Shown one piece after another: positions 1 through 64,000 of a DNA stretch of 64,000 nt; the stretch's first letter is position 1; each line of letters starts with the position of its first letter. Both the position numbers and the translations under genes were made by a program. This DNA is from Clavelina lepadiformis (lineage: Eukaryota > Chordata > Ascidiacea > Aplousobranchia > Clavelinidae). The stretch spans positions 5,210,501-5,274,500 of the forward strand of contig NC_135243.1 in NCBI RefSeq assembly GCF_947623445.1. The letters run 5' to 3'. Below the pieces are notes generated by a model. It was not told where the DNA came from. It searched no databases and saw only the letters and a list, made by a program, of their open reading frames with translations.

Positions 1-495
1 AATACTTGGAAGAGTGGGTTTCAGTTTGATTAAAATTATGACAATACTTCACAGTTAAAGCTCATAAAGTTTGGTCCCTTATCTTATATCTTTATCCTTT
101 AAAGTTTTGCGCATTATTGATTCCTCTAATGGGGTGTTTGATGATATAGTATTTATGTGTTTCATGTAATCAAACCAATGCAAAACATTTGAATTTATGA
201 GTAGATGTCAACTTAGATCAAAGTTTTCTTTGTAACTTCTATGCATGAGATAAAAAATGGTTTAAGAATTTTGTCACAGTAGCGACATTGTTAAGAAATT
301 TTGAATGGAAAACGATCTCGATCTAACTTCCCTTTTAGTATTTCAGTAAAATCACACAGAAATTTCGTTTAATTTTCCTTATAAATTAATTAGCTGACAA
401 AGGTTTGTCAACACTCTGTAATGTCTTTTATATTTATTACTCAATAACAAACATTTCTTGTCTCCAACTAAATTTTAAAAATAAGTTAGCATTTC

Positions 496-573
496 TCACT
501 GTAGCGTGAAATTAACCTTCTCCAATAACGTTGTCTTGACTGGCTTTTACAATCAGCTGAGCACGTGTTCAGC
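496..573 (+). promoter_or_regulatory. Orphan copy of the superfamily promoter block
   Basis: On the plus strand it carries the same ordered words as the blocks in front of the membrane-protein genes: AGCGTGAAA, then AACC, then CAATCAG and GAGCACGTG. It faces right, but no start codon followed by a short intron and a membrane exon could be read in the next 700 bases before the 3' end of gene A1. It may mark a deleted or very decayed gene. The preceding ~500 bases show no gene. Confidence 0.35.
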
Positions 574-1230
574 AATAGATTTAGCAAAGGCAAACAGTTT
601 AAAGTAACGATTTTATTATCATTTGATTATTAATGCGTGATTTTGTTTTAGTAATCTACTGAGCAGCTAGCAGTAGAAGTAGCAATAACTGTTTTTATTC
701 GAACAGAAAAAGATTAAAAAAAGATTTTCTAGTTCATGAAGCCAGACTTAATTTCACGTTTACGGTGAACCGCAACACCCTTAATTTTGAGTAACTATAG
801 ACAGTGCAGCGTTGTCACTTTAATAAAACAAACCGATTGTTATCTTTAAAAAACACCATTTAATGGTCACAGCCAGACACCGACTAAAAACCCTCTCTCT
901 CTAGAAAAAAGCGCACCATCTTTATATTTAGCGAGGGTGCCAAATCATGTGATCAAAATAGATAAGAACAAACATGCAAAGGTACTAATTGGTAAAATTA
1001 TGTACATAAAAAAAAAAAAATAATGAAATCAATCAACTAACATCTGGATAATTTCAGCAAACTTTCTGTTATCTGTTATCTATACCTATCGATTATATTT
1101 TCTTACTAAGCAGGAGCCAACGCAAAAATATTTCTTTCCATGACATTCACGCTTAGCATTTCAATAGCAACAGCAACGTCTTAGGCATAAGTATTTCAAG
1201 AAAAACTACTTGGGTTACATTAAAACTTGG

Positions 1231-1236
1231 TTTATT
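1231..1236 (-). terminator. Poly(A) signal of A1
   Basis: AATAAA on the minus strand, about 280 bases past the proposed A1 stop. The same word sits at the equivalent place in A2 (6245), A3 (11937) and A4 (17437), in closely similar sequence. Confidence 0.45.
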
Positions 1237-1516
1237 TGCAGACATTAACTTTTACAAGAAATAACATATACATAACAAGAAATTAATTCAAATGTATCAA
1301 ATACCAAACTCTCCAAAACCGATAAAATATTTTAACCTTTTAAATTGTTTAAATTGGTGATTTCACAAAAAAATGATGTCACAAAAACAACATTTTTGCA
1401 TATCACGAAAACAATTGACTCACAATGGAGCCTGTGCGGCTACGTAATTGATCTGAGTTTTTGTGCGAAAATATTTCATAAGAGACACTCCAACAATCCC
1501 AGGTAACTTTTTCGCT

Positions 1517-4512
1517 TCATTGCTTTTCGATTATCTCATCTATATAAGAACACATGAAGACAATGTTATCACTGAATGATAACAACATGGCTTGTCCCTA
1601 ATTACTTTGGCATTATTTGCTACGACAAAAATGTTACCTAAAAAGGTTTTTTAAAATTTATATTTAAAAACACACAAAAAATTAGCATCTTGAAAAGATA
1701 TCTTCTATACTTACTGGATTTTTGAATCAGCAGAAAATTTCAAGATCAGGATCAGGATGCTGCAAAACATGCTGCAGTATAAATTCAGTCTAATAATTTC
1801 GGCTATTGACCCGATAAAAACATCGGGGCAAACACCCGTGAATATTTGTGTGCCTATCTGCGGCAACACGGCCCAATGCAATGCAGCGGCGTATTTTGGG
1901 AAAAATGGATAAAACATCATCGTTGGTTGGTTATCATATAAATTAAACGTACCTTTGGTGACTAAGTGGTGGATAAGTATAGCGGACCAAACACAAAAAG
2001 CAATTAACATCACAAGTAAAAGTATTCGGGTCATTTTACTTGTGCGATTCTTTTTGGCTGCAAAATACAGAATTTGACGGTATGCTACATTTTGAGTTGA
2101 AGAGCTTTTATCAACCGATATTTTACCTATAATGGGTGCTTCTTCTTCATACTTGCTGTCGCTTGATTCTGACACCGAATCAGTGTTATCTGACGCTGAT
2201 AAAGAGTGGTTAAAAAATTGTCAAAACAGTATTGAAAATAAGTTTATGTTATGAATTATAAATGACAGGGAAAAGCTCAAGTATTTTGATTACATCGCAT
2301 AACATTGATTAACTTGTTCGAAACATTTGTGCTGAAATTGCAGCGAATTTTTAAAAGTCGGCGTTATGAAAGCTTCTGCTGTATGCAATGGTTTATTTTT
2401 ACCGAACCAATTACTTTAGAATTCACACCGACGCCTTTCCTTAACCTTAAGAATGATTGATAACAATTATTTTTAATTTTAAAAAGAATATAGCGGAAAA
2501 ACCGATTACTAAACTACAAAAAGGTTGTACTATGAAATGCTACATTTTATCAAAATTACGGTACAGAAATAACCTATTATAAGACTTTATTGGAAGAACG
2601 TACAATACTGTATTGTGTATTGTAATACAATACCGTATATATCACCAAACTTACCGTCCTTGACAGTTTCTCCGGGTAGGTTGAGATGAACATTTGGTTC
2701 TGCTTCATCGTCGAGTAGCAGGGAATGTTCTGAGTTTTGGTGGATGAAATATTCATGTTAAAACTATTCATGAAAACTGCAGCTGAATTAACATCAAAGA
2801 ACTTCAACAATGAGCTTTGCCTAAGGTGTATCGCAATGGCAGCAGTTATTTTGTTTTGCTGCAGAGGTTTTTTGATCAAAATGTCGGCAAGTTAATGGCT
2901 TTGAATGCATTTAGTAACCAACATGTGCTTTTTTATTACGATAAATCTTACTATATAGTATTGCTTAGAACATTTTTCCAAGATACATTTTTCATATTTG
3001 TATATTTACTCTTTTTCAGAAACATTAAATTAATGTTTGCTTTAAACACTTCTTCTCAAACAATCGCTATATTTAAAATCGTTACAAAAAACAACAAATT
3101 AAACAATTTACGTACTTAAAATAGGTATACATCAAACAATGTATCGTTTTTCATAACATACCTTCATGGAAAATTTCCTCGTCTTGATTGTTGATGAAAC
3201 TAGTTTCCACCGCCTTCACTGCTGACGTTGAAGCTTCTGATGATTTGTAAATGAAACGTTGGCAGCAAAATAAAAAGCAATGTTACATTACAATGCAAAG
3301 CATTACAGAAAGACAAATCTCTTGAAGTACCACGCCTAATTGGTCACGTTTTGAACCCGAAAAACAGTTGAAAACCAAAATGTTTGACCGATATTGGTAA
3401 AAAGATACATCTTCTTCAAACTCGGATAAATATGTACAGTAAAAGAAGTTTCCTACATTTAAATTGTTTACATTGTTATAACCACAGTAACATATTGATG
3501 TCAACTTAATCCTTTAACACGATAGAATAAAATTAGCGAAAATATAGCAATGGATGGCCATTAAATGTGGACAGGTTGTCAGTTTGGACTTTGGCATGCG
3601 GTTGTAAAGATGTAAGAACAACTCATAACGTCATCGTAAATAAATAGACGGCATTTGATTATGAAATCTCTGGGCAATCGCGGTTTTCGGACTAAATTGT
3701 CAATTTAAAAATCGGTAAAAGAAGCGTAAGCTAAAAATACAAACTTTACTATGTAAATTTGGTATGATAAATTTTAGAAATGTTACAGTTTAACTGCAAT
3801 GTAAAGGATTATCATTAAGTTTTAAATTGTCCAATAGCTGTGGGTTTACAGAAAAAATCAAAAATTGACATTGTGTACTGAAAAAGTTTTTATGAATAAA
3901 AACATGTTTTAAGTCATCAGATATTGATCAAACAGAAATATATTTAATGGAAAAGTGGAAGCCAGGATTTTGATATATGTTAAATGCGAAACGTTGCTTT
4001 AGTTTAATGCTTTAATACAAAACGTGTACTGAATACGATGGAACTTACCTTCAAAGACATCTTCCCGGTCTTCATTTCCGACAAAAGCTAATTCTCCTTT
4101 GTGGAAGTCTGCTGTTGTTGATTCTACAACTGTTGATGGTTAAATTCATTTTAACAAACCTAAGAGCAGTTACTGCACAGTATTGACCTACTTAAATTAA
4201 TCTCATTTCCAACTAAACACGAATTTATTTGCAGTTATAATTTATTGACTGGTGCTATTTACCATTTTTCGTGAGCGAAAACAAAGAAACATTTCATAGT
4301 AATGTATCAAAGCAACAAACTATTTCTTGTTTAACTTAAGCGCTAAAATTTTGTAAAAATTTAAATCGATGAAAATTACTTATCGGTTTTTGAAACTTCA
4401 CTTAAAATATTAAAGCAACACAAAGCACAAAAAAGATATACTTGCCATCATCGATGATTTCTTCTTCTATTTTGGTGATGATACTCATTTTCATTTCATT
4501 GTTACCTGACAT
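1517..4512 (-). CDS. A1: acidic single-pass membrane protein, sub-family A copy 1
   Basis: Seven exons read by eye: 4446-4512, 4049-4123, 3162-3236, 2655-2729, 2127-2195, 1953-2057 and 1517-1539, giving about 162 residues. The start is MSGNNEMKMS, with no signal peptide. Three 75-nt phase-1 module exons follow, beginning ESTTADF, EASTSAV and EHSLLLD. Then comes a Ser/Glu-rich exon, a 69-bp intron and a membrane exon with helix ILLLVMLIAFCVWSAILI after KKNRTSKM. The tail is short (DEIIEKQ) if the conserved TATAG acceptor is used. Intron 1 has a GC donor (G|GCAAGT). Promoter block at 4699-4777; poly(A) signal (reverse) at 1231. The family is not recognised. Likely C-tail-anchored with the N-terminus in the cytosol (inference). 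Divergent from A2-A4; the last exon is the least certain. Confidence 0.6.
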
Positions 4513-4698
4513 CGTTGCTTTGGATGATTTTGAGGTTAAAAAATAAACAAAAAGTGAAAAAAATCTTTTTAACTTAAGAAATATTTACGTACCGTTGATG
4601 TAAAATAAAGAAATGAATAACTTTAGCACGACGTGATACAGAAGTCATTTCACAGACCAAAAGTCACCGAACAAACTATCGAACCTGACAAACGCAAT

Positions 4699-4777
4699 CC
4701 ACGTGCGCAGTTGACTGAGTGATTGTCATTGATGTTGCCACGTAAAGCAAAGTTGGTTACACGCTCCAATGAGCATG
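4699..4777 (-). promoter_or_regulatory. Promoter block of A1
   Basis: Read on the minus strand: CTCATTGGAGCGTGTAACC, then TTTGC, then CAATGACAATCACTCAGTC, then GCGCACGTGG. It lies ~190 bases before the A1 ATG. The same words in the same order precede every other gene of the superfamily in both orientations, so it is probably a shared proximal promoter with an inverted CCAAT box and an E-box-like CACGTG (motif assignment is inference). Confidence 0.6.
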
Positions 4778-4789
4778 ATTAAAATTTAT

Positions 4790-6230
4790 ATTTAAACTTT
4801 GCTTGGGGAACAATACTTATGAGTTTTTGTTAAACTAAAATAATTCCCTATACAGTTTTCATAAATCTGTCTCAGATCAAAAGTGACAACGTGAATGTAA
4901 ATTGCACTAATTGTTGACAATGATGACTTTTGCAATGTGGAAGCTAATTTGATTAAATCAATATTTTGTTTCTTGATCTTACTGAAGTATTACAATGAAA
5001 GCAATACTTTGATCATAAATATGTCTCAAAGTTTGAAAACAATAAAAATTTTAATTTCAAGAGTTTTCATGAATCTTGGCTATTATATAAAAATATATTT
5101 CGCCATATTTGCAGCATTTTTTCTTATATAAAACGAAACTGATGAAATGGTGGTAAGCTAGATGTTAAGCAAACATAGCCCGCAAAAAACTGTTAGTCAA
5201 TTGAAATATTATGAAGCCTTGTAAACCAAGAAGCATCAAGAAAGACAAAACTATGTTAGAATATAAAATTCAAAGAGCATGATATTTCGTGGATTACTCT
5301 GGCAAAAAATGATGAAATTCACTGAAATGTTACAACAGTATGCCCTGGTGCTAGCAACTCAACTTGACAGAAACTAATTGAGGTGATACAAATAAAGTAT
5401 TAGGAAATATCCAAAATAAATGAGTACCATGTAATTGTTATTTAATTATTTAGCTTTGTGTAATTTTTGGCCGTATATATTTTACTTCGTGTATTTCTGT
5501 TACACAGTTCAGATTAAGTATAGAGAAAATGTTTGAAGAAAATACTGTTCAAGACAAAGCTTTTTCGAATGATATTGCAATAACTACTTTTTTGAAAATG
5601 ATATCCTGATGTTGATAGCAATAATCCTACAGTACAATCTATCCATATCGAAACACATCTTTTAAAACTTAAAATTTAGATTATGAACTCAAAATTAGCT
5701 AAAACCAAAAACTGTTTTATCTACAATCCTTACTTATTGCTCAAACAACGAAGTCTAAAAGCAATCTAAAAAAAAATTTGATTTATATCTAAACAGCAAG
5801 CTGATGAAAAGTCTTAACGTTAGAGAGCTCATGTGTTTGGACTTAGAACTTTGTTTGTGCTGCACTTTGTAAAGCTGAAAGATTTTTGAATTACAGTATA
5901 TATTGAATTATTATTGGTTATTTTGTTCAATCTGAGATCAATAACCCAAGCTTTTTTGACATGAATATGTTGATTATTACTTCAGATATTGTAACAAGTC
6001 ACTTGACTTTAATATCATGTACCTGGTATAATGAAGCCAGTCGAATGAAATCTGGTCATAGAAATGTTTTTAAAAAATTTCACGGCATAAATTTTATATT
6101 TATCGATGATATTTTCTCACAAAGTAGAAGATCATGCAAAAGTATTCCTTTGCTCAAGTCTAATCATGATGATATTTCAGTAGCAACGACAAATCTAAGC
6201 ACTAGCACATCAAGAAAAACTACTTGGGTT
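4790..6230. repeat. Intergenic block duplicated at 10380-11930
   Basis: No gene is supported here. The stretch is near-identical to 10380-11930, for example the run around TTGATCTTACTGAAGTATTA at 4972 and ~10588. It is the spacer of the ~5.6 kb tandem duplication that produced the A genes. The 105-codon plus-strand ORF at 5961-6278 is interrupted in the paralogous block, so it is not a gene. A more decayed version follows A3 (15916-17430). Confidence 0.65.
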
Positions 6231-6506
6231 AAATTGAAATATGTTTTATTCGCAAGCATTAAGTTTTTCAAGAAGTAAGGTATGCTTCACAAAAATATTT
6301 GAATAGCATGTCAAACACTCAAAAACAGATAACATACCATAATCAATTTATTCAAATATTTACTGCACAACGTATAAAACATTTAGATTTCTTAAACAAA
6401 AGTTTGCAAATCAAGGAAAAATTTGATCTAAGGTGAAGTCTGAGATGCTCTACTTATTGTTCCATGACATTTGGTGCGGAAACATTTCCCAAAGAATTTC
6501 TGCTAA

Positions 6507-9500
6507 TTAACTTGATTCATCAGGAACACTTCTGCAATTGTGTTCGACCTTCAGATTTGGCGACCAGCTTAATAATTTTCTCCCTATACTTTTGCACAAC
6601 AAAAGTATGTTGTTTGTTAAAACAAACACGCTAGTTGGAGTGTTTTAGAAATTATATTTACACATCCAAGAATTTGCTTTTTCTTTATTGTATTTTCTAG
6701 GCCATTAGTTACTTATTAGTTACTAGTTACTAGTTACTTACTTACTAGATTTCAATTCATTGAAAAATTTCGGACTCCGCACTCAGAAAGCTGTAAAAAG
6801 TCAAAATTTAAAGTTGGCCTCAAATAATTGAGTATTGATTTGATTAAAACATAGAAAATTTACGCCCGTAATCCACCGTGGTTATATGTCTGGATTAGTA
6901 TCGGCAAACCTGGCTAACGTTGTTCAACCGTTTATGTGAGAGAAAAAAACATGTTTAAAAACATCCATTTTATAAGTTGGTGGTCGAGTAAACCAAAAGT
7001 ACCTTTAAAGGTGTAATGCAAAATGGAGACGACAGCAACAATGACAGCAATAATTAAAATGCATAGCAATAGATATGCACGACATCTTTCTCTTATACCA
7101 CAGTTCCACTCCACTGTAAAATACATATAAATCAGGTCAGTTGTTACAGTGTGAAGTGTTTATAACGATGCGATACATGTTACCTATATCTGATTCGGTT
7201 TGAAGGCTGCTGTCGCTTGATACACTCTGATCAATATCCTCCGATACTGGTAAATAATGGTTAAAAATAGGGTTAAAACTAAATCAAAAACTAAGAATTA
7301 AACACAAGTCTCTTAATATGCAACGCATAGTATTGATCAAGTTGAATTCGTATTGAAATTACTGCAAATTTTTGAAAATTGACTTCACTAAAATGTACAG
7401 TTAAACAAACGGCTGTAGGCAATGGCACATTCTTAGCAAAAACAATTAACTTAAGTCAAATGGCAAACATCGGTGATTTCCTAAAACCAAATGATAGATA
7501 AACATTTTTATTAATCCAAAACACAAAAAAGTGGAAAAAACTTATTTTTAAACAAAACAAAGGTTCTATAAATTTATTACAAAGATTGTCTTGCAAGTAA
7601 GAACAACACTGTGTAGTGAATATATATCACCAAACTTACCGTCATTGACAGTTTCTTCAGGTACGTTGATGCCAACAATTGGTTCTGTGTCTACGTCGAG
7701 TGGCATCGAATGTTCAGGGGCTTGGGGATAAAGTATTCATGTTAAAACTACATGATTAAACTGTAGTTGAATTAACAAAAGAAACAAATTAAACGCAATT
7801 TAATAATGCCTTTTAACTTAGGTGTTTCGGCAAGATAGCAATCATAATATAGCTTTATCCTTCACGCTTCTGATAATTCGTTTGCAAGTTCATTGTTTTG
7901 AAAAGAGATAGCAACTAACACGACAAATTTTTAATTTTTATGTTTCCTCCCTCGTGATTCGGTTTAACAGTTTCCTTGGCTTAATTTATTACATTTGCAT
8001 TTGCATTTTCATTTTTCCGTCTTTTCGTAACACGTTAAAATTATGTTTGCTTGAAATAATTTTTTCCAAACTATTGCTCAGTTTAAAATTGATCAATAAC
8101 GTATTGTCCGATGATTAATTACGAAAGCTGCAGACGTAAACCAATACAGCTCCAAATTTCATGGAATTGTTTGTTCGTTTAAAAAAAACTTTACATTAAA
8201 CATTGTAGATTCCTTCATGTTATACCTTCATGGATAATTTCTTTGCCTTGGTTGTTGATAAAATTTGTTTCCGTCGCCTTCAATGCTGACGTTGAAGCTT
8301 CTTGTGAATTGCAAGTAAAATATTTTCAGCAAAATTAAACACTATTTTTTTCAAACAAAAGTATAAATCACTTCCGACGTTTTATGGACAGGTAGAACAC
8401 GACAAAAACTTTTGAAAATCTAAATCGTTAATTGATGTTATACTAAAAATTTACATTTTAAGCAAACTCGGTTAAAAGTCATCATATTTACATTTTCTTT
8501 TTTTCAAAACATCTTAATTTGTTTTTGCCTAAAAATATAATATCTTTACCAAAATAATTTACCTTTGCCTAAAATAATTTTAAAAAAAGGAAAAACGTTC
8601 AACAATTTGTTCGTTTAAAAAGGTTTATAACAAACAATGCAGCTCTCTTCATAATATACCTTTGTCAATACTTTCTTCTACTTGTTTGTCGGCGGAACTA
8701 CTTTCTGTCGCCTTCACTGCTGACGTTGAAGCTTCTGGTGATTTTTTTTAAAACATTATCAGCAAAAGAACAAGTCACCGGAAAAACGAAAGCATTTGGA
8801 ATCGTTGACCGTTTTTATAACAAAAAATACATTTTAAGCAAACTCGTATAAATATGTAGCATACTCCTAACATGTGACCTGTGCAGATGGTAATAAATGC
8901 AGTAAAGTTAATGCCAAATTAATACTGTAAAAAGTTATAATGAAGTTGGCAACAAAAATTGATTGGGAAGCTCTGGGTATTGGCGATCCGTGGTTACAAT
9001 TTCCATTTTTAAACCATTGGGAAAGAATTGTAAATTGTGATGGAATTTTTTACTATTTGCATTTGATGTAATAGATGTAAGCAATGTCCCATTTCATATG
9101 TAATATTAATGCTATATTTGAATGGTTTAAAAACTAAGCAGACATAATATATAGCCCAACGAAAATTTTTCTATGAATTAAAGGTTGTTTCGAGACAACG
9201 AATTTTAATAAATAACAAACATTTTTAAAAGCACAGGACAAGTGCATTTAAAAGGATTCATGTTTGTGATATGTGTTAAATGCTTGACGTTGCATTAGTT
9301 CTATGATGTACTTAAAACGTTTACTGTATACAGAAGAACTTACCTTCAACAATGTTTTCCGCGTCTTTATTGCCAGAAAAAGTTAATTCTTTTATATTGA
9401 AGTCTGCTGTTGTCGATTCTACAATTGTCGATTTTTAAACTAATTTAAGTAATTTTTAAAACTATTACGGAATAATATTACAATATCACTGTTACAATAC

Positions 9501-9822
9501 TTCAAGTAATCTTATTTCTAATCAAATGCTAAGTTATTCCAAATCAAAATTTATTGACTACTGCTATTTTACTTTGTTTGTGAGCAAAAAAGATTAAATT
9601 TTCATAGTAAAGTGCTTTATTAAAGTAAAAAATGACACTAATTTTGCAAGGGCTAAAACTTTATAAGATTGTCAATCGATAATAATTACTTGTCGGTTTT
9701 TGGAATTTTCACTTTAAAAATTAAAGCAACTCACGATATATATGCTTGCCATCGTTGATAACTTCTTCTTCTACTTTTGTGTTGCTGATGATGATCTTTT
9801 CGGTTGTATCGTTGCCTGACAT
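6507..9822 (-). CDS. A2: acidic single-pass membrane protein, sub-family A copy 2
   Basis: Eight exons: 9750-9822, 9344-9418, 8660-8734, 8226-8300, 7640-7720, 7184-7246, 7003-7113 and 6507-6583; ~209 residues. This is the fullest A copy. It starts MSGNDTTEKI and has one ESTTADF module, two tandem EASTSA modules, an EHSMPLD module, a VSEDIDQSVSS exon and a membrane exon (helix YLLLCILIIAVIVAVVSIL). The tail of ~25 residues ends RSVPDESS. All module exons are phase 1-1. Intron 1 has a GC donor (G|GCAAGC). The intron before the membrane exon is 70 bp. An alternative last exon starting at TTGCAG|AAGTG would give a tail of only 9 residues and is also in phase. Promoter block at 10299-10377; poly(A) at 6245. 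Function unknown. Confidence 0.7.
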
Positions 9823-10298
9823 ATTTGCTTTTGATGAATTGTGGTTAAAAAAAGTAACAAAAACGGAAAATAAATCGTTTCACTTAAGAAATATAAGTAC
9901 TGTTGATGTAAAGTGTTGATGTAAAGTAAATCAATCAACAAAATTTTCAAAATCAATGACATTTAACAGTTACTTTGGGAAAATAACTAAACAGTTTAAT
10001 GAGTGTTTGAATAAATATAAAACACGGCAAAGAAAATGTAAATACAGGTGATTAGGAATATTTCAAAAACTTATCCTTTAGCGAGCCTCTATTGCCACAA
10101 ACAAACTTGAAATCACACTTAACACTGAAATCACCAAACAATCTCATCAAGACGTTAAAAACAATTTTTACTTGTTAAGTTGATATTACGACAAAATAAA
10201 ATACAAGTTATTTTGTGGTTAACCAACTCAGCATAATACAAAAGTTATTTCACAAACCAAAATTCACAAAACAAACTATGGAACCTGACAAACGCAAT

Positions 10299-10377
10299 CC
10301 ACGTGCGCAGTTGACTGAGTAATTGTCATTGATGTTGCCACGTAGAGCAAAGTTGGTTACACGCTCCAATGATCATG
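10299..10377 (-). promoter_or_regulatory. Promoter block of A2
   Basis: Nearly identical to the A1 block, including GGAGCGTGTAACC and GCGCACGTGG when read on the minus strand. It lies ~480 bases before the A2 ATG, farther than in A1, which allows for a 5' untranslated exon. Confidence 0.6.
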
Positions 10378-12198
10378 ATTAAAATTTATAATTGGTTGGG
10401 GAATAATTACTTTGGTTGGGGAACAATACTTATGAGTTTTTGTTGAACTAAAATAATTCCATACACAGTTTTCATAAATCTGTCTCAAATCAAAGTGACA
10501 ACGTGAATGTAAATTGCACTAATTGTTGACAATGATGCATTTTGCAATTTGGTAGAATATTTGAATAAATCAATATTTTGTTTCTTGATCTTACTGAAGT
10601 ATTACAATGAAAGCAATACTTTGATCATAATTATGTCTCAAAGTTTGAAAACAATAAAAAGCTTAATATCCTGGATTTTTATGAATCTAGGCTAAAATGT
10701 TAAAATGTATTTCGCCGCATTTGCAGCATTTTTTCATGTACAAAACGAAACTGATGAAATGGTGGTAAGCTAGAGGTAAAGCAAACATAGCCCGCAAAAA
10801 ACTGTTTAGCAACTGTCAATTGAAATATTATGAAGCCTTGTAAACCAAGAAGAATCAAGAAAGACAAAACTATGTTAGAATATACAATTCAAAGAGCATG
10901 ATATTTCGTGGATTACTCTGGCAAAAAATGATGAAATTCACTGAAATGTTACAACAGTATGCCCTGGTGGTACCAACTCAAGTTGACAGAAACTAATTGA
11001 GGTGATACGAATAAAGTATAAAGAAATATCCAAGATAAATGAGTACCATGTAATTGTTATTTAATTATTTAGCTTTGTGTAATTTTTGGCCGAATATTTT
11101 TAACTTTGTGTATTTGTGTTACACAGTTCAGATTAAGTATACAGAAAATGTTTGAAGAAAATACTGTTCAAGACAAAGCTTTTTCGAATGATATTGCAAT
11201 AACTACTTTTTTGATAATGATATCCTGATGTTGATAGCAATAATCCTACAATCTATCCATATCGAAACACATCTTTTAAAACTTAAAATTTAGATTATGA
11301 ACTCTAAATTAGCTAAAACCAAAATTTTTTTTATCTACAATCCTTAATTATTGTCCAAACAACGATGTCTAAAAGCAATCTGAATAAATATTTGATTTAT
11401 ATCTAAACAGCAAGCTGAAGAAAAGTTTTCACGTTAGTGAGCTCATGTGTTTGGACTCACATATGACCTTTAAGTATATTATCTATTTTAGTGTATATAA
11501 TACAATGTAGAGGTAACTTTGTGCACGCAAGGCAACTTCAAAATGTTGCATTTCATAAAACGGAATTATTTTTGAATTACAGAATATATTGAATTTTTAT
11601 TGGTTATTTTGTTCAATCTGAGACCAATACCTCAAACGTTTTCGACATGAATATGTTGATTATTACTTGAGATATTGTAACAAGTCACTTGACTTTGGTA
11701 TTATGTACCTGGTATAATGAATCCAGTAATGAATCCACACATTTGTTCAGCAACATTTCTTTGTAAAATTTCACGTCATTTAATTTATATTTATCGATGA
11801 TATTTTCTCACAAAGCAGAAGCTCATGCGAAACTATTCCTTTGCCTAAGTCTAATCATGATGACATTTCAGTAGCAACGACAAATCTACAGCACTAGCAC
11901 ATCAAGAAAATCTACTTGGGTTTAATTGAAATATGTTTTATTCGCAAGCATTTAGTTTTTCAAGAAATAGCGTATGCTTCACAAAAATATTTGAATAGCA
12001 TGCCAAACACTCAAAAACAGATAACATACCATAATAAATTTGTTTAAATATTTACGGCACAACGTATAAAACATTTAGATTTGTTAAACAAAATTTTGCA
12101 TATCAAGGAAAAATTTGATCTAAGGTGAAGTCTGAGATGCTCTACTTATTGTTCCATGACATTTGGTGCGGAAACATTTCCCAAAAAATTTCTGCTAA

Positions 12199-15100
12199 TT
12201 AACTTGATTCATCAGGGACACTTCTGCAATTGTGCTCGACCTTCAGATTTGGCGACCAGCTTAATAAATTTCTCCCTATACTTTTGCACAACAAAAGTAT
12301 ATTTTTGTCACAACAAACACGCTAGTTAAAGTGTTTTAGAAATTTTATTTACAAATCCAAGAATTTGCTTTTTCTTTATTGTATTTTCTAGGCCTCTATT
12401 TACTTATTAGTTACTAGTTACTTACTTACTAGATTTCAATTCATTGGAAAATTTTGGAATCCGCACTCAGAAAGCTGTAAAAAGTCAAAATTTAAAGTTG
12501 GCCTCAAATAATTGTGTATTGACTTAAAACATAGACAACGCCCTTAATTCGCCTTGGATATATGTCTGGATTAGTATCGGGAAACATAGCCAACGTAATT
12601 CAACCGTTATGTGAGAGAAAAAACATGTTTAAAAACATCCATTTTATAAGTTGGTGGTCGAGTAAAACAACTGTACCTTTGAAGGTGTAATGCAAAATGG
12701 TGACGGCAGCAACAAGGATAGCAATAATTATAAGGCTTAGCAATAGAAATGCAACAAATCTGATAACTTTTACTTCATGGTTCCTCACCACTGTAAAATA
12801 CATATAAATCAGGTCAGTTGTTACAGTGTGAAGTGTTTATAACGATGCGATACATGTTACCTATATCTGCTTCGGTTTGAAGGCTGCTGTCGCTTGATAC
12901 ACTCCGATCAATATCCTCCGATACTGGTAAATAATGGTTAAATTAGGGTTAAAACTAAATCAAAAACAAAGAATTAAACACAAGTCTCTTGATATGCAAC
13001 GCATAGTATTGATCAAGTTGAATTCGTATTGAAATTACTGCAAATTTTTGAAAATTGACGTCATGAAAATGTAAAGTTAAACAAACGGCTGTAAACAATG
13101 GCAGATTCTTAGCAAAAATAATTAACTTAAGTCAAATGGCAAACATCGTCGATTTCCTAAAACCAAATGATAGATAAAAATTTTTATTAATCCAAAACAC
13201 AAAAAAATGGACAAAACCTAATTTTAAACAAAACAAAGGTTCTATTAATCTATTACAAGATTTTATTGGAAGAAGGAACAACACTGTGTTGTAATTATAT
13301 ATCACCAAACTTACCATCATTGACAGTTTCTTCAGATACGTTGATGCCAACAATTGGTTCTGTGTCTACGTCGAGTGGCATCGAATGTTCAGGGGCTTGG
13401 GGATAAAGTATTCATGTTAAAACTACATGATTAAACTGTAGCTGAATTAACAAAAGAAACAATTTAAACTCAATTCAATAATGCCTTTTAACTTAGGTGT
13501 TTCGGCAAGATAGCAATCATAATATAGCTTTATCCTTCACGCTTCTTATAATTTGCTAGCAAGTTCATTGTTTTGAAAAGATATAGGAACTATAGCACGA
13601 CAAGTTTTTAATTTTCATGTTTCCACCCTCGTGATTCGGTTTAACACAGTTTCCTTGGCTCAATTTATTACATTTGCATTTTTCCGTCTTTCAGGAACAC
13701 GTTAAATTATGTTTGCTTGAAATAATTTTTGTCAACTATTTCTCAGTTTAAAATTGATCGATTACGTATTGTCAAATTTTCAATAGGCCTACGCCTACAA
13801 CTTTCATGGAATTACTTGCTTGTTTAAAAAACCTTTACATCAAACATTGCAAATTCCTTTATAATATACCTTCATGGATAAAACTCGTTTTCTTCGCCTT
13901 CACTGCTGACGTTTAAGCTTCTTATGATTTGTATGTAAAACGTTATCAGCAAAATTAAACACTATTTTGTTCAAACAAAAGCATAAATTACTTTAGACGT
14001 GTCAGGGACAGATATCATACAACCCGACAAAATTTTTTGAAAATCTAAATCTTTGACCGATGTTGCAGCATAAAGTTACATTTTAAGCAAATTCGGATAA
14101 AATTTGTCATATTTGCATTTCCTTTTTTTCAAAACACCTTAACTTGTTTTTGCCTAAAATTATAATATCTTTACCTTAGAAGTACAAATTTATCTCTGCC
14201 TAAAATAGTTTTTGCCAAACAATCTGTCTGTTTAAAATCAACCTAAAATTCGGCAAACTTTCAAACTATTTGATCGTTAAAAACGTTTATAACCAACAAT
14301 GCAGCTCTCTGTAATATACCTTCATCGATACTTTCTTCGACTTGGTTGTCGGCTGAACTACTTCCCGTCGCCTTCACTGCTGACGTTGAAGCTTCTGGTG
14401 ATTTGTTTTTAAAACATTATCAACAAAATGACAAGAATTTGGAATTGTTGACGATTTTTATAACAAAAAGATACATTTTAAGCAAACTCGTATAAATATG
14501 TGGAAGACTCCTGACATGTGACCTGTGCGAATGGTAGTCAATGGTAAAGTTGATGTCACTTTCAATTTTAAACAATTAGAAAGGAATTGTTAATTGTGAT
14601 GGAAAACTTTGCCATTTGCACTTGATGTAAGTAAATAGATGTTAGCAATGTCCTATTTCAACTGTAATATTTATGCTATGTTTGAATGGTCTTAAAACTA
14701 AGCAGATATAATATATAGCCCAATGAAAATTTTCTATGATTTAAAGGTTGTTTCTAGACATCGATTTTTAGTAAAAAACAAACATTTTTAAAGGCACAGT
14801 GCCTTTAAAAGGATTCATGTTTTTGATGTGTGTTAAATGCTAAACGTTGCATTATTTGTATGATTTAATTGAAAAGTTTACTGTATACGGCAGAACCAAC
14901 CTTCACAGATGTTTTCCGGGTCTTCATTGCTAACTGAAGTTAATTCTTTTGTATTAAAGTCTGCTGTTGTAGATTCTGCATTTGTTTATGTTGAAATTTA
15001 TTTAAACAAATCTAAGAACAGTTATTGCACAGTACTGACCTACTTGAATTAACTTTGTTTCTAAGCAAAGGCTAAGTTATTCTAAATCAAAATTTGGTGA

Positions 15101-15367
15101 CTATCGCTATTTTACTTTGTTTGTGAGCAAAAAAGATTAAGTTTTCATAGTAAAGTGCTTTATTAAAGTAAAAAATTATCCCCACTTTAGCAAGCGCTAA
15201 CATGTTTGTAAGATTGTCAATCGATACTAATTACTTGTCGTTTTTTGGAGTATTCACTTTAAAAATTAAAGCAACTCACGATATATATGCTTGCCATCGT
15301 TGATAAGTTCTTCTTCTTCTTCTGTTTTGGTGATGATGATCTTTTCGGTTGCATCGTTGCCTGACAT
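12199..15367 (-). CDS. A3: acidic single-pass membrane protein, sub-family A copy 3
   Basis: Exons 15295-15367, 14901-14975, 14320-14394, 13315-13395, 12861-12923, 12677-12790 and 12199-12275; ~185 residues. It begins MSGNDATEKI and keeps the ESTTADF, EASTSAV and EHSMPLD modules. The membrane exon has helix FVAFLLLSLIIIAILVAAV, and the tail again ends RSVPDESS. A second EASTSA-type exon (13870-13920) is 24 nt shorter than normal and has an in-frame TAA, so it must be skipped for a membrane protein to be made. Exon 2 has a weak donor (G|GTTGGT). Intron 1 is again GC-AG. Promoter 15834-15911; poly(A) 11937. Confidence 0.62.
13870..13920 (-). pseudogene. Decayed duplicate module exon in A3
   Basis: It aligns to the 75-nt EASTSA module exon of A2 (8226-8300) with intact splice-site words on both sides (AAG| and GAAG|GTATA). 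It lacks 24 nt and has TAA three codons in. The A4 counterpart (20154-20204) has the same 24-nt loss but a different stop, so the deletion came first and the stops arose separately. Confidence 0.6.
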
Positions 15368-15833
15368 ATTTGCTTTTGATGAATTGGGGTTAAAAAAATT
15401 AACAAAAACAGAAAATAAATCGTTTCACTTAAGAAATATTTAAGTACTGTTGATGTAAAATAAATCAATCATTAAATTTTTCACAATCAGTGATACTTAA
15501 CAGTTACTTTGGGAAAATAACTAAACAGTTTAATGAGTGTTTGTATAAATATAAAATAAGGCAAAGAAAATATAAATACAGGTGACCAAAAAATTTTTCA
15601 AAAACTTTTCCTTTAGCGAGCCTCTATTGCCACACCAAGCTTGAAATCACATTTAACACTCAGGTCACCAAACTATATCATCAAGACGTTAATAACAATT
15701 TTTACTTGTTAAGTTGATATTACCACAAAATAATACACCAGTTATCTTGTGGTTAACAAACACGGCATAATACAAAAGTTGTCTCACAAACCACTTGTCA
15801 CCAAAAAAGTTAACAAACGTGACAAACGCAATC

Positions 15834-15911
15834 AACGTGCGCATCTGAATGATTAATTATCATTAAAGTTGCCACGTCGAGCAAAGTTGGTTTCACGCTC
15901 CAATGAGCATA
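15834..15911 (-). promoter_or_regulatory. Promoter block of A3
   Basis: Same block as A1 and A2 but with several differences around the CACGTG core (here GCGCACGTTG on the minus strand). GGAGCGTGAAACC and GCAAC are kept. About 470 bases before the ATG. Confidence 0.5.
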
Positions 15912-17602
15912 TTTAAAATTTATATTTAAACTTTGGATGGGGAACAATACCTATGAATTGTTTGTTAAACTAAAATAATTCCCTATACAGTTTTCATAAA
16001 TCTGTCTCAGACCAAAAGTGACAACGTGAATGTAAATTGCACTCATTGTTGACAATGATGACTTTTGCAATGTGGTAGAAAATTTGTCATTATTTTGTTT
16101 CCAGATCTTACTGTAGTATTACGATGAAAACAACATTTTCATGGTGATTATATTTCAAAGTTTGAAAACAATAAAAAGTTTAATTTCAAAACTTCAAGTT
16201 TTTTGAAAAAAAATTTTTAACATAAAACTTGTTCGCAGCAAATTGCAATAACCGCCTTTATTTGTGGTATCCTGGTGTTGATAGCAATAATCCTACAATG
16301 TATCCATATCGAAACAGATCTTTTGAAACGTAAAATTTTCATTATTAACTCTCATAACTTAATCAAAATAAAAACATTTTTCCTCATTAAAGTCCTTTTT
16401 TGCCTAAACAACAAATTCCAAAAAAGTCTGAGTTCATATCCTACATTTTTCTAAATAGCAAGCTGAAGAAATTTGTTTAAACTTACAAAGCTCATGTGCT
16501 TGTTTCATCCACATTTGGATTTCCTTTTGGCCTTTAAGTAAAGTATGTAATAAAGCATATATTGCAAGACGTACTTGCAACTTTGTACAGGCAAGGCAGC
16601 TACACAATGTTGAACGTACAGGTAAATTTGTAAAAGCGAAAAATTTTTGAACTAAATTACATAATGAAATATTATTGCTTGTTCAACTTAAGATCAAAGC
16701 TTAACTTTTGGTCTCTGAGAATTTTGATATTTTTAGAGATAACGCAACAGAAATCACTTGACTCCGGCGTCTCGTTCTTGGCATAATCAATCTAGTCAAC
16801 TAACATCTGGTCATAAACATCTTCAATTTTTCACGTCATCTAATCTATGCTTATTGATTATTATAGTTACTTACACAGCGGAAGTCAACGTTTTACGTTT
16901 GAATTCTTCCTGGTCTTGTACCGTCAACGGCCAGTCAAAATAGCCAAAGCCAATATAAAACAAATTTATTTGCCGGCATAGAACAGCATAACAAAGATCT
17001 TCCCGGTCGGGCCCCAAAATCTGATTAAATTCTTAATTATCATCGCGTCCTCATTTGTCTGCAACGATTCAAACAGCGCTGCGATTCATCATTTTCATGC
17101 TCATAGGTGAGGACAGCTTCAAAATAAAATGCTTGAAAATGTGTGTAAACACAATAAAAAATGTACGAACAAACCTAAAATGTGAAATACTGAAACTAAT
17201 TTAAAGTACAAAGCAGTAAACAACATGACGTACATCTATACGCGCATGGGCAAGGTTTAAGATGCATTTTGATCTTGCGCGTAACTTAAAATTTAACGAT
17301 GCACGTCTGATAAATAGCCTATAACTGCACTTCTGATAAAATTTCGTTACAATTGCAAACTAAGACCTTGTGCAAGCTTAGTTATGTTTGATATTTCAGT
17401 GGCATCGAAAACTACTTGGGTTAAATTGAAATTCGGTTTATTCGCAAGCATTAAGATTTTAAATGAAATAACATACGCGCAGTGTTTTTTTTAAGGTGTT
17501 TTGGGGGACCGAAACGGTCCCCCAAATTTCTCCAGCGGTTTCCCAAAATTTGGACTTGCAAGACTGGACAAGCAAATATGGCTATTTTTTGGTATTTAAA
17601 TG

Positions 17603-18453
17603 GGTGTACCGACACTTAATCACGCGACACTTAATCACGCGACGCTTAATCACCGACACATAATCACTAGGACATTTAATCACGCGACTTGGATACTTAA
17701 TCAGGCGACATTTAATCACGCGACACATAATCACTTCGATGTCGGAAAAGCGTGAGGAAAATCCAGTAATTCAAGCTCGTGTGCATCTCTCTGTGGAGTC
17801 TAATGACGAATTAAGAACAGCTGTTCGGTGTTTACCAGCCTTAGCCATGGTCCCTTCCTCTGACGTAGTCGAGTCTTTTCTGATCTTAGCTGATAGCATG
17901 CCCGATCACGAGAAGATGCCTGAACTGCTTTCGTATTTCGAACACACATATATAAGAGGCAGACGACGTCCGGGACGTGGTGAAAATTACGGCTCAGCCA
18001 TCTTTCCAATCGAAAGTTAGAATCATTACGAAGCCGGGGCAGGTTGCATTGCAAGAACCACAAATGCAGTCGAAGGTTGGCATTTTGGTCTCCAAGTGCT
18101 TTTTCAATGCCACCACCCGACATTGTGGACTGTCATACAGGGAATTGAAAAAGACATTCAAATGCAACGTGCAACGTTTCTGCAAGGAATTGCTGGTACT
18201 CAACCTTCTATTCCAATGCGGTACAAGACACTGAAACTGCGCGTGCAAAACACAGTTGACCGTTATCTGTCAAGCGAGATTTTAGTCTATCTTCGTGCAG
18301 TTGCTTACATTTCCCATGCATAACATTGCTGTAAATTGTAAATAAATATTGTAAATGTGTGATTAAGTGTCGCGTGATTAAATGTCCTAGTGATTATGTG
18401 TCGGTGATTAAGCGTCGCGTGATTAAGTGTTGCGTGATTAAGTGTCACCATTC
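17603..18453 (+). mobile_element. MULE-type DNA transposon inserted in the hAT element
   Basis: It has a perfect 9-bp target-site duplication ATTTAAATG (17594-17602 and 18454-18462), the length expected of Mutator-like elements. The inverted repeats of ~95 bases are made of short sub-repeats of the type CACTTAATCACGCGA. The interior encodes a transposase C-terminal fragment (17739-18323). At 851 bp it lacks the catalytic region and cannot be autonomous. Confidence 0.85.
17739..18323 (+). pseudogene. C-terminal fragment of a MULE transposase
   Basis: One reading frame of ~195 codons from MSEKREENPV to AVAYISHA. It has the hallmarks of the MULE transposase tail: LPALAMVP, then FPIES, NHYEAG, RTTNAVEGWHFGLQ and QCHHPTLW. 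Family proteins usually read W-N-x-Y/H-E at the FPIE site. Here the W codon is TAG at 18018-18020, so the frame is broken once. The N-terminal zinc-finger and DDE catalytic region are absent, so this is an internally deleted copy. The antisense ORFs over the same bases are shadows. Confidence 0.8.
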
Positions 18454-18731
18454 ATTTAAATGAAACACTTGCGGTCTCGTAAAACTACTTAGCGGTCACC
18501 CAAATCAAACCTTAAAAAAAAACCTGCATACGCGTAACAAAAGTTGTTTAAACAATAGCATGCCAAACACTCAAAAACAGATAAAGAATATAATATATTT
18601 GTTTAAATTATGGCACAATTAATAGAAAATCTAAGGTTTATGAAACATATTTTTACGAAACGCAGAATCATTTGACACAATTAGTATTGTTTGAGATTGT
18701 GTGATGAAGTTTTCCAAAAGCTTTCTTCTAA

Positions 18732-21700
18732 TTAACTTGATTTATCAGAGACACTTCTGCAAATTTTTCCGACTATTCTGCTTTGAAGACGAGCATTTTG
18801 GATTGGCTTATCTATGAAAAAGATATGGAAAGGATGTTAACATCAAACAATAACAACATAATGTGGCAGGGATAATTTTCCACAATAAAAGTATGTTTTA
18901 TGTTGTCTGCCAGAACAAATTTTTTACAAATTTTATTTACAAATCCAAGAATTTGCCGTTTCGCAGATATTTTAGCTTTAAGATCACTTAAGACTTACTA
19001 CATTTTTGGATTATTGGAAAGTTTCGGGATGCGCAACTAGAATGCTGTAGAAAATCAAAATATATAGTTGGCCTTACATATTTTGCAGTGATCCCATTAA
19101 ATCAGAATGGCTATAAATCAATGTGGATATATGCCAACTCTACAGTAGTATTGGAAAATATGGTCAGAGTAATATTACCGCTTATTTTACGAAAGTCGTG
19201 CATAAAAACATTGATTTTGTAAGTTGGTAACGTAAAATAACTGTACCTTTGAAGGAGAAATGAAGTGTTAACACAATGCCAACAACAACGATAACAATGC
19301 AGCTTATCATCATAATTGCAATTGTTCGCATGTTGTTTACTAGAGAAATTCTTTCGGCTGAAAAATACGTGTAAACCTGCAGAGATTTGTTACAGTTTTA
19401 TTTAAATAATTCGTAACATTGGAATATACTTTACCCACATCTACTTCAGATCTAAAGTTGCTATGGCTTGTTTCTCCTGAATCATTGTTTCCGGACACTG
19501 GTAAATTAGTGTTATAAAAGTAAAAGTTATAAGCTTTTTTAAGAGTTATAATATTAAATATAAACTAAAAGGTATAAAATTAGTCATACATTGTACTGTA
19601 TACAGATAAACAATTATTTTGACATACAACGCATAGTATTGATCAAGTTTTAAAAAATTTGCATTAATATTGCTCCAAATTTTTAAACATTTAAGTCATC
19701 AAAAGTTACAGTTAAGCAAATGGCTGTAGGCATTGGCAGATTCTTAGTACAAACAATTAACTTAAGTCAGATTGAAAACAATGTCGACTTCCCAACGCAT
19801 AGTATTGATCAAGTTTTAAAAAATTCGCATTAATATTGCTCCAAATTTTCAGATTGAAAACAATGTCGACTTCCCAACACCAAATGATAGACAACAACTG
19901 TTATTAACCGAAGACAGTGAAGTGGAATAACCTATTCCTAAACTACACAAAGGTGGTATTGAAATGTTGTAAGCTTTTGTTGGAAGAACGCACAATACTG
20001 TTTTGTGCACTGTATATGCATTATTTTACTTAAACTAACCTAGAACTAAATTAGTACTATAAAGTAATCTACAAGTAACCTACAACTTTCATAAAATTAT
20101 AGGCTTGTTTAAAAACATTTACATCAAACATTGTGGATTCCTTCATAATATACCTTCATGGATAAAACTCGTTTCCGTCGCCTTCAATGCTTAGGTTGAA
20201 GCTTCTTAAGATTTGTTTTTAAAATGTTATCAACAAAATTAAAAACTATTTTTTTCAAACAAAAGCATAAATTACATTAGACTTTTCATGGACAGGTTTC
20301 ATTGAACCCAAGAAAAATTGTTGAAAATCTAAATCGTTGACCGATGTTGTGGCAAAAGGTTGCATTTTAAGCAAATTCGGATAAAAGTCATCATATTTGC
20401 ATTTTCCTTTTTTCAAAACACCTTAACATGTTTTTGTCTAAAATTATAATATCTGTACCTTAAAAGTACAAATTTATCTTTGCCTAAAATAGTTTTTGCC
20501 AAACAATCTGTCTATTTAAAATCGACCTAAAAACCGACAAACTTTTAAACTATTTGCTCCTTTAAAAACGTTTATAACCAACAACGCAGCTCTCTTTGTA
20601 ATATACCTTCATCGATACTTTCTTCGACTTGGTTGTTGGCAGAAATACTTTCCGTCGCCTTCACTGCTGACGTTGAAGCTTCTGGTGATTTGTTTTTAAA
20701 ACAATTTTAGCAAAATTTAAAACAATAATTTTCTGACAAAATCACAAGTCATTTAAAACAAAACGAATAAATTTGGATTCGTTGACCGATGTTATAGTAA
20801 AAAAGATACATTTTAACCAAATTTGTTGATCAACGTAGAAATAATCTCCGGACATATATACTGTGCAAATGGCAATCAATGCAGTAAGTTTATTCATATA
20901 TGTCAAATTATTACTGTAAAAAGTTAAAATGGAATTAACGACAGCATTTTACTGGAAAATCCTTGAGTTTTTGATTAGGAAGCTATGGGTATTTGCGATC
21001 TGCGGTTACAACTTCCATTTTAAACGATTAGGAAGAAATGGTAAACTATGATTGAAAACTTTTCCATTTGTTCTTGATGTAATGGATGTCAGCAATATCC
21101 CATTTTAACTGTAATATTAATGCTATCTTTGAATGGTCTAAAAACTAAGCAGACATATTATATAGCTCACCAAAAAGTTTTCTATGATTTAAAGAATGTT
21201 TCGAGCCATCGATTTTTAGTACAAAACAAACATTTTTAAAGACACAGGGCAAGTACTTTAACAAATATTCATGTTTGTGATTATGTTAAATGCTAAACGT
21301 TGCATTAGTTCTATGATTTAATTGAAAGCGTTTACTGCATACGGCAGAACTTACCTTCAAAATTGTTTTCCAGGTTTTCATTGCTAACCAAAGCTAATTC
21401 ACTTGTAGTAAAGTCTGCTGTTGTCCATTCTACAATTGTTATTGTTGAAATTTATTTAAACAAATTTAAAAACAGTTATTGCACAGTACTGCCCTACTTG
21501 AAGTAACCTTGTTTCTAACCAAAGGTTACGTTATTCAAAATCAAAATTTATTGACTACTGCTTTTCTATTTTCTTCGTGAGTGAAAACAGAGAAAATTTC
21601 TGTAGTAAGTTACTTTATTAAAGTAAAAAATTATCCCTGGTTTAGCAAGCGCTATCATGTTTGTAAGAATGCAAATCGTTAAAAATTACTTATCGGTTTT

Positions 21701-21826
21701 TGGAACTTCCACTTTGTTTATTAAAGCAAGTCACGCTACATATAACTTATACTTGCCATCATCAATGAATTCTTCTTCTTCTTCTGTGTTTGTGATAATC
21801 TTTTCCATTGAATCGTTGACTGACAT
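18732..21826 (-). CDS. A4: acidic single-pass membrane protein, sub-family A copy 4
   Basis: Exons 21757-21826, 21355-21429, 20607-20681, 19435-19497, 19247-19357 and 18732-18811; ~157 residues. It starts MSVNDSMEKI with an acidic run of Glu, then EWTTADF and EASTSAV modules, a VSGNNDSGETS exon, and a membrane exon (helix TIAIMMISCIVIVVVGIVL after LVNNMR). The tail ends RSVSDKSS. It lacks the EHS module exon entirely. The extra EASTSA exon (20154-20204) has a stop and must be skipped. It is the most diverged of A2-A4. The GC donor of intron 1 is kept (G|GCAAGT). Promoter 22279-22357; poly(A) 17437, which lies beyond the hAT/MULE insertion in the 3' region. Confidence 0.58.
20154..20204 (-). 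pseudogene. Decayed duplicate module exon in A4
   Basis: A 51-nt relic of the EASTSA module with the same 24-nt internal loss as in A3. It has an in-frame TAA where the normal exon reads ACGTCAGCA. The splice-site words are still present. Confidence 0.55.
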
Positions 21827-22278
21827 ATTTGCTTTTGATGAATTGTGATTAAAAAGAATAAACAAAAACAAAAAATAAATCTTTTAACTTAAGAAATATT
21901 TAAGTACTGTTGATGTAAAATAGATCAATCAATACATTTTTCACAATCAGTTTAAGTTTTTTTGACACTTTCGGAAAAACATGAAAACAATTTAAAAAAC
22001 ACTTTAACGAGCGCTTGAAGAAAAGGAAACTACACCTGACTAGAATATATTTCAGAAAATTTGCCGTTAGCCGTCCTCCATTCTCACAAACAAACACAAA
22101 ATCAAATTTAACTACCTCATCAAGAAATTGAAAACATTTTTACTTGGTGAGGTGATACTACAACAAAATAAATACCAGTTACTCTGTCTGTTACTGTTAA
22201 CCAACACGACATGATGCAGAAGGTATATGCTAAAACCACTTGCCAGCAAATAAACTTAACAAACTTGAAAATCTCAAT

Positions 22279-22357
22279 CAACGTGCGCAGTTGACTGAGT
22301 AATTTTCATTGAAGTTGCCACGTCGTGCAAAGTGAATTTCACGCCCCAATGAGCATG
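22279..22357 (-). promoter_or_regulatory. Promoter block of A4
   Basis: Same block, slightly diverged: on the minus strand GCTCATTGGGGCGTGAAA, then TGCACGACGTGGCAAC, then TCAGTCAACTGCGCACGT. About 450 bases before the A4 ATG. Confidence 0.5.
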
Positions 22358-22950
22358 TCTAAAATTTATTTAAACTTTGAATGGGAAACAATATTTATAA
22401 ATTGTTTGTTAAATTTAAAATACTTCCCTATACAGTTTTCATAAATCTGTCTCAGATAAAAAGTGGACAGATGAATGTAAATTGCGTTATGTTTTATTCA
22501 AAACGAAAGGAAACTGATGAAGTGATGGTAGGCTACAAGTAAAATAAACCTGAAGTAAACTATTTAGCAACTGTCAGTTAAACGTTATGAAGCTCTGTAA
22601 ATCAAGAAGCACCAAAGTAGATGAAAGATAAGTTAAAATATAAATGTGAAGGACCATGACATTTCATTATAGTAACTACACTAAATTGCCTAAAATATAA
22701 AATGTGCTATTTTCTAAAATCCTTTTTACTCAAACAATAAATTATAAACATTATCTGAGTAAATATTCCTTTTAAGTTCCTATTATTATTTATCTTTTAT
22801 TTATGTAGTGGAGTTTTAATGCGACTGTTTAAATCATATTTTTTACACTACTTTTTATTTCTGGACAAACAAAGTTTTAACCATGATGTTTTGATTTAAT
22901 AACAAAATAGGTTTTCTTCCCCAACAATACCCTTAAAATTACTCAGCTCG

Positions 22951-23032
22951 TGTTCAACGGAGCGTTAAACCAAGCTTGCTCGATATGTCAGTTTCATTGT
23001 CCTTCAATCAGTCAGCTTTGCACGTGTGATGG
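22951..23032 (+). promoter_or_regulatory. Promoter block of P1
   Basis: On the plus strand it reads GGAGCGTTAAACCAA, then TTGC, then TTTCATTGTCC, then CAATCAGTCAG, then TGCACGTG. This is the same order and spacing as the minus-strand A blocks, in the opposite orientation. It sits ~230 bases before the P1 ATG. Confidence 0.6.
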
Positions 23033-23262
23033 GGTAGATTCGTTTTTTATTACTGTCTGAGGCTGAGTGTCAAACCTTGTTCTGTGCTAATTGATATAAT
23101 CAAACACTGGTGTCTTTGCTAGTTTATTTTTTTAAACCGTGTTTATAAACATCGAAAATGAAACTTTTCTCTTTTAAGGCATTCAGAAGTTTTTTGGTCC
23201 AACTAGAGTTGTTTTTAGTTCTATTTGAATTAATTTAGTTATCATAAAAAAAAATTGGCGAA

Positions 23263-24002
23263 ATGTCAGATGTCAAATCGAAAGGATCCGGAGCTGGTGA
23301 TAATCACGAGGAAGATAATCATGAAGGTTGTAAGTTTGTAAATATTGTATACATCTAAGTTCAAATCCAAATACTTATCAATGTTTATGTCACAGTCGAG
23401 ATTCCGGCTTGGGCTTCGAGCGCCATCGTCACCATATTCATTGCTTTCATATTTTCGGGTTCGATGATATTTATATTTGTGTTGGTGCTCAGGCCATTCG
23501 ACTTCAAGGAGGTATATTTACGTAGCAAGAGACAGCTTTTTTGTGACGAAATCAAAATATTGATGGATCTGATTAAAAAAAGTAGTGTAGGCTAATTTTG
23601 AAGACATGTTTTGAAGGGATATGAAACGGTGTATATGTTTCTGACTTCAGCCGAAGTTTTGAGGACACACAATAACATCGAAGGTAAAGGCAAGTTTGTA
23701 TAAAAAAGTAATTGTGTATAAATTGTGATTGTGTGATTAAACTTGTAATATTTTAAGTAGATCTGATAGAGACACTTTGGCAATAATTTGTGGCACCTCG
23801 ATGTGATATCACAACAACTTCTGCTGATTTCTGGGATACGAGAAAAATTTATGGTGAAGTTTTGTGCTTCGGTTGATGCTTTTGAAAGTTGTGGTGTGTT
23901 ACATAAGAATTAGCTGTTGTTTTTCTATTACCTACAACTATTTATTTTGAAGATAAAATAAAAAGCAAATGTTTGCGCAAATCAGTTGAATATTGGACAT
24001 AA
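23263..24002 (+). CDS. P1: small single-pass membrane protein
   Basis: Exons 23263-23329 (MSDVKSKGSGAGDNHEEDNH, hydrophilic and acidic), 23396-23511 (membrane exon, helix IVTIFIAFIFSGSMIFIFVL, entering in phase 1 and leaving in phase 0), 23617-23683 (GYETVYMFLTSAEVLRTHNN) and a tentative last exon 23953-24002 ending SVEYWT; ~99 residues. Intron 1 is 66 bp, like the pre-membrane intron in every other member. The phase pattern 1, 0, 1 is identical to that of M, P2, B and C1-C3. No signal peptide. The first three exons are well supported; the last is chosen only on phase. Function unknown. Confidence 0.55.
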
Positions 24003-25937
24003 TTTCTACATATTAGTTTCTTCAAACACTTTTTGCAAAAGGTGGAAGTCTAATCTGCATTTGGTTCATTCATTTGATGCTTTTAACATTTGTAACGTTT
24101 TTTATAAGAACTTGGTATTATGTTCATTCATTGGTAAATATTTACTTGCGTGGAAAAACAGAGCATAATTTTGCGCAAAATGTAAACAAATCAGGTATAC
24201 ATTGGCCGTATTTTCTGGTAACGTTGTTTGATACCACCCAGTATAACAGCAAGAAAAAAACATAAACAAAAGGAAGCGGATGCTGCAGATGGTTTTATCC
24301 GTTTGATGCTTTTAAACATTATGGTGGATTTTGTCAGAAAATTTGTGTAGTTTTCCGTCTTTTACCTGTAAATAAATTTGCATGAGTGACAAGAAAAGGA
24401 TGTTTTTACCCGAAGGATCCATGCGACAAATTACTGCAAAATGACTTTTGCAATACAGGTTTTGAAAGGAAAAATGCATGATAAAAATAACAAAAGTCGC
24501 ACTGGAAACCATTTGAAAGAGACGGTTTCTCATCGTAATGGTCATTCTTTTAGCCTGGACGTTTGCAAACGCATATTATATATTATAACATTATCTATTT
24601 TCCATATCATATATAACATTTCATATATCTCCATGTTATGCATAATCCTGTTTGCAGTCAATCGCGTAAAGACTACAAACTTGTTGTGATTTTTCTGAAA
24701 CTTGTGTTGTTGTAAATAGTTTTATTCAATTTTGCCTTATTCCAATACAGCTATATTTTGGTTACAAGGCTAATCTGCTATCTTACAGCATCCATAAAAC
24801 TTAATTTATTGCAGCGATCATAAAATTTAACATAACTTATGTATGGAAGTGAGTTTTTAATACAAATAAATAATTAATTTTGCATTTTTTGTCATTATTG
24901 TAGCATTAGTAATGGATAATATATAATGTAGAAAAGTTTTTGAGTTCTGACAATTTGTAAACAATGCATTTTATTATGATTAAATTTGATTCACAAAACC
25001 AAATAGGGTAGCCTACAAAGTAACGTAACGGCTGTTTTTAATCGTCACGGGTGGAATTTTGTCGCTACAACAATTAACCAAATAGACTGCTTGGAGATGC
25101 ATGTTTCAATGTAATACCATATTAGGAAAAGGACAGCTTAAATTTCAACATCGCTTTTAAATGAACAATATTTTTTGGAGATGCGAAACAGAAGCATATT
25201 TTTGGTAACTCTACTTATAACAAATTTGTGTATGTATGTCGTTAAAACAAACTATACTGTTATAGTGATCAATAGATGAATTACTATATACGTTAAAACT
25301 TAGTAGACACCTTCATTCTAAAATAATTTTGGAACTAAATCTATACATAAAAGTAATTGCAGGTTCTGTTATTGCGACTTGATGGTTTCACCATGAAGAA
25401 AAACCTTGACTGTAATGTAATTAAATTCAGCATACTACGTTTTTAAAAATTACTTTTTGCTGCTGTAAATTTCTTTTATTTTTACTTAATTTATTACTTA
25501 ATGATTATGTTTGGTATTAAAGTTGTCCCATATTGAAAAACTGCAAAGTGCTTTTTCTTTTCACATCAAAATGATGAATGTCTTGCGTGCGATCTGCAGT
25601 TTTTGCAGCAACTTATGACTAATAATACGAGAGTGCGGGTGCAACCAAAAGTTTGATATCGAAAAGCATTAAACATTTTACGCTTTTATTCAGAAACGTC
25701 TACCAAAACAAATAACACAAACATGTAAGATGTAACATTTGAATTCAAAATGATGTCGAAAACTTACATTTCATAACAGTATCAAAAAATTTATTTTTAT
25801 GTAAACTGCTTATCCAACGTCATCGTGAGTTCAATCATTCTGGAGGTTATTCATGGTGAAAGCAGAAAGACAACTGTTGAAATAACTTTTAGCTGTGAAA
25901 TTGTTTCGTAATCATGCACTTTTTTGATGACATATGC
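24003..25937. other. Gene-poor intergenic stretch
   Basis: Only short open frames without splice partners, promoter block or recognisable product. It presumably contains the 3' ends of P1 (AATAAA at 24371) and B. Confidence 0.5.
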
Positions 25938-25943
25938 TTTTAT
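25938..25943 (-). terminator. Poly(A) signal of B
   Basis: AATAAA on the minus strand, 40 bases after the proposed B stop codon. This spacing supports the chosen last exon. Confidence 0.5.
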
Positions 25944-25982
25944 TTATAAGTAATTTGGAAGAATTTTACTAGGAAATGTCTT

Positions 25983-28900
25983 TTAAATATCATTCACAAA
26001 GTTAACTGTGAGAAGATTTTATATACTGTAGATAATATTTGTGCACACCTTCACTGCTATCCTTACCTTCACTGAAATCTTGTTGTTCATCTACTTGAAG
26101 CTGAGTGCTTGTTACCATTTTGTCTAAATAAAATTCTCCAACATAACAATTCATACCAATCTCATTAGATATACAGTAATCATTATAGGTAGCCAACACG
26201 TGATATTTACCAAATAATAGATATAAGTTGCTAAACCGACTCCACAGACCAAATACATTAAGACTGACAGAACCCAAAATGCTTCTCTGCTTAAGTCTTT
26301 GTTACAATCATCCAAAATGGAATCTATGAAGTAAAGAAACAGTTAGTTATAAATTTCTGCTAACATTTTATAAAACACAAATTCGCAAATTAACATAACT
26401 CACTATAGACGTCGATTGCTTTCCCTTTGGGAAATAGATCGATTTCAAAACGCTCTTTTTCTTCTTTTTGGTCTTCTTCGTCTTCTTCTTCGTCTTCTTC
26501 TTCTTCTTCTTCTTCTTCCTCGTCTTCGTCTTCATCACTTTCGTCGCTGGTCCATTCCAACTCAAGGTTGAACGTTTCGCAATCGACAAGGATACGTTTA
26601 CTTCCGTTACCAAATATGTATTCATTGTCCATTACACGTTTGCCTTCGTCTATGACGGATTTACCATTGCCATTGAGTCGCTCATCTTTATCGGTAACCT
26701 GTTGCCCTTCGTCGATGCCGTTGTCATTGTCGTTGATTTTTTCACCGTCACCGCTGACCTCTTGTCTATTAGAAGTGACTGTTTTGCCTTCATCGCTGAC
26801 TGGCTTGGCATTGTCATTGACTCGTCCATCGTCGCCCAAGATCAGCTTACCTTGGTCATTAATTTGTTCGCCTTTGTTGCTAACATGTTTCACATCATCG
26901 GTGACCAGATTCCCATTGTCATTGGCTATTTCGACTTCTTCTCTGACCTCTTTGCCTTCGTCGATGACCAGCCTGCCATTGTCATTGACTTGTTTTCCTT
27001 CATTCCCGACTTGTTCGCCATCGTCGATGACCAGCTTGCCATTGTCATTGAGCCTTTCGCCTTCATCACTGGCCTGAGTGCTTTTGTTGATGACCGGCTT
27101 GCCATTGCAATTGACTCGTTCGCCTTCGTCAATGACCTGCTTGCCTTCTTCAATATCCAGCTTGCTATTATCATTTTCTCGGTTGATTTCGTCGTGCATC
27201 TTTTTGGCCTGGTAAATGACAAGCTTGCCAACGAATCGTTCGATTGCGTCGTTGAATAGCTTGTCGTCATCGTAGACTGGTTTGCTTTCATTGATGACGA
27301 GATTGCCATTGCCATTGCCATTATTTCCTTCGAGTTCGTCGTTCATCAGTTTCGCCTCGTAAATAACCAGCCTGCCAACGGATTGTGCGATTTCGTCCAT
27401 GGCCTCTTTGCGAATGTCGTTGAATTGCTTGTCTTCATCGCAAACTAGTTCGCTTTCATCGTTGACCGGATTGCCACTGACTTGTTCGCTTTCGTCTGTA
27501 ACATGTTTACCTTGTTTGATGCCCAGCTTGTCATTGTAGTTGACCCTTTCACCTTCCTTGTTAATTTGTTTCCTCTCGTTGATGACGAATTTTGCATTGT
27601 CATTGACCTTTTCGCCTTTATCACTTGCTTGAGTGCTTACATTGTTGACCGGCTTGCCATTGCAACCGAGTCGTTCGCCTTCGTCGATGACCTGTTTGCT
27701 TTCTTCAATATCCAGCTTGCCATTATCATTAACTCGTTCGCCTTCGTCTTCGACTTGTTTGGCCTCGTAAGTGACCAGCTTGCCATTGAATCGTTCGATT
27801 TCGTCCATGACCTGTTGGCGATTGTCATTGAATCGCTTGTCTTCATCGCTGATTAGTTCGTTTTCATCGTTGACAGGATTGCCATTGCCGTTGCCACTGA
27901 CTTGTTCGCTTTCGTCTGTAACATGTTTACCTTCTTTGAGGCCCAGCTTGCCATTGTAATTGACCTTTTCCCTTGCATCACTGGCCGGTTCGCTTTCGTT
28001 GCTGACCAGATTGCCGCTGTCATTGAGTCGCTCGATTGCTTTGATGACCTGTTGGTTTTCTTCAATATCCAGCTTGCCATTATCATTAACTCGTTCGCCT
28101 TCGTCTTTGACCTGTTTGCCCTCGTAAGTGACCAGCTTGCCGTTGAATCGTTCGATTTCGTCCATGACCTGTTGGCGATTGTCATTGAATCGCTTGTCTT
28201 CATCGCTGACTAGTTCGCTTTCATCGTTGACAGGATTGCAATTGCCACTGACTTGTTCGCTTTCGTCTGTAACATGTTTACCTTGTTTGATGCCCAGCTT
28301 GCCATTGTAGTTGACCCTTTCGTCTTCATCACTGGCCTGAGTGCTTTCGTTGATGACCGGTTTGCCATTGCCATTTTCATTTAATCGCTGACCGTTATCG
28401 CTGACTTGTTCGCTTTCATCGCTGATCGACTTTCCGTTATTATTGATTGGTTCGATTTCGTTGCGAACCTGCTTGACATTGTCGTTGAATTTTTCGCCTT
28501 CATCGCTGATTCGTTCGCTTTCGTTGTTGAGCAGATTGCCATTGCCATTGCCATTGACGCTGACTTGTTCGCTTTCATCGCAGACCAGATTTCCATTGAC
28601 TCGTTCAATTTCGTCGGTAGTATGTTTGCCTTCTTCGAGGCCCAGCTTATCATTGTCTTTGACCCTTTCACTTTCACTTTCGCCTTCATCGCTGACCAGC
28701 TTGTCATTGTTATCGATTTTTTCGGCTTCATCGCTGATTCGTTCGTTGTCGTCGCTGATCGCCTTTCCGTTATTATTGATTGGTTCGATTTCGTCGCGAA
28801 CCTGCTTGACATTGTCGTTGAATTGTTCGCCTTTATCGCTGACCAGCTTGTCATTGTTATCGATTCTTTCGGCTTCATCGCTGATTCTTTCGCTTTGGTT

Positions 28901-28987
28901 GTTGACCAGCTTGTCGTTGTCATTGGCTCGTTTGCTTTCATCATTAACCCGATCATCAGATGTATTTTGTGAAGAGAATTCAGACAT
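25983..28987 (-). CDS. B: giant heptad-repeat acidic protein with C-terminal membrane anchor
   Basis: Exons 26404-28987, 26211-26323, 26067-26100 and 25983-26005; ~917 residues. Exon 1 starts MSEFSSQNTSDDRV and then has over 100 tandem 7-residue units of consensus SDEGERV / DNNDKLV, with one V, I, L or F ending each heptad. It closes with a Glu/Asp run and FPKGKAIDVYS. After an 80-bp intron comes a membrane exon (helix EAFWVLSVLMYLVCGVGLA), then short exons LQVDEQQDFSE and VNFVNDI. Phases 1, 0, 1 match M, P1, P2 and C. The exon 3 acceptor is weak; an alternative acceptor would stop two residues later with tail TKW. The one-hydrophobic-per-heptad pattern is not a classic two-position coiled coil. 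Long ORFs on the opposite strand arise from the 21-bp period. Confidence 0.7.
26464..28960 (-). repeat. 21-bp coding minisatellite in B exon 1
   Basis: A degenerate 21-base period that is always in frame, translating to heptads such as SDEAERI, DNNDKLV, SDKGEQF and NDNVKQV. Higher-order units are visible too: the block around EGERVNDNGKLDIEE recurs several times (near 28075, 27715 and 27155). At 26464-26530 it runs into a (TTC)n-like stretch coding Glu/Asp. Such arrays change length by unequal exchange, so alleles should differ by multiples of 21 bp (inference). Confidence 0.75.
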
Positions 28988-29311
28988 AGCTGCTGAAATT
29001 TACTTATTATGAAACAAAATGCAACAAAATTTGCTCTTTAAACTTTTTACGTCCTGTTAAAAATTATTACACTTAGCACTTAGTTTTGCTGTTTGTACAT
29101 TACTTTATACTGCACTACATGTTACATTATATTCGAATTCCTCTAAACATCATAACAAATAATACTTCATGTTTAACGTACAAAGAAAAACTTTTGGATT
29201 CCCTTCCTGCAAAATAATTTTAGCAGTCTACTGAGAGAAATAGACTACATCACAAAGTCACAGGCTGGCAAACTACCTGCAGCTTTACTTCAATAACCGT
29301 GCTTCCATCCA

Positions 29312-29388
29312 TCAGGTGCAGCGCAGACTGAGGAAAGTCATTCAAGGTGACTGCGCAAGTAACGTTTGTTTCACGCACCACTGGCTAA
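29312..29388 (-). promoter_or_regulatory. Promoter block of B
   Basis: On the minus strand: GGTGCGTGAAACAAACG, then ACTTGCGC, then CACCTTGAATGACTTTCC, then TCAGTC and TGCGCTGCACCTG. It follows the order of the superfamily block and ends ~320 bases before the B ATG. Confidence 0.5.
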
Positions 29389-29399
29389 AAACGATGTAA

Positions 29400-30719
29400 A
29401 TTTTAACTTTTCACGGGGGTTTCAAAATTGTATTGTTTCTTTTCGGAAAGAATTTAAGCATTGCATATCATAACAAATACTACATGTTTTTGACACAATT
29501 GCTGCAACAATGCAAACAATGTTTATAGTTTTAAACATAATAAGAATATATTTAAAATACAGCCAAAAAGAGTTCCAAAATTTTAAAACTTTACAAAAAT
29601 TTAATTTCACACCAGGTTTCAACAATTGAAAGCCACATACTGATGTCAGCTTATGTAAGATTCAGAAGTAAAATCAAGATGAAGAAATTTCGCGAAATTT
29701 CTAACTTCTTTTAATTTATGATATCTATATTTATTTTACTGTTAATGAAACTTCAGTTGCATTTAAGTGCAGCTTGTATGTAATTGGGGATAACAACAAG
29801 AAATATTTCAACAGTTTATTGCCAAACATAACTTCTACTTGGTTTAAAAACTTGTTTTAATAAAGGAGTAATACAACCCTTCTCAACAGATAAATAACCA
29901 GTTTAAAAGTAATCCCTTTCATTTATCTAATAAATATTGTACGTCTTTCACATAGTGTATTCAATTTTATAATTCTACATGTTTACAAAAAATTTAACTT
30001 CGTTTTTTTATTCTCTGTCATGTGCATTATTTCGGTAAAACACATTTTGATGTGATGCATGTTTTACATTAAAAATGTTGGTAAAACTTACAATGCAGTC
30101 ATGTGCACGTTTAATACCATTATTGTACCGTGTATGCCAGCAAAAGGGAAAAACATACGCAACATAAATAAATGGTAAATCCACTACATTTTCCGATTGG
30201 TAACAGCAAGTTGTTTAAACACAACAATTAATTTGGTACTTATTACTTTGCTTGCTTGGTAATATTTACCGGGTATACTTGTTTTCTCATTAAAATGTGG
30301 AAAATATTCATTAGTTAACCAAATAAATCAATAGTAATGTGTGAAAAAGTAAACAACGATTTAGTAACGGGTTCAGTCGGTCTGTCGATGCCTCAAAAAG
30401 CTGGTTTACAACTTTTTCAACCTGTGGGCTATTGTGAGACTAAAAAAAGTTGCTATACTCTGCAGCATTAACTTCTTTTGAAACATAAGTTAAAAATAAA
30501 ACCTCATGAAAGAAAAAAACAAATACAAATTTTTGTTATGTAGAAAATTTTCATATTTTAAGATGTAAAGGTCATCGTAGAAAAGTAAAGTGTGCAAAAG
30601 AGCTCTGTACCTTATCTCCCTTGCAGCTACTATACAGTTTGTACATAGTTTTTAATTTGGCGTTAATGTCGCGCTGTCCCCAATCAAAAAGCGGACGACT
30701 TACATTAGCCCTACAACGT
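29400..30719. other. No gene seen
   Basis: AT-rich sequence with only short open frames and no promoter block or repeat structure that I can recognise. Confidence 0.5.
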
Positions 30720-32095
30720 GGTAATTTAGGCACTTGGTAAAAGCTGGACACGACGCAATCCGCTAATCGTCCATGCACGGTTGAAATTGGACGATTTTTG
30801 CGTAAGCGTCCATGGAAGCTTTCACGCAAAACCGACGTTTTTGCTTAATCGTCCATGAACGGTTGTTGAAATAGGCTTAAATCAGTTATTTTGCAACAAA
30901 GCGTCCATGGGCGGGTTGTAGGATACGTTCAAAGCAGTGGTTTCGAGATCGATCATGGACACTTAAAAACGGGCGAATTTTGCGTTTTTTTCCACGGGCG
31001 ATTGTAGGTTGAAGTTTAATTGGCGGATATGAGAAAAGCATACATGGAGTGTTTTGGGATAGGCTAGTGGATATGATAAAAGCGCCCATGAACGATTTTT
31101 TTTGATAAGCTGAGCTGACAGGAGAGAAGTGACTATCATTGTCCAACAAACAAAAACTCAATTTTAATGTATTTGAAAGGCGTTGTTTCAACTCAGTATT
31201 GAAATGTGTGCACAGGGAAGGAATAAATTTAGTTGAGCGTGCAATGGCTATTTTTTCAACATGTTGCGCAGGGGATTTCTCAGCTAAGAACAACAAACTT
31301 TGCAATCAAGATCTAAACAAAGTCCAATTTCAAAAACTTCTTAAGTTATGTAGCCTAATTAAAAATTTTACAAGAATTTTATATTCATCAACACTCAAGC
31401 TTAATGTGTTAAATTGCATATACCTGTGAGCAGCGTAAAACTTGACTTAAAACTGATTAACTTAACTTTCGCTTTAAACACAAAAATTGTATTAGTTGTT
31501 TTATTTGTTATATCAGTTGCTGCAGAAACCTGTGACAAATGCTCTATCAATGGTATACAATTCTGATGAACCAATCGACAACAAAAACTGCATTAAAACT
31601 GAAAAAAAACAACATTCACAATTAATTCTTATAACGTGATTGCTCAAGCATGGTATAGATGTTGTATAAAAGTAAACTGATCTATCAAAAAACTAAAGTC
31701 ATTAACTTAATTTTTTATAGCTGTTTGGCACCACGAGTACAAAACTAAAACACTTAGAATTTTAAAGGTGCTTTTAAATTTTCTAGTTTTGTTTGAGTTA
31801 AGTAACTTTTATCTCTGGTTTTTGTGTGCACATTTTTTGTTCGTATAGCATGTATTATACAACAACAAAACTGTGTATTGCTGGACCTGTGTACTCGTAG
31901 ACAATTATCTAAATGTAGAAACGTAGTGTAACAGCTGAAATAAATCATGAACAAACTTCACAGATGGCCTGTTTTCGATATTCACTGGCAATGCATTAAC
32001 GTCGCTAGGTCTGTTTACTGGACCTAGTAGAAAGTTTTAAATTTGGGCAATATAATGTAAAAAACAAAAAAAATACGTGACAACCAAAATTACAT

Positions 32096-32165
32096 AAAGG
32101 CTAGCTCGGTAACCAGGGGATCGTATGATAAAGAATGCCAGGTGCCAGGTTCAAGTCGTCCGAAA
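32096..32165 (+). repeat. tRNA-like head of a possible SINE
   Basis: TAGCTCGGTAACCAGGGG resembles a polymerase III A box region, and GGTTCAAGTC at 32148-32157 matches a B box, with tRNA-like spacing. No complete cloverleaf is evident and no second copy lies in this window, so this is a tentative SINE relic. Confidence 0.35.
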
Positions 32166-32969
32166 ACTTTCTTTAGTCAGATGATAGAGATTATTGTGGT
32201 CATGTTGAAGTATCAGGCTAAAAGTGAAAACACAGCAATGTCAAAATACATAATTGTATTAATCTTGAGCATGTTATTTACAGTACTTATACTTACTCCT
32301 GATTAGTGGCCTTGGTGAAAAGTTGAAAATTTGGCCAAGACCATAGTGACACTAAAAGGCTTAAGGCTATGGCGATTGTAATAGTAAATTGTAATAAGTC
32401 ATATAATTGGCATTTTAATAAGCGACTGTGTGTTCTCCAGTTAGATCAAATATAATATTTAGACAGCTGTGTTATACTTGGTTAATCCTGTTATTCAAAC
32501 ATTGTATCCCTAAACCGACACATTGACCTAGTTTATGAGTGTTTTCAAGTAGCGTTGCATTTTAGAGTGTGTGAAGTTTGATAGTGCTGTGGTGAAAAGC
32601 TCGGTGACGTAGAATATGACATATAGTCAAGTGGGGCAAAAAAATGCAAAATTGACAAACTTTTGATTTTCTCGCTAAAAAATGGGCCAAAAAGTCAAGT
32701 TTTACCCTCTATTGATCAATATTAATATTCCATTGATGTATCCAAAAAATTGGAGCATTATGTTTATTCTTTTTATTTTTATCGAATATTTTGTGTTGTT
32801 TTTTTTTTCCCCCAGTGTTTGGGGCAATAAAAACCATGCACTGGGTAAAAAAAAACAATCAATTTCGACAGCAAATTTTGTTTATTAAAAGCAACACAAA
32901 GCAGAAGAAATAGCAATATATACAGATGAGGATGAAACTGTAACATCTTGTTCAAACAAACAAAGAAGT

Positions 32970-33323
32970 TTATGCATTATGAAGTCCATATTTGCTTAGG
33001 AACACAAATTTTTCTTTCACTTCCTCTTCTTCGGCAAAACCAAAATATGATTTTGCACGTCCGACAGAAGTTAACACTGCGGTTGAAGGACCCCAAAAAC
33101 AATTTTCAACGTTGACTGTATCTATGTCCTCCTTTGTTGGCCAGTCCCAATACACTGCATCTTCTGAAGTTGATTTCTTGTCCCAAAACTTAAATTCAGC
33201 TTGCTCAATTTTTCCATCAACCTCGTCTCTGAAGACCTTCAGAAGTTTTCCCCAATAATATGTTTTTGGCTTCTCCCAAAACACGGCAAAGTACTTTCCA
33301 ACTTGCTTTTTGTTTATTTCCAA
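32970..33323 (-). CDS. Unrecognised element protein, aromatic-rich domain
   Basis: 117 residues, MEINKKQVGKYF to KYGLHNA. The composition is folded-protein-like: VGKYFAVFWEKPKTYYWGKL, AEFKFWDK, YWDWP and ENCFWGP. Trp and Tyr spacing suggests a small beta-rich domain. It lies inside the inverted-repeat element and directly follows the acidic ORF at 33371-33835 on the same strand, so both are probably parts of one element gene. I do not recognise the family. Confidence 0.45.
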   Translation of the reverse strand: MEINKKQVGKYFAVFWEKPKTYYWGKLLKVFRDEVDGKIEQAEFKFWDKKSTSEDAVYWDWPTKEDIDTVNVENCFWGPSTAVLTSVGRAKSYFGFAEEEEVKEKFVFLSKYGLHNA

Positions 33324-33370
33324 TTTAATTGTTCTCTTTTCTCTCTTCTGTTCATTTACACTTTCTTCAG

Positions 33371-33835
33371 TTACATCTCTTCCTCTACATCTTCCATTCT
33401 AACAACTGTGTCTTCTCTTGTTTCGTCATTCATTTCTTCAGATTCATCGTCAGACTCTTCTACCATCTCATCCTCTGTATCTACTCTCCTCATGTCTTCA
33501 TCCATTTGTCTTTGAATTTCTAGCTCCATCCTTCTTTCTATTTCTTCCTCCTCCAGGTCCAGTGAATTTATTTCTTCATCTTCGTCTGCATTCCTTTTCC
33601 TTCTCCCAGCTTTTCTATTTTTTGCAATTGTTCCATTTGCTTCAAAGTTTTCAACTTGCTCGTTAAATTCTTCATTTGTTAAAATGCTTCCATTCATCTT
33701 CACTCTTTTTCTTTTTTTCTTCTTTTCATTTGTTTGTCGTTCCCTTGATTTTAACACACTTTCTATCGAAACCGATTCATCTTTTGACACAAGCCGTATT
33801 TCATACTTCATCCCTTCAGGAGCGTGAAGTTGCAA
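33371..33835 (-). CDS. Unrecognised element protein, charged region
   Basis: 154 residues. A basic stretch (ERQTNEKKKKRKRVKM, possible nuclear localisation signal) is followed by long Glu/Asp/Arg-rich helix-forming sequence (DLEEEEIERRMELEIQRQMD). It sits just upstream of the aromatic-rich ORF in the same element. Probably one protein with it; function unknown. Confidence 0.4.
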   Translation of the reverse strand: MQLHAPEGMKYEIRLVSKDESVSIESVLKSRERQTNEKKKKRKRVKMNGSILTNEEFNEQVENFEANGTIAKNRKAGRRKRNADEDEEINSLDLEEEEIERRMELEIQRQMDEDMRRVDTEDEMVEESDDESEEMNDETREDTVVRMEDVEEEM

Positions 33836-33861
33836 CTCATTGATGATGTCCTTTGTTGTTC

Positions 33862-34149
33862 TTATCCGTGATTGTACTGTGGTGCTCGTCGACGGTGTGG
33901 AAACAGCTTAAATGTTGCAGATTGATGAGGTGGATGGCATTTCTTCCACATTACTTGACCATTCAGTTTCCTGTGGACTGGTCTTTTCCAAAATTGGATT
34001 GCCTTCTTCATCTTTTGGAGAAACACAATGCTACCAGGACTGGTTAAACTAACACTGAACAGAGACTTCTGATACTGGTAAATGCTTACAAGAAGGTTAA
34101 GCTTTTGAATGGCTATTTGGCAGGAGTTCAACAAAGTAGAATGGTACAT
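33862..34149 (-). CDS. Weak ORF upstream in the same element
   Basis: 95 residues with no recognisable motif, on the same strand and upstream of 33371-33835. It could be the start of the element gene or chance. Included only because it lies within the inverted repeats. Confidence 0.2.
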   Translation of the reverse strand: MYHSTLLNSCQIAIQKLNLLVSIYQYQKSLFSVSLTSPGSIVFLQKMKKAIQFWKRPVHRKLNGQVMWKKCHPPHQSATFKLFPHRRRAPQYNHG

Positions 34150-35287
34150 AAATCAATTAACTACAAAGAACAACACAAAATGATTGGAGAGTGAAACTTC
34201 ACGCTTAACTTCACTTGCTTAACTTAATTTCAAATGAATCATCAGTACATTAGGATTAATGTATTTACTAGAGATCAGGAAACTGAGACAATGCAAGTAA
34301 AACATTAAAATGCTAGTTTAATTCCTTATAGCAACCAAAATCGTTTTAAAATGAAAGTTATTAAAGATGGGGTAAAACAAAACAAGCACAGGGAAAATAA
34401 AAACAACTGTCTTTTTTTGCCCCAACACATTGTGTAGTTTTGGGGTAAAAAAAGACAACATAGAATAGAATGAAAGGTTAAAAGCAATCAAAATTGAAGT
34501 ACTGGAGTACAATCATACTAAAATATCATGTAGATACACATAAAAAGATTGTGATTGTCAACCATCGTTTTCGATCCACAAAAAGTTTTGTAAAGAGCAA
34601 AAAAAGTTTTTTTGGACCGTTTTTGGGTCAATTTAGTGATTTGCATAGTTCCTGAAGAGTACTTACCTCTAGACCTGTATTGTATGTTAAAAAACTATGC
34701 AAATAAATGATGTTTCTAACCATGCAAAGCTTTTTCAAAAAAATCATTCTTAGGGGGAGTTGGGGGGTTGTCCTTTTTTACCCCAAGTACCCCTATGTTT
34801 TTTTTGCCCCAACTGACTATATCTATACGTAGCAATGCAAATAACGTGTCTTTCGCTGATTGGCTGATATAGCGATATAAAAATTTAGGCTTGGTTCAAA
34901 CATGAGTCTTTTCTTTTTTGCCCTTCTGGCTTTTTCATTATTCAATTCTAGTGATAGCTCTATTCAGATGTGAAGCGGTGATGGAATTGTTTTGTGATGT
35001 GACTACAACTATATTTTGGACAATATAACAATTTAGACTTTATGAGTGTTGTGCTAACCTTAAGAAATAATCACAAGTAGCATACGCAACGGAGTCAAAG
35101 ATGAAAATAGTCAAGGAGCTCTAAAAGAGAGACTAAAGCCTTTCGCCTTAGGCCAACCTAAAACAATTCACATTGCCATCCCCACAAGGCTATCCCAAAA
35201 CAGTCCATAGATGCTTTCCTCATATCCGCTATTTAAACTTATCCTAAATCCGTTGTGGACGCTAACGCAAAAATCGTCCGTTTTAAG

Positions 35288-35754
35288 CAGGGCTTCAGAG
35301 CAGGCGTAAATTTTAAATTGCTCCAGCTCCGGAGCTCTCTTTTATCATAAATTAGCTCCAGCTCCGGAGCTCATTGATACCACTGCTCCGGCTCCAGCTC
35401 CGGCTCCATTACGTCACAAACTGAGGTTTAAGGATGAAGGCTCAATTTGGAATATCTATCTCAATGGGTCAGTCAGTAGTCAGTACCATCGGTTGCAGCT
35501 ATGAACATGTGACTGCTCTGCTGTCAAATCCCCAGTAATTCTTAATTTTGTGAAGGGTTGCTCTTAAATGATGTGAATTCAGCCAATAGTAGTAGAATAG
35601 TAGCATAGCATCTTATGAAATACAACGGAGCCGGAGCTATGTTTCAAACAACTGGCTCCAGCTCCTGCTCCGGCTCCATTTGAATTTCACGAAGAGCTCC
35701 AGCTCCGGTGAAAATGCACGGCTCCGGGGCTCCAGCTCCGGCTCCAAAGCCCTG
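35288..35754. mobile_element. hAT-like MITE rich in GGAGCCGGAGC
   Basis: The left end is CAGGGCTTCAGAGCAGGC and the right end, reverse complemented, is CAGGGCTTTGGAGCCGGAGC. A perfect 8-bp target duplication GTTTTAAG lies at 35280-35287 and 35755-35762. Multiple CCAGCTCCGG sub-repeats. It is inserted in the right inverted arm of the 5.3 kb MULE, hence younger than it. No coding capacity. Confidence 0.85.
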
Positions 35755-37116
35755 GTTTTAAGTGTCCATGATCAATCTCGAAACCTCTGCTTTAAACTTA
35801 TCCTACAACCCGTCCATGGCTTCATTGCAAAACAACTGATTTAAGATTATTTCAACAACCGTCCATGGACGGGTGGTAGGATAAGTTTAAAGAAGCAAGA
35901 ACTTCGATTTTTCGTAATGGTATCCATAGATGCTTACGCAAGAATCATCCATTTTTAACCGTCTATGGACGATCTGCGGATTGCCTCGTGTCCAGCATGT
36001 ACCCGGTGCCGGTGATTTATTCTTAACAAGGATAGCCTGCAGCAAATGCGAATTTACGAAACATGGATGAATTTGTTTGCAACCAGTTAATGGAATGGAG
36101 CTTTTAGGATTTCATTGGTACATTTAAAAGTAGGTAAATCATAAAATAAGTTTAGAAAAAGATGAAATTGTTTTGTGTAGTCTTAATTATAGACTTAACA
36201 TGAAGTAATGATATTTTTTGAAAGATTTTCCTTAAAGAAATACACAGCAATAGGCTACAGCATAAAAAATACTTAATTTGGAAAACATTCATTTGAAATC
36301 TTAAACCAGTGGAAGTTGTATTGTATACCGTAGAGCAACATATTTCAAAAGAGTCCTTTTTTCTGATCGACTCAGAAACAGTCAAGGAATTGATAAAAAC
36401 AGTTGGGGAAAGATAAGTTTGTATAAAAAAGTTGTACAATTTTCGACAGTTTATCGCTTCATTGTGTAGTTTTATTTTCCAATGACTACTTTGCAAGTGA
36501 TAAGTTAATGTAGCCTAGCTATATATAAAAAAAAAAGTTAACAAAATAGTAGCATTTTCAGTTAAAATAATTATGAGTGAATTTTGGAAAATTTAAAGAT
36601 TTGGTAATTTATCTGATATTATAGCAATCACTGAGTAACAAAAGTTATTGGCAGAAATTGTGTAATCTGTTGCGGTAACCATTGTATATCTATTTCAAAG
36701 TATGTTTCAGATTACAAATGTTTATCATTGCCATAATGTAATTGTTCTTAACTAACATGTGCTATAATTAACATTTGATAGCTCTTTCTTTGAGGCTTCT
36801 AGGGCTACTATATAAACGATTTTACCCATGGAATAACCATAAATTTGCATGCGAACAAAAAATTTGCTGAAGTCTAGCTCAAAGTAATGGACCATATTTG
36901 TACATGTTTCATTTGCAGCAGTTTGTTGCTGCTTTTTGCTTTAACAAAGAATTTCAGATAGATGCATAAACTTGTTGATGGACGTGATATATTAAACTAT
37001 AGTCAGGATTGTTGTTTAAGAGTATTTTTCCAACTTTAGCTCTCTCAGAAAACACTTCTTAACTTGTCACGTTGAGTCTTCGAAAGAATTAATCGCTGAG
37101 ACCTCACAAGAAATAC

Positions 37117-37513
37117 ATGCAGAATACCTCAATCAATCCTCATATAGTTCTACAAGTTCATTTGCACAGCCGTTTCTTGTACAAAGTTTCGGTGATAGCA
37201 TGTCATTGCAGAACAATGATACAACAGCAAGCTCATTTTTTGAAAACAGGAAAATTTGCAAATGCAGCTAATTTTATTTCAAAGTTACATACTAATGCTT
37301 TCGTTACAGAGCATATGGTAAGAAGAAGAAATACAAGCCCACATTGCAGTTTAGAACGAAATGAGTTACGCACTTTTCTTGATGACATTGCTATGTTTTG
37401 TGCACAATACCAAAATGTTTTTCAACGTCTATCAACTCTACATCAAGAAGAATGTGGATGTTTCATACGCCCAATGGCGAAAGTGTTAGGCCAAAGGATA
37501 GATTTTGTCTCAG
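37117..37513 (+). CDS. Possible 5' exon(s) of unrecognised gene Q
   Basis: Open frame with a protein-like second half (LERNELRTFLDDIAMF, YQNVFQRLSTLHQEECGCF), ending at a consensus donor TCTCAG|GTAAAT at 37513. In another frame, 37121-37266 reads a Ser/Thr-rich segment (YSSTSSFAQPF). The exact exon limits are unclear and the phase (1) does not directly fit the next recognised exon at 37833. I do not recognise the protein. Confidence 0.3.
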
Positions 37514-37832
37514 GTAAATCTAAATCTGGCTCTGGCCTTTCCTTGATGTTGTCAGCTCGCATTTTCCTCTGATGTTCTGGTCTCGTTTTATCCACAATAG
37601 TACCTCAAGGTACTATTTGTGTCTGATAATTCTTCGCAGTGCTTTGTCCGTTGTTCTCAGTTAATAAACATGAGTCAAATTTCCTTTTCCTATCCCTTTT
37701 TTTCTGTTTATCTTGTGAGTGAGGTGGAAATGAAATGAAGCGGTCTCTTTATGCGCAGCCGGTGTTTTTTTGTGAATTTATGCGCAGAGTAATGTCGTTC
37801 CAGCATCACCTCTCCTCTAATTCTGCCCACAG

Positions 37833-38159
37833 GCGGACGTATTTAGTAGGGCGTGTCACAAAGAGTTATTATTTGAGAATCAAGGAGTCATTACCATCGA
37901 TGTCTATTCACCAGTTGGTGCTGCTATGAGGCATTCAAAAACTGTACCTCTTCCTAGCATTTCTCATTACACTTTAGTTGAACAATTGCGTACGTTGAAA
38001 AACAAATGGGTATATACATGATAGCATTAAAGACTAACTAGATAAAGTCATTGAATGTGGTAGTCATGATTAAAATCCCATCATTTCTTTTTGTAGAATC
38101 GGTCTGCTGAATTGATTTCTGACGACTTTAAGGATCTTTTTTTGTTGTTGAAGCGTTAG
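37833..38159 (+). CDS. Gene Q, 3' exons; unrecognised protein
   Basis: Exon 37833-38009 (59 codons, ADVFSRACHKELLFENQGVI through VEQLRTLKNKW), donor TGG|GTATAT, then exon 38097-38159 (NRSAELISDDFKDLFLLLKR, stop TAG) after a TTTTTGTAG acceptor. Both junctions are in phase 0, and the joined sequence around KNKW|NRSAELI looks like one amphipathic helix. No domain recognised. The upstream exons are uncertain (see 37117-37513). There is no superfamily promoter block and no membrane helix, so it is unrelated to the membrane-protein genes. Confidence 0.4.
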
Positions 38160-38234
38160 GCTGACATATCTACTTTAAACACTCAAACTTTATCAATTCA
38201 GTTAAATTTAGGTATGGTTTAAGCGTATACTGAA

Positions 38235-38660
38235 TCATATCATACTCTGTGTTGCTTTGGTTATAGATGACTTCTTTATCTAGCTGTGTTAGCAGGCAAA
38301 GCGGCCACGACACTGATGATGATGATGATTAAATGCAGCAATAGTAATGCTTGATAATTGTGATGTTTTATTCAAAATTATGTTTAGCTAAAATTTGCCA
38401 TTTGAAATTAATCGTTGCTCTGGTTATAGATGCCTTCTACTGTATCCAGCAGTGAGGGTGACAGTGACAGGAACGTTGCATCAAGTGAAAGAGTGGTGAG
38501 TAATGCTTGATAATTATGATTTATATATAAAACCTTGCGTTTAGTTAAAGTTTGGTATTTACAATTCCTTCTTGCTCTGGTTATAGATGCCTTATTGTAC
38601 TATATCCAGAAATGAGAATGGCAGTGGCTGAAATACTCTTTCAAGTGAATTGGGAGTAAG
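38235..38660 (+). repeat. Tandemly triplicated exon-like unit downstream of Q
   Basis: Three copies of a ~160-base unit, each with GGTTATAG|ATG and a Ser-rich open segment of 66-69 nt: 38267-38332 (MTSLSSCVSRQSGHD, then a run of Asp and a stop), 38430-38495 (MPSTVSSSEGDSDR, donor GTG|GTGAGT) and 38587-38655 (contains a stop, donor GGA|GTAAGT). The shared intron-like sequence shows true duplication. They may be alternative last exons of Q. Confidence 0.5.
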
Positions 38661-40147
38661 TACGGCCTTAAAATTTTGACCCAAGGGTTTTTATTTCAAT
38701 TTTGTTAGAAAATTTTCCAGATTCAACAAGACTTTTGCAAAATATTTCCCAAAACTGATGGATATGAAATGCGGCTGAATTGGAATTATTCAAGGATTGT
38801 GATTATCAGCAATATTTGTACAACACAAACTATGTCAAAGTACAGTAGGCATAGATTTACAAGAGTGTATTAACTAGCTCTTTTGGCAGAGCGCTTGAGG
38901 ACAGCGGCATGAGCTTGTTGCCCGATTTGCTATCTTCTGGCACCGTGAAAAGAAATATGCATGGCAAAAGATGGCGGCCAAGCTCTGCAGAAAGCTGAGC
39001 TGCATTTTTTGATTTACAAAAGGTATGGGATTAATGATGAAAACTTTATGAAACGAAAATCTGTTCAGCACCATTTCAAATAAAGTTCATTAAAGAGTTT
39101 GTTTGTTTTTAAAGGTGGGAACAATTCTTCAATATGTTTCACAAAAGTGAACTGTTGGAAGAGGTTGGAAGTACCTGGTAGCCACAGGTGGTCATGTTTG
39201 GGCCAAGTTTATTCTAACCAAAGCAAATATTTTGCTTGGTGAATAACGCAAAATATGAGTGCCCATCTGTAAGCAGGGCGGTGGAGCTCTGCTTTAAATC
39301 ATTTTTGTGTTTAATGCAGCGTACCCGGCATGTGCCGAAAATGCATGGTATTTCATACAAAAATAGCTTGATGGAATTAATAGTTGTTGTGATGGTAAAT
39401 AGGGAAAGTAAGTCACCAAACTAAGGGGCACTACCATTTAAGCAAATTAACTAAGCGATAAACTTGTTTAGTGTTGCATCATCACATGTGGCGTGTCAAA
39501 TACAAACTTTCGTATAATCACTGAACAGTGTGTTTTTTGCAGAAAGTGTATCATAGACTACTGGAGATATGCTACTGAAGCTTACATTTACTCAGGCAGT
39601 TACAATCATGGAGATTTGTTAAAACGATCAATGATGAGTGTACAAAGCACAGTCTAAAGTGTATTTTTGGTTGATTTTGTAGGTTCAAGCAACCATGTTG
39701 TTTGGTATAATTGACATTAATACAACCAATTAGGTTGGTAAATTTCTTCTACCTATTGTCTCGTCTGGACATACAGTAGTTGGTAATCAAACATGGGTAA
39801 ATAAAATTAAAATTTTGGTGCTTACTTGCACCAATTATTTTGTAGAGTGTAGCAACTTAGCCTACACGACATAACACAGCTTTCGATAAACGTTCCCACA
39901 AGAAATCCTTTATTAAAATAAAAGCCCAGAAAACGAAAAAACAGATAATTGTGAATATATTCAGCACACACTTGCTCCGCGTTCTCCTGTTGTCATATTA
40001 TTCCAGTGACGACGCTTTAACATGTGCAAACAGCCCCCCCCCCCGAATTAGTGGCCGAAGCAAGATATTTCAAGATCGACAAGTAGTAAGTTTAGTAAAA
40101 GTGAATTCCGTTGTTACTGTGGTGTATTTTTTTTGTGGTTAACGAGA
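38661..40147. other. No gene seen
   Basis: Only short unsupported open frames. There is a run of ten C bases at about 40035-40044. Confidence 0.4.
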
Positions 40148-40155
40148 CGCTAATG

Positions 40156-40639
40156 CAGTGTAGGGCAAACTGCGGCTCTCCGGCATGTTTTTTGTGGCTC
40201 TTCTAGTCGAATCGTAAAATTCCAAAAAATTGTAAGGGCTACCAAGAGTCACGTTTAAGAACGTTTCTCTCTTTTTCTTTTATTTAGGCCAGCATTTCGT
40301 TTATGACGTAACAATAAATATAGAATCCGAAGAATTAGTTAACAGCAAGTCAACGCAACTTAATTGTTAAGACATTAAGCTTTAGCTCAGTTTAGTCTAC
40401 TTAAATAGACTGCAAAAAAGACATCTAATGCTAGCAAGTATAGTTTTTAACAAAGATGGGCAAACTGCGGCTCGCCAACATGTTTTAGTGGCTGCTCTAA
40501 CTGAATAGTAATATCCAATATTGTTCATTATCGATGCATTGTTTACTGTATTTGTATTGATACTACGAATTTTGCGGCTCGCTGGTGTTTGTAGTTTTCC
40601 GCAAGAGACTCTTTCGTTGAACAAGTTTGCCCACCCCTG
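40156..40639. mobile_element. hAT-type MITE with a doubled left end
   Basis: The left end CAGTGTAGGGCAAACTGCGG and the right end (reverse complement) CAGGGGTGGGCAAACTTG are typical of hAT MITEs. An 8-bp duplication CGCTAATG (40148-40155) and CTCTAATG (40640-40647) has one mismatch. A second left-end copy, GGGCAAACTGCGGCTCGCC, lies at ~40456, so the element is either a rearranged dimer or a nested pair. Confidence 0.75.
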
Positions 40640-41220
40640 CTCTAATGTGATGTTTTACTTTATAAGTGGCAATATATGTTTTATTACCTGAAAGACGTCG
40701 AATTAACGTAATGTCGTGTTTAACTTGAAATACATTTGATTGGATTAAATTCTTCACACTGTTTACTGTACAGCACAGTAGCCTACAGCATGGTTAAGGT
40801 TTGACGGGAACGCGTTTAGCTAAACAGTACCATTACCAGAATAATTTCACTATGGTATGAGAAATTCCATGAAATCGACAAGTTATCTCGCCATTTCCAT
40901 ACACGATTCAGTATTGGTCTTAATGGTGTTGGCCTAATTGTATTATCTTAAATAATAATTTAATCTGTATCATATTCCTTTGGTGAAATTAACATGGACG
41001 TAAATTTTGACGTACCTATATTTGGGGTTATCAAATCTGCAAGACACCTTTCATTTGTTTTGTACTTTTATTGAAGTAAAAACTGTATGCAAAATAGCTG
41101 TGTTTGAGATAGGTTACTGAAATGATGCGCGATAACGGATAATGACTTACTATGATGCAGATGCAGGAATGTTACAGATTTCATAATGAAAATTAAAAGT
41201 ATTCTTTATGCATGAAACTT

Positions 41221-41946
41221 CTATCCACCCTCAACACAATAACTTGTGTTTGAAGTGAGATTCTTCGTGGTGCATCGAAAAGCTGTTGACAGAAGATGAA
41301 AAATTCATGTTTTGATAACTTACTTAACGCAAAGTTTCGTAAACATTCTATTTCTTTCGTTAGAAGCATAAATAAACATTTACAAAACACTTAAAAAATG
41401 TAATGGACTATACTACCTTATTAGTTAGTTAGACACAACTTTCTTACCTTCGAATAAGTTTGCTACTTGCCTAACAACGCTGGAATGATTTGTACCTTCG
41501 ATTGTCAAAGACTTGTCCTACACAAAGTTTTACAAAATTATTTTTTGATCATTCTCGTTACTTAATGATCTCGTTGACAAAACTTTATAAATCTGTGATC
41601 AACAATACTGCATTTAAATTTATACTGAAAAAAATACATTTAAGTTGTATAGTGTACGTATATTTAATGTTCAATATATTAAAGCAGTTTACACTGATGT
41701 ACCTGAATAAAATATATTAGAACAATAAAAGTAGTCCCAAGTGAAACTAAGATCGACATACAAATTTGTGTGCGACGGTGACAACACCACTCACAAAACC
41801 CGGGAAATGAAACTGTCAACACAAACATGTTTATGTATAATTATAGTTGGGAAATTTGTGGATTACACAACTTAAAACATTTTGAAAAACTTACATTCAT
41901 CGTTTTCGTTACCGTAAACATTTTCTAGTGGGATGTTTTCAGGCAT
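41221..41946 (-). CDS. M: small single-pass membrane protein
   Basis: Exons 41895-41946 (MPENIPLENVYGNENDE), 41703-41812 (FSFPGFCEWCCHRRTQICM, then helix SILVSLGTTFIVLIYFI), 41448-41511 (SLTIEGTNHSSVVRQVANLF) and 41221-41282 (ending SYCVEGG, stop TAG); 95 residues. Intron 1 is 82 bp. Phases 1, 0, 1 equal those of P1, P2, B and C. The Cys-rich, basic stretch just before the helix is unusual in the superfamily. The last exon starts CAACAG|CTTTTC, the same acceptor context as C1 and C2. Poly(A) signal (reverse) 41067-41072; promoter block 42223-42308. Function unknown. Confidence 0.6.
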
Positions 41947-42222
41947 ATTGTCAGTGCTAGAAACTAAAGTGTATGGTCAAACAAAACTAAGATTCTGCAC
42001 TAAAAAATAAAATATTCAGTCTGTTCATTTGGCAAATTTTCCATGTTTTTATATGCTCTTTCTAATAAACTTTATTAAACATTAAACGCTGAAGCAGAAA
42101 CTATATGACTTATGATATGAAAAAAGGTAGCTCAAGAACCCACTGACGAAAGTTTGTCATCGCCAGACCACAGCCAAGCAGCTTAACAATGAAGTATAAG
42201 TCTGTGATTTACAATTGCAACA

Positions 42223-42308
42223 ACCGCACAGCACGTGCCTCGCTGATTGGCAAGCGAGAAGCCCTGAAGGGGATCGATTCAAAAAGGCTGGTTTACACTT
42301 CACTGATC
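42223..42308 (-). promoter_or_regulatory. Promoter block of M
   Basis: On the minus strand: AGTGAAGTGTAAACCAGCC, then CCTTCAGGGC, then GCTTGCCAATCAGCGAGG and CACGTGCTGTGCGG. The last word is shared with the C-family blocks. It lies ~280 bases before the M ATG. The small plus-strand ORF here is a shadow. Confidence 0.5.
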
Positions 42309-42309
42309 A

Positions 42310-44890
42310 AGAACAAGAAAATTTTTTTTTTAATTTTTCGGAATTTCAGGATTATTTTTTTTTGGATGGAGATTATATTGAAGTGTTGTATTAGTAAACA
42401 AACATCCCAGTTTACAACTAACGATGTTGAACAATTAGAAAACGATTTTATCGTCTATCGCATCATGCATCAGCTGGACTGATGAAGATAAGTGACTGTA
42501 GCATAATTTCGTAACGAAAAATATGCTGAGTGATGAAACAATGTTTCAAATTTTTAACATTTTCTCGTAAATTTAATTTTTAGTTTGCTATGGAAGATTG
42601 TCTTCTTACGTAGTTTTAGTTGGCTACACAGGTACAAACCAAAATTACAAAGAGATGTGCTTGCAAACTTTTTTGCACTGCCGTATATGGAAATGAGCTT
42701 TCCTTGTTAGTATTAATGCTACTGGATGTTTTATGTATAAGAAAGCGCAAGGTTTGCATCCTGCTGTTTCCAATTTATACTAAAACTTTAAAAACTGAAT
42801 CGATTTACCTTCGGTTTTGCTGGAGTCATTGAAACAATTTTTAGCAAACCAAAAATCGTGATGAAATATATACATAAAATTTTAGAAACTTTAGAAAATT
42901 TAGTTTAGAATTTGATTAAATTTTTAACTGAAATAAACCCAAAATAAGCTTAGATTTTTTTAAAGATTTTTTTACATTTTAAATTAATAAACAACTTACC
43001 AACATCGTTACAATCATGATAACGTCATTAAAAGGCATTTAAAAATTGTACAAACTGTATGTATTTTAATCCGAAAAGTCAATTTTCTGAGGTTCGATGT
43101 AGGAAATCTTTAGATCTAAAAACTCCTCATACAATTAAAGAAAATTGTTCTGCCTGAAATGTAGTCATATTCATATCCAACCAAATATTTTCAGTTATAG
43201 CTATAAGTGTCCAAAACGTAAATTTTAAAATAGATATTGAGACAACTTTTGGAGAAATGAAAACTTTTCACTGATCTTGATTTTAATAAGTTTCTGACAT
43301 TTTTGTCTGAAGTCTGAGTAGTTGTTCATAGTCATTAGTCGCTGGACGTTATAAATCAACAATTTCTAAATTGTTTTTATAAAGCTTTCTCTGTCCAAAT
43401 TACACTTGTGAGTTAAAACACGTCGTATGGCCAAGCTCATTGCATGCTTTATTTTATAATGAGTGCTTGCAAGTAGTTTTTTATTGTTCTTTTACATTCA
43501 TTAAAGCGTTTTATTTCTGCTCTGCTGTAGTTCATTTAATCCATCGCCATAACAAAACTTCAAAAATGCTTTTTTGACAATATGCTTGTCATTGCAATCC
43601 TTGCTACCTTTACATGAAAGGCACATTTCGCCATAAATTTCTGACTTTTTCGTTTATTTGATTATTTTGTTATCCTGTACTTCACAATTAGAAACAAGTT
43701 TGAATATCTTTGATTGCTTTTTATAAAGTGACCTTTTATTTGATATTACAGACCTTTTTTCCAAGAAGTTTCATACTGTGGACAGTTTGCAAATTCGAAA
43801 ATTCTAGATTGTTTCTATGTTTTAATCAAAATGTTTTGGGATTTGTACTGTATGTTATTAATGTGACGTGAAATAGATGCCATTAAAGAAATCGGAACTG
43901 AATTTTGAAAATAGGATTCGCTACAGATTAAAAGTGTTTAAATTTCTCGATTGCCGTTTAGCAATGAGATGTAACAATTGTGTGCAATAAATACTATATT
44001 TCATAACAAAAATTTACATCCCGCTTGCGTAGATAGTCTCCATTGAGCAATTTTTTTTCTTTGATATTCCAATGAAGTTGCTGTAAACATAAAACAGCTA
44101 TTTAATAACCATAATGCTAAATATACACCGACTGCCAAGACAAGTCGGCATGTACCAATCACGAAGCAGCAGGTCGAAATGAAAAAGTAGGCTGACCAAA
44201 ACGGAAAAACTTGCCAGTATGGTATTTATGAACAATCTTGTCAAATACCAGCTGAAAAATAACAAAAGGTTAGTTTGTGGACTTCTGTGTTTGTATTGGA
44301 AGGACTTACAATAGTGTACAAAATATCTGCTGGTCGTTAAAAACTTCGCTTTCGCCATTGTTTGGTAAAGCCCATAAACTGAATTTAGACATTATTGCTC
44401 CAAGCAATATTAGATGATTTGATAAAATGGCTAAAAGGTAAAGCAATAATAAATGGTTTAGTGAAACAAAAAGCAAAATGAAACCATTGCAATCCTTAAA
44501 GTGGTCTGTGATGGTAAATTACGTAAATCTTTCATGAAATCTTTCACCATCACATGGTTGTTAGTACGTATATGCATAAACAATTTGTCAATACTACTTA
44601 GTGGTAAACTATTTATTACGTAAATGTTTTGTGATTTATCTAAATGCTAACTACGAACATCTCCTAAAGTCTACATGCAAAGTCGTGATCAATCCAAAAC
44701 AAATTTCACTAATTTACACTTTCAACCACACTTTAATGAAAGGCGTCCGTCATACTAAGTTCGAAATTTGCTTTAATTTTTTCAGCATATTTTGGGATAA
44801 TTATTTTTGCACCAAGTACACCATTAAAATATATCATAATTACTTATTATAACAATACTTTCAGAATACTTTTGGACATTTTTTTTGAAA
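42310..44890. other. No supported gene
   Basis: AT-rich. One minus-strand ORF (44098-44358) starts MAKAKFLTTSRYF with a consensus donor inside it, but no in-phase continuation was found. Confidence 0.4.
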
Positions 44891-44896
44891 TATAGG

Positions 44897-45227
44897 CAGG
44901 GTTGCCATACCGTCCTTATTTCTGAGATTTGTCCTTATTTTAAAGGTCTGTTTCTTAGAAAATATTTTTGTTTTTATTTCTAAGAAATGTCCTTCTTTTC
45001 ACTTGCGTCCTTATATTTGTCTTATTTTTAGGTCAAAGGAGTCCATTTTGGGCATTTTGGGCATTACGGCACCTTTCGCATACCACTTTGTACCAAATAG
45101 ATACATAGATTAAGAACTTGCAAATATTGTCTCGTTCTTATTTAAGTTGATTCTTCTGTTTAAGGTACTATTCTTCTTTCGTTTTCTAGTCGTTCTTATT
45201 TTTGAGTCCAGACCGATGGCAACCCTG
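44897..45227. mobile_element. MITE with CAGGGTTGCCAT inverted ends
   Basis: The left end is CAGGGTTGCCATACCGTCC and the right end, reverse complemented, is CAGGGTTGCCATCGGTCTGG. Both arms hold several degenerate copies of GTCCTTATTT or its complement. hAT-like termini, but I see no clear target-site duplication. Confidence 0.6.
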
Positions 45228-45567
45228 GATCTTACTTGCTTTATCACTGGCCCAGTTCACTCAAATATTTCTGCATTCTGTTAAAAAGGCTGCAAATATC
45301 AACCCTTTTCGCTGTATGAACATCATTATTGATATCTATAGCCCACTTTGCGTAAACAATTGTACAAATTAAAAGCTAAAACTGACGTTTTTTGTTTTTT
45401 TTAGCTTTACTAAACATTTTCAGCAATCTACTGACAAAGCTTGTTGCTAATCCAACCCACGTATGCACAATGTATCACTGAAGTGAAGCACACCTTGCAC
45501 AAATTAGAACATCGCACACGAAATGCGCCGCTGACTGGGATAAGGTCGGTGAAAATGAAGGCTTGTC

Positions 45568-45658
45568 CATGGGACATTTTTTTCTGTCCCATCCCATCCT
45601 ATCCTATAGCAATTCATGCCTGTCCCATCCCATCCCAGCCCATCCCATGGGATGCCCA
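45568..45658. repeat. CCCATCCCAT-type simple repeat with inverted ends
   Basis: TCCATGGGACA at the left and CCCATCCCATGGGATG at the right enclose CCCATC tandem copies. Possibly a MITE end or simple repeat; no gene. Confidence 0.4.
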
Positions 45659-45659
45659 T

Positions 45660-47735
45660 CAAAATACAATTCAATAAATGTTATTAAATTTATGGAAATT
45701 TAAGTCTAATGTCTATTAGAATTGACTACATGTACAAAGAGAGATACAAAACGACAAAATTTATTGACTTTGTTAACTTTAAAGTTCAGAAAAGTTGTCT
45801 ATCTATGACAATTTATTATCATTGGTACTCATATTCCGAGTCATGGGAATTGCTTGCAAAGTATTAACAATGCTTGTTCCTATTCAGTGGTTTTCACAAA
45901 CGGTTTTAAATTCGGGCAATAATACATAAAATATCAAAGACAAGAAATAAAACTGCGTGAATCAATTGAAACTTGCCTAAGGCTCGGAAAAAAGTCTTGC
46001 TCAAATTTAAGCAAACTTTACCTTGTAAAACAATACAGAATATTTTGCACGTAAGTTGTCTGATGTCTGTATGTCTGATGTTTCCGTGACGTGAGAAAAA
46101 GAAAAGCTTTAAACCCTTATAAGTTTTTTTGTTTGATCGTTGTTTCTGTGCAATTCTTCGTTTGCTATCTATATTAGATATTAACTTAAGAACTGAGCAA
46201 CCGCTGAGTCGTGTTGTCATCTGTACATTCTAGAATACGCACGTACTGTAACAATATGTAGTCTGTTTTATTCAGTGCCAACTGTATTTTCGTCTTTTGA
46301 CGTCACTACTTTAGGTATTTTACATGTGCGTGTTTTATCCTTAATTTCTTTGTGCGTTCATCACTGTTTTAAGTATTTCGAACTTTCGTGTTTTTAATTG
46401 CTTGGCCGTCCGTATTTTATGGAGGCTTGTCTGCATCTCGCCTATATGTGATTGGTGCCGTTTGCGCAGGGGGTCGATTTGTAATTAAGTTTTGCTCACG
46501 TATTGCGGTGGCGAAGAATAAAAGTCAAGACTCTCTTTGTACATATTGCTTTTATAAAAATTTCCCTGTTTGCAAGTAAAGGCTTTTATCAATTGGCATC
46601 ATTCGAATCAAATTACTTCACAATCCAGCAAACACAGTAACCGGTAACGTAAGCAAGTAAACAAGATAAAGGAAGAAAACTATAAAATGAATAGACATCA
46701 GAAATGAAATGTAAAACCAGTTTCTTAAATATTCTTTAAGTACTAAATCAAATCCCTAAATATTATAAGAATTATGTAAATGTAATTTATTAAATAAATT
46801 AAATACTTATGTAAATGGAATTTTAAAAAGCTCAAACCTATTCTAGTTTTAATCAAGCATTAGCTCGATGTAAGATTATATATAAATTTGCCAATAGTTT
46901 GAAAGGATAAAAACATTCTCTATCGAAGTTATCTGAATTAAGAAGACTACGCTAGACAGAATTGTTGTAGTACACATGATATGATTCAAAATAGCGAGTT
47001 TTCAAATTATTTGGAACAAAATCCTACACAAAAGCAAACAACAGTTACAGCTAAAACTCAATAAAATAAACACCACTTGCAAAGCTACCTGAATAATATT
47101 ACAAGTTTATTTAGTTTTGTGCAAAATGCCATTAAAGTAAAGAATGAAGTATGTCTTAAAATCAAGTCCAATAACTTTTCACCTAAACATGTCAAAAGAA
47201 CAAAATTACTAGTTTTTTGTTTATATTGTTAGTAAGTTTCCGGAAGGAAAGTTTAAACTACTACAGTATCTCAACCAATATGGTGCAGTGAAAATTTTTT
47301 GTTTTTAAAAGTTTTATTGTGTAATGATGGCCGACACGTGATACGCATGTTTTTTGTTAAATTTACAACATTTCTGAGACAGCTGTATTACTTTTTATTC
47401 GCCAATAAATGTAATTTACTTTACCAGTATTTCATTAGCCTAAATAGTTCAAAATTAGATAAAATTTTTAAAATTGGAGCACATCAGCTCGCTGGTGCCA
47501 TTGCCGGTGCCAGAGAAAACGAGATAGGCCTATTGTGCAATAATTTGTGGTCTACGTTCACTAATTTTCGATACGATTTGAGGATTGTCACATCACAAAT
47601 ACTATGTTTTGCGTGGCGATGTTAATCAAATCTGTGTACAAATGTGCGCGCTGTTTTGCACAAACAAACTCTGGTGTGGACGTGACGTACGCAAACAAAC
47701 AATTTTAAATCCTCAAAAATCCTTAAAAATATCTT
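45660..47735. other. No supported gene
   Basis: Several short ORFs without promoter block or splice partners. The longest, 45906-46220 minus (104 codons), has no recognisable motif. Confidence 0.4.
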
Positions 47736-47740
47736 CTGGT

Positions 47741-47816
47741 GTTCAGTGGAGCGTGAGACCAGCCTTGCGTCAGCGGACAGGTTCATTGACCTTTCTTCAG
47801 TCAGGTGCGCATGTGG
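47741..47816 (+). promoter_or_regulatory. Promoter block of P2
   Basis: Plus strand: TTCAGTGGAGCGTGAGACCA, then CCTTGCG, then GGTTCATTGACC, then TTCAGTCAGGTGCGCATGTG. The order and spacing match the other blocks. About 380 bases before the P2 ATG. Confidence 0.55.
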
Positions 47817-48198
47817 TGTGTGGCGTTGAGTGAAATTTAATTCCTCATGTCATTTAACAATGTTTTGTTTTTCGACATTGTTTTTTATATCTGGAAAAGT
47901 CGTGGCTTTACCTTGTCATTATATTTGGCTTCGCGTTTCGTATACAGTAAAAATATTGGAATCAAGTGAAGATACTGTATATCATTTAGGCTGTAAGCTG
48001 TAAGCGTTTACAATTGTTTTTTTTCATTAAACTGTTTGAGGTTGAGTATTTCTAGTCATGCGCATTATTTGGTACAAGAGTGCAATATAGGCAGACATTC
48101 TCCTTGCTGTGCTACTGGCAATATCTTAACCAAGCGCAAAAAATGTTTTCAGAAAACAGCTTTATTTTTGTTTTGTGTTGATCTAATTTAAACTCCAG

Positions 48199-49227
48199 AT
48201 GTTTCACAACGACGAATCGAAAGACGAAAAAACTCATAAAAAATCTAATTCTGGTAAGAGTCTGTTAGTTTTTTCTTCAATTCCCCATTTGACTCTCTTT
48301 GTATTATTTCACAGATCAAAAGACCTCTTTCAATGAAACAACGTTACAGAAGTTTGTCTGGGATTATGTATTTTCGTTTCTCATATTGATAGTTTGGTAC
48401 ATAATTTTCGCAATGATCGCAGAAAAGATGAAGGTTTGCCTTTTCACTAATATGCAGCTTTTAGTGTTTATTGGGTGCTTTTTTTTCATTTGACCAAAAG
48501 GAAAATGTGCAGGAACAACGATATAATTTTAAATAACTACATGTTATACCAAATAATAAATTTTTACTCAGGAGGATTCTGTAACAACTGAATACGGCTA
48601 CGAAATCTGTACAGTCCAGAATTTCTCATGTAAGTCTACAGTATCAAACCACTTTTATAATTTTTCTGGAAATAAACATAGGCATAAGGCAGTGTGTCTT
48701 AAAGGAGGCTTCAAAGACTTAAAACTGAGATCTCCATGTTTTTGTTGCACACCTACGTAGAGCTTTAAAAAACCTGTTTAAACCAAGCAGAAGGCTGGTG
48801 TTAACTTTTAGCCAGGGTATTATGCTAGCAGTTGGCGTGCTTCAATATCCAAGGTCGCGTGCAGAATTATGCTAAACATTAACATGAAAGTAGCTAAAAT
48901 TGGATATTTCGACCCAAAGTTTTAATATTTATTTTGCGCTACTGTTAAAAAAGTTTGAATCGTGTTTTTTTTGATGAATGTTTATGGAATAGTAGTCCAA
49001 AGCATACTAAATTGACATGCAAAATTTCACAGAGCCCCATGGAGGATTTTAGAGTAATCATTCTTTTTGTAAGTTTATTATACAATGAAACGAATAACAT
49101 TTTATGTCATTTTTTGGTCTTGACCCTTCCTTGAGGATCTAATCATAATGTAAATCACTAAATAAGGAATAAACTTGATGTGTTTTTATCAACAGCGACA
49201 ATGGCCACTTCCAATTCGAAAGAATAA
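48199..49227 (+). CDS. P2: small single-pass membrane protein
   Basis: Exons 48199-48253 (MFHNDESKDEKTHKKSNS), 48315-48433 (membrane exon, helix YVFSFLILIVWYIIFAMIA), 48572-48629 (EDSVTTEYGYEICTVQNFS) and 49196-49227 (TMATSNSKE, stop TAA); 87 residues. Intron 1 is 61 bp. Phases are 1, 0, 1. AATAAA follows at 49282, 55 bases after the stop. The donor of the membrane exon (GTTTGC) is weak. Exon 3 keeps a GYE motif also seen at the same place in P1 (GYETVYM). N-terminus hydrophilic and charged, with no signal peptide. This is one of the cleanest members, but its function is unknown. Confidence 0.6.
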
Positions 49228-49281
49228 GTTTTTCGTCAACAGAAAGATTTTTGAATATTGGTATTTTAGTATATTGGTAGT

Positions 49282-49287
49282 AATAAA
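49282..49287 (+). terminator. Poly(A) signal of P2
   Basis: AATAAA 55 bases after the P2 stop codon. Confidence 0.5.
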
Positions 49288-49969
49288 CACTGCATACGAT
49301 TTGAAGTTTATAGCAAGTTTTTGTTTATTAAAAATACACTCTATTCATTATACAAAGCAAGAAAACTTATTTAAGTTTGCAAAGTTTATAGTCTATGAAG
49401 TTTGAAGACAGTGTATAGTGTATCTGAATTCATGTGTAAATTGCTTTCTGCGAGGTCTATAATACAGTAGCTGTTATACAACTAAAATCAAAAAAACATT
49501 AATTTAACATTAACGCTAATAATTTAAGAAATTGCAGGATGTAACATAGCAGTTAATAAGCCGAAATGTTATATAAGCTCTTTTTAATTATTTGATTCGA
49601 GTTGAAAAGGTTGAACATTTGCATAGAAAGGTGGGAATAGTGAAGCTCAACAGTCTTTGTAACCTTATACGAACTTTCATGTCTGCATTTCCATTAATTG
49701 TTTTCATCACCGTCACTTTAGAAATCATGTTTTTTTGCCAAGAGGGCGACTCATCACATTTTTCCCCCTATCTCAATCAGAAAAACGCCCAATAATGTTG
49801 TTTGACATTGGTTTAAAAACATGTGCTCTTATCAAACCTAAACCTGAGAGATAATAACTTGGTAGGTGAAGTTGAGTATGAACGATATATTTATTAATCT
49901 TATTTGTAAAACGTAGCCAAGGTTATAACTTAAGAAGCAGCTTTTGAATTGTTAGATAACACTTCATTG

Positions 49970-50560
49970 GAAAAAACGCATTGAATGGATAAGGAAGTTT
50001 GCATGATGTTTATTTAAAAATTGGTAAGAAACAGTAAATGAAAACAATATTGGCGTTAATATTAGCCACAAACAACGTAATACTGGGAATGTTGCGCATG
50101 CAGAGTTTAATAACGGATTTTTGAAATATCCTGTTCCTATAAACATTTATCTACTACCGTGTTAACACGTATTGTTTCGTCAAAGATCTCATTAGTGAAT
50201 AAAAAACCTGTTGGAATGAAATAGAAAAAAGAATATACATTATGATTGGTTCTACAGAATTAAGATGTACGAATTTTTTAAACATATTCTACTTTCATAG
50301 CAAACAATCGTAGACTTAAATCATAGCAAACATAAAAGTTAACTCATTTCACAAACTTGCACATTCATTCTACCAAAATGTGTTCATCACTAGACTCATG
50401 TTGAATCTAAGATTAAAAAACTTGCATGGATGAAAGAAAGATGACGAAATAATCAATTTGTCGAGATAATCATTAATGACTCAAGCCAAGAATAAAAAAA
50501 CATTGAATTTTACATAATAATGCCGAGACAGAAAGAAAAGTGTTGATTCAAGTAAATTGA
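49970..50560 (-). pseudogene. C0: 3' remnant of a C-family unit
   Basis: 49970-50230 aligns to the 3' untranslated and last-exon region of C1-C5 (for example CATGCAGAGTTTAATAACGGATTTT, matched at 51153, 53673 and 60120), with a reverse AATAAA near 50009. The following bases match the inter-gene spacer of C units. No first exon, membrane exon or promoter block remains. Confidence 0.55.
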
Positions 50561-50607
50561 CCAATTAAACACAGCAGAGTTAGACAAGTTCTACTGCGAC
50601 CCCTACT

Positions 50608-50746
50608 TATACCAAATTGTAGCTAATATAACTAATGTCTTAATGCAACTAATTTCGTAGCTGCATTAGCTATACTTTTGTCACAATAGTTAAATTTTGA
50701 TATTTAGTAGCTACTCTATCTCCATTAGTTACATTTTGGCATATAT
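50608..50746. mobile_element. Small MITE, copy a
   Basis: An inverted repeat with ends of the type TATACCAAAATGTAGCTAAT. The same element recurs at 52919-53060 and 59364-59505, each in the same place of the C-unit spacer. It therefore inserted once before the unit was duplicated. Confidence 0.55.
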
Positions 50747-51255
50747 GCTGTAGAGTGGTCCGTTCTCCCCGTTCGTCCATTAAGCAAACTGATCAATTAA
50801 CCAGAGGAGAGTTAAGCAAGTTCTATCGCATGTATTTCGGTGCTTTAGTTTTAATAATTGTTCTCAAAATTTTTTTATTTCAGTGAATTTCTTGCCTTCT
50901 GTCATTACAATAGATGGTACACATTTTTCTGAAGTTTTTTCATCTTTGTACAGTATATCTAGGCGTAGACAGATATTGTAGTTCCACGTTTATTTGTATC
51001 AACGCAGCTGGTTCTGGCTGAAATGTTGTAACCAAGTTTCACGCATACCAAGCTAGACATGTTTAATGAACTTTTATTAAATAAATAAATTTGCGTAACA
51101 AATGGTCCGCGATATTATTGGTTACAAGCAACGTAATACTGGAAATATGGCGCATGCAGACTTTACAACGGATTTTACAAATTTTCTGCTAAGACAAAAA
51201 TGTATCTGCCGTCATGTTAACACGTTTTGTTTGAATGAAGAACTTTTCTGATGCA

Positions 51256-52356
51256 TCACGGAAAAGCTGTTGTTGACATGAAATACCAACATAGGCATTG
51301 TGATTATTTCTATACATTAACTCATAAAAATAAAAATGTATATATATATACATTAACTAAGCACATTCTTTTTAAAGTAAATTTTATTTTCACCGTCATT
51401 TAAAAACAAAAGCGATTTCAAAACTCCAATGAATAGATCCTTAAAAAACCGTGACAGGTTTACTATTCTAGAAATTAATTGTAAGCAGTTCTCTTACCTG
51501 TAGATAATGTTTGTCGGTATTGGGCTTGTCTCTTCACCATTTTTATCTTCATATTACAGTTTTTTCTGTACATTTATGAAACAAATTACTGCAGGCCTAT
51601 CAATTAAAGTTTCAATTTACATTGTATAATTTCTTTCTACAGTATGTTTATATACTATAATGTTTGCAAATAATGTTTCTATAGCTGTCATGTGCATTAC
51701 TGCATACATCCGAAATCACAATGATCGCAACCAAAATTGTAATCAAAACGGCACAAATCCCGTAAAATGATTTAGTGTCCTCTGCGACACCACACAAAAA
51801 CCCTGTAAAATAAAAGTTTGAAATTGGTTTACTTCGAGTAAATTTGTTAGAATAAATAGAATAGAATAGAACTGCAAAGAAGAATGTTTGAAAACTTACA
51901 ATTAGCTAAAATATAATCACATAAACCGTATCTTTCTTCGTCATTATTAAGTTGTTCGTTTATCGCATTTCTTCGTTCAGCATTCTCTCGATCGATTGCG
52001 GCAAAATTGACAAGCACAACGTCGCTCTCGGCGTTTCCAACGTCGGCATTCCAGCCCTCGGCATTCGCACAAACCACATTCCCGCCAATGACATTCCCGC
52101 CAACGTCATTCTCGCCAACGTCATTCTCGCCAACGTCATTCTCGCCAACGTCATTCTCGCCAACGTCATTCTCGCCAACGTCATTCCCGCCAACGACACT
52201 CCCGCCCACGACATATTCTCCAACCTCATTCCCGCCAACCGCATTCTCGATATTTCCCTTTAATACATCGTCATGCACGGTATTATCAGCATTTCCTCTT
52301 TCCTCCATCTCGCCATCGGCTTTATTCTTTTCGCATTTTTCTTTGTATTCAGGCAT
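51256..52356 (-). CDS. C1: pentapeptide-repeat membrane protein
   Basis: Exons 51900-52356, 51708-51802, 51498-51546 and 51256-51266; 203 residues. The start is MPEYKEKCEKNKADGEMEER; the upstream GTG is not used. Residues ~40-110 are pentads of the type GENDV or GGNVV, then AAIDRENAERRNAINEQ. After a 97-bp intron the membrane exon has helix YGICAVLITILVAIIVI. The donor is GAT|GTATGC (phase 0), then a basic exon (MVKRQAQYRQTLST) and AFP with stop. If that donor is not used, the frame reads on to a stop at 51648 and, by coincidence, also gives 203 residues. Promoter 52588-52680; poly(A) 51072. No signal peptide; probable C-tail anchor. Confidence 0.62.
52080..52215 (-). repeat. 15-bp coding minisatellite in C1
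   Basis: Near-perfect tandem copies of GTTGGCGAGAATGAC (minus strand), six coding exactly GENDV or GGNDV, flanked by degenerate ones. The near-identity of the core copies indicates recent expansion. Absent or reduced in C4 and replaced by NAEGG-type pentads in C2. Confidence 0.8.
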
Positions 52357-52587
52357 GCTCTCAGTGTTGTTAATTAAATTGAAATTAGGATTAATCACAA
52401 ATCATATCTTAAGAAAATTGTTGTGTTCTATTCATAGAATTGGAAATTGACTGGGATTTATTTTTTCTAAGTTTTCTAATCTAAACAACAACGCGGAACA
52501 CTTGCTCATGAAAATTCTCACCATCAAGTAGCATTGCTGGTCTTACTACACTGAAATTTCTGACTTTCTGCTGCACAATTGTACCTA

Positions 52588-52680
52588 CCGCACAGCACGT
52601 GCTCAGCAGATAGAAAATAAGTGATCAATGAAGGTGACCGGTGCAAGAAACTTTACTACACGCTTCGCTGACCATAAGCA
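52588..52680 (-). promoter_or_regulatory. Promoter block of C1
   Basis: Minus strand: AGCGAAGCGTGTAGTAAAGT, then TTCTTGCACCGGTCACC, then TTCATTGATCAC, then CTGAGCACGTGCTGTGCGG. Almost identical blocks precede C2 (55021), C3 (58761) and C4 (61432). Confidence 0.6.
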
Positions 52681-52918
52681 AACTATTTTAATTGGATAAT
52701 TTGTCGAGAGTTTTTAAAACCACTTGTTTTCGGTTGAGAAATAAATTGAGAACATGAATTCGGAGAAAAACGAAAATTGTTTAAAAACGAATCAAACAAT
52801 CAAGTATAGAAAACATTGAATTTTACATAAAAATACCAAGACAGAAACAAATGTGATGACTTAAGCTATTTGACCAATCAAACACAGCAGATTTAACCAA
52901 GTTCTACTACGACCATTT

Positions 52919-53060
52919 TATATACCAAAATGTAGCTAATCTATACCTAATGCAGTTAATGTAACTAATTTCGTAGCTACAATAGCTATACTTTGTTACA
53001 ATAGTTAAATTTTGATATTTAGTAGATACGCTATCTCCAATAGTTACATTTTGGTATATA
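52919..53060. mobile_element. Small MITE, copy b
   Basis: Second copy of the TATACCAAAATGTAGCTAAT inverted-repeat element, carried by the duplicated C spacer. Confidence 0.55.
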
Positions 53061-53775
53061 TGTTGTAGAATGGTCCGTTAACCAACCTGACCAATTAAAC
53101 AAAGAAGAGTTAGGCAAGTTATGTCGCATGTATTTTTGTGCTTCAATTTTTATAATTGTTTTCATAATTATTTGCCTCAGTAAATTTCTTGTGTTCTATC
53201 AATTCAATAGATGATATGCAAAGTTTGAAGGTCATGATCATCCATAGGTTTCATGATATTTGTACTGGTTTGAAATATTCATATGTTTTAATCTTTTTAG
53301 ACTTTTGCAATTAACATTACAGGATATTGCATGCACAAATTATTTGCATAGCATACAATAAAGTTACGGAAGAGACAGCACGCCTTTTAACAAGCATCGA
53401 GGACAACCATAAAATTCGTGTCGAGCACTTTGTTTAAATGGGCACAAGTTTATTTGAAACAATCTTTGTGCAATTTATCCAGGGGTAGACAGACATTGTT
53501 GGTCCTTGTTGGGCAATTTGAACGCAGCTAATCCTGGCTGAAATATTGTAACCAAATTTTATGCATACCAAGCTAGATATGTTTAATGAGAGTTTATTAA
53601 ATAAATAAATTTGCATAACAAATGGTCCGCAATATTATTGGTTACAAACAACGTAATACTGGAAATATGTCGCATGCAGACTTTCCAACGGATTTTACAA
53701 ATTTCCTTTAAAGACAAAAATGTATCTGCCGTCATGTTAACACGTTTTGTTTGAATGAAGAACTTTTCTGATGCA

Positions 53776-54794
53776 TCACGGAAAAGCTGTTGTTGACATG
53801 AAATAAAAACATAAGCATTGTGATTATTTCTATACATAAACTCATAAAAAAAAAATATATATATATATATACATTAACTAAGTACATTCTTTTTAAAGTA
53901 AATTTTATTTTCACCGTCATTTGAAACAAAGCAATTACAAAAATCCAATGTATAAATCCTTAAAAAACCGTGACAGGTTCACTATTCTAGTTCACCTGTA
54001 GATAATGTTTGTCGGTATTGGGCTTGTCTGTGTCCCGTTTGTATCTTCTTCTCACAGTTTTTCCTGTACATTTATGAAACAAATTACCGTAGGCCTATCA
54101 ATTATAGTTACAATTTACGTTGTATATATTCTTTCTACAATATTTTTTTATACTATGATGTTTCTCAATAATGTTTCTATAGCTGTTATTGGCACTAATG
54201 CATACCGACACAATCACAGCGATCGCAACCAAAATTGCCATCAAAATGGCACAAATCCCGTAAACTGATTTAATATCGTGTAAGAGACCACAATAAAAAC
54301 CTGTAAAATAAAAGTTTGAAATTGGTTTACTTCGAGTAAAACTGTTAGAATTTAGAACTGCAAAGGGGCATTTTTGAAAACTTACAAAGAACGTAAATAT
54401 ATTCACATTCAGCAAGTCTGTCTTCGTCATTAAGTTGTTCATGTATCGCATTTCTTCGTTCAGCGTTCTCTCGATCGATTGCGGCAAAATCGACAAGTTC
54501 AACATTGCCCTCGGCATTCCCGTCATCGGCATTCCCGCCCTCGGCATTCCCGCCCTCGGCATTCGCGCCCTCGGCATTCGCGCCCTCGGCATTCCCGTCC
54601 TCGGCATTCGCGCCAACCACATTCCCGCCAACCACATTCCAGCCAAACACATTCCCGCCAAACACATTCCCTCCAACCGCATTCTCGATATTTCCTTTTA
54701 ATACATCGCCATGCACGGTATTATCAGCATTTCTTCTTTCCTCCATCTCGCCATCGGCTTTATTCTTTTCGTATTTTTCTTTGTATTCAGACAT
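53776..54794 (-). CDS. C2: pentapeptide-repeat membrane protein
   Basis: Exons 54386-54794, 54206-54300, 53996-54050 and 53776-53786; ~189 residues. The N-terminus MSEYKEKYEKNKADGEMEER is almost as in C1, but the pentads are now GGNVF, GANAE and GGNAE, followed by AAIDRENAERRNAIHEQ. The 85-bp intron precedes a membrane exon (helix YGICAILMAILVAIAVIV). Donor TCG|GTATGC, then KKIQTGHRQAQYRQTLST and AFP with stop. The donor of exon 3 is G|GTGAAC. Without the GTATGC donor the frame is open to a stop at 54098, giving a longer Lys/Asn-rich tail. Promoter 55021-55116; poly(A) 53593. Confidence 0.62.
54510..54680 (-). repeat. 15-bp coding minisatellite in C2
   Basis: Tandem 15-base units of the type GAGGGCGGGAATGCC (minus strand), coding pentads such as GGNAE, GANAE, GGNVV and GGNVF. 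Same 5-residue frame as C1 but a different dominant unit. The antisense ORFs seen here exist because the period is a multiple of three. Confidence 0.75.
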
Positions 54795-55020
54795 GCTTTC
54801 AATGTTGTTAATTAAATTGAACTTAGGATTAATCACAAATCATATCTTAAGAAAATTGCTGTGTTCTATTCATAGAATTGGAAATTAACGGGGGTTTACA
54901 TTTTCTGAGTTTTCTAATCAAAACAACAACGCGGAACACTTGCTTATGAAAATTCTCACCATCAAGTAGCATTGCTGGTTTTGTTACACTGAAATTTCTG
55001 ACTTTCTGCTGCACAATTTT

Positions 55021-55116
55021 ACCTACCGCACAGCACGTGCTCAGCTGACAGTAGATAGGAGGTCAACGAAGGTGACCCGTGCCAGAAACTTTACTACACG
55101 GTTCGCTGGCCATGAG
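55021..55116 (-). promoter_or_regulatory. Promoter block of C2
   Basis: Minus strand: GCCAGCGAACCGTGTAGTAA, then GTCACCTTCGTTGACCTCC, then AGCTGAGCACGTGCTGTGCG. Virtually identical to the C4 block. Confidence 0.6.
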
Positions 55117-56069
55117 ATTGTTTTTTAAATATTTTGTAAGGATTTTAAACAAACAAAAAATTCTTTGACAAAATACGAAAACGAAAGTGACGTTTAATTT
55201 TGAACAATATAAAACATTTTCAAGGCATCATACAGTCAAAACGAACAACATACTTTCAACAAACTTGCACATTCATATCCCTAAATTGCGTTCATCACTT
55301 GATTTGTGTTACGTCATACATTATCCTACATTCACGTTTACGATAACAATTCATAACAAAATGCCTACTTGGACAAACAAAGGCTTGTAGTACAGGTAAA
55401 AGAAAGATGAAAAAATAATCAAACTGTCCAGTTACTCAAAAACGAATCAAACCAACTATAAAGAACATTGAATTTTATGCACACTGAGACCGAAAACAAT
55501 GTGAACACTTAAGCAAATTGACTAATTAAACATAGCATAATTAAACAAGTTCTGCCTCATATTTTCAAGTCTGCTTCAAGTTTTTATAAATTTTTTCAAA
55601 ATGATTTATCTCAGTGAAGTTTTGGTTTTCTGTCATTACAATATAGACGACATGCAAAGTTTGGAGGTCATTGTCATGTATAAATTCCATTGTGTTTGTA
55701 CTTCTTTAAAATTTTCATACTTTTAAAGTTGTTTGTAGACAAGAGACTGATATAGGATGTTGCGTGTCTTACTGTATAGTTTATTTTCCTAGTTTCATTC
55801 AGTTATAATAAAGACGGCACACCGTATAGTAAGAATCTGGGACAAGCCTCAAGCCCTGTCGAGCAATCTACCATCAATCTACCAATCTGATTATAGAAAC
55901 AAGTTTTTTTGCAAGAACCTTCGTGTTTTGTATCCAAGATAACATAATTTGTAAAAAGCAGCCACAACTACAAGTTACCGCTTTGACAATGGAACATGAA
56001 GGATTTTATTAATTAAATATTTAGAACTCTGACATACAGCTTTTATAACATATAACTCTATGCTATCTA

Positions 56070-56249
56070 CCGGGTGTTCATAAGGTCTATGTACATAGGC
56101 AATTTTGCTAATAATTTTGTTGCAGATTGCATGAAGAATTACATGAAAGAATTGAATTGAGTTGGTACTTTTAAGCGGACGAGAAGGATGGTCTTACCGT
56201 AAGGATTGTTTTATTTTTAACCATGCACCCAGACTTTGTAGACATCCTG
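56070..56249. mobile_element. mariner-like MITE, copy 1
   Basis: The left end CCGGGTGTTCATAAGGTC and the right end (reverse complement) CAGGATGTCTACAAAGTCTG are inverted repeats flanked by TA on both sides, the target of Tc1/mariner elements. 180 bp, non-coding. Confidence 0.65.
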
Positions 56250-57759
56250 TATCATGTAGAGCAGCTTCTGCAAAATTATGTCGCAAAAATCTCGAACAGT
56301 TTGTCACAACAAAAAAAATCTGCTGGACATGAACCACATGGAAGAACTGAACTTGTAAATATACACAAAATTTTCTTAAAATTATAATTCAACATGTGCC
56401 TAACAACAATTTTGATTTTTCATTTAGGTTACTTCATTTTTGAATTCTTGGTAAGTTTTAGATCTTAGATGACGAATTAAACAAATCGAAATGAATCAAA
56501 GATGAAATGGTTCAGCTACAAGACAATAAAATGCAAATTGTTAATTTACAATATGGAATGTTACCAACTTTCAAGTCAAAATTTCCGCTGAAAAGGGAAG
56601 TGAAATATGTATTAAGCATACTATGTACAGCCTATTGTACTCGTATGGCTGTCGCGAGATAATAACATGCCAAACAATTAATTTGAGAATATTTCTTGTT
56701 TAAGATTCATATGAAACTTACACAAGTGTGTTTGGTATGACTTTAGTGGAGTTTGGAAGACAAGTAAATTGAAATCTTGGTGAATGTAGATAGAATATAA
56801 GATGCTGATGAAACTTTGCCGTTTTGCTTTTTTCGCAGGCAATGATTATTAGATTTGATAAGACTTTGTAACCAATAATTCAAGTACCCAGTCTTCAAAT
56901 TAACAGTATCTAACTATATACAAAACTGCTTAATCAAAACTTGATCCATAAACATGTATGATTGCAACACATAAAATTTAACATATGTTTAATTTAACAT
57001 TTAATTTAATCCATTTAAGGCTAAACGTGTGCAAATTATATTGATACTGAATGTTTAACAAACTTATTACGTTATAGTAATAATTTATAGAGTATATGGT
57101 ATTCTAAAAATGGTTGACAATTTACTTTGACGAAAGTTTTATTAAAGGTAAAGGTTTGATCTGGATGGAATTAAATCAAGGATTAGCTGGAAAACAGAAA
57201 ATAACAAGTTACTCAAGTACCACGAGTATAGATACTTGAAGTTGCTCGTTTGACAGTTCCAAGGCAGCTATAAACCCCGGGTTTAAGTTCACTGCAATAG
57301 ACTTTTGTGCATAACAAGTTGAACATCTTTAGTGAACTTTTATTAAATTAATAAATTTGCATAAACATATGATCTGCGATAATGTTGGTTATAAACAACT
57401 CAATACTGAAAACGTTACGCATACAGGGATTCAGAACGGATTTTAGAAATATCCTGTTGAGGTAGACGTCTACCCACAGCCGTTGTAGCACGTTTTTTTA
57501 TGTAGCTAAAGATCTCTTCTGATGTAGCATGAAAAAGCTACAGACATAAAATATCAAAACAAGGAGTCAGTGATTATTTTTCCAGTAACTAAATTTATTC
57601 TTTTCAAAACATAATCTTCCTCCAAGGTAATATTTAAAAAATAAACATAAATACTCTTATGAATTATATTAAAATCGTAATCGATTCAACTTTTTAGAAT
57701 CATATTCGTCTCTCTTACCTTCAAGACAATTTTTATCTGGGTTGGGTTGGTCTATGGCT

Positions 57760-58415
57760 TAGTCTGAATTGAACAAACCTACCTGCACAAAGAATAAGTA
57801 AACAACATTGTTATCCGTTGCATTGCATCTTTTGTTCATGATATAATATATATGATACATGTTTACGTTTTATAATAAAAAGTGAAGTTTATATATCACA
57901 ACACATATAGAAAGTTGAGTTTATCGAGTAAGAGCATAGCTAACGACTATATTGCATACCAAAACATATGCAAAGACCGCAAGCAACAATGCAACGCCAA
58001 CGTTAACTAGCAACAAAAATGTTCTGGTGTCACAAAGGTCAGAAAAAAAATCTGTAAAATAAAAGCTCAGTGTGAGTAATGTTGTTAGAATTTAAAGAAC
58101 TCACAGCGTCGTTTCAAACTTACAATCATCGTCATATATGCAATCAAGGTTCCTTTCCGCTATCTCAGTCGAACTTTCTTGGTTCTCCATTGTGGCAACT
58201 TCGCTCTCGGTTTTCCCGCCCTCGGCATCCCGGCAATCCGCAACGCGGCCGCTGGAATCCCCGCCTTTAGTATCCTCGCTTTCGGCATCTCCGCCCTTCA
58301 CATTCTCAATATCTGCATTTAAGGTATCGTCGTGCACGATACTTGCGGTATTGCCGTTTGTTGCATTCTCACCATCAGTTTTACTTTCATCGTACTTTTT
58401 TTCACAGTCAAGCAT
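57760..58415 (-). CDS. C3: acidic membrane protein, diverged C-family member
   Basis: Exons 58124-58415, 57960-58051 and 57760-57783; ~135 residues. It starts MLDCEKKYDESKTDGENATN, recognisably related to the MPEYKEKYEKNKADG start of C1, with degenerate pentads (GGDAE, GGDSS, DAEGG) and an acidic end CIYDDD. The 72-bp intron precedes a membrane exon (helix TFLLLVNVGVALLLAVFAYV). Donor TTG|GTATGC (phase 0), then VGLFNSD with stop TAA. If that donor is skipped, the frame ends at 57921 and gives ~140 residues. Promoter 58761-58852; poly(A) 57339. The acidic part has lost the regular array. Confidence 0.58.
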
Positions 58416-58760
58416 GCTGTCAGGATTGGTGGCGCAATTAAAATTAAAATTAACAAATTATTTCCTAAGAAAATTGTAAAGATTCTTTGATAGAAATGGA
58501 AAACTTTATCCCATTTTTCTATTTGTACAGCACCTTAACCTGTTATGTCTTAAATACTTTTATACGCCGTTTAGTCTAGCCAACTAAATCGTTCAAACAA
58601 ATAACTGTTAACAAAGCAGTGTACCCAGCTTATGGGACTTCTCACCACACCACTTAACATTGTAGGATCGCTTCGCTGGGTATTAAACAAAGTTGTCTTT
58701 GCTTTATTGCTGGTTTTGTTACACTGCAAAGTCTGACTTTCTGCTGCACAATTGTACCTA

Positions 58761-58852
58761 CCGCACAGCACGTGCTCAGCAGATAGAAAATAAGTGATCA
58801 ATGAAGGTGACCGGTGCAAGAAACTTTACTACACGCTTCGCTGGCCATAAGC
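58761..58852 (-). promoter_or_regulatory. Promoter block of C3
   Basis: Nearly the same as the C1 block, including the minus-strand words CTTGCACCGGTCACCTTC and GAGCACGTGCTGTGCGG. It lies ~350 bases before the C3 ATG. Confidence 0.6.
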
Positions 58853-59363
58853 AAACTATTTTAATTGGATAATTTCTCGAGAGTTTTTAAAACTGCTTTT
58901 TTTCGGTTGAGAAATAAATTGAGAACCTGAATGCGGAGAAAAACTCTAGATTCTTTGAAAAAATACGAAAACGAAAGTGACGTTTAATTTTGAACAATAT
59001 AAAACATTTTCAAGGCATCATACAGTCAAAGTGAACAACATACTTTCAACAAACTTGCACATTCATGTCACTAAATTGTGTTCATCACTTGATTTGTGCT
59101 ACATCATACATTATCTTACGCTCACGTTTACGATAACAATTCATAAAAAAATACCTACTTGGAAAAACAAAGGCTTGTAGTACAGATAAAAGAAAGAAAA
59201 CAAAATAATCAAACTGTCCAGTTACTCAAAAAAGAATCAAACAATCAAGTATAGAAAACATTGAATTTTACATAATAATACCGAGACAGAAACAAATGTG
59301 ACGACTTAAACAAATTGACCAATTGAACACAGCAGAGTTAAGCAAGTTCTACTGCGACCATTT

Positions 59364-59505
59364 TATATACCAAAATGAAGCTAATAAAACAAATGCAGTT
59401 AATGTAACTAATATCGTAGCTACATTAGCTATACTTTTGTTACAATAGTTAAGTTTTGATATTTAGTTAATACACTATCTCCATTAGTTACATTTTGGTA
59501 TATAT
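59364..59505. mobile_element. Small MITE, copy c
   Basis: Third copy of the TATACCAAAATG inverted-repeat element in the duplicated C spacer. Confidence 0.55.
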
Positions 59506-60304
59506 GCTGTAGAGTGGTCCGTTAACCAACCTGACCAATCAAACAAAGGAGAGTTAGGCAAATTCTTTCGCATGTATTTTGATGCTTCAATTTTTATAAT
59601 TGTTTTCATAATTATTTGCCTCAGTAAAGTTCTTGTGTTCTATCATTACAATAGATGACAAGCAAAGTTTGAAGGTCGTGATCATCCATAAGTTTCATGA
59701 TATTTGTACTGGTTTGAAATGATCATGTGTTTAAATTTTTTTTAGAGTTTCGCAAAGTGACATTACAGGATATTGCGTGCGCAGTTTATTTGCATAGCAT
59801 ACAATAAAGTTATGGAAGAGACAGCACGCCATTTAACAAGCCTCCAGGACAACCATAAAAGTCGCGTTGAGCACTCTGTTTAAATGGGCACAAGTTTATT
59901 TGAAACAATCTTTGTGCAGTATATCCAGGGGTAGACAGACATTGTAGGTCCTTGTTTGACTATTTGAACGCAGCTAATCCTGGCTGAAATATTGTAACCA
60001 CATTTTATGCATACCAAGCTAGACATGTTTAATGAACTTTTATTAAATAAATAAATTTGCACAAACAAATGGTCGGCGATAGCATTGGTTACAAGCAACG
60101 TAATACTGGAAATATGGGGCATGCAGACTTTACAACGGATTTTAAAAATATCCTGTTAAGAGAAAAAAATGTATCTGCCGTTATGTTAACACGTTTTGTT
60201 TGACTGAAGAACTTTTCTGATGCATCGCGGAAAAGCTGCAGTTAACATGAAATACAAACATAAGCATTGTGATTATTTCTATACATAAACTCATAAACAT
60301 AAAA

Positions 60305-60340
<36 letters not shown>
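60305..60340. repeat. (TA)n microsatellite
   Basis: About 17 TA units downstream of C4. Shorter runs lie at the same place after C1 (~51340) and C2 (~53857), so the tract predates the duplications and grew here. Confidence 0.8.
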
Positions 60341-60341
<1 letters not shown>

Positions 60342-60480
60342 CTAAGTACATTCTTTTTAAAGTAAATTTTATTTTCACCGTCATTTGAAGCAAAGCAATA
60401 ACAAAACTCCAATATATAATTTCTTCAAAAACCGTGACAGGTTCACTATTCCACAAATTAAATGTATGTGGTTCTCTTAC

Positions 60481-61205
60481 CTGTAGATAATGTTTGTCAG
60501 TACTGGGCTTGTCTGTTCACCATTTTTATCTTCTTCTCACAGTTTTTCCTGTACATTTATGAAACAAATTGCTGTAAGCCTATCAATTATAGTTTTAATT
60601 TAAATTGTATATTTTCTTTCTACATTATGTTTATATACTACATTGTAGTAACTACAATGTTTGCAAATAATGTTTCTATAGCTGTCATGTGTATTACTGC
60701 ATACCGCCACAATCACAATGATCGCAACCAAAATTGTAATCAAAATGGCACAAAGTCCGAAAAGTGATTTATTATCGTCTAAGAGACCACACCAAAAACC
60801 TGTAAAATAAAAGTTTGAAATTGGTTTACTTGGAGTAAATTTGTTAGAATTTAGAACTGCAGAGCAGCATTTTTGAAAACTTACAAAGAACGTAAACACA
60901 TTCAAAATCATTATATCTATCTTCGTCATTATCAAGTAGTCCGTGTCTCGCATTTCTTCGTTCAGCATTCTCTCGATCGATTGCGGCAAAATTAACAAAC
61001 TCAACATTGCTCTCGCATTCTCGCCAACGTCATTCCCGCCAACGACATTCCCGCCCACGACATATTCTCCAACCTCATTCCCGCCAACCGCATTTTCGAT
61101 ATTTCCTTTTAATACATCGCCATGCACGGTATTATCAGCATTTCCTCTTTCCTCCATCTCGCCATCGGCTTTATTCTTTTCGTATTTTTCTTTGTATTCA
61201 GGCAT
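60481..61205 (-). pseudogene. C4: frameshifted C-family copy
   Basis: Exon 1 (60885-61205) starts MPEYKEKYEKNKADGEMEER and has GGNEV/GGNVV/GGNDV pentads, but is 321 nt long, not 3n+1 as in C1-C3. Inside the shortened array the frame shifts, so the AAIDRENAERR segment is now read as LPQSIERMLNEEMR. The exon then reaches its donor in the wrong phase. The membrane exon (60705-60799, helix FGLCAILITILVAIIVIV) is intact but would be read out of frame and stop after a few residues. Exon 3 also has a stop. Probably a recent pseudogene; the promoter (61432-61528) is intact, so a truncated soluble product is possible. Confidence 0.6.
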
Positions 61206-61431
61206 GCTCTCAGTGTTGGTAATTAAACTGAAATTAGGATTAATAACAAATCTTATCTTAAGAAAATTGTTGTGTTCTATTCATAGAATTGGAAATACAC
61301 TGGGATTTATTTTCTATAATTTTTCTAATCTAAACAACAATGCGGAACACTTGCTCATGAAAATTCTCACCATCAAGTAGCATTGCTGGTTTTGTTACAC
61401 TGAAATTTCTGACTTTCTGCTGCACAATTTT

Positions 61432-61528
61432 ACCTACCGCACAGCACGTGCTCAGCTGACAGTAGATAGGAGGTCAACGAAGGTGACCCGTGCCAGAAAC
61501 TTTACTACACGGTTCGCTGGCCATGAGA
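61432..61528 (-). promoter_or_regulatory. Promoter block of C4
   Basis: Virtually identical to the C2 block at 55021. It lies in the long stretch (61.38-63.99 kb) that duplicates 54.96-57.57 kb. Confidence 0.6.
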
Positions 61529-62461
61529 TTGTTTTTTAAATATTTTGTAAGGATTTTAAACAAACAAAAAATTCTTTGACAAAATACGAAAACGAAAGTG
61601 ATGTTTAATTTTGAACAATATAAAACATTTTCAAGGCATCATACAGTCAAAACGAACAACATACTTTCAACAAACTTGCACATTCATATCACTAAATTAT
61701 GTTCATCACTTGATTTGTGTTACGTCATACATTATCCTACGTTCACATTTACAATAACAATTCATACCAAAATGCCTGGTTGGACAAACAAAGGCTTGTA
61801 GTACAGATAAAAGAAAGATGAAAAAATAATCAAACTGTCCAGTTACTCAAAAACGAATCAAACCAACTATAAAGAACATTGAATTTTATGCACACTGCGA
61901 CATAAAACAATGTGACGATTTAAGCAAGTTGACTAATTAAACACAGCATAGTTAAACAAGTTCTGCCTCATACGTTTTGCTGCTTCAAATGTTTATAAAT
62001 TTTTTCAAAATGATTTATCTCAGTGAAGTTTTGGTTTTCTGTCCTTAGAATATAGACGACATGCAAAGTTTAGAGGTCATTGTAATGTATAAATTCTATT
62101 ATATTTGCAATGGTTTAAAATTTTCATACTTTTAAATGTTGTTTGTAGACAAGACACTGATATAGGATGTTGCGTGTCTTACTGTATAGTCTATTTTCCT
62201 AGTTTATTTCAGTTATAAAGAACACGGGACACCGTACACTAAGCATCTGGGACAAGCCTGAAAGCTCTGTCGAGCAATCTACCTATAAAAACAAGTTTTT
62301 TTGCAAGAACCTTTGTGTTTTGTATCCAAGATAACATAATTTGTAAAAAGCAGCCACAGCTTCATGTTACCGCTTTGACAATGGAATATGAAGGATTTTA
62401 TTAATCAAATATTTAGAACTCTGACATACAGCTTTTATAACATATAACTCTATGTCATCTA

Positions 62462-62644
62462 CAGGGTGTCCATAAGGTCTGTGTACATATAGGGAATTTT
62501 GCTAATAAATTTTGTTCCAGAATGCATGAAGGCTCGGTCTAAAGAATTGAATTTAGTTGGTACTTTTAAGCGGACGAGAAGGATGGTCTTACCGTAAGGA
62601 TTGTTTTATTTTTAACCACGTACCCAGACTTTGTAGACGTCCTG
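62462..62644. mobile_element. mariner-like MITE, copy 2
   Basis: CAGGGTGTCCATAAGGTCTG at the left and CAGGACGTCTACAAAGTCTG (reverse complement) at the right, with TA on both sides. It is the duplicated partner of 56070-56249, at the same place in the segmental duplicate. Confidence 0.65.
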
Positions 62645-63749
62645 TATAATGTAGAACAACTTCTGCAAAAGGTTGTCGCAAAAATGTCGAACATTTTGTC
62701 AAATAAAAAAAATCTGCTGCACATGAACCACATGGAAGAACCAAACTTGTAAATATACACAAAATTTTCTTAAAATTATACTTCAACATGTGCCTAACAA
62801 CATTTTTGATTTTTCACTTAGGTCACTTCCTTTTTGAATTGTTGGGAAGCTTTAGATCTGAGATGACAAATTAAACAAATCGAAATGAATCAATAGATGG
62901 AAATGTTCAGCTACAAGACAATGAAATGCAAATTGCTAATTTACAATATGGAATGTTACCAACTTTTATGCCAAAATTTCCGTTGAAAAGGGTTGCGGAA
63001 TATGTATTAAGCATACTATATACATCATATTGTACTCGAATAGCTGTCGCCAGATAATAACATGTCAAATAATTAACTTGGTAACATTTTTTGTTTAAAG
63101 ATTAATGTGAAATTTGGACAATTGCTTGGTATGACTTCGATGGAGATTAGAAGACAAGTAAATTGAAATCTTGGTGAATGTAGATAGATTGTAAGATGCT
63201 AATTAAACTTTGTACGACGAAAAAACTTCACACAAGCCATTTTGCTTTTTTATGCAGGGAATGATTGTTAGATTTTATAACACTTTGTAACCATTAATTC
63301 AAGTACCCAGTCTTCAAATTAACAGTACCAAACTATATACAAAACTGCTTAATCAAAACTTGATCCTTAAACATGTATAATTGCAACACATAAAATTTAA
63401 CAAATGTTAATTTAAACACTTCATTCCACATACGAACTCAAATTCAATTCATTTAACCCTAAACTTGTGCAAATTATGGTGACACTGAATGTTTAACAAA
63501 GTTATTACGTTAAAGTAATAATTTATAGAGTATGGTATTCCAAAAATGGTTGACAATTTACTTGGACGAAAGTTTTATTAAAGCTAAAGGTTTGATTGAT
63601 GGAATTAAATCAAGGATTAGCTGGAGAACAGAAAATAACAAGTTACTCAAGTTCCACGAGTATAGATACACTTAGCTGCTCGTTTGACGGTTCAAACGCA
63701 GCTATAAAATCCGAGTTTAAATTCTCTGCAATACAATTTTGTGCATACC

Positions 63750-64000
63750 AAGTTGAACATCTTTAGTGAACTTTTATTAAATTAATAAATTTACATAAAC
63801 ATATGATCTGCGATAATGTTGGTTATAAACAACTCAATACTGAAAACGTTACGCATACAGGGATTCAGAACGGATTTTCGAAATATCCTGTTGAGATAGT
63901 CGTCTAACCACAGCCATTGTAGCACGTTTTTTTAGGTAGCTAAAGATCTCTTCTGATGTAGCATGAAAAAGCTACTGAGATGAAAACATCAAAACAAGGA
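63750..64000 (-). pseudogene. C5: 3' end of a further C-family gene running off the window
   Basis: Matches the 3' region of C3 (57320-57570) closely, with a reverse AATAAA at 63773-63778 and the last-exon region that follows it. The coding part would lie beyond the right edge, so whether it is intact cannot be judged; partial gene rather than proven pseudogene. Confidence 0.45.

Follow-up and report, generated by a model that had tools for sequence, protein, structure and literature searches.

A clustered family of small single-pass membrane protein genes in the ascidian Clavelina lepadiformis with diversifying selection apparent in the membrane exon

Introduction

Fast-evolving tandem gene clusters are familiar, and their variable part is usually extracellular or cytosolic. 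The wtf genes of yeast, which act as fungal gamete killers, are rapidly evolving and multi-copy and encode membrane proteins, and tail-anchored proteins make up the GET/TRC40 class. For tetherin, positive selection of the membrane domain by an intramembrane antagonist, HIV-1 Vpu, is reported (PMC2633611). In the fuhc histocompatibility region of Botryllus, BHF is reported to be a disordered protein beneath the plasma membrane with neither a membrane domain nor strong evidence of positive selection, and fester, FcoR and fuhc-tm are each of type I, carrying a signal sequence and Ig domains (PMC12065747).

Here we analyzed a stretch of 64 000 nucleotides of the Clavelina lepadiformis genome (the window; NC_135243.1, positions 5 210 501 to 5 274 500), in which small membrane-protein genes form a single compact cluster. 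The variable part is here the membrane-crossing segment, placed on its own exon and keeping its hydrophobicity through several independent duplications. Divergence of recent duplicates is concentrated in that exon, with dN/dS far above 1, a feature missed by an earlier note on this DNA.

Results

All 17 readable loci were found to share one plan, with one or more N-terminal exons followed by a phase-1 intron of 61–97 bp, a single membrane exon and a short tail (Table 1). The intron ahead of the membrane exon measured 69, 70, 70 and 77 bp in A1–A4, 80 bp in B, 69 bp in P1, 82 bp in P2, 61 bp in M, and 97, 85 and 72 bp in C1–C3, agreeing in full with the range of 61–97 bp that the earlier note had proposed. 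That note had also spoken of ten readable genes, although its own list contains 11, and had ascribed intron phases 1, 0, 1 to seven of them. The first two phases were indeed 1 and 0 in each of the seven (B, P1, P2, M and C1–C3), but the last was seen for M only; P1 and P2 could have it too, and the gene models of B and C1–C3 reach a stop codon first. C4 was a broken copy as claimed, its exon 1 (321 bases) being out of phase.

An acidic N-terminal part, likewise claimed for these genes, was common and not universal, with M (6 K+R, 7 D+E), D1, D3 and Q as exceptions. The N-termini were polar, and the most hydrophobic 19-mer fell in the membrane exon, as judged by hydropathy. Core mean hydropathy of the membrane segments stayed in a narrow band, about 2.0 to 3.3, and the charges flanking them showed no single direction across genes. 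After the membrane exon there were 2 residues in A2 and A3 (NCBI models), 3–11 in the models of B and the C genes, and 29 in M; the tail of C1 is 19 residues if record P0007, which continues into the modelled second intron, is right, and P1, P2 and D2 appear to extend further. In the A, B and C proteins the only membrane segment thus lay near the C-terminal end.

Table 1. Promoter blocks, genes and membrane exons, in positions of the window. Genes A1–A4 run from start codon to membrane exon end.
Feature	Position	Strand	Basis
A1 promoter block	4691..4774	-	aligned and profiled, 75.2 bits
A2 promoter block	10291..10374	-	77 bits
A3 promoter block	15825..15908	-	72.6 bits
A4 promoter block	22271..22354	-	67.2 bits
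P1 promoter block	22952..23035	+	65.7 bits
B promoter block	29304..29386	-	57 bits
P2 promoter block	42223..42308	-	50 bits
M promoter block	47741..47825	+	68.9 bits
C1 promoter block	52587..52673	-	70 bits
C2 promoter block	55025..55111	-	62.4 bits, identical to C4 block
C3 promoter block	58760..58846	-	69.1 bits
C4 promoter block	61436..61522	-	62.4 bits
Orphan promoter block, outside profile training set	496..569	+	29.6 bits, E 3.7e-8
Partial promoter block, perhaps belonging to tentative gene Q	45512..45558	-	17.2 bits, E 2.8e-4
Gene A1	1953..4512	-	exon model
A1 membrane exon	1953..2057	-	exon model; hydropathy 2.70
Gene A2 (NCBI LOC143452316)	7003..9822	-	exon model and NCBI records
A2 membrane exon	7003..7113	-	exact match to record P0001
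Gene A3 (NCBI LOC143452157)	12677..15367	-	exon model and NCBI records
A3 membrane exon	12677..12790	-	exact match to record P0003
Gene A4	19247..21826	-	exon model and protein record
A4 membrane exon	19247..19357	-	97% to record P0006
Gene P1, three exons	23263..23683	+	exon model
P1 membrane exon	23396..23511	+	exon model
Gene B, long acidic repeat exon 1 and membrane exon	26211..28987	-	exon model, open frame
B membrane exon	26211..26323	-	exon model
Gene P2, three exons	41448..41946	-	exon model
P2 membrane exon	41703..41812	-	exon model
Tentative gene Q	44109..44392	-	phase 2, 58-bp intron; partial block only
Gene M, first three exons	48199..48629	+	exon model and protein record
M membrane exon	48315..48433	+	exon model and protein record
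Gene C1, exon 1 and membrane exon	51708..52356	-	exon model and protein record
C1 membrane exon	51708..51802	-	exon model and protein record
Gene C2, exon 1 and membrane exon	54206..54794	-	exon model
C2 membrane exon	54206..54300	-	exon model
Gene C3, exon 1 and membrane exon	57960..58415	-	exon model
C3 membrane exon	57960..58051	-	exon model
Broken copy C4	60705..61205	-	exon 1 in wrong phase

Public protein records were in line with the splicing of these models. NCBI loci were already annotated for A2 and A3 (Table 1) and for the broken C4 (LOC143452582), and unnamed protein products cover A2, A4, C1 and M. For A2 and A3, the membrane exon and the junction before it were consistent with NCBI protein records, as was the M model with a record apparently from a second assembly. 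Exon 1 of A2 and A3 ends 15 bases further on in the NCBI records; the dN/dS analyses used the shorter form and left those codons out. In isoform X3 of LOC143452157 the first exon of A4 is joined to the later exons and anchor of A3. Because NCBI models exist, the system is not hidden, as it had been called, and the assertion that annotation based on open reading frames would miss the genes likewise fails, exon 1 of B also lying inside one 869-aa open frame.

When A2, C2 and M served as protein queries, in searches that require shared 5-residue words and are thereby blind to remote relatives, 6, 2 and 1 records were returned, all nine from C. lepadiformis. Genome matches fell within the cluster for 16 of 16 rows with A2, 10 of 12 with C2 (the other two having E above 0.7) and 9 of 9 with C3. 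In this respect the earlier proposal was upheld, in that the genes form a fast-diverging and apparently lineage-specific family on a fixed chassis. No Pfam family scored above cut-off for ten of the proteins, sub-threshold matches to Ac76, Orf78, DUF4064, ROKNT, TMIE, CobT, Arg_decarbox_C and COG3_N being rejected as under the curated scores, and Rfam gave 0 families in the window. Literature searches on C. lepadiformis allorecognition or transmembrane gene families returned no title on such genes, and those on selection acting on tail-anchored segments and on intramembrane recognition returned none.

The common promoter block of 84 bp, as the earlier note had claimed, was present upstream of all 12 named loci (A1–A4, P1, B, P2, M and C1–C4). 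A profile built from 11 blocks, those of C2 and C4 being identical, recovered the held-out orphan copy within the window (Table 1) and five held-out copies outside it, at positions 5,199,594; 5,209,103; 5,275,703; 5,278,619 and 5,281,582 of the contig (contig C4), with E 1.1e-12 to 9.7e-20. When the 84-nt consensus was compared with the genome by BLAST, which passes over very common words and gives at least this count, 11 of 11 matches lay at 5.209–5.282 Mb of that contig, which gives no support to a dispersed repeat or mobile element. A 19-mer of the block, allowing up to 3 mismatches, matched the genome 22 times (6 for the reversed control), with 12 matches at 5.1996–5.2817 Mb and 10 elsewhere, and at those 10 loci the profile gave one weak match (E 0.013). 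By the 19-mer pattern and the one consensus searched, the block does not extend beyond a single cluster of 82 kb; genome-wide occurrence without such genes beside it, named beforehand as counting against the proposal, was not found by 19-mer, profile or consensus BLAST. We consider it very probable that the cluster represents a co-localized single-pass family, having in common the promoter block and a membrane segment on its own exon.

Among close duplicates, the membrane exon differed at 59 of 298 sites versus 10 of 227 in the adjacent intron, 4.5 times more per site, with nearly all exon differences being replacements, and it was the most diverged feature in all four tabulated close pairs. 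Using NG86, dN/dS for the membrane exon was 3.6 for A2/A3, 3.8 for C1/C2, 5.4 for C3/C5, 3.3 for C5/C6, 3.9 for C2/C4, 1.8 for C1/C4 and 1.5 for C3/C6, of which C2/C4 and C1/C4 taken singly were not significant (p 0.09–0.45). The older pairs A3/A4 and A1/A4 gave 0.39 and 0.93.

For a pooled codon model, fitted with a bounded optimizer from several starts, three independent pairs with 100 codons were used, leaving out C2/C4, C1/C4, C5/C6 and C3/C6 as not independent and A3/A4 and A1/A4 as old (dS near or above 1). The membrane exon was picked for this test after the first divergence table, though it was also the exon named beforehand. Omega was 14.1 (2dlnL 20.5, p 6e-6), or 10.5 with equal codon frequencies (p 2.9e-5). 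The test gave p <= 8.4e-4 upon removal of any single pair, p 4.4e-5 or 3.9e-4 with the 19-residue core alone, and p 0.0007–0.0008 with the two gap-free pairs only, the A2/A3 alignment having a gap of about one codon inside the exon. The remaining coding sequence had omega 0.66–0.70, indistinguishable from 1. In the pooled pairs dS of the exon was 0.05–0.08, close to the 0.00–0.09 of adjacent introns, a similarity that speaks against local hypermutation and against a distant exon having been imported.

All 33 core replacements led to residues tolerated in membranes, against an expectation of 26.7 (over four pairs, two of which include C5), and the changed positions showed no preference for one face of the helix (pooled p 0.80). 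Between two assemblies, in A2, A4, C1 and M, 4 of 146 membrane-exon residues differed versus 15 of 427 elsewhere, with no excess variation in the exon. Tandem copies do exchange sequence, the upstream regions of C1 and C3 being 95% alike. Judging from these substitution patterns, the membrane exon of recent duplicates has very probably been under strong diversifying selection while being kept hydrophobic.

Discussion

Our preferred reading, which we hold tentatively and at somewhat less than an even chance, is that these are small, mostly tail-anchored proteins in which contacts within the membrane drive change of the anchor. The A, B and C proteins would be tail-anchored with a cytosolic N-terminal part, and the membrane segment would contact a variable partner within the bilayer, putatively a pathogen membrane protein or a host receptor, with conflict or matching driving its change. 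The common block may hold the gene set under shared control, and the separate exon would allow the anchor to change on its own. That intramembrane recognition as such caused the selection is a shade more doubtful still. The spread of changes round the helix argues against a single fixed interface, which predicts clustering on one face, and the lack of between-assembly excess in the membrane exon argues against our preferred reading.

That same pattern, an exon strongly different between paralogues and not especially so between the two assemblies (4/146 residues), would suit paralogues that specialized without conflict, as small accessory subunits serving distinct pumps, channels or receptors, with the helix refitted to a new host partner after each duplication and then kept. 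Small single-pass proteins with variable N-termini also fit such a role, but the change recurred independently in several sub-families (A, C1/C2 and C3/C5/C6), suggesting a continuing driver, and no known family of regulators was matched in Pfam. We regard specialization as possible yet rather unlikely. Should the segment instead be an address, its changes would send paralogues to different membranes or membrane regions without a protein partner, which is compatible with short tails, a lone segment as in tail-anchored targeting and changes distributed round the helix; however, the narrow band of hydrophobicity (core means about 2.0 to 3.3), and an omega of 10–14 that exceeds what retargeting needs, make this improbable.

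A neutral or mechanistic origin, with relaxed constraint, gene conversion or misalignment feigning a fast exon, appears more improbable again. The small sample of 100 codons, the gap of about one codon in A2/A3 and the exchange among tandem copies speak for it, but relaxation predicts omega near 1 rather than 10–14, the gap-free pairs alone remain significant, low dS speaks against import, and hydrophobicity was preserved in every core change. Least probable, and very much so, is a selfish gamete-killer cluster encoding a membrane poison neutralized only by the matching antidote. Clustered, duplicated and fast-changing small membrane proteins with a common block are broadly wtf-like, but the cluster gave no hint of long and short products in pairs.

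More speculatively, the transmembrane helix itself could be the variable recognition element, in a germ-line array of exon-cassette helices under diversifying selection, and such an array could, equally speculatively, be the equivalent, within the membrane, of a variable domain; we think both unlikely. Anchors may be reassorted among tandem genes through in-frame splicing, compare isoform X3. If transcripts and more species agree, the cluster would offer a natural system for studying mutual recognition of membrane helices in a colonial chordate, and a route to asking what selects for new ones.

Comparing the cluster with described systems, the A, B and C proteins resemble tail-anchored proteins in having a single segment at or near the C-terminus and a short tail, and by hydropathy they show no obvious N-terminal signal; M differs by its 29-residue tail, and P1, P2 and D2 by apparently running on after the segment, and ten of the cluster proteins matched no Pfam family above cut-off. 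The multi-copy, fast-evolving membrane proteins are reminiscent of those of wtf, but wtf genes are gamete killers and nothing in the cluster points to killing or paired products. No homology to tetherin/BST-2, nor to Botryllus allorecognition proteins (fester, FcoR, fuhc, HSP40L and BHF; Ig, Sushi and HSP40 domains), was found by Pfam with ten proteins or in the A2, C2 and M searches, which gave only Clavelina records. With the Botryllus fuhc region the locus shares the clustering of genes in an ascidian; as against high allelic polymorphism there, 19 of 573 residues differed across the four genes and two assemblies compared here. Tetherin/BST-2, likewise a small membrane protein, has positive selection in its membrane domain; there it concerns a single gene across primates (PMC2633611), whereas in Clavelina it appears to act between paralogues of a tandem cluster.

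Gene plan and reach of the family

Seventeen loci (A1-A4, B, P1, P2, M and C1-C3 in the window, with C5-C7 and D1-D3 adjoining it) were found to share one plan, in which one or more N-terminal exons are followed by a short phase-1 intron, an exon encoding the single membrane segment (the membrane exon) and a tail in the loci for which one was modelled. The 61-97 bp intron that the earlier note had placed before the membrane exon was present in all seventeen. An acidic N-terminal part, which it had proposed for the genes of the window, was seen in A, B, C, P1, P2 and D2 (net acidic) and was lacking in M, D1, D3 and Q, and of its intron phases 1, 0, 1 the first two were seen in B, P1, P2, M and C1-C3, the last phase-1 junction being confirmed only for M, by public record P0009. 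D1 has phases 1 then 2, Q is a tentative gene with phase 2, a 58-bp intron and a partial promoter block, and C4 is out of frame. In the A genes the N-terminal part has internal exons of 63-81 bp, with introns all of phase 1, and one such exon, as read by eye, is doubled in A2-A4; read from the sequence, this acidic exon would have been duplicated and then have decayed. Because the exon is symmetric, skipping it would preserve the frame.

NCBI LOC143452316 maps onto the A2 exons, LOC143452157 isoforms X1, X3 and X4 onto A3, and LOC143452582 onto broken C4, while unnamed products for A2, A4, C1 and M come from a 10,791,168-base contig, apparently of a second assembly. The A2 and A3 proteins terminate in AF, two residues past the membrane exon. 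Isoform X3 starts with the first exon of A4 and ends with A3 exons, including the A3 membrane exon; being a predicted model, it is a lead only for splicing between the two genes. P0009, a short membrane protein, bears the public cluster name ATP synthase F0 subunit 8, which was probably misassigned automatically. With three family proteins as queries, all nine protein-database records were from the host species, the colonial ascidian Clavelina lepadiformis, and in genome searches the cluster accounted for 16 of 16 rows with A2, 9 of 9 with C3 and 10 of 12 with C2 (the other two at E above 0.7). The neighbouring genes on the two flanks give no hint of cluster function.

Coordinates of features (window positions, unless marked as NC_135243.1)
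Feature	Position	Remark
Serpin gene, one flank	NC_135243.1 5,196,370-5,197,542	Pfam E 5.5e-107
Aminotransferase-fold gene, other flank	NC_135243.1 5,292,144-5,293,715	E 5.5e-53
Block, held-out copy	496-569	29.6 bits, E 3.7e-8; no gene or membrane exon recognised after it; perhaps remnant of a lost member
Doubled exon, A2	8226-8300	Open (by eye)
A3 exons in isoform X3	from 13399
Extra exon copy, A3	about 13866-13922	Shortened, stop codon (by eye)
Insertion downstream of A4	17611-18446	Inverted arms of 78 nt, 99% complementary, built from a 15-bp tandem repeat; no Pfam match in enclosed open frames; by eye, a putative broken mobile element
Extra exon copy, A4	about 20150-20206	Shortened, stop codon (by eye)
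A4 first exon in isoform X3	21826
Second inverted pair	30905-35819	69 nt, 90%, about 4.8 kb apart
Acidic open frames within it	32970-33907	No Pfam match above cut-off
Partial block	45512-45558	E 2.8e-4
C1 5-residue repeat	52077-52249	One unit shorter in P0007 (C1 record, apparent second assembly): repeat-number variation
C1 upstream region	52533-52771
C3 upstream region	58706-58944	95% identical to that of C1

The promoter block

The upstream regions of twelve loci (A1-A4, B, P1, P2, M and C1-C4) aligned over a block in which 18 columns are invariant, and a sequence-only profile built from eleven blocks scored these loci at 50-77 bits. A scan of 294,190 bases, made up of the window with its 100-kb flanks and the ten pattern loci outside the cluster, gave 22 matches with E no higher than 1, of which 18 were strong (E at most 1.7e-7); all of these, together with three weak ones, lay within NC_135243.1 5,199,594-5,281,665, the single match outside being a weak one at locus L024 (E 0.013). 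Throughout the genome (209 Mb, 95 contigs), the 84-nt consensus gave at least 11 matches, 11 of 11 in the cluster, and a 19-mer allowing up to three mismatches gave at least 22, 12 of 22 in the cluster, against 6 for its reversed control, these counts being lower bounds because BLAST skips common words. By these searches the block belongs to the one cluster and is not spread genome-wide. The promoters of C1 and C3 are alike over diverging genes, their coding parts being about 56% identical.

Divergence and selection on the membrane exon

The membrane exon was the most diverged tabulated feature in all four pairs compared, and is the fast part of these genes; in A2/A3, exon 2 and introns 1 and 3 were close behind (0.167-0.173 versus 0.198). 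Pooling the three independent pairs (A2/A3, C1/C2 and C3/C5), 59 of 298 positions differed in the membrane exon versus 10 of 227 in the preceding intron (Fisher p 8.6e-8).

Divergence of paralogue pairs (N/S and dN/dS by NG86)
Pair	Membrane exon, differing	Preceding intron, differing	Exon N/S	Exon dN/dS	Rest dN/dS
A2/A3	22/111	0/70	20/2	3.6	0.58
C1/C2	21/95	7/85	19.2/1.8	3.8	0.71
C3/C5	16/92	3/72	15/1	5.4	0.26
C5/C6	28/92	2/72		3.3

The N:S ratio of the membrane exon differed from that of the rest of the genes (Fisher p 0.0016). Its dN/dS was also above 1 in C2/C4 (3.9), C1/C4 (1.8) and C3/C6 (1.5), and not above 1 in the older pairs A3/A4 (0.39) and A1/A4 (0.93). Fitted to 100 codons of the three independent pairs, in an exon picked out following an initial comparison though already named in the earlier note, a codon model put omega at 14.1 with F3x4 frequencies (p 6e-6) and at 10.5 with equal ones (p 2.9e-5), and p stayed at or below 8.4e-4 when any one pair was dropped. 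The 19-residue core alone gave p 4.4e-5 or 3.9e-4, the residues flanking it p about 0.03, and in the remaining coding sequence omega was 0.70 (p 0.15) or 0.66 (p 0.09). Core replacements were membrane-tolerated in 33 of 33 cases versus 26.7 expected (four pairs), and the changed core positions were spread round the helix with no clustering (pooled p 0.80).

Possible explanations

With a dS of 0.05-0.08, the membrane exon is close to its neighbouring introns (0.00-0.09), which makes both local hypermutation and the import of a distant exon improbable. We propose that the products are small single-pass proteins, putatively with a tail anchor in sub-families A, B and C, that the genes may be jointly controlled through the promoter block, and that, after duplication, the membrane helix may have been reshaped under selection exerted by something in contact with it inside the bilayer. 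The main rival is specialisation of the paralogues without conflict, which fits the low variation between two assemblies: in the four genes compared, 4 of 146 membrane-exon residues differed, and 15 of 427 residues elsewhere. In these genes, current differences between individuals are therefore not concentrated in that exon.

Pfam and protein-database searches placed none of the proteins searched in any of the ascidian recognition families that were considered. The proposal of selection from within the bilayer has a likeness in tetherin, for which PMC2633611 shows that selection on a membrane domain can be accompanied by an antagonist acting inside the membrane.
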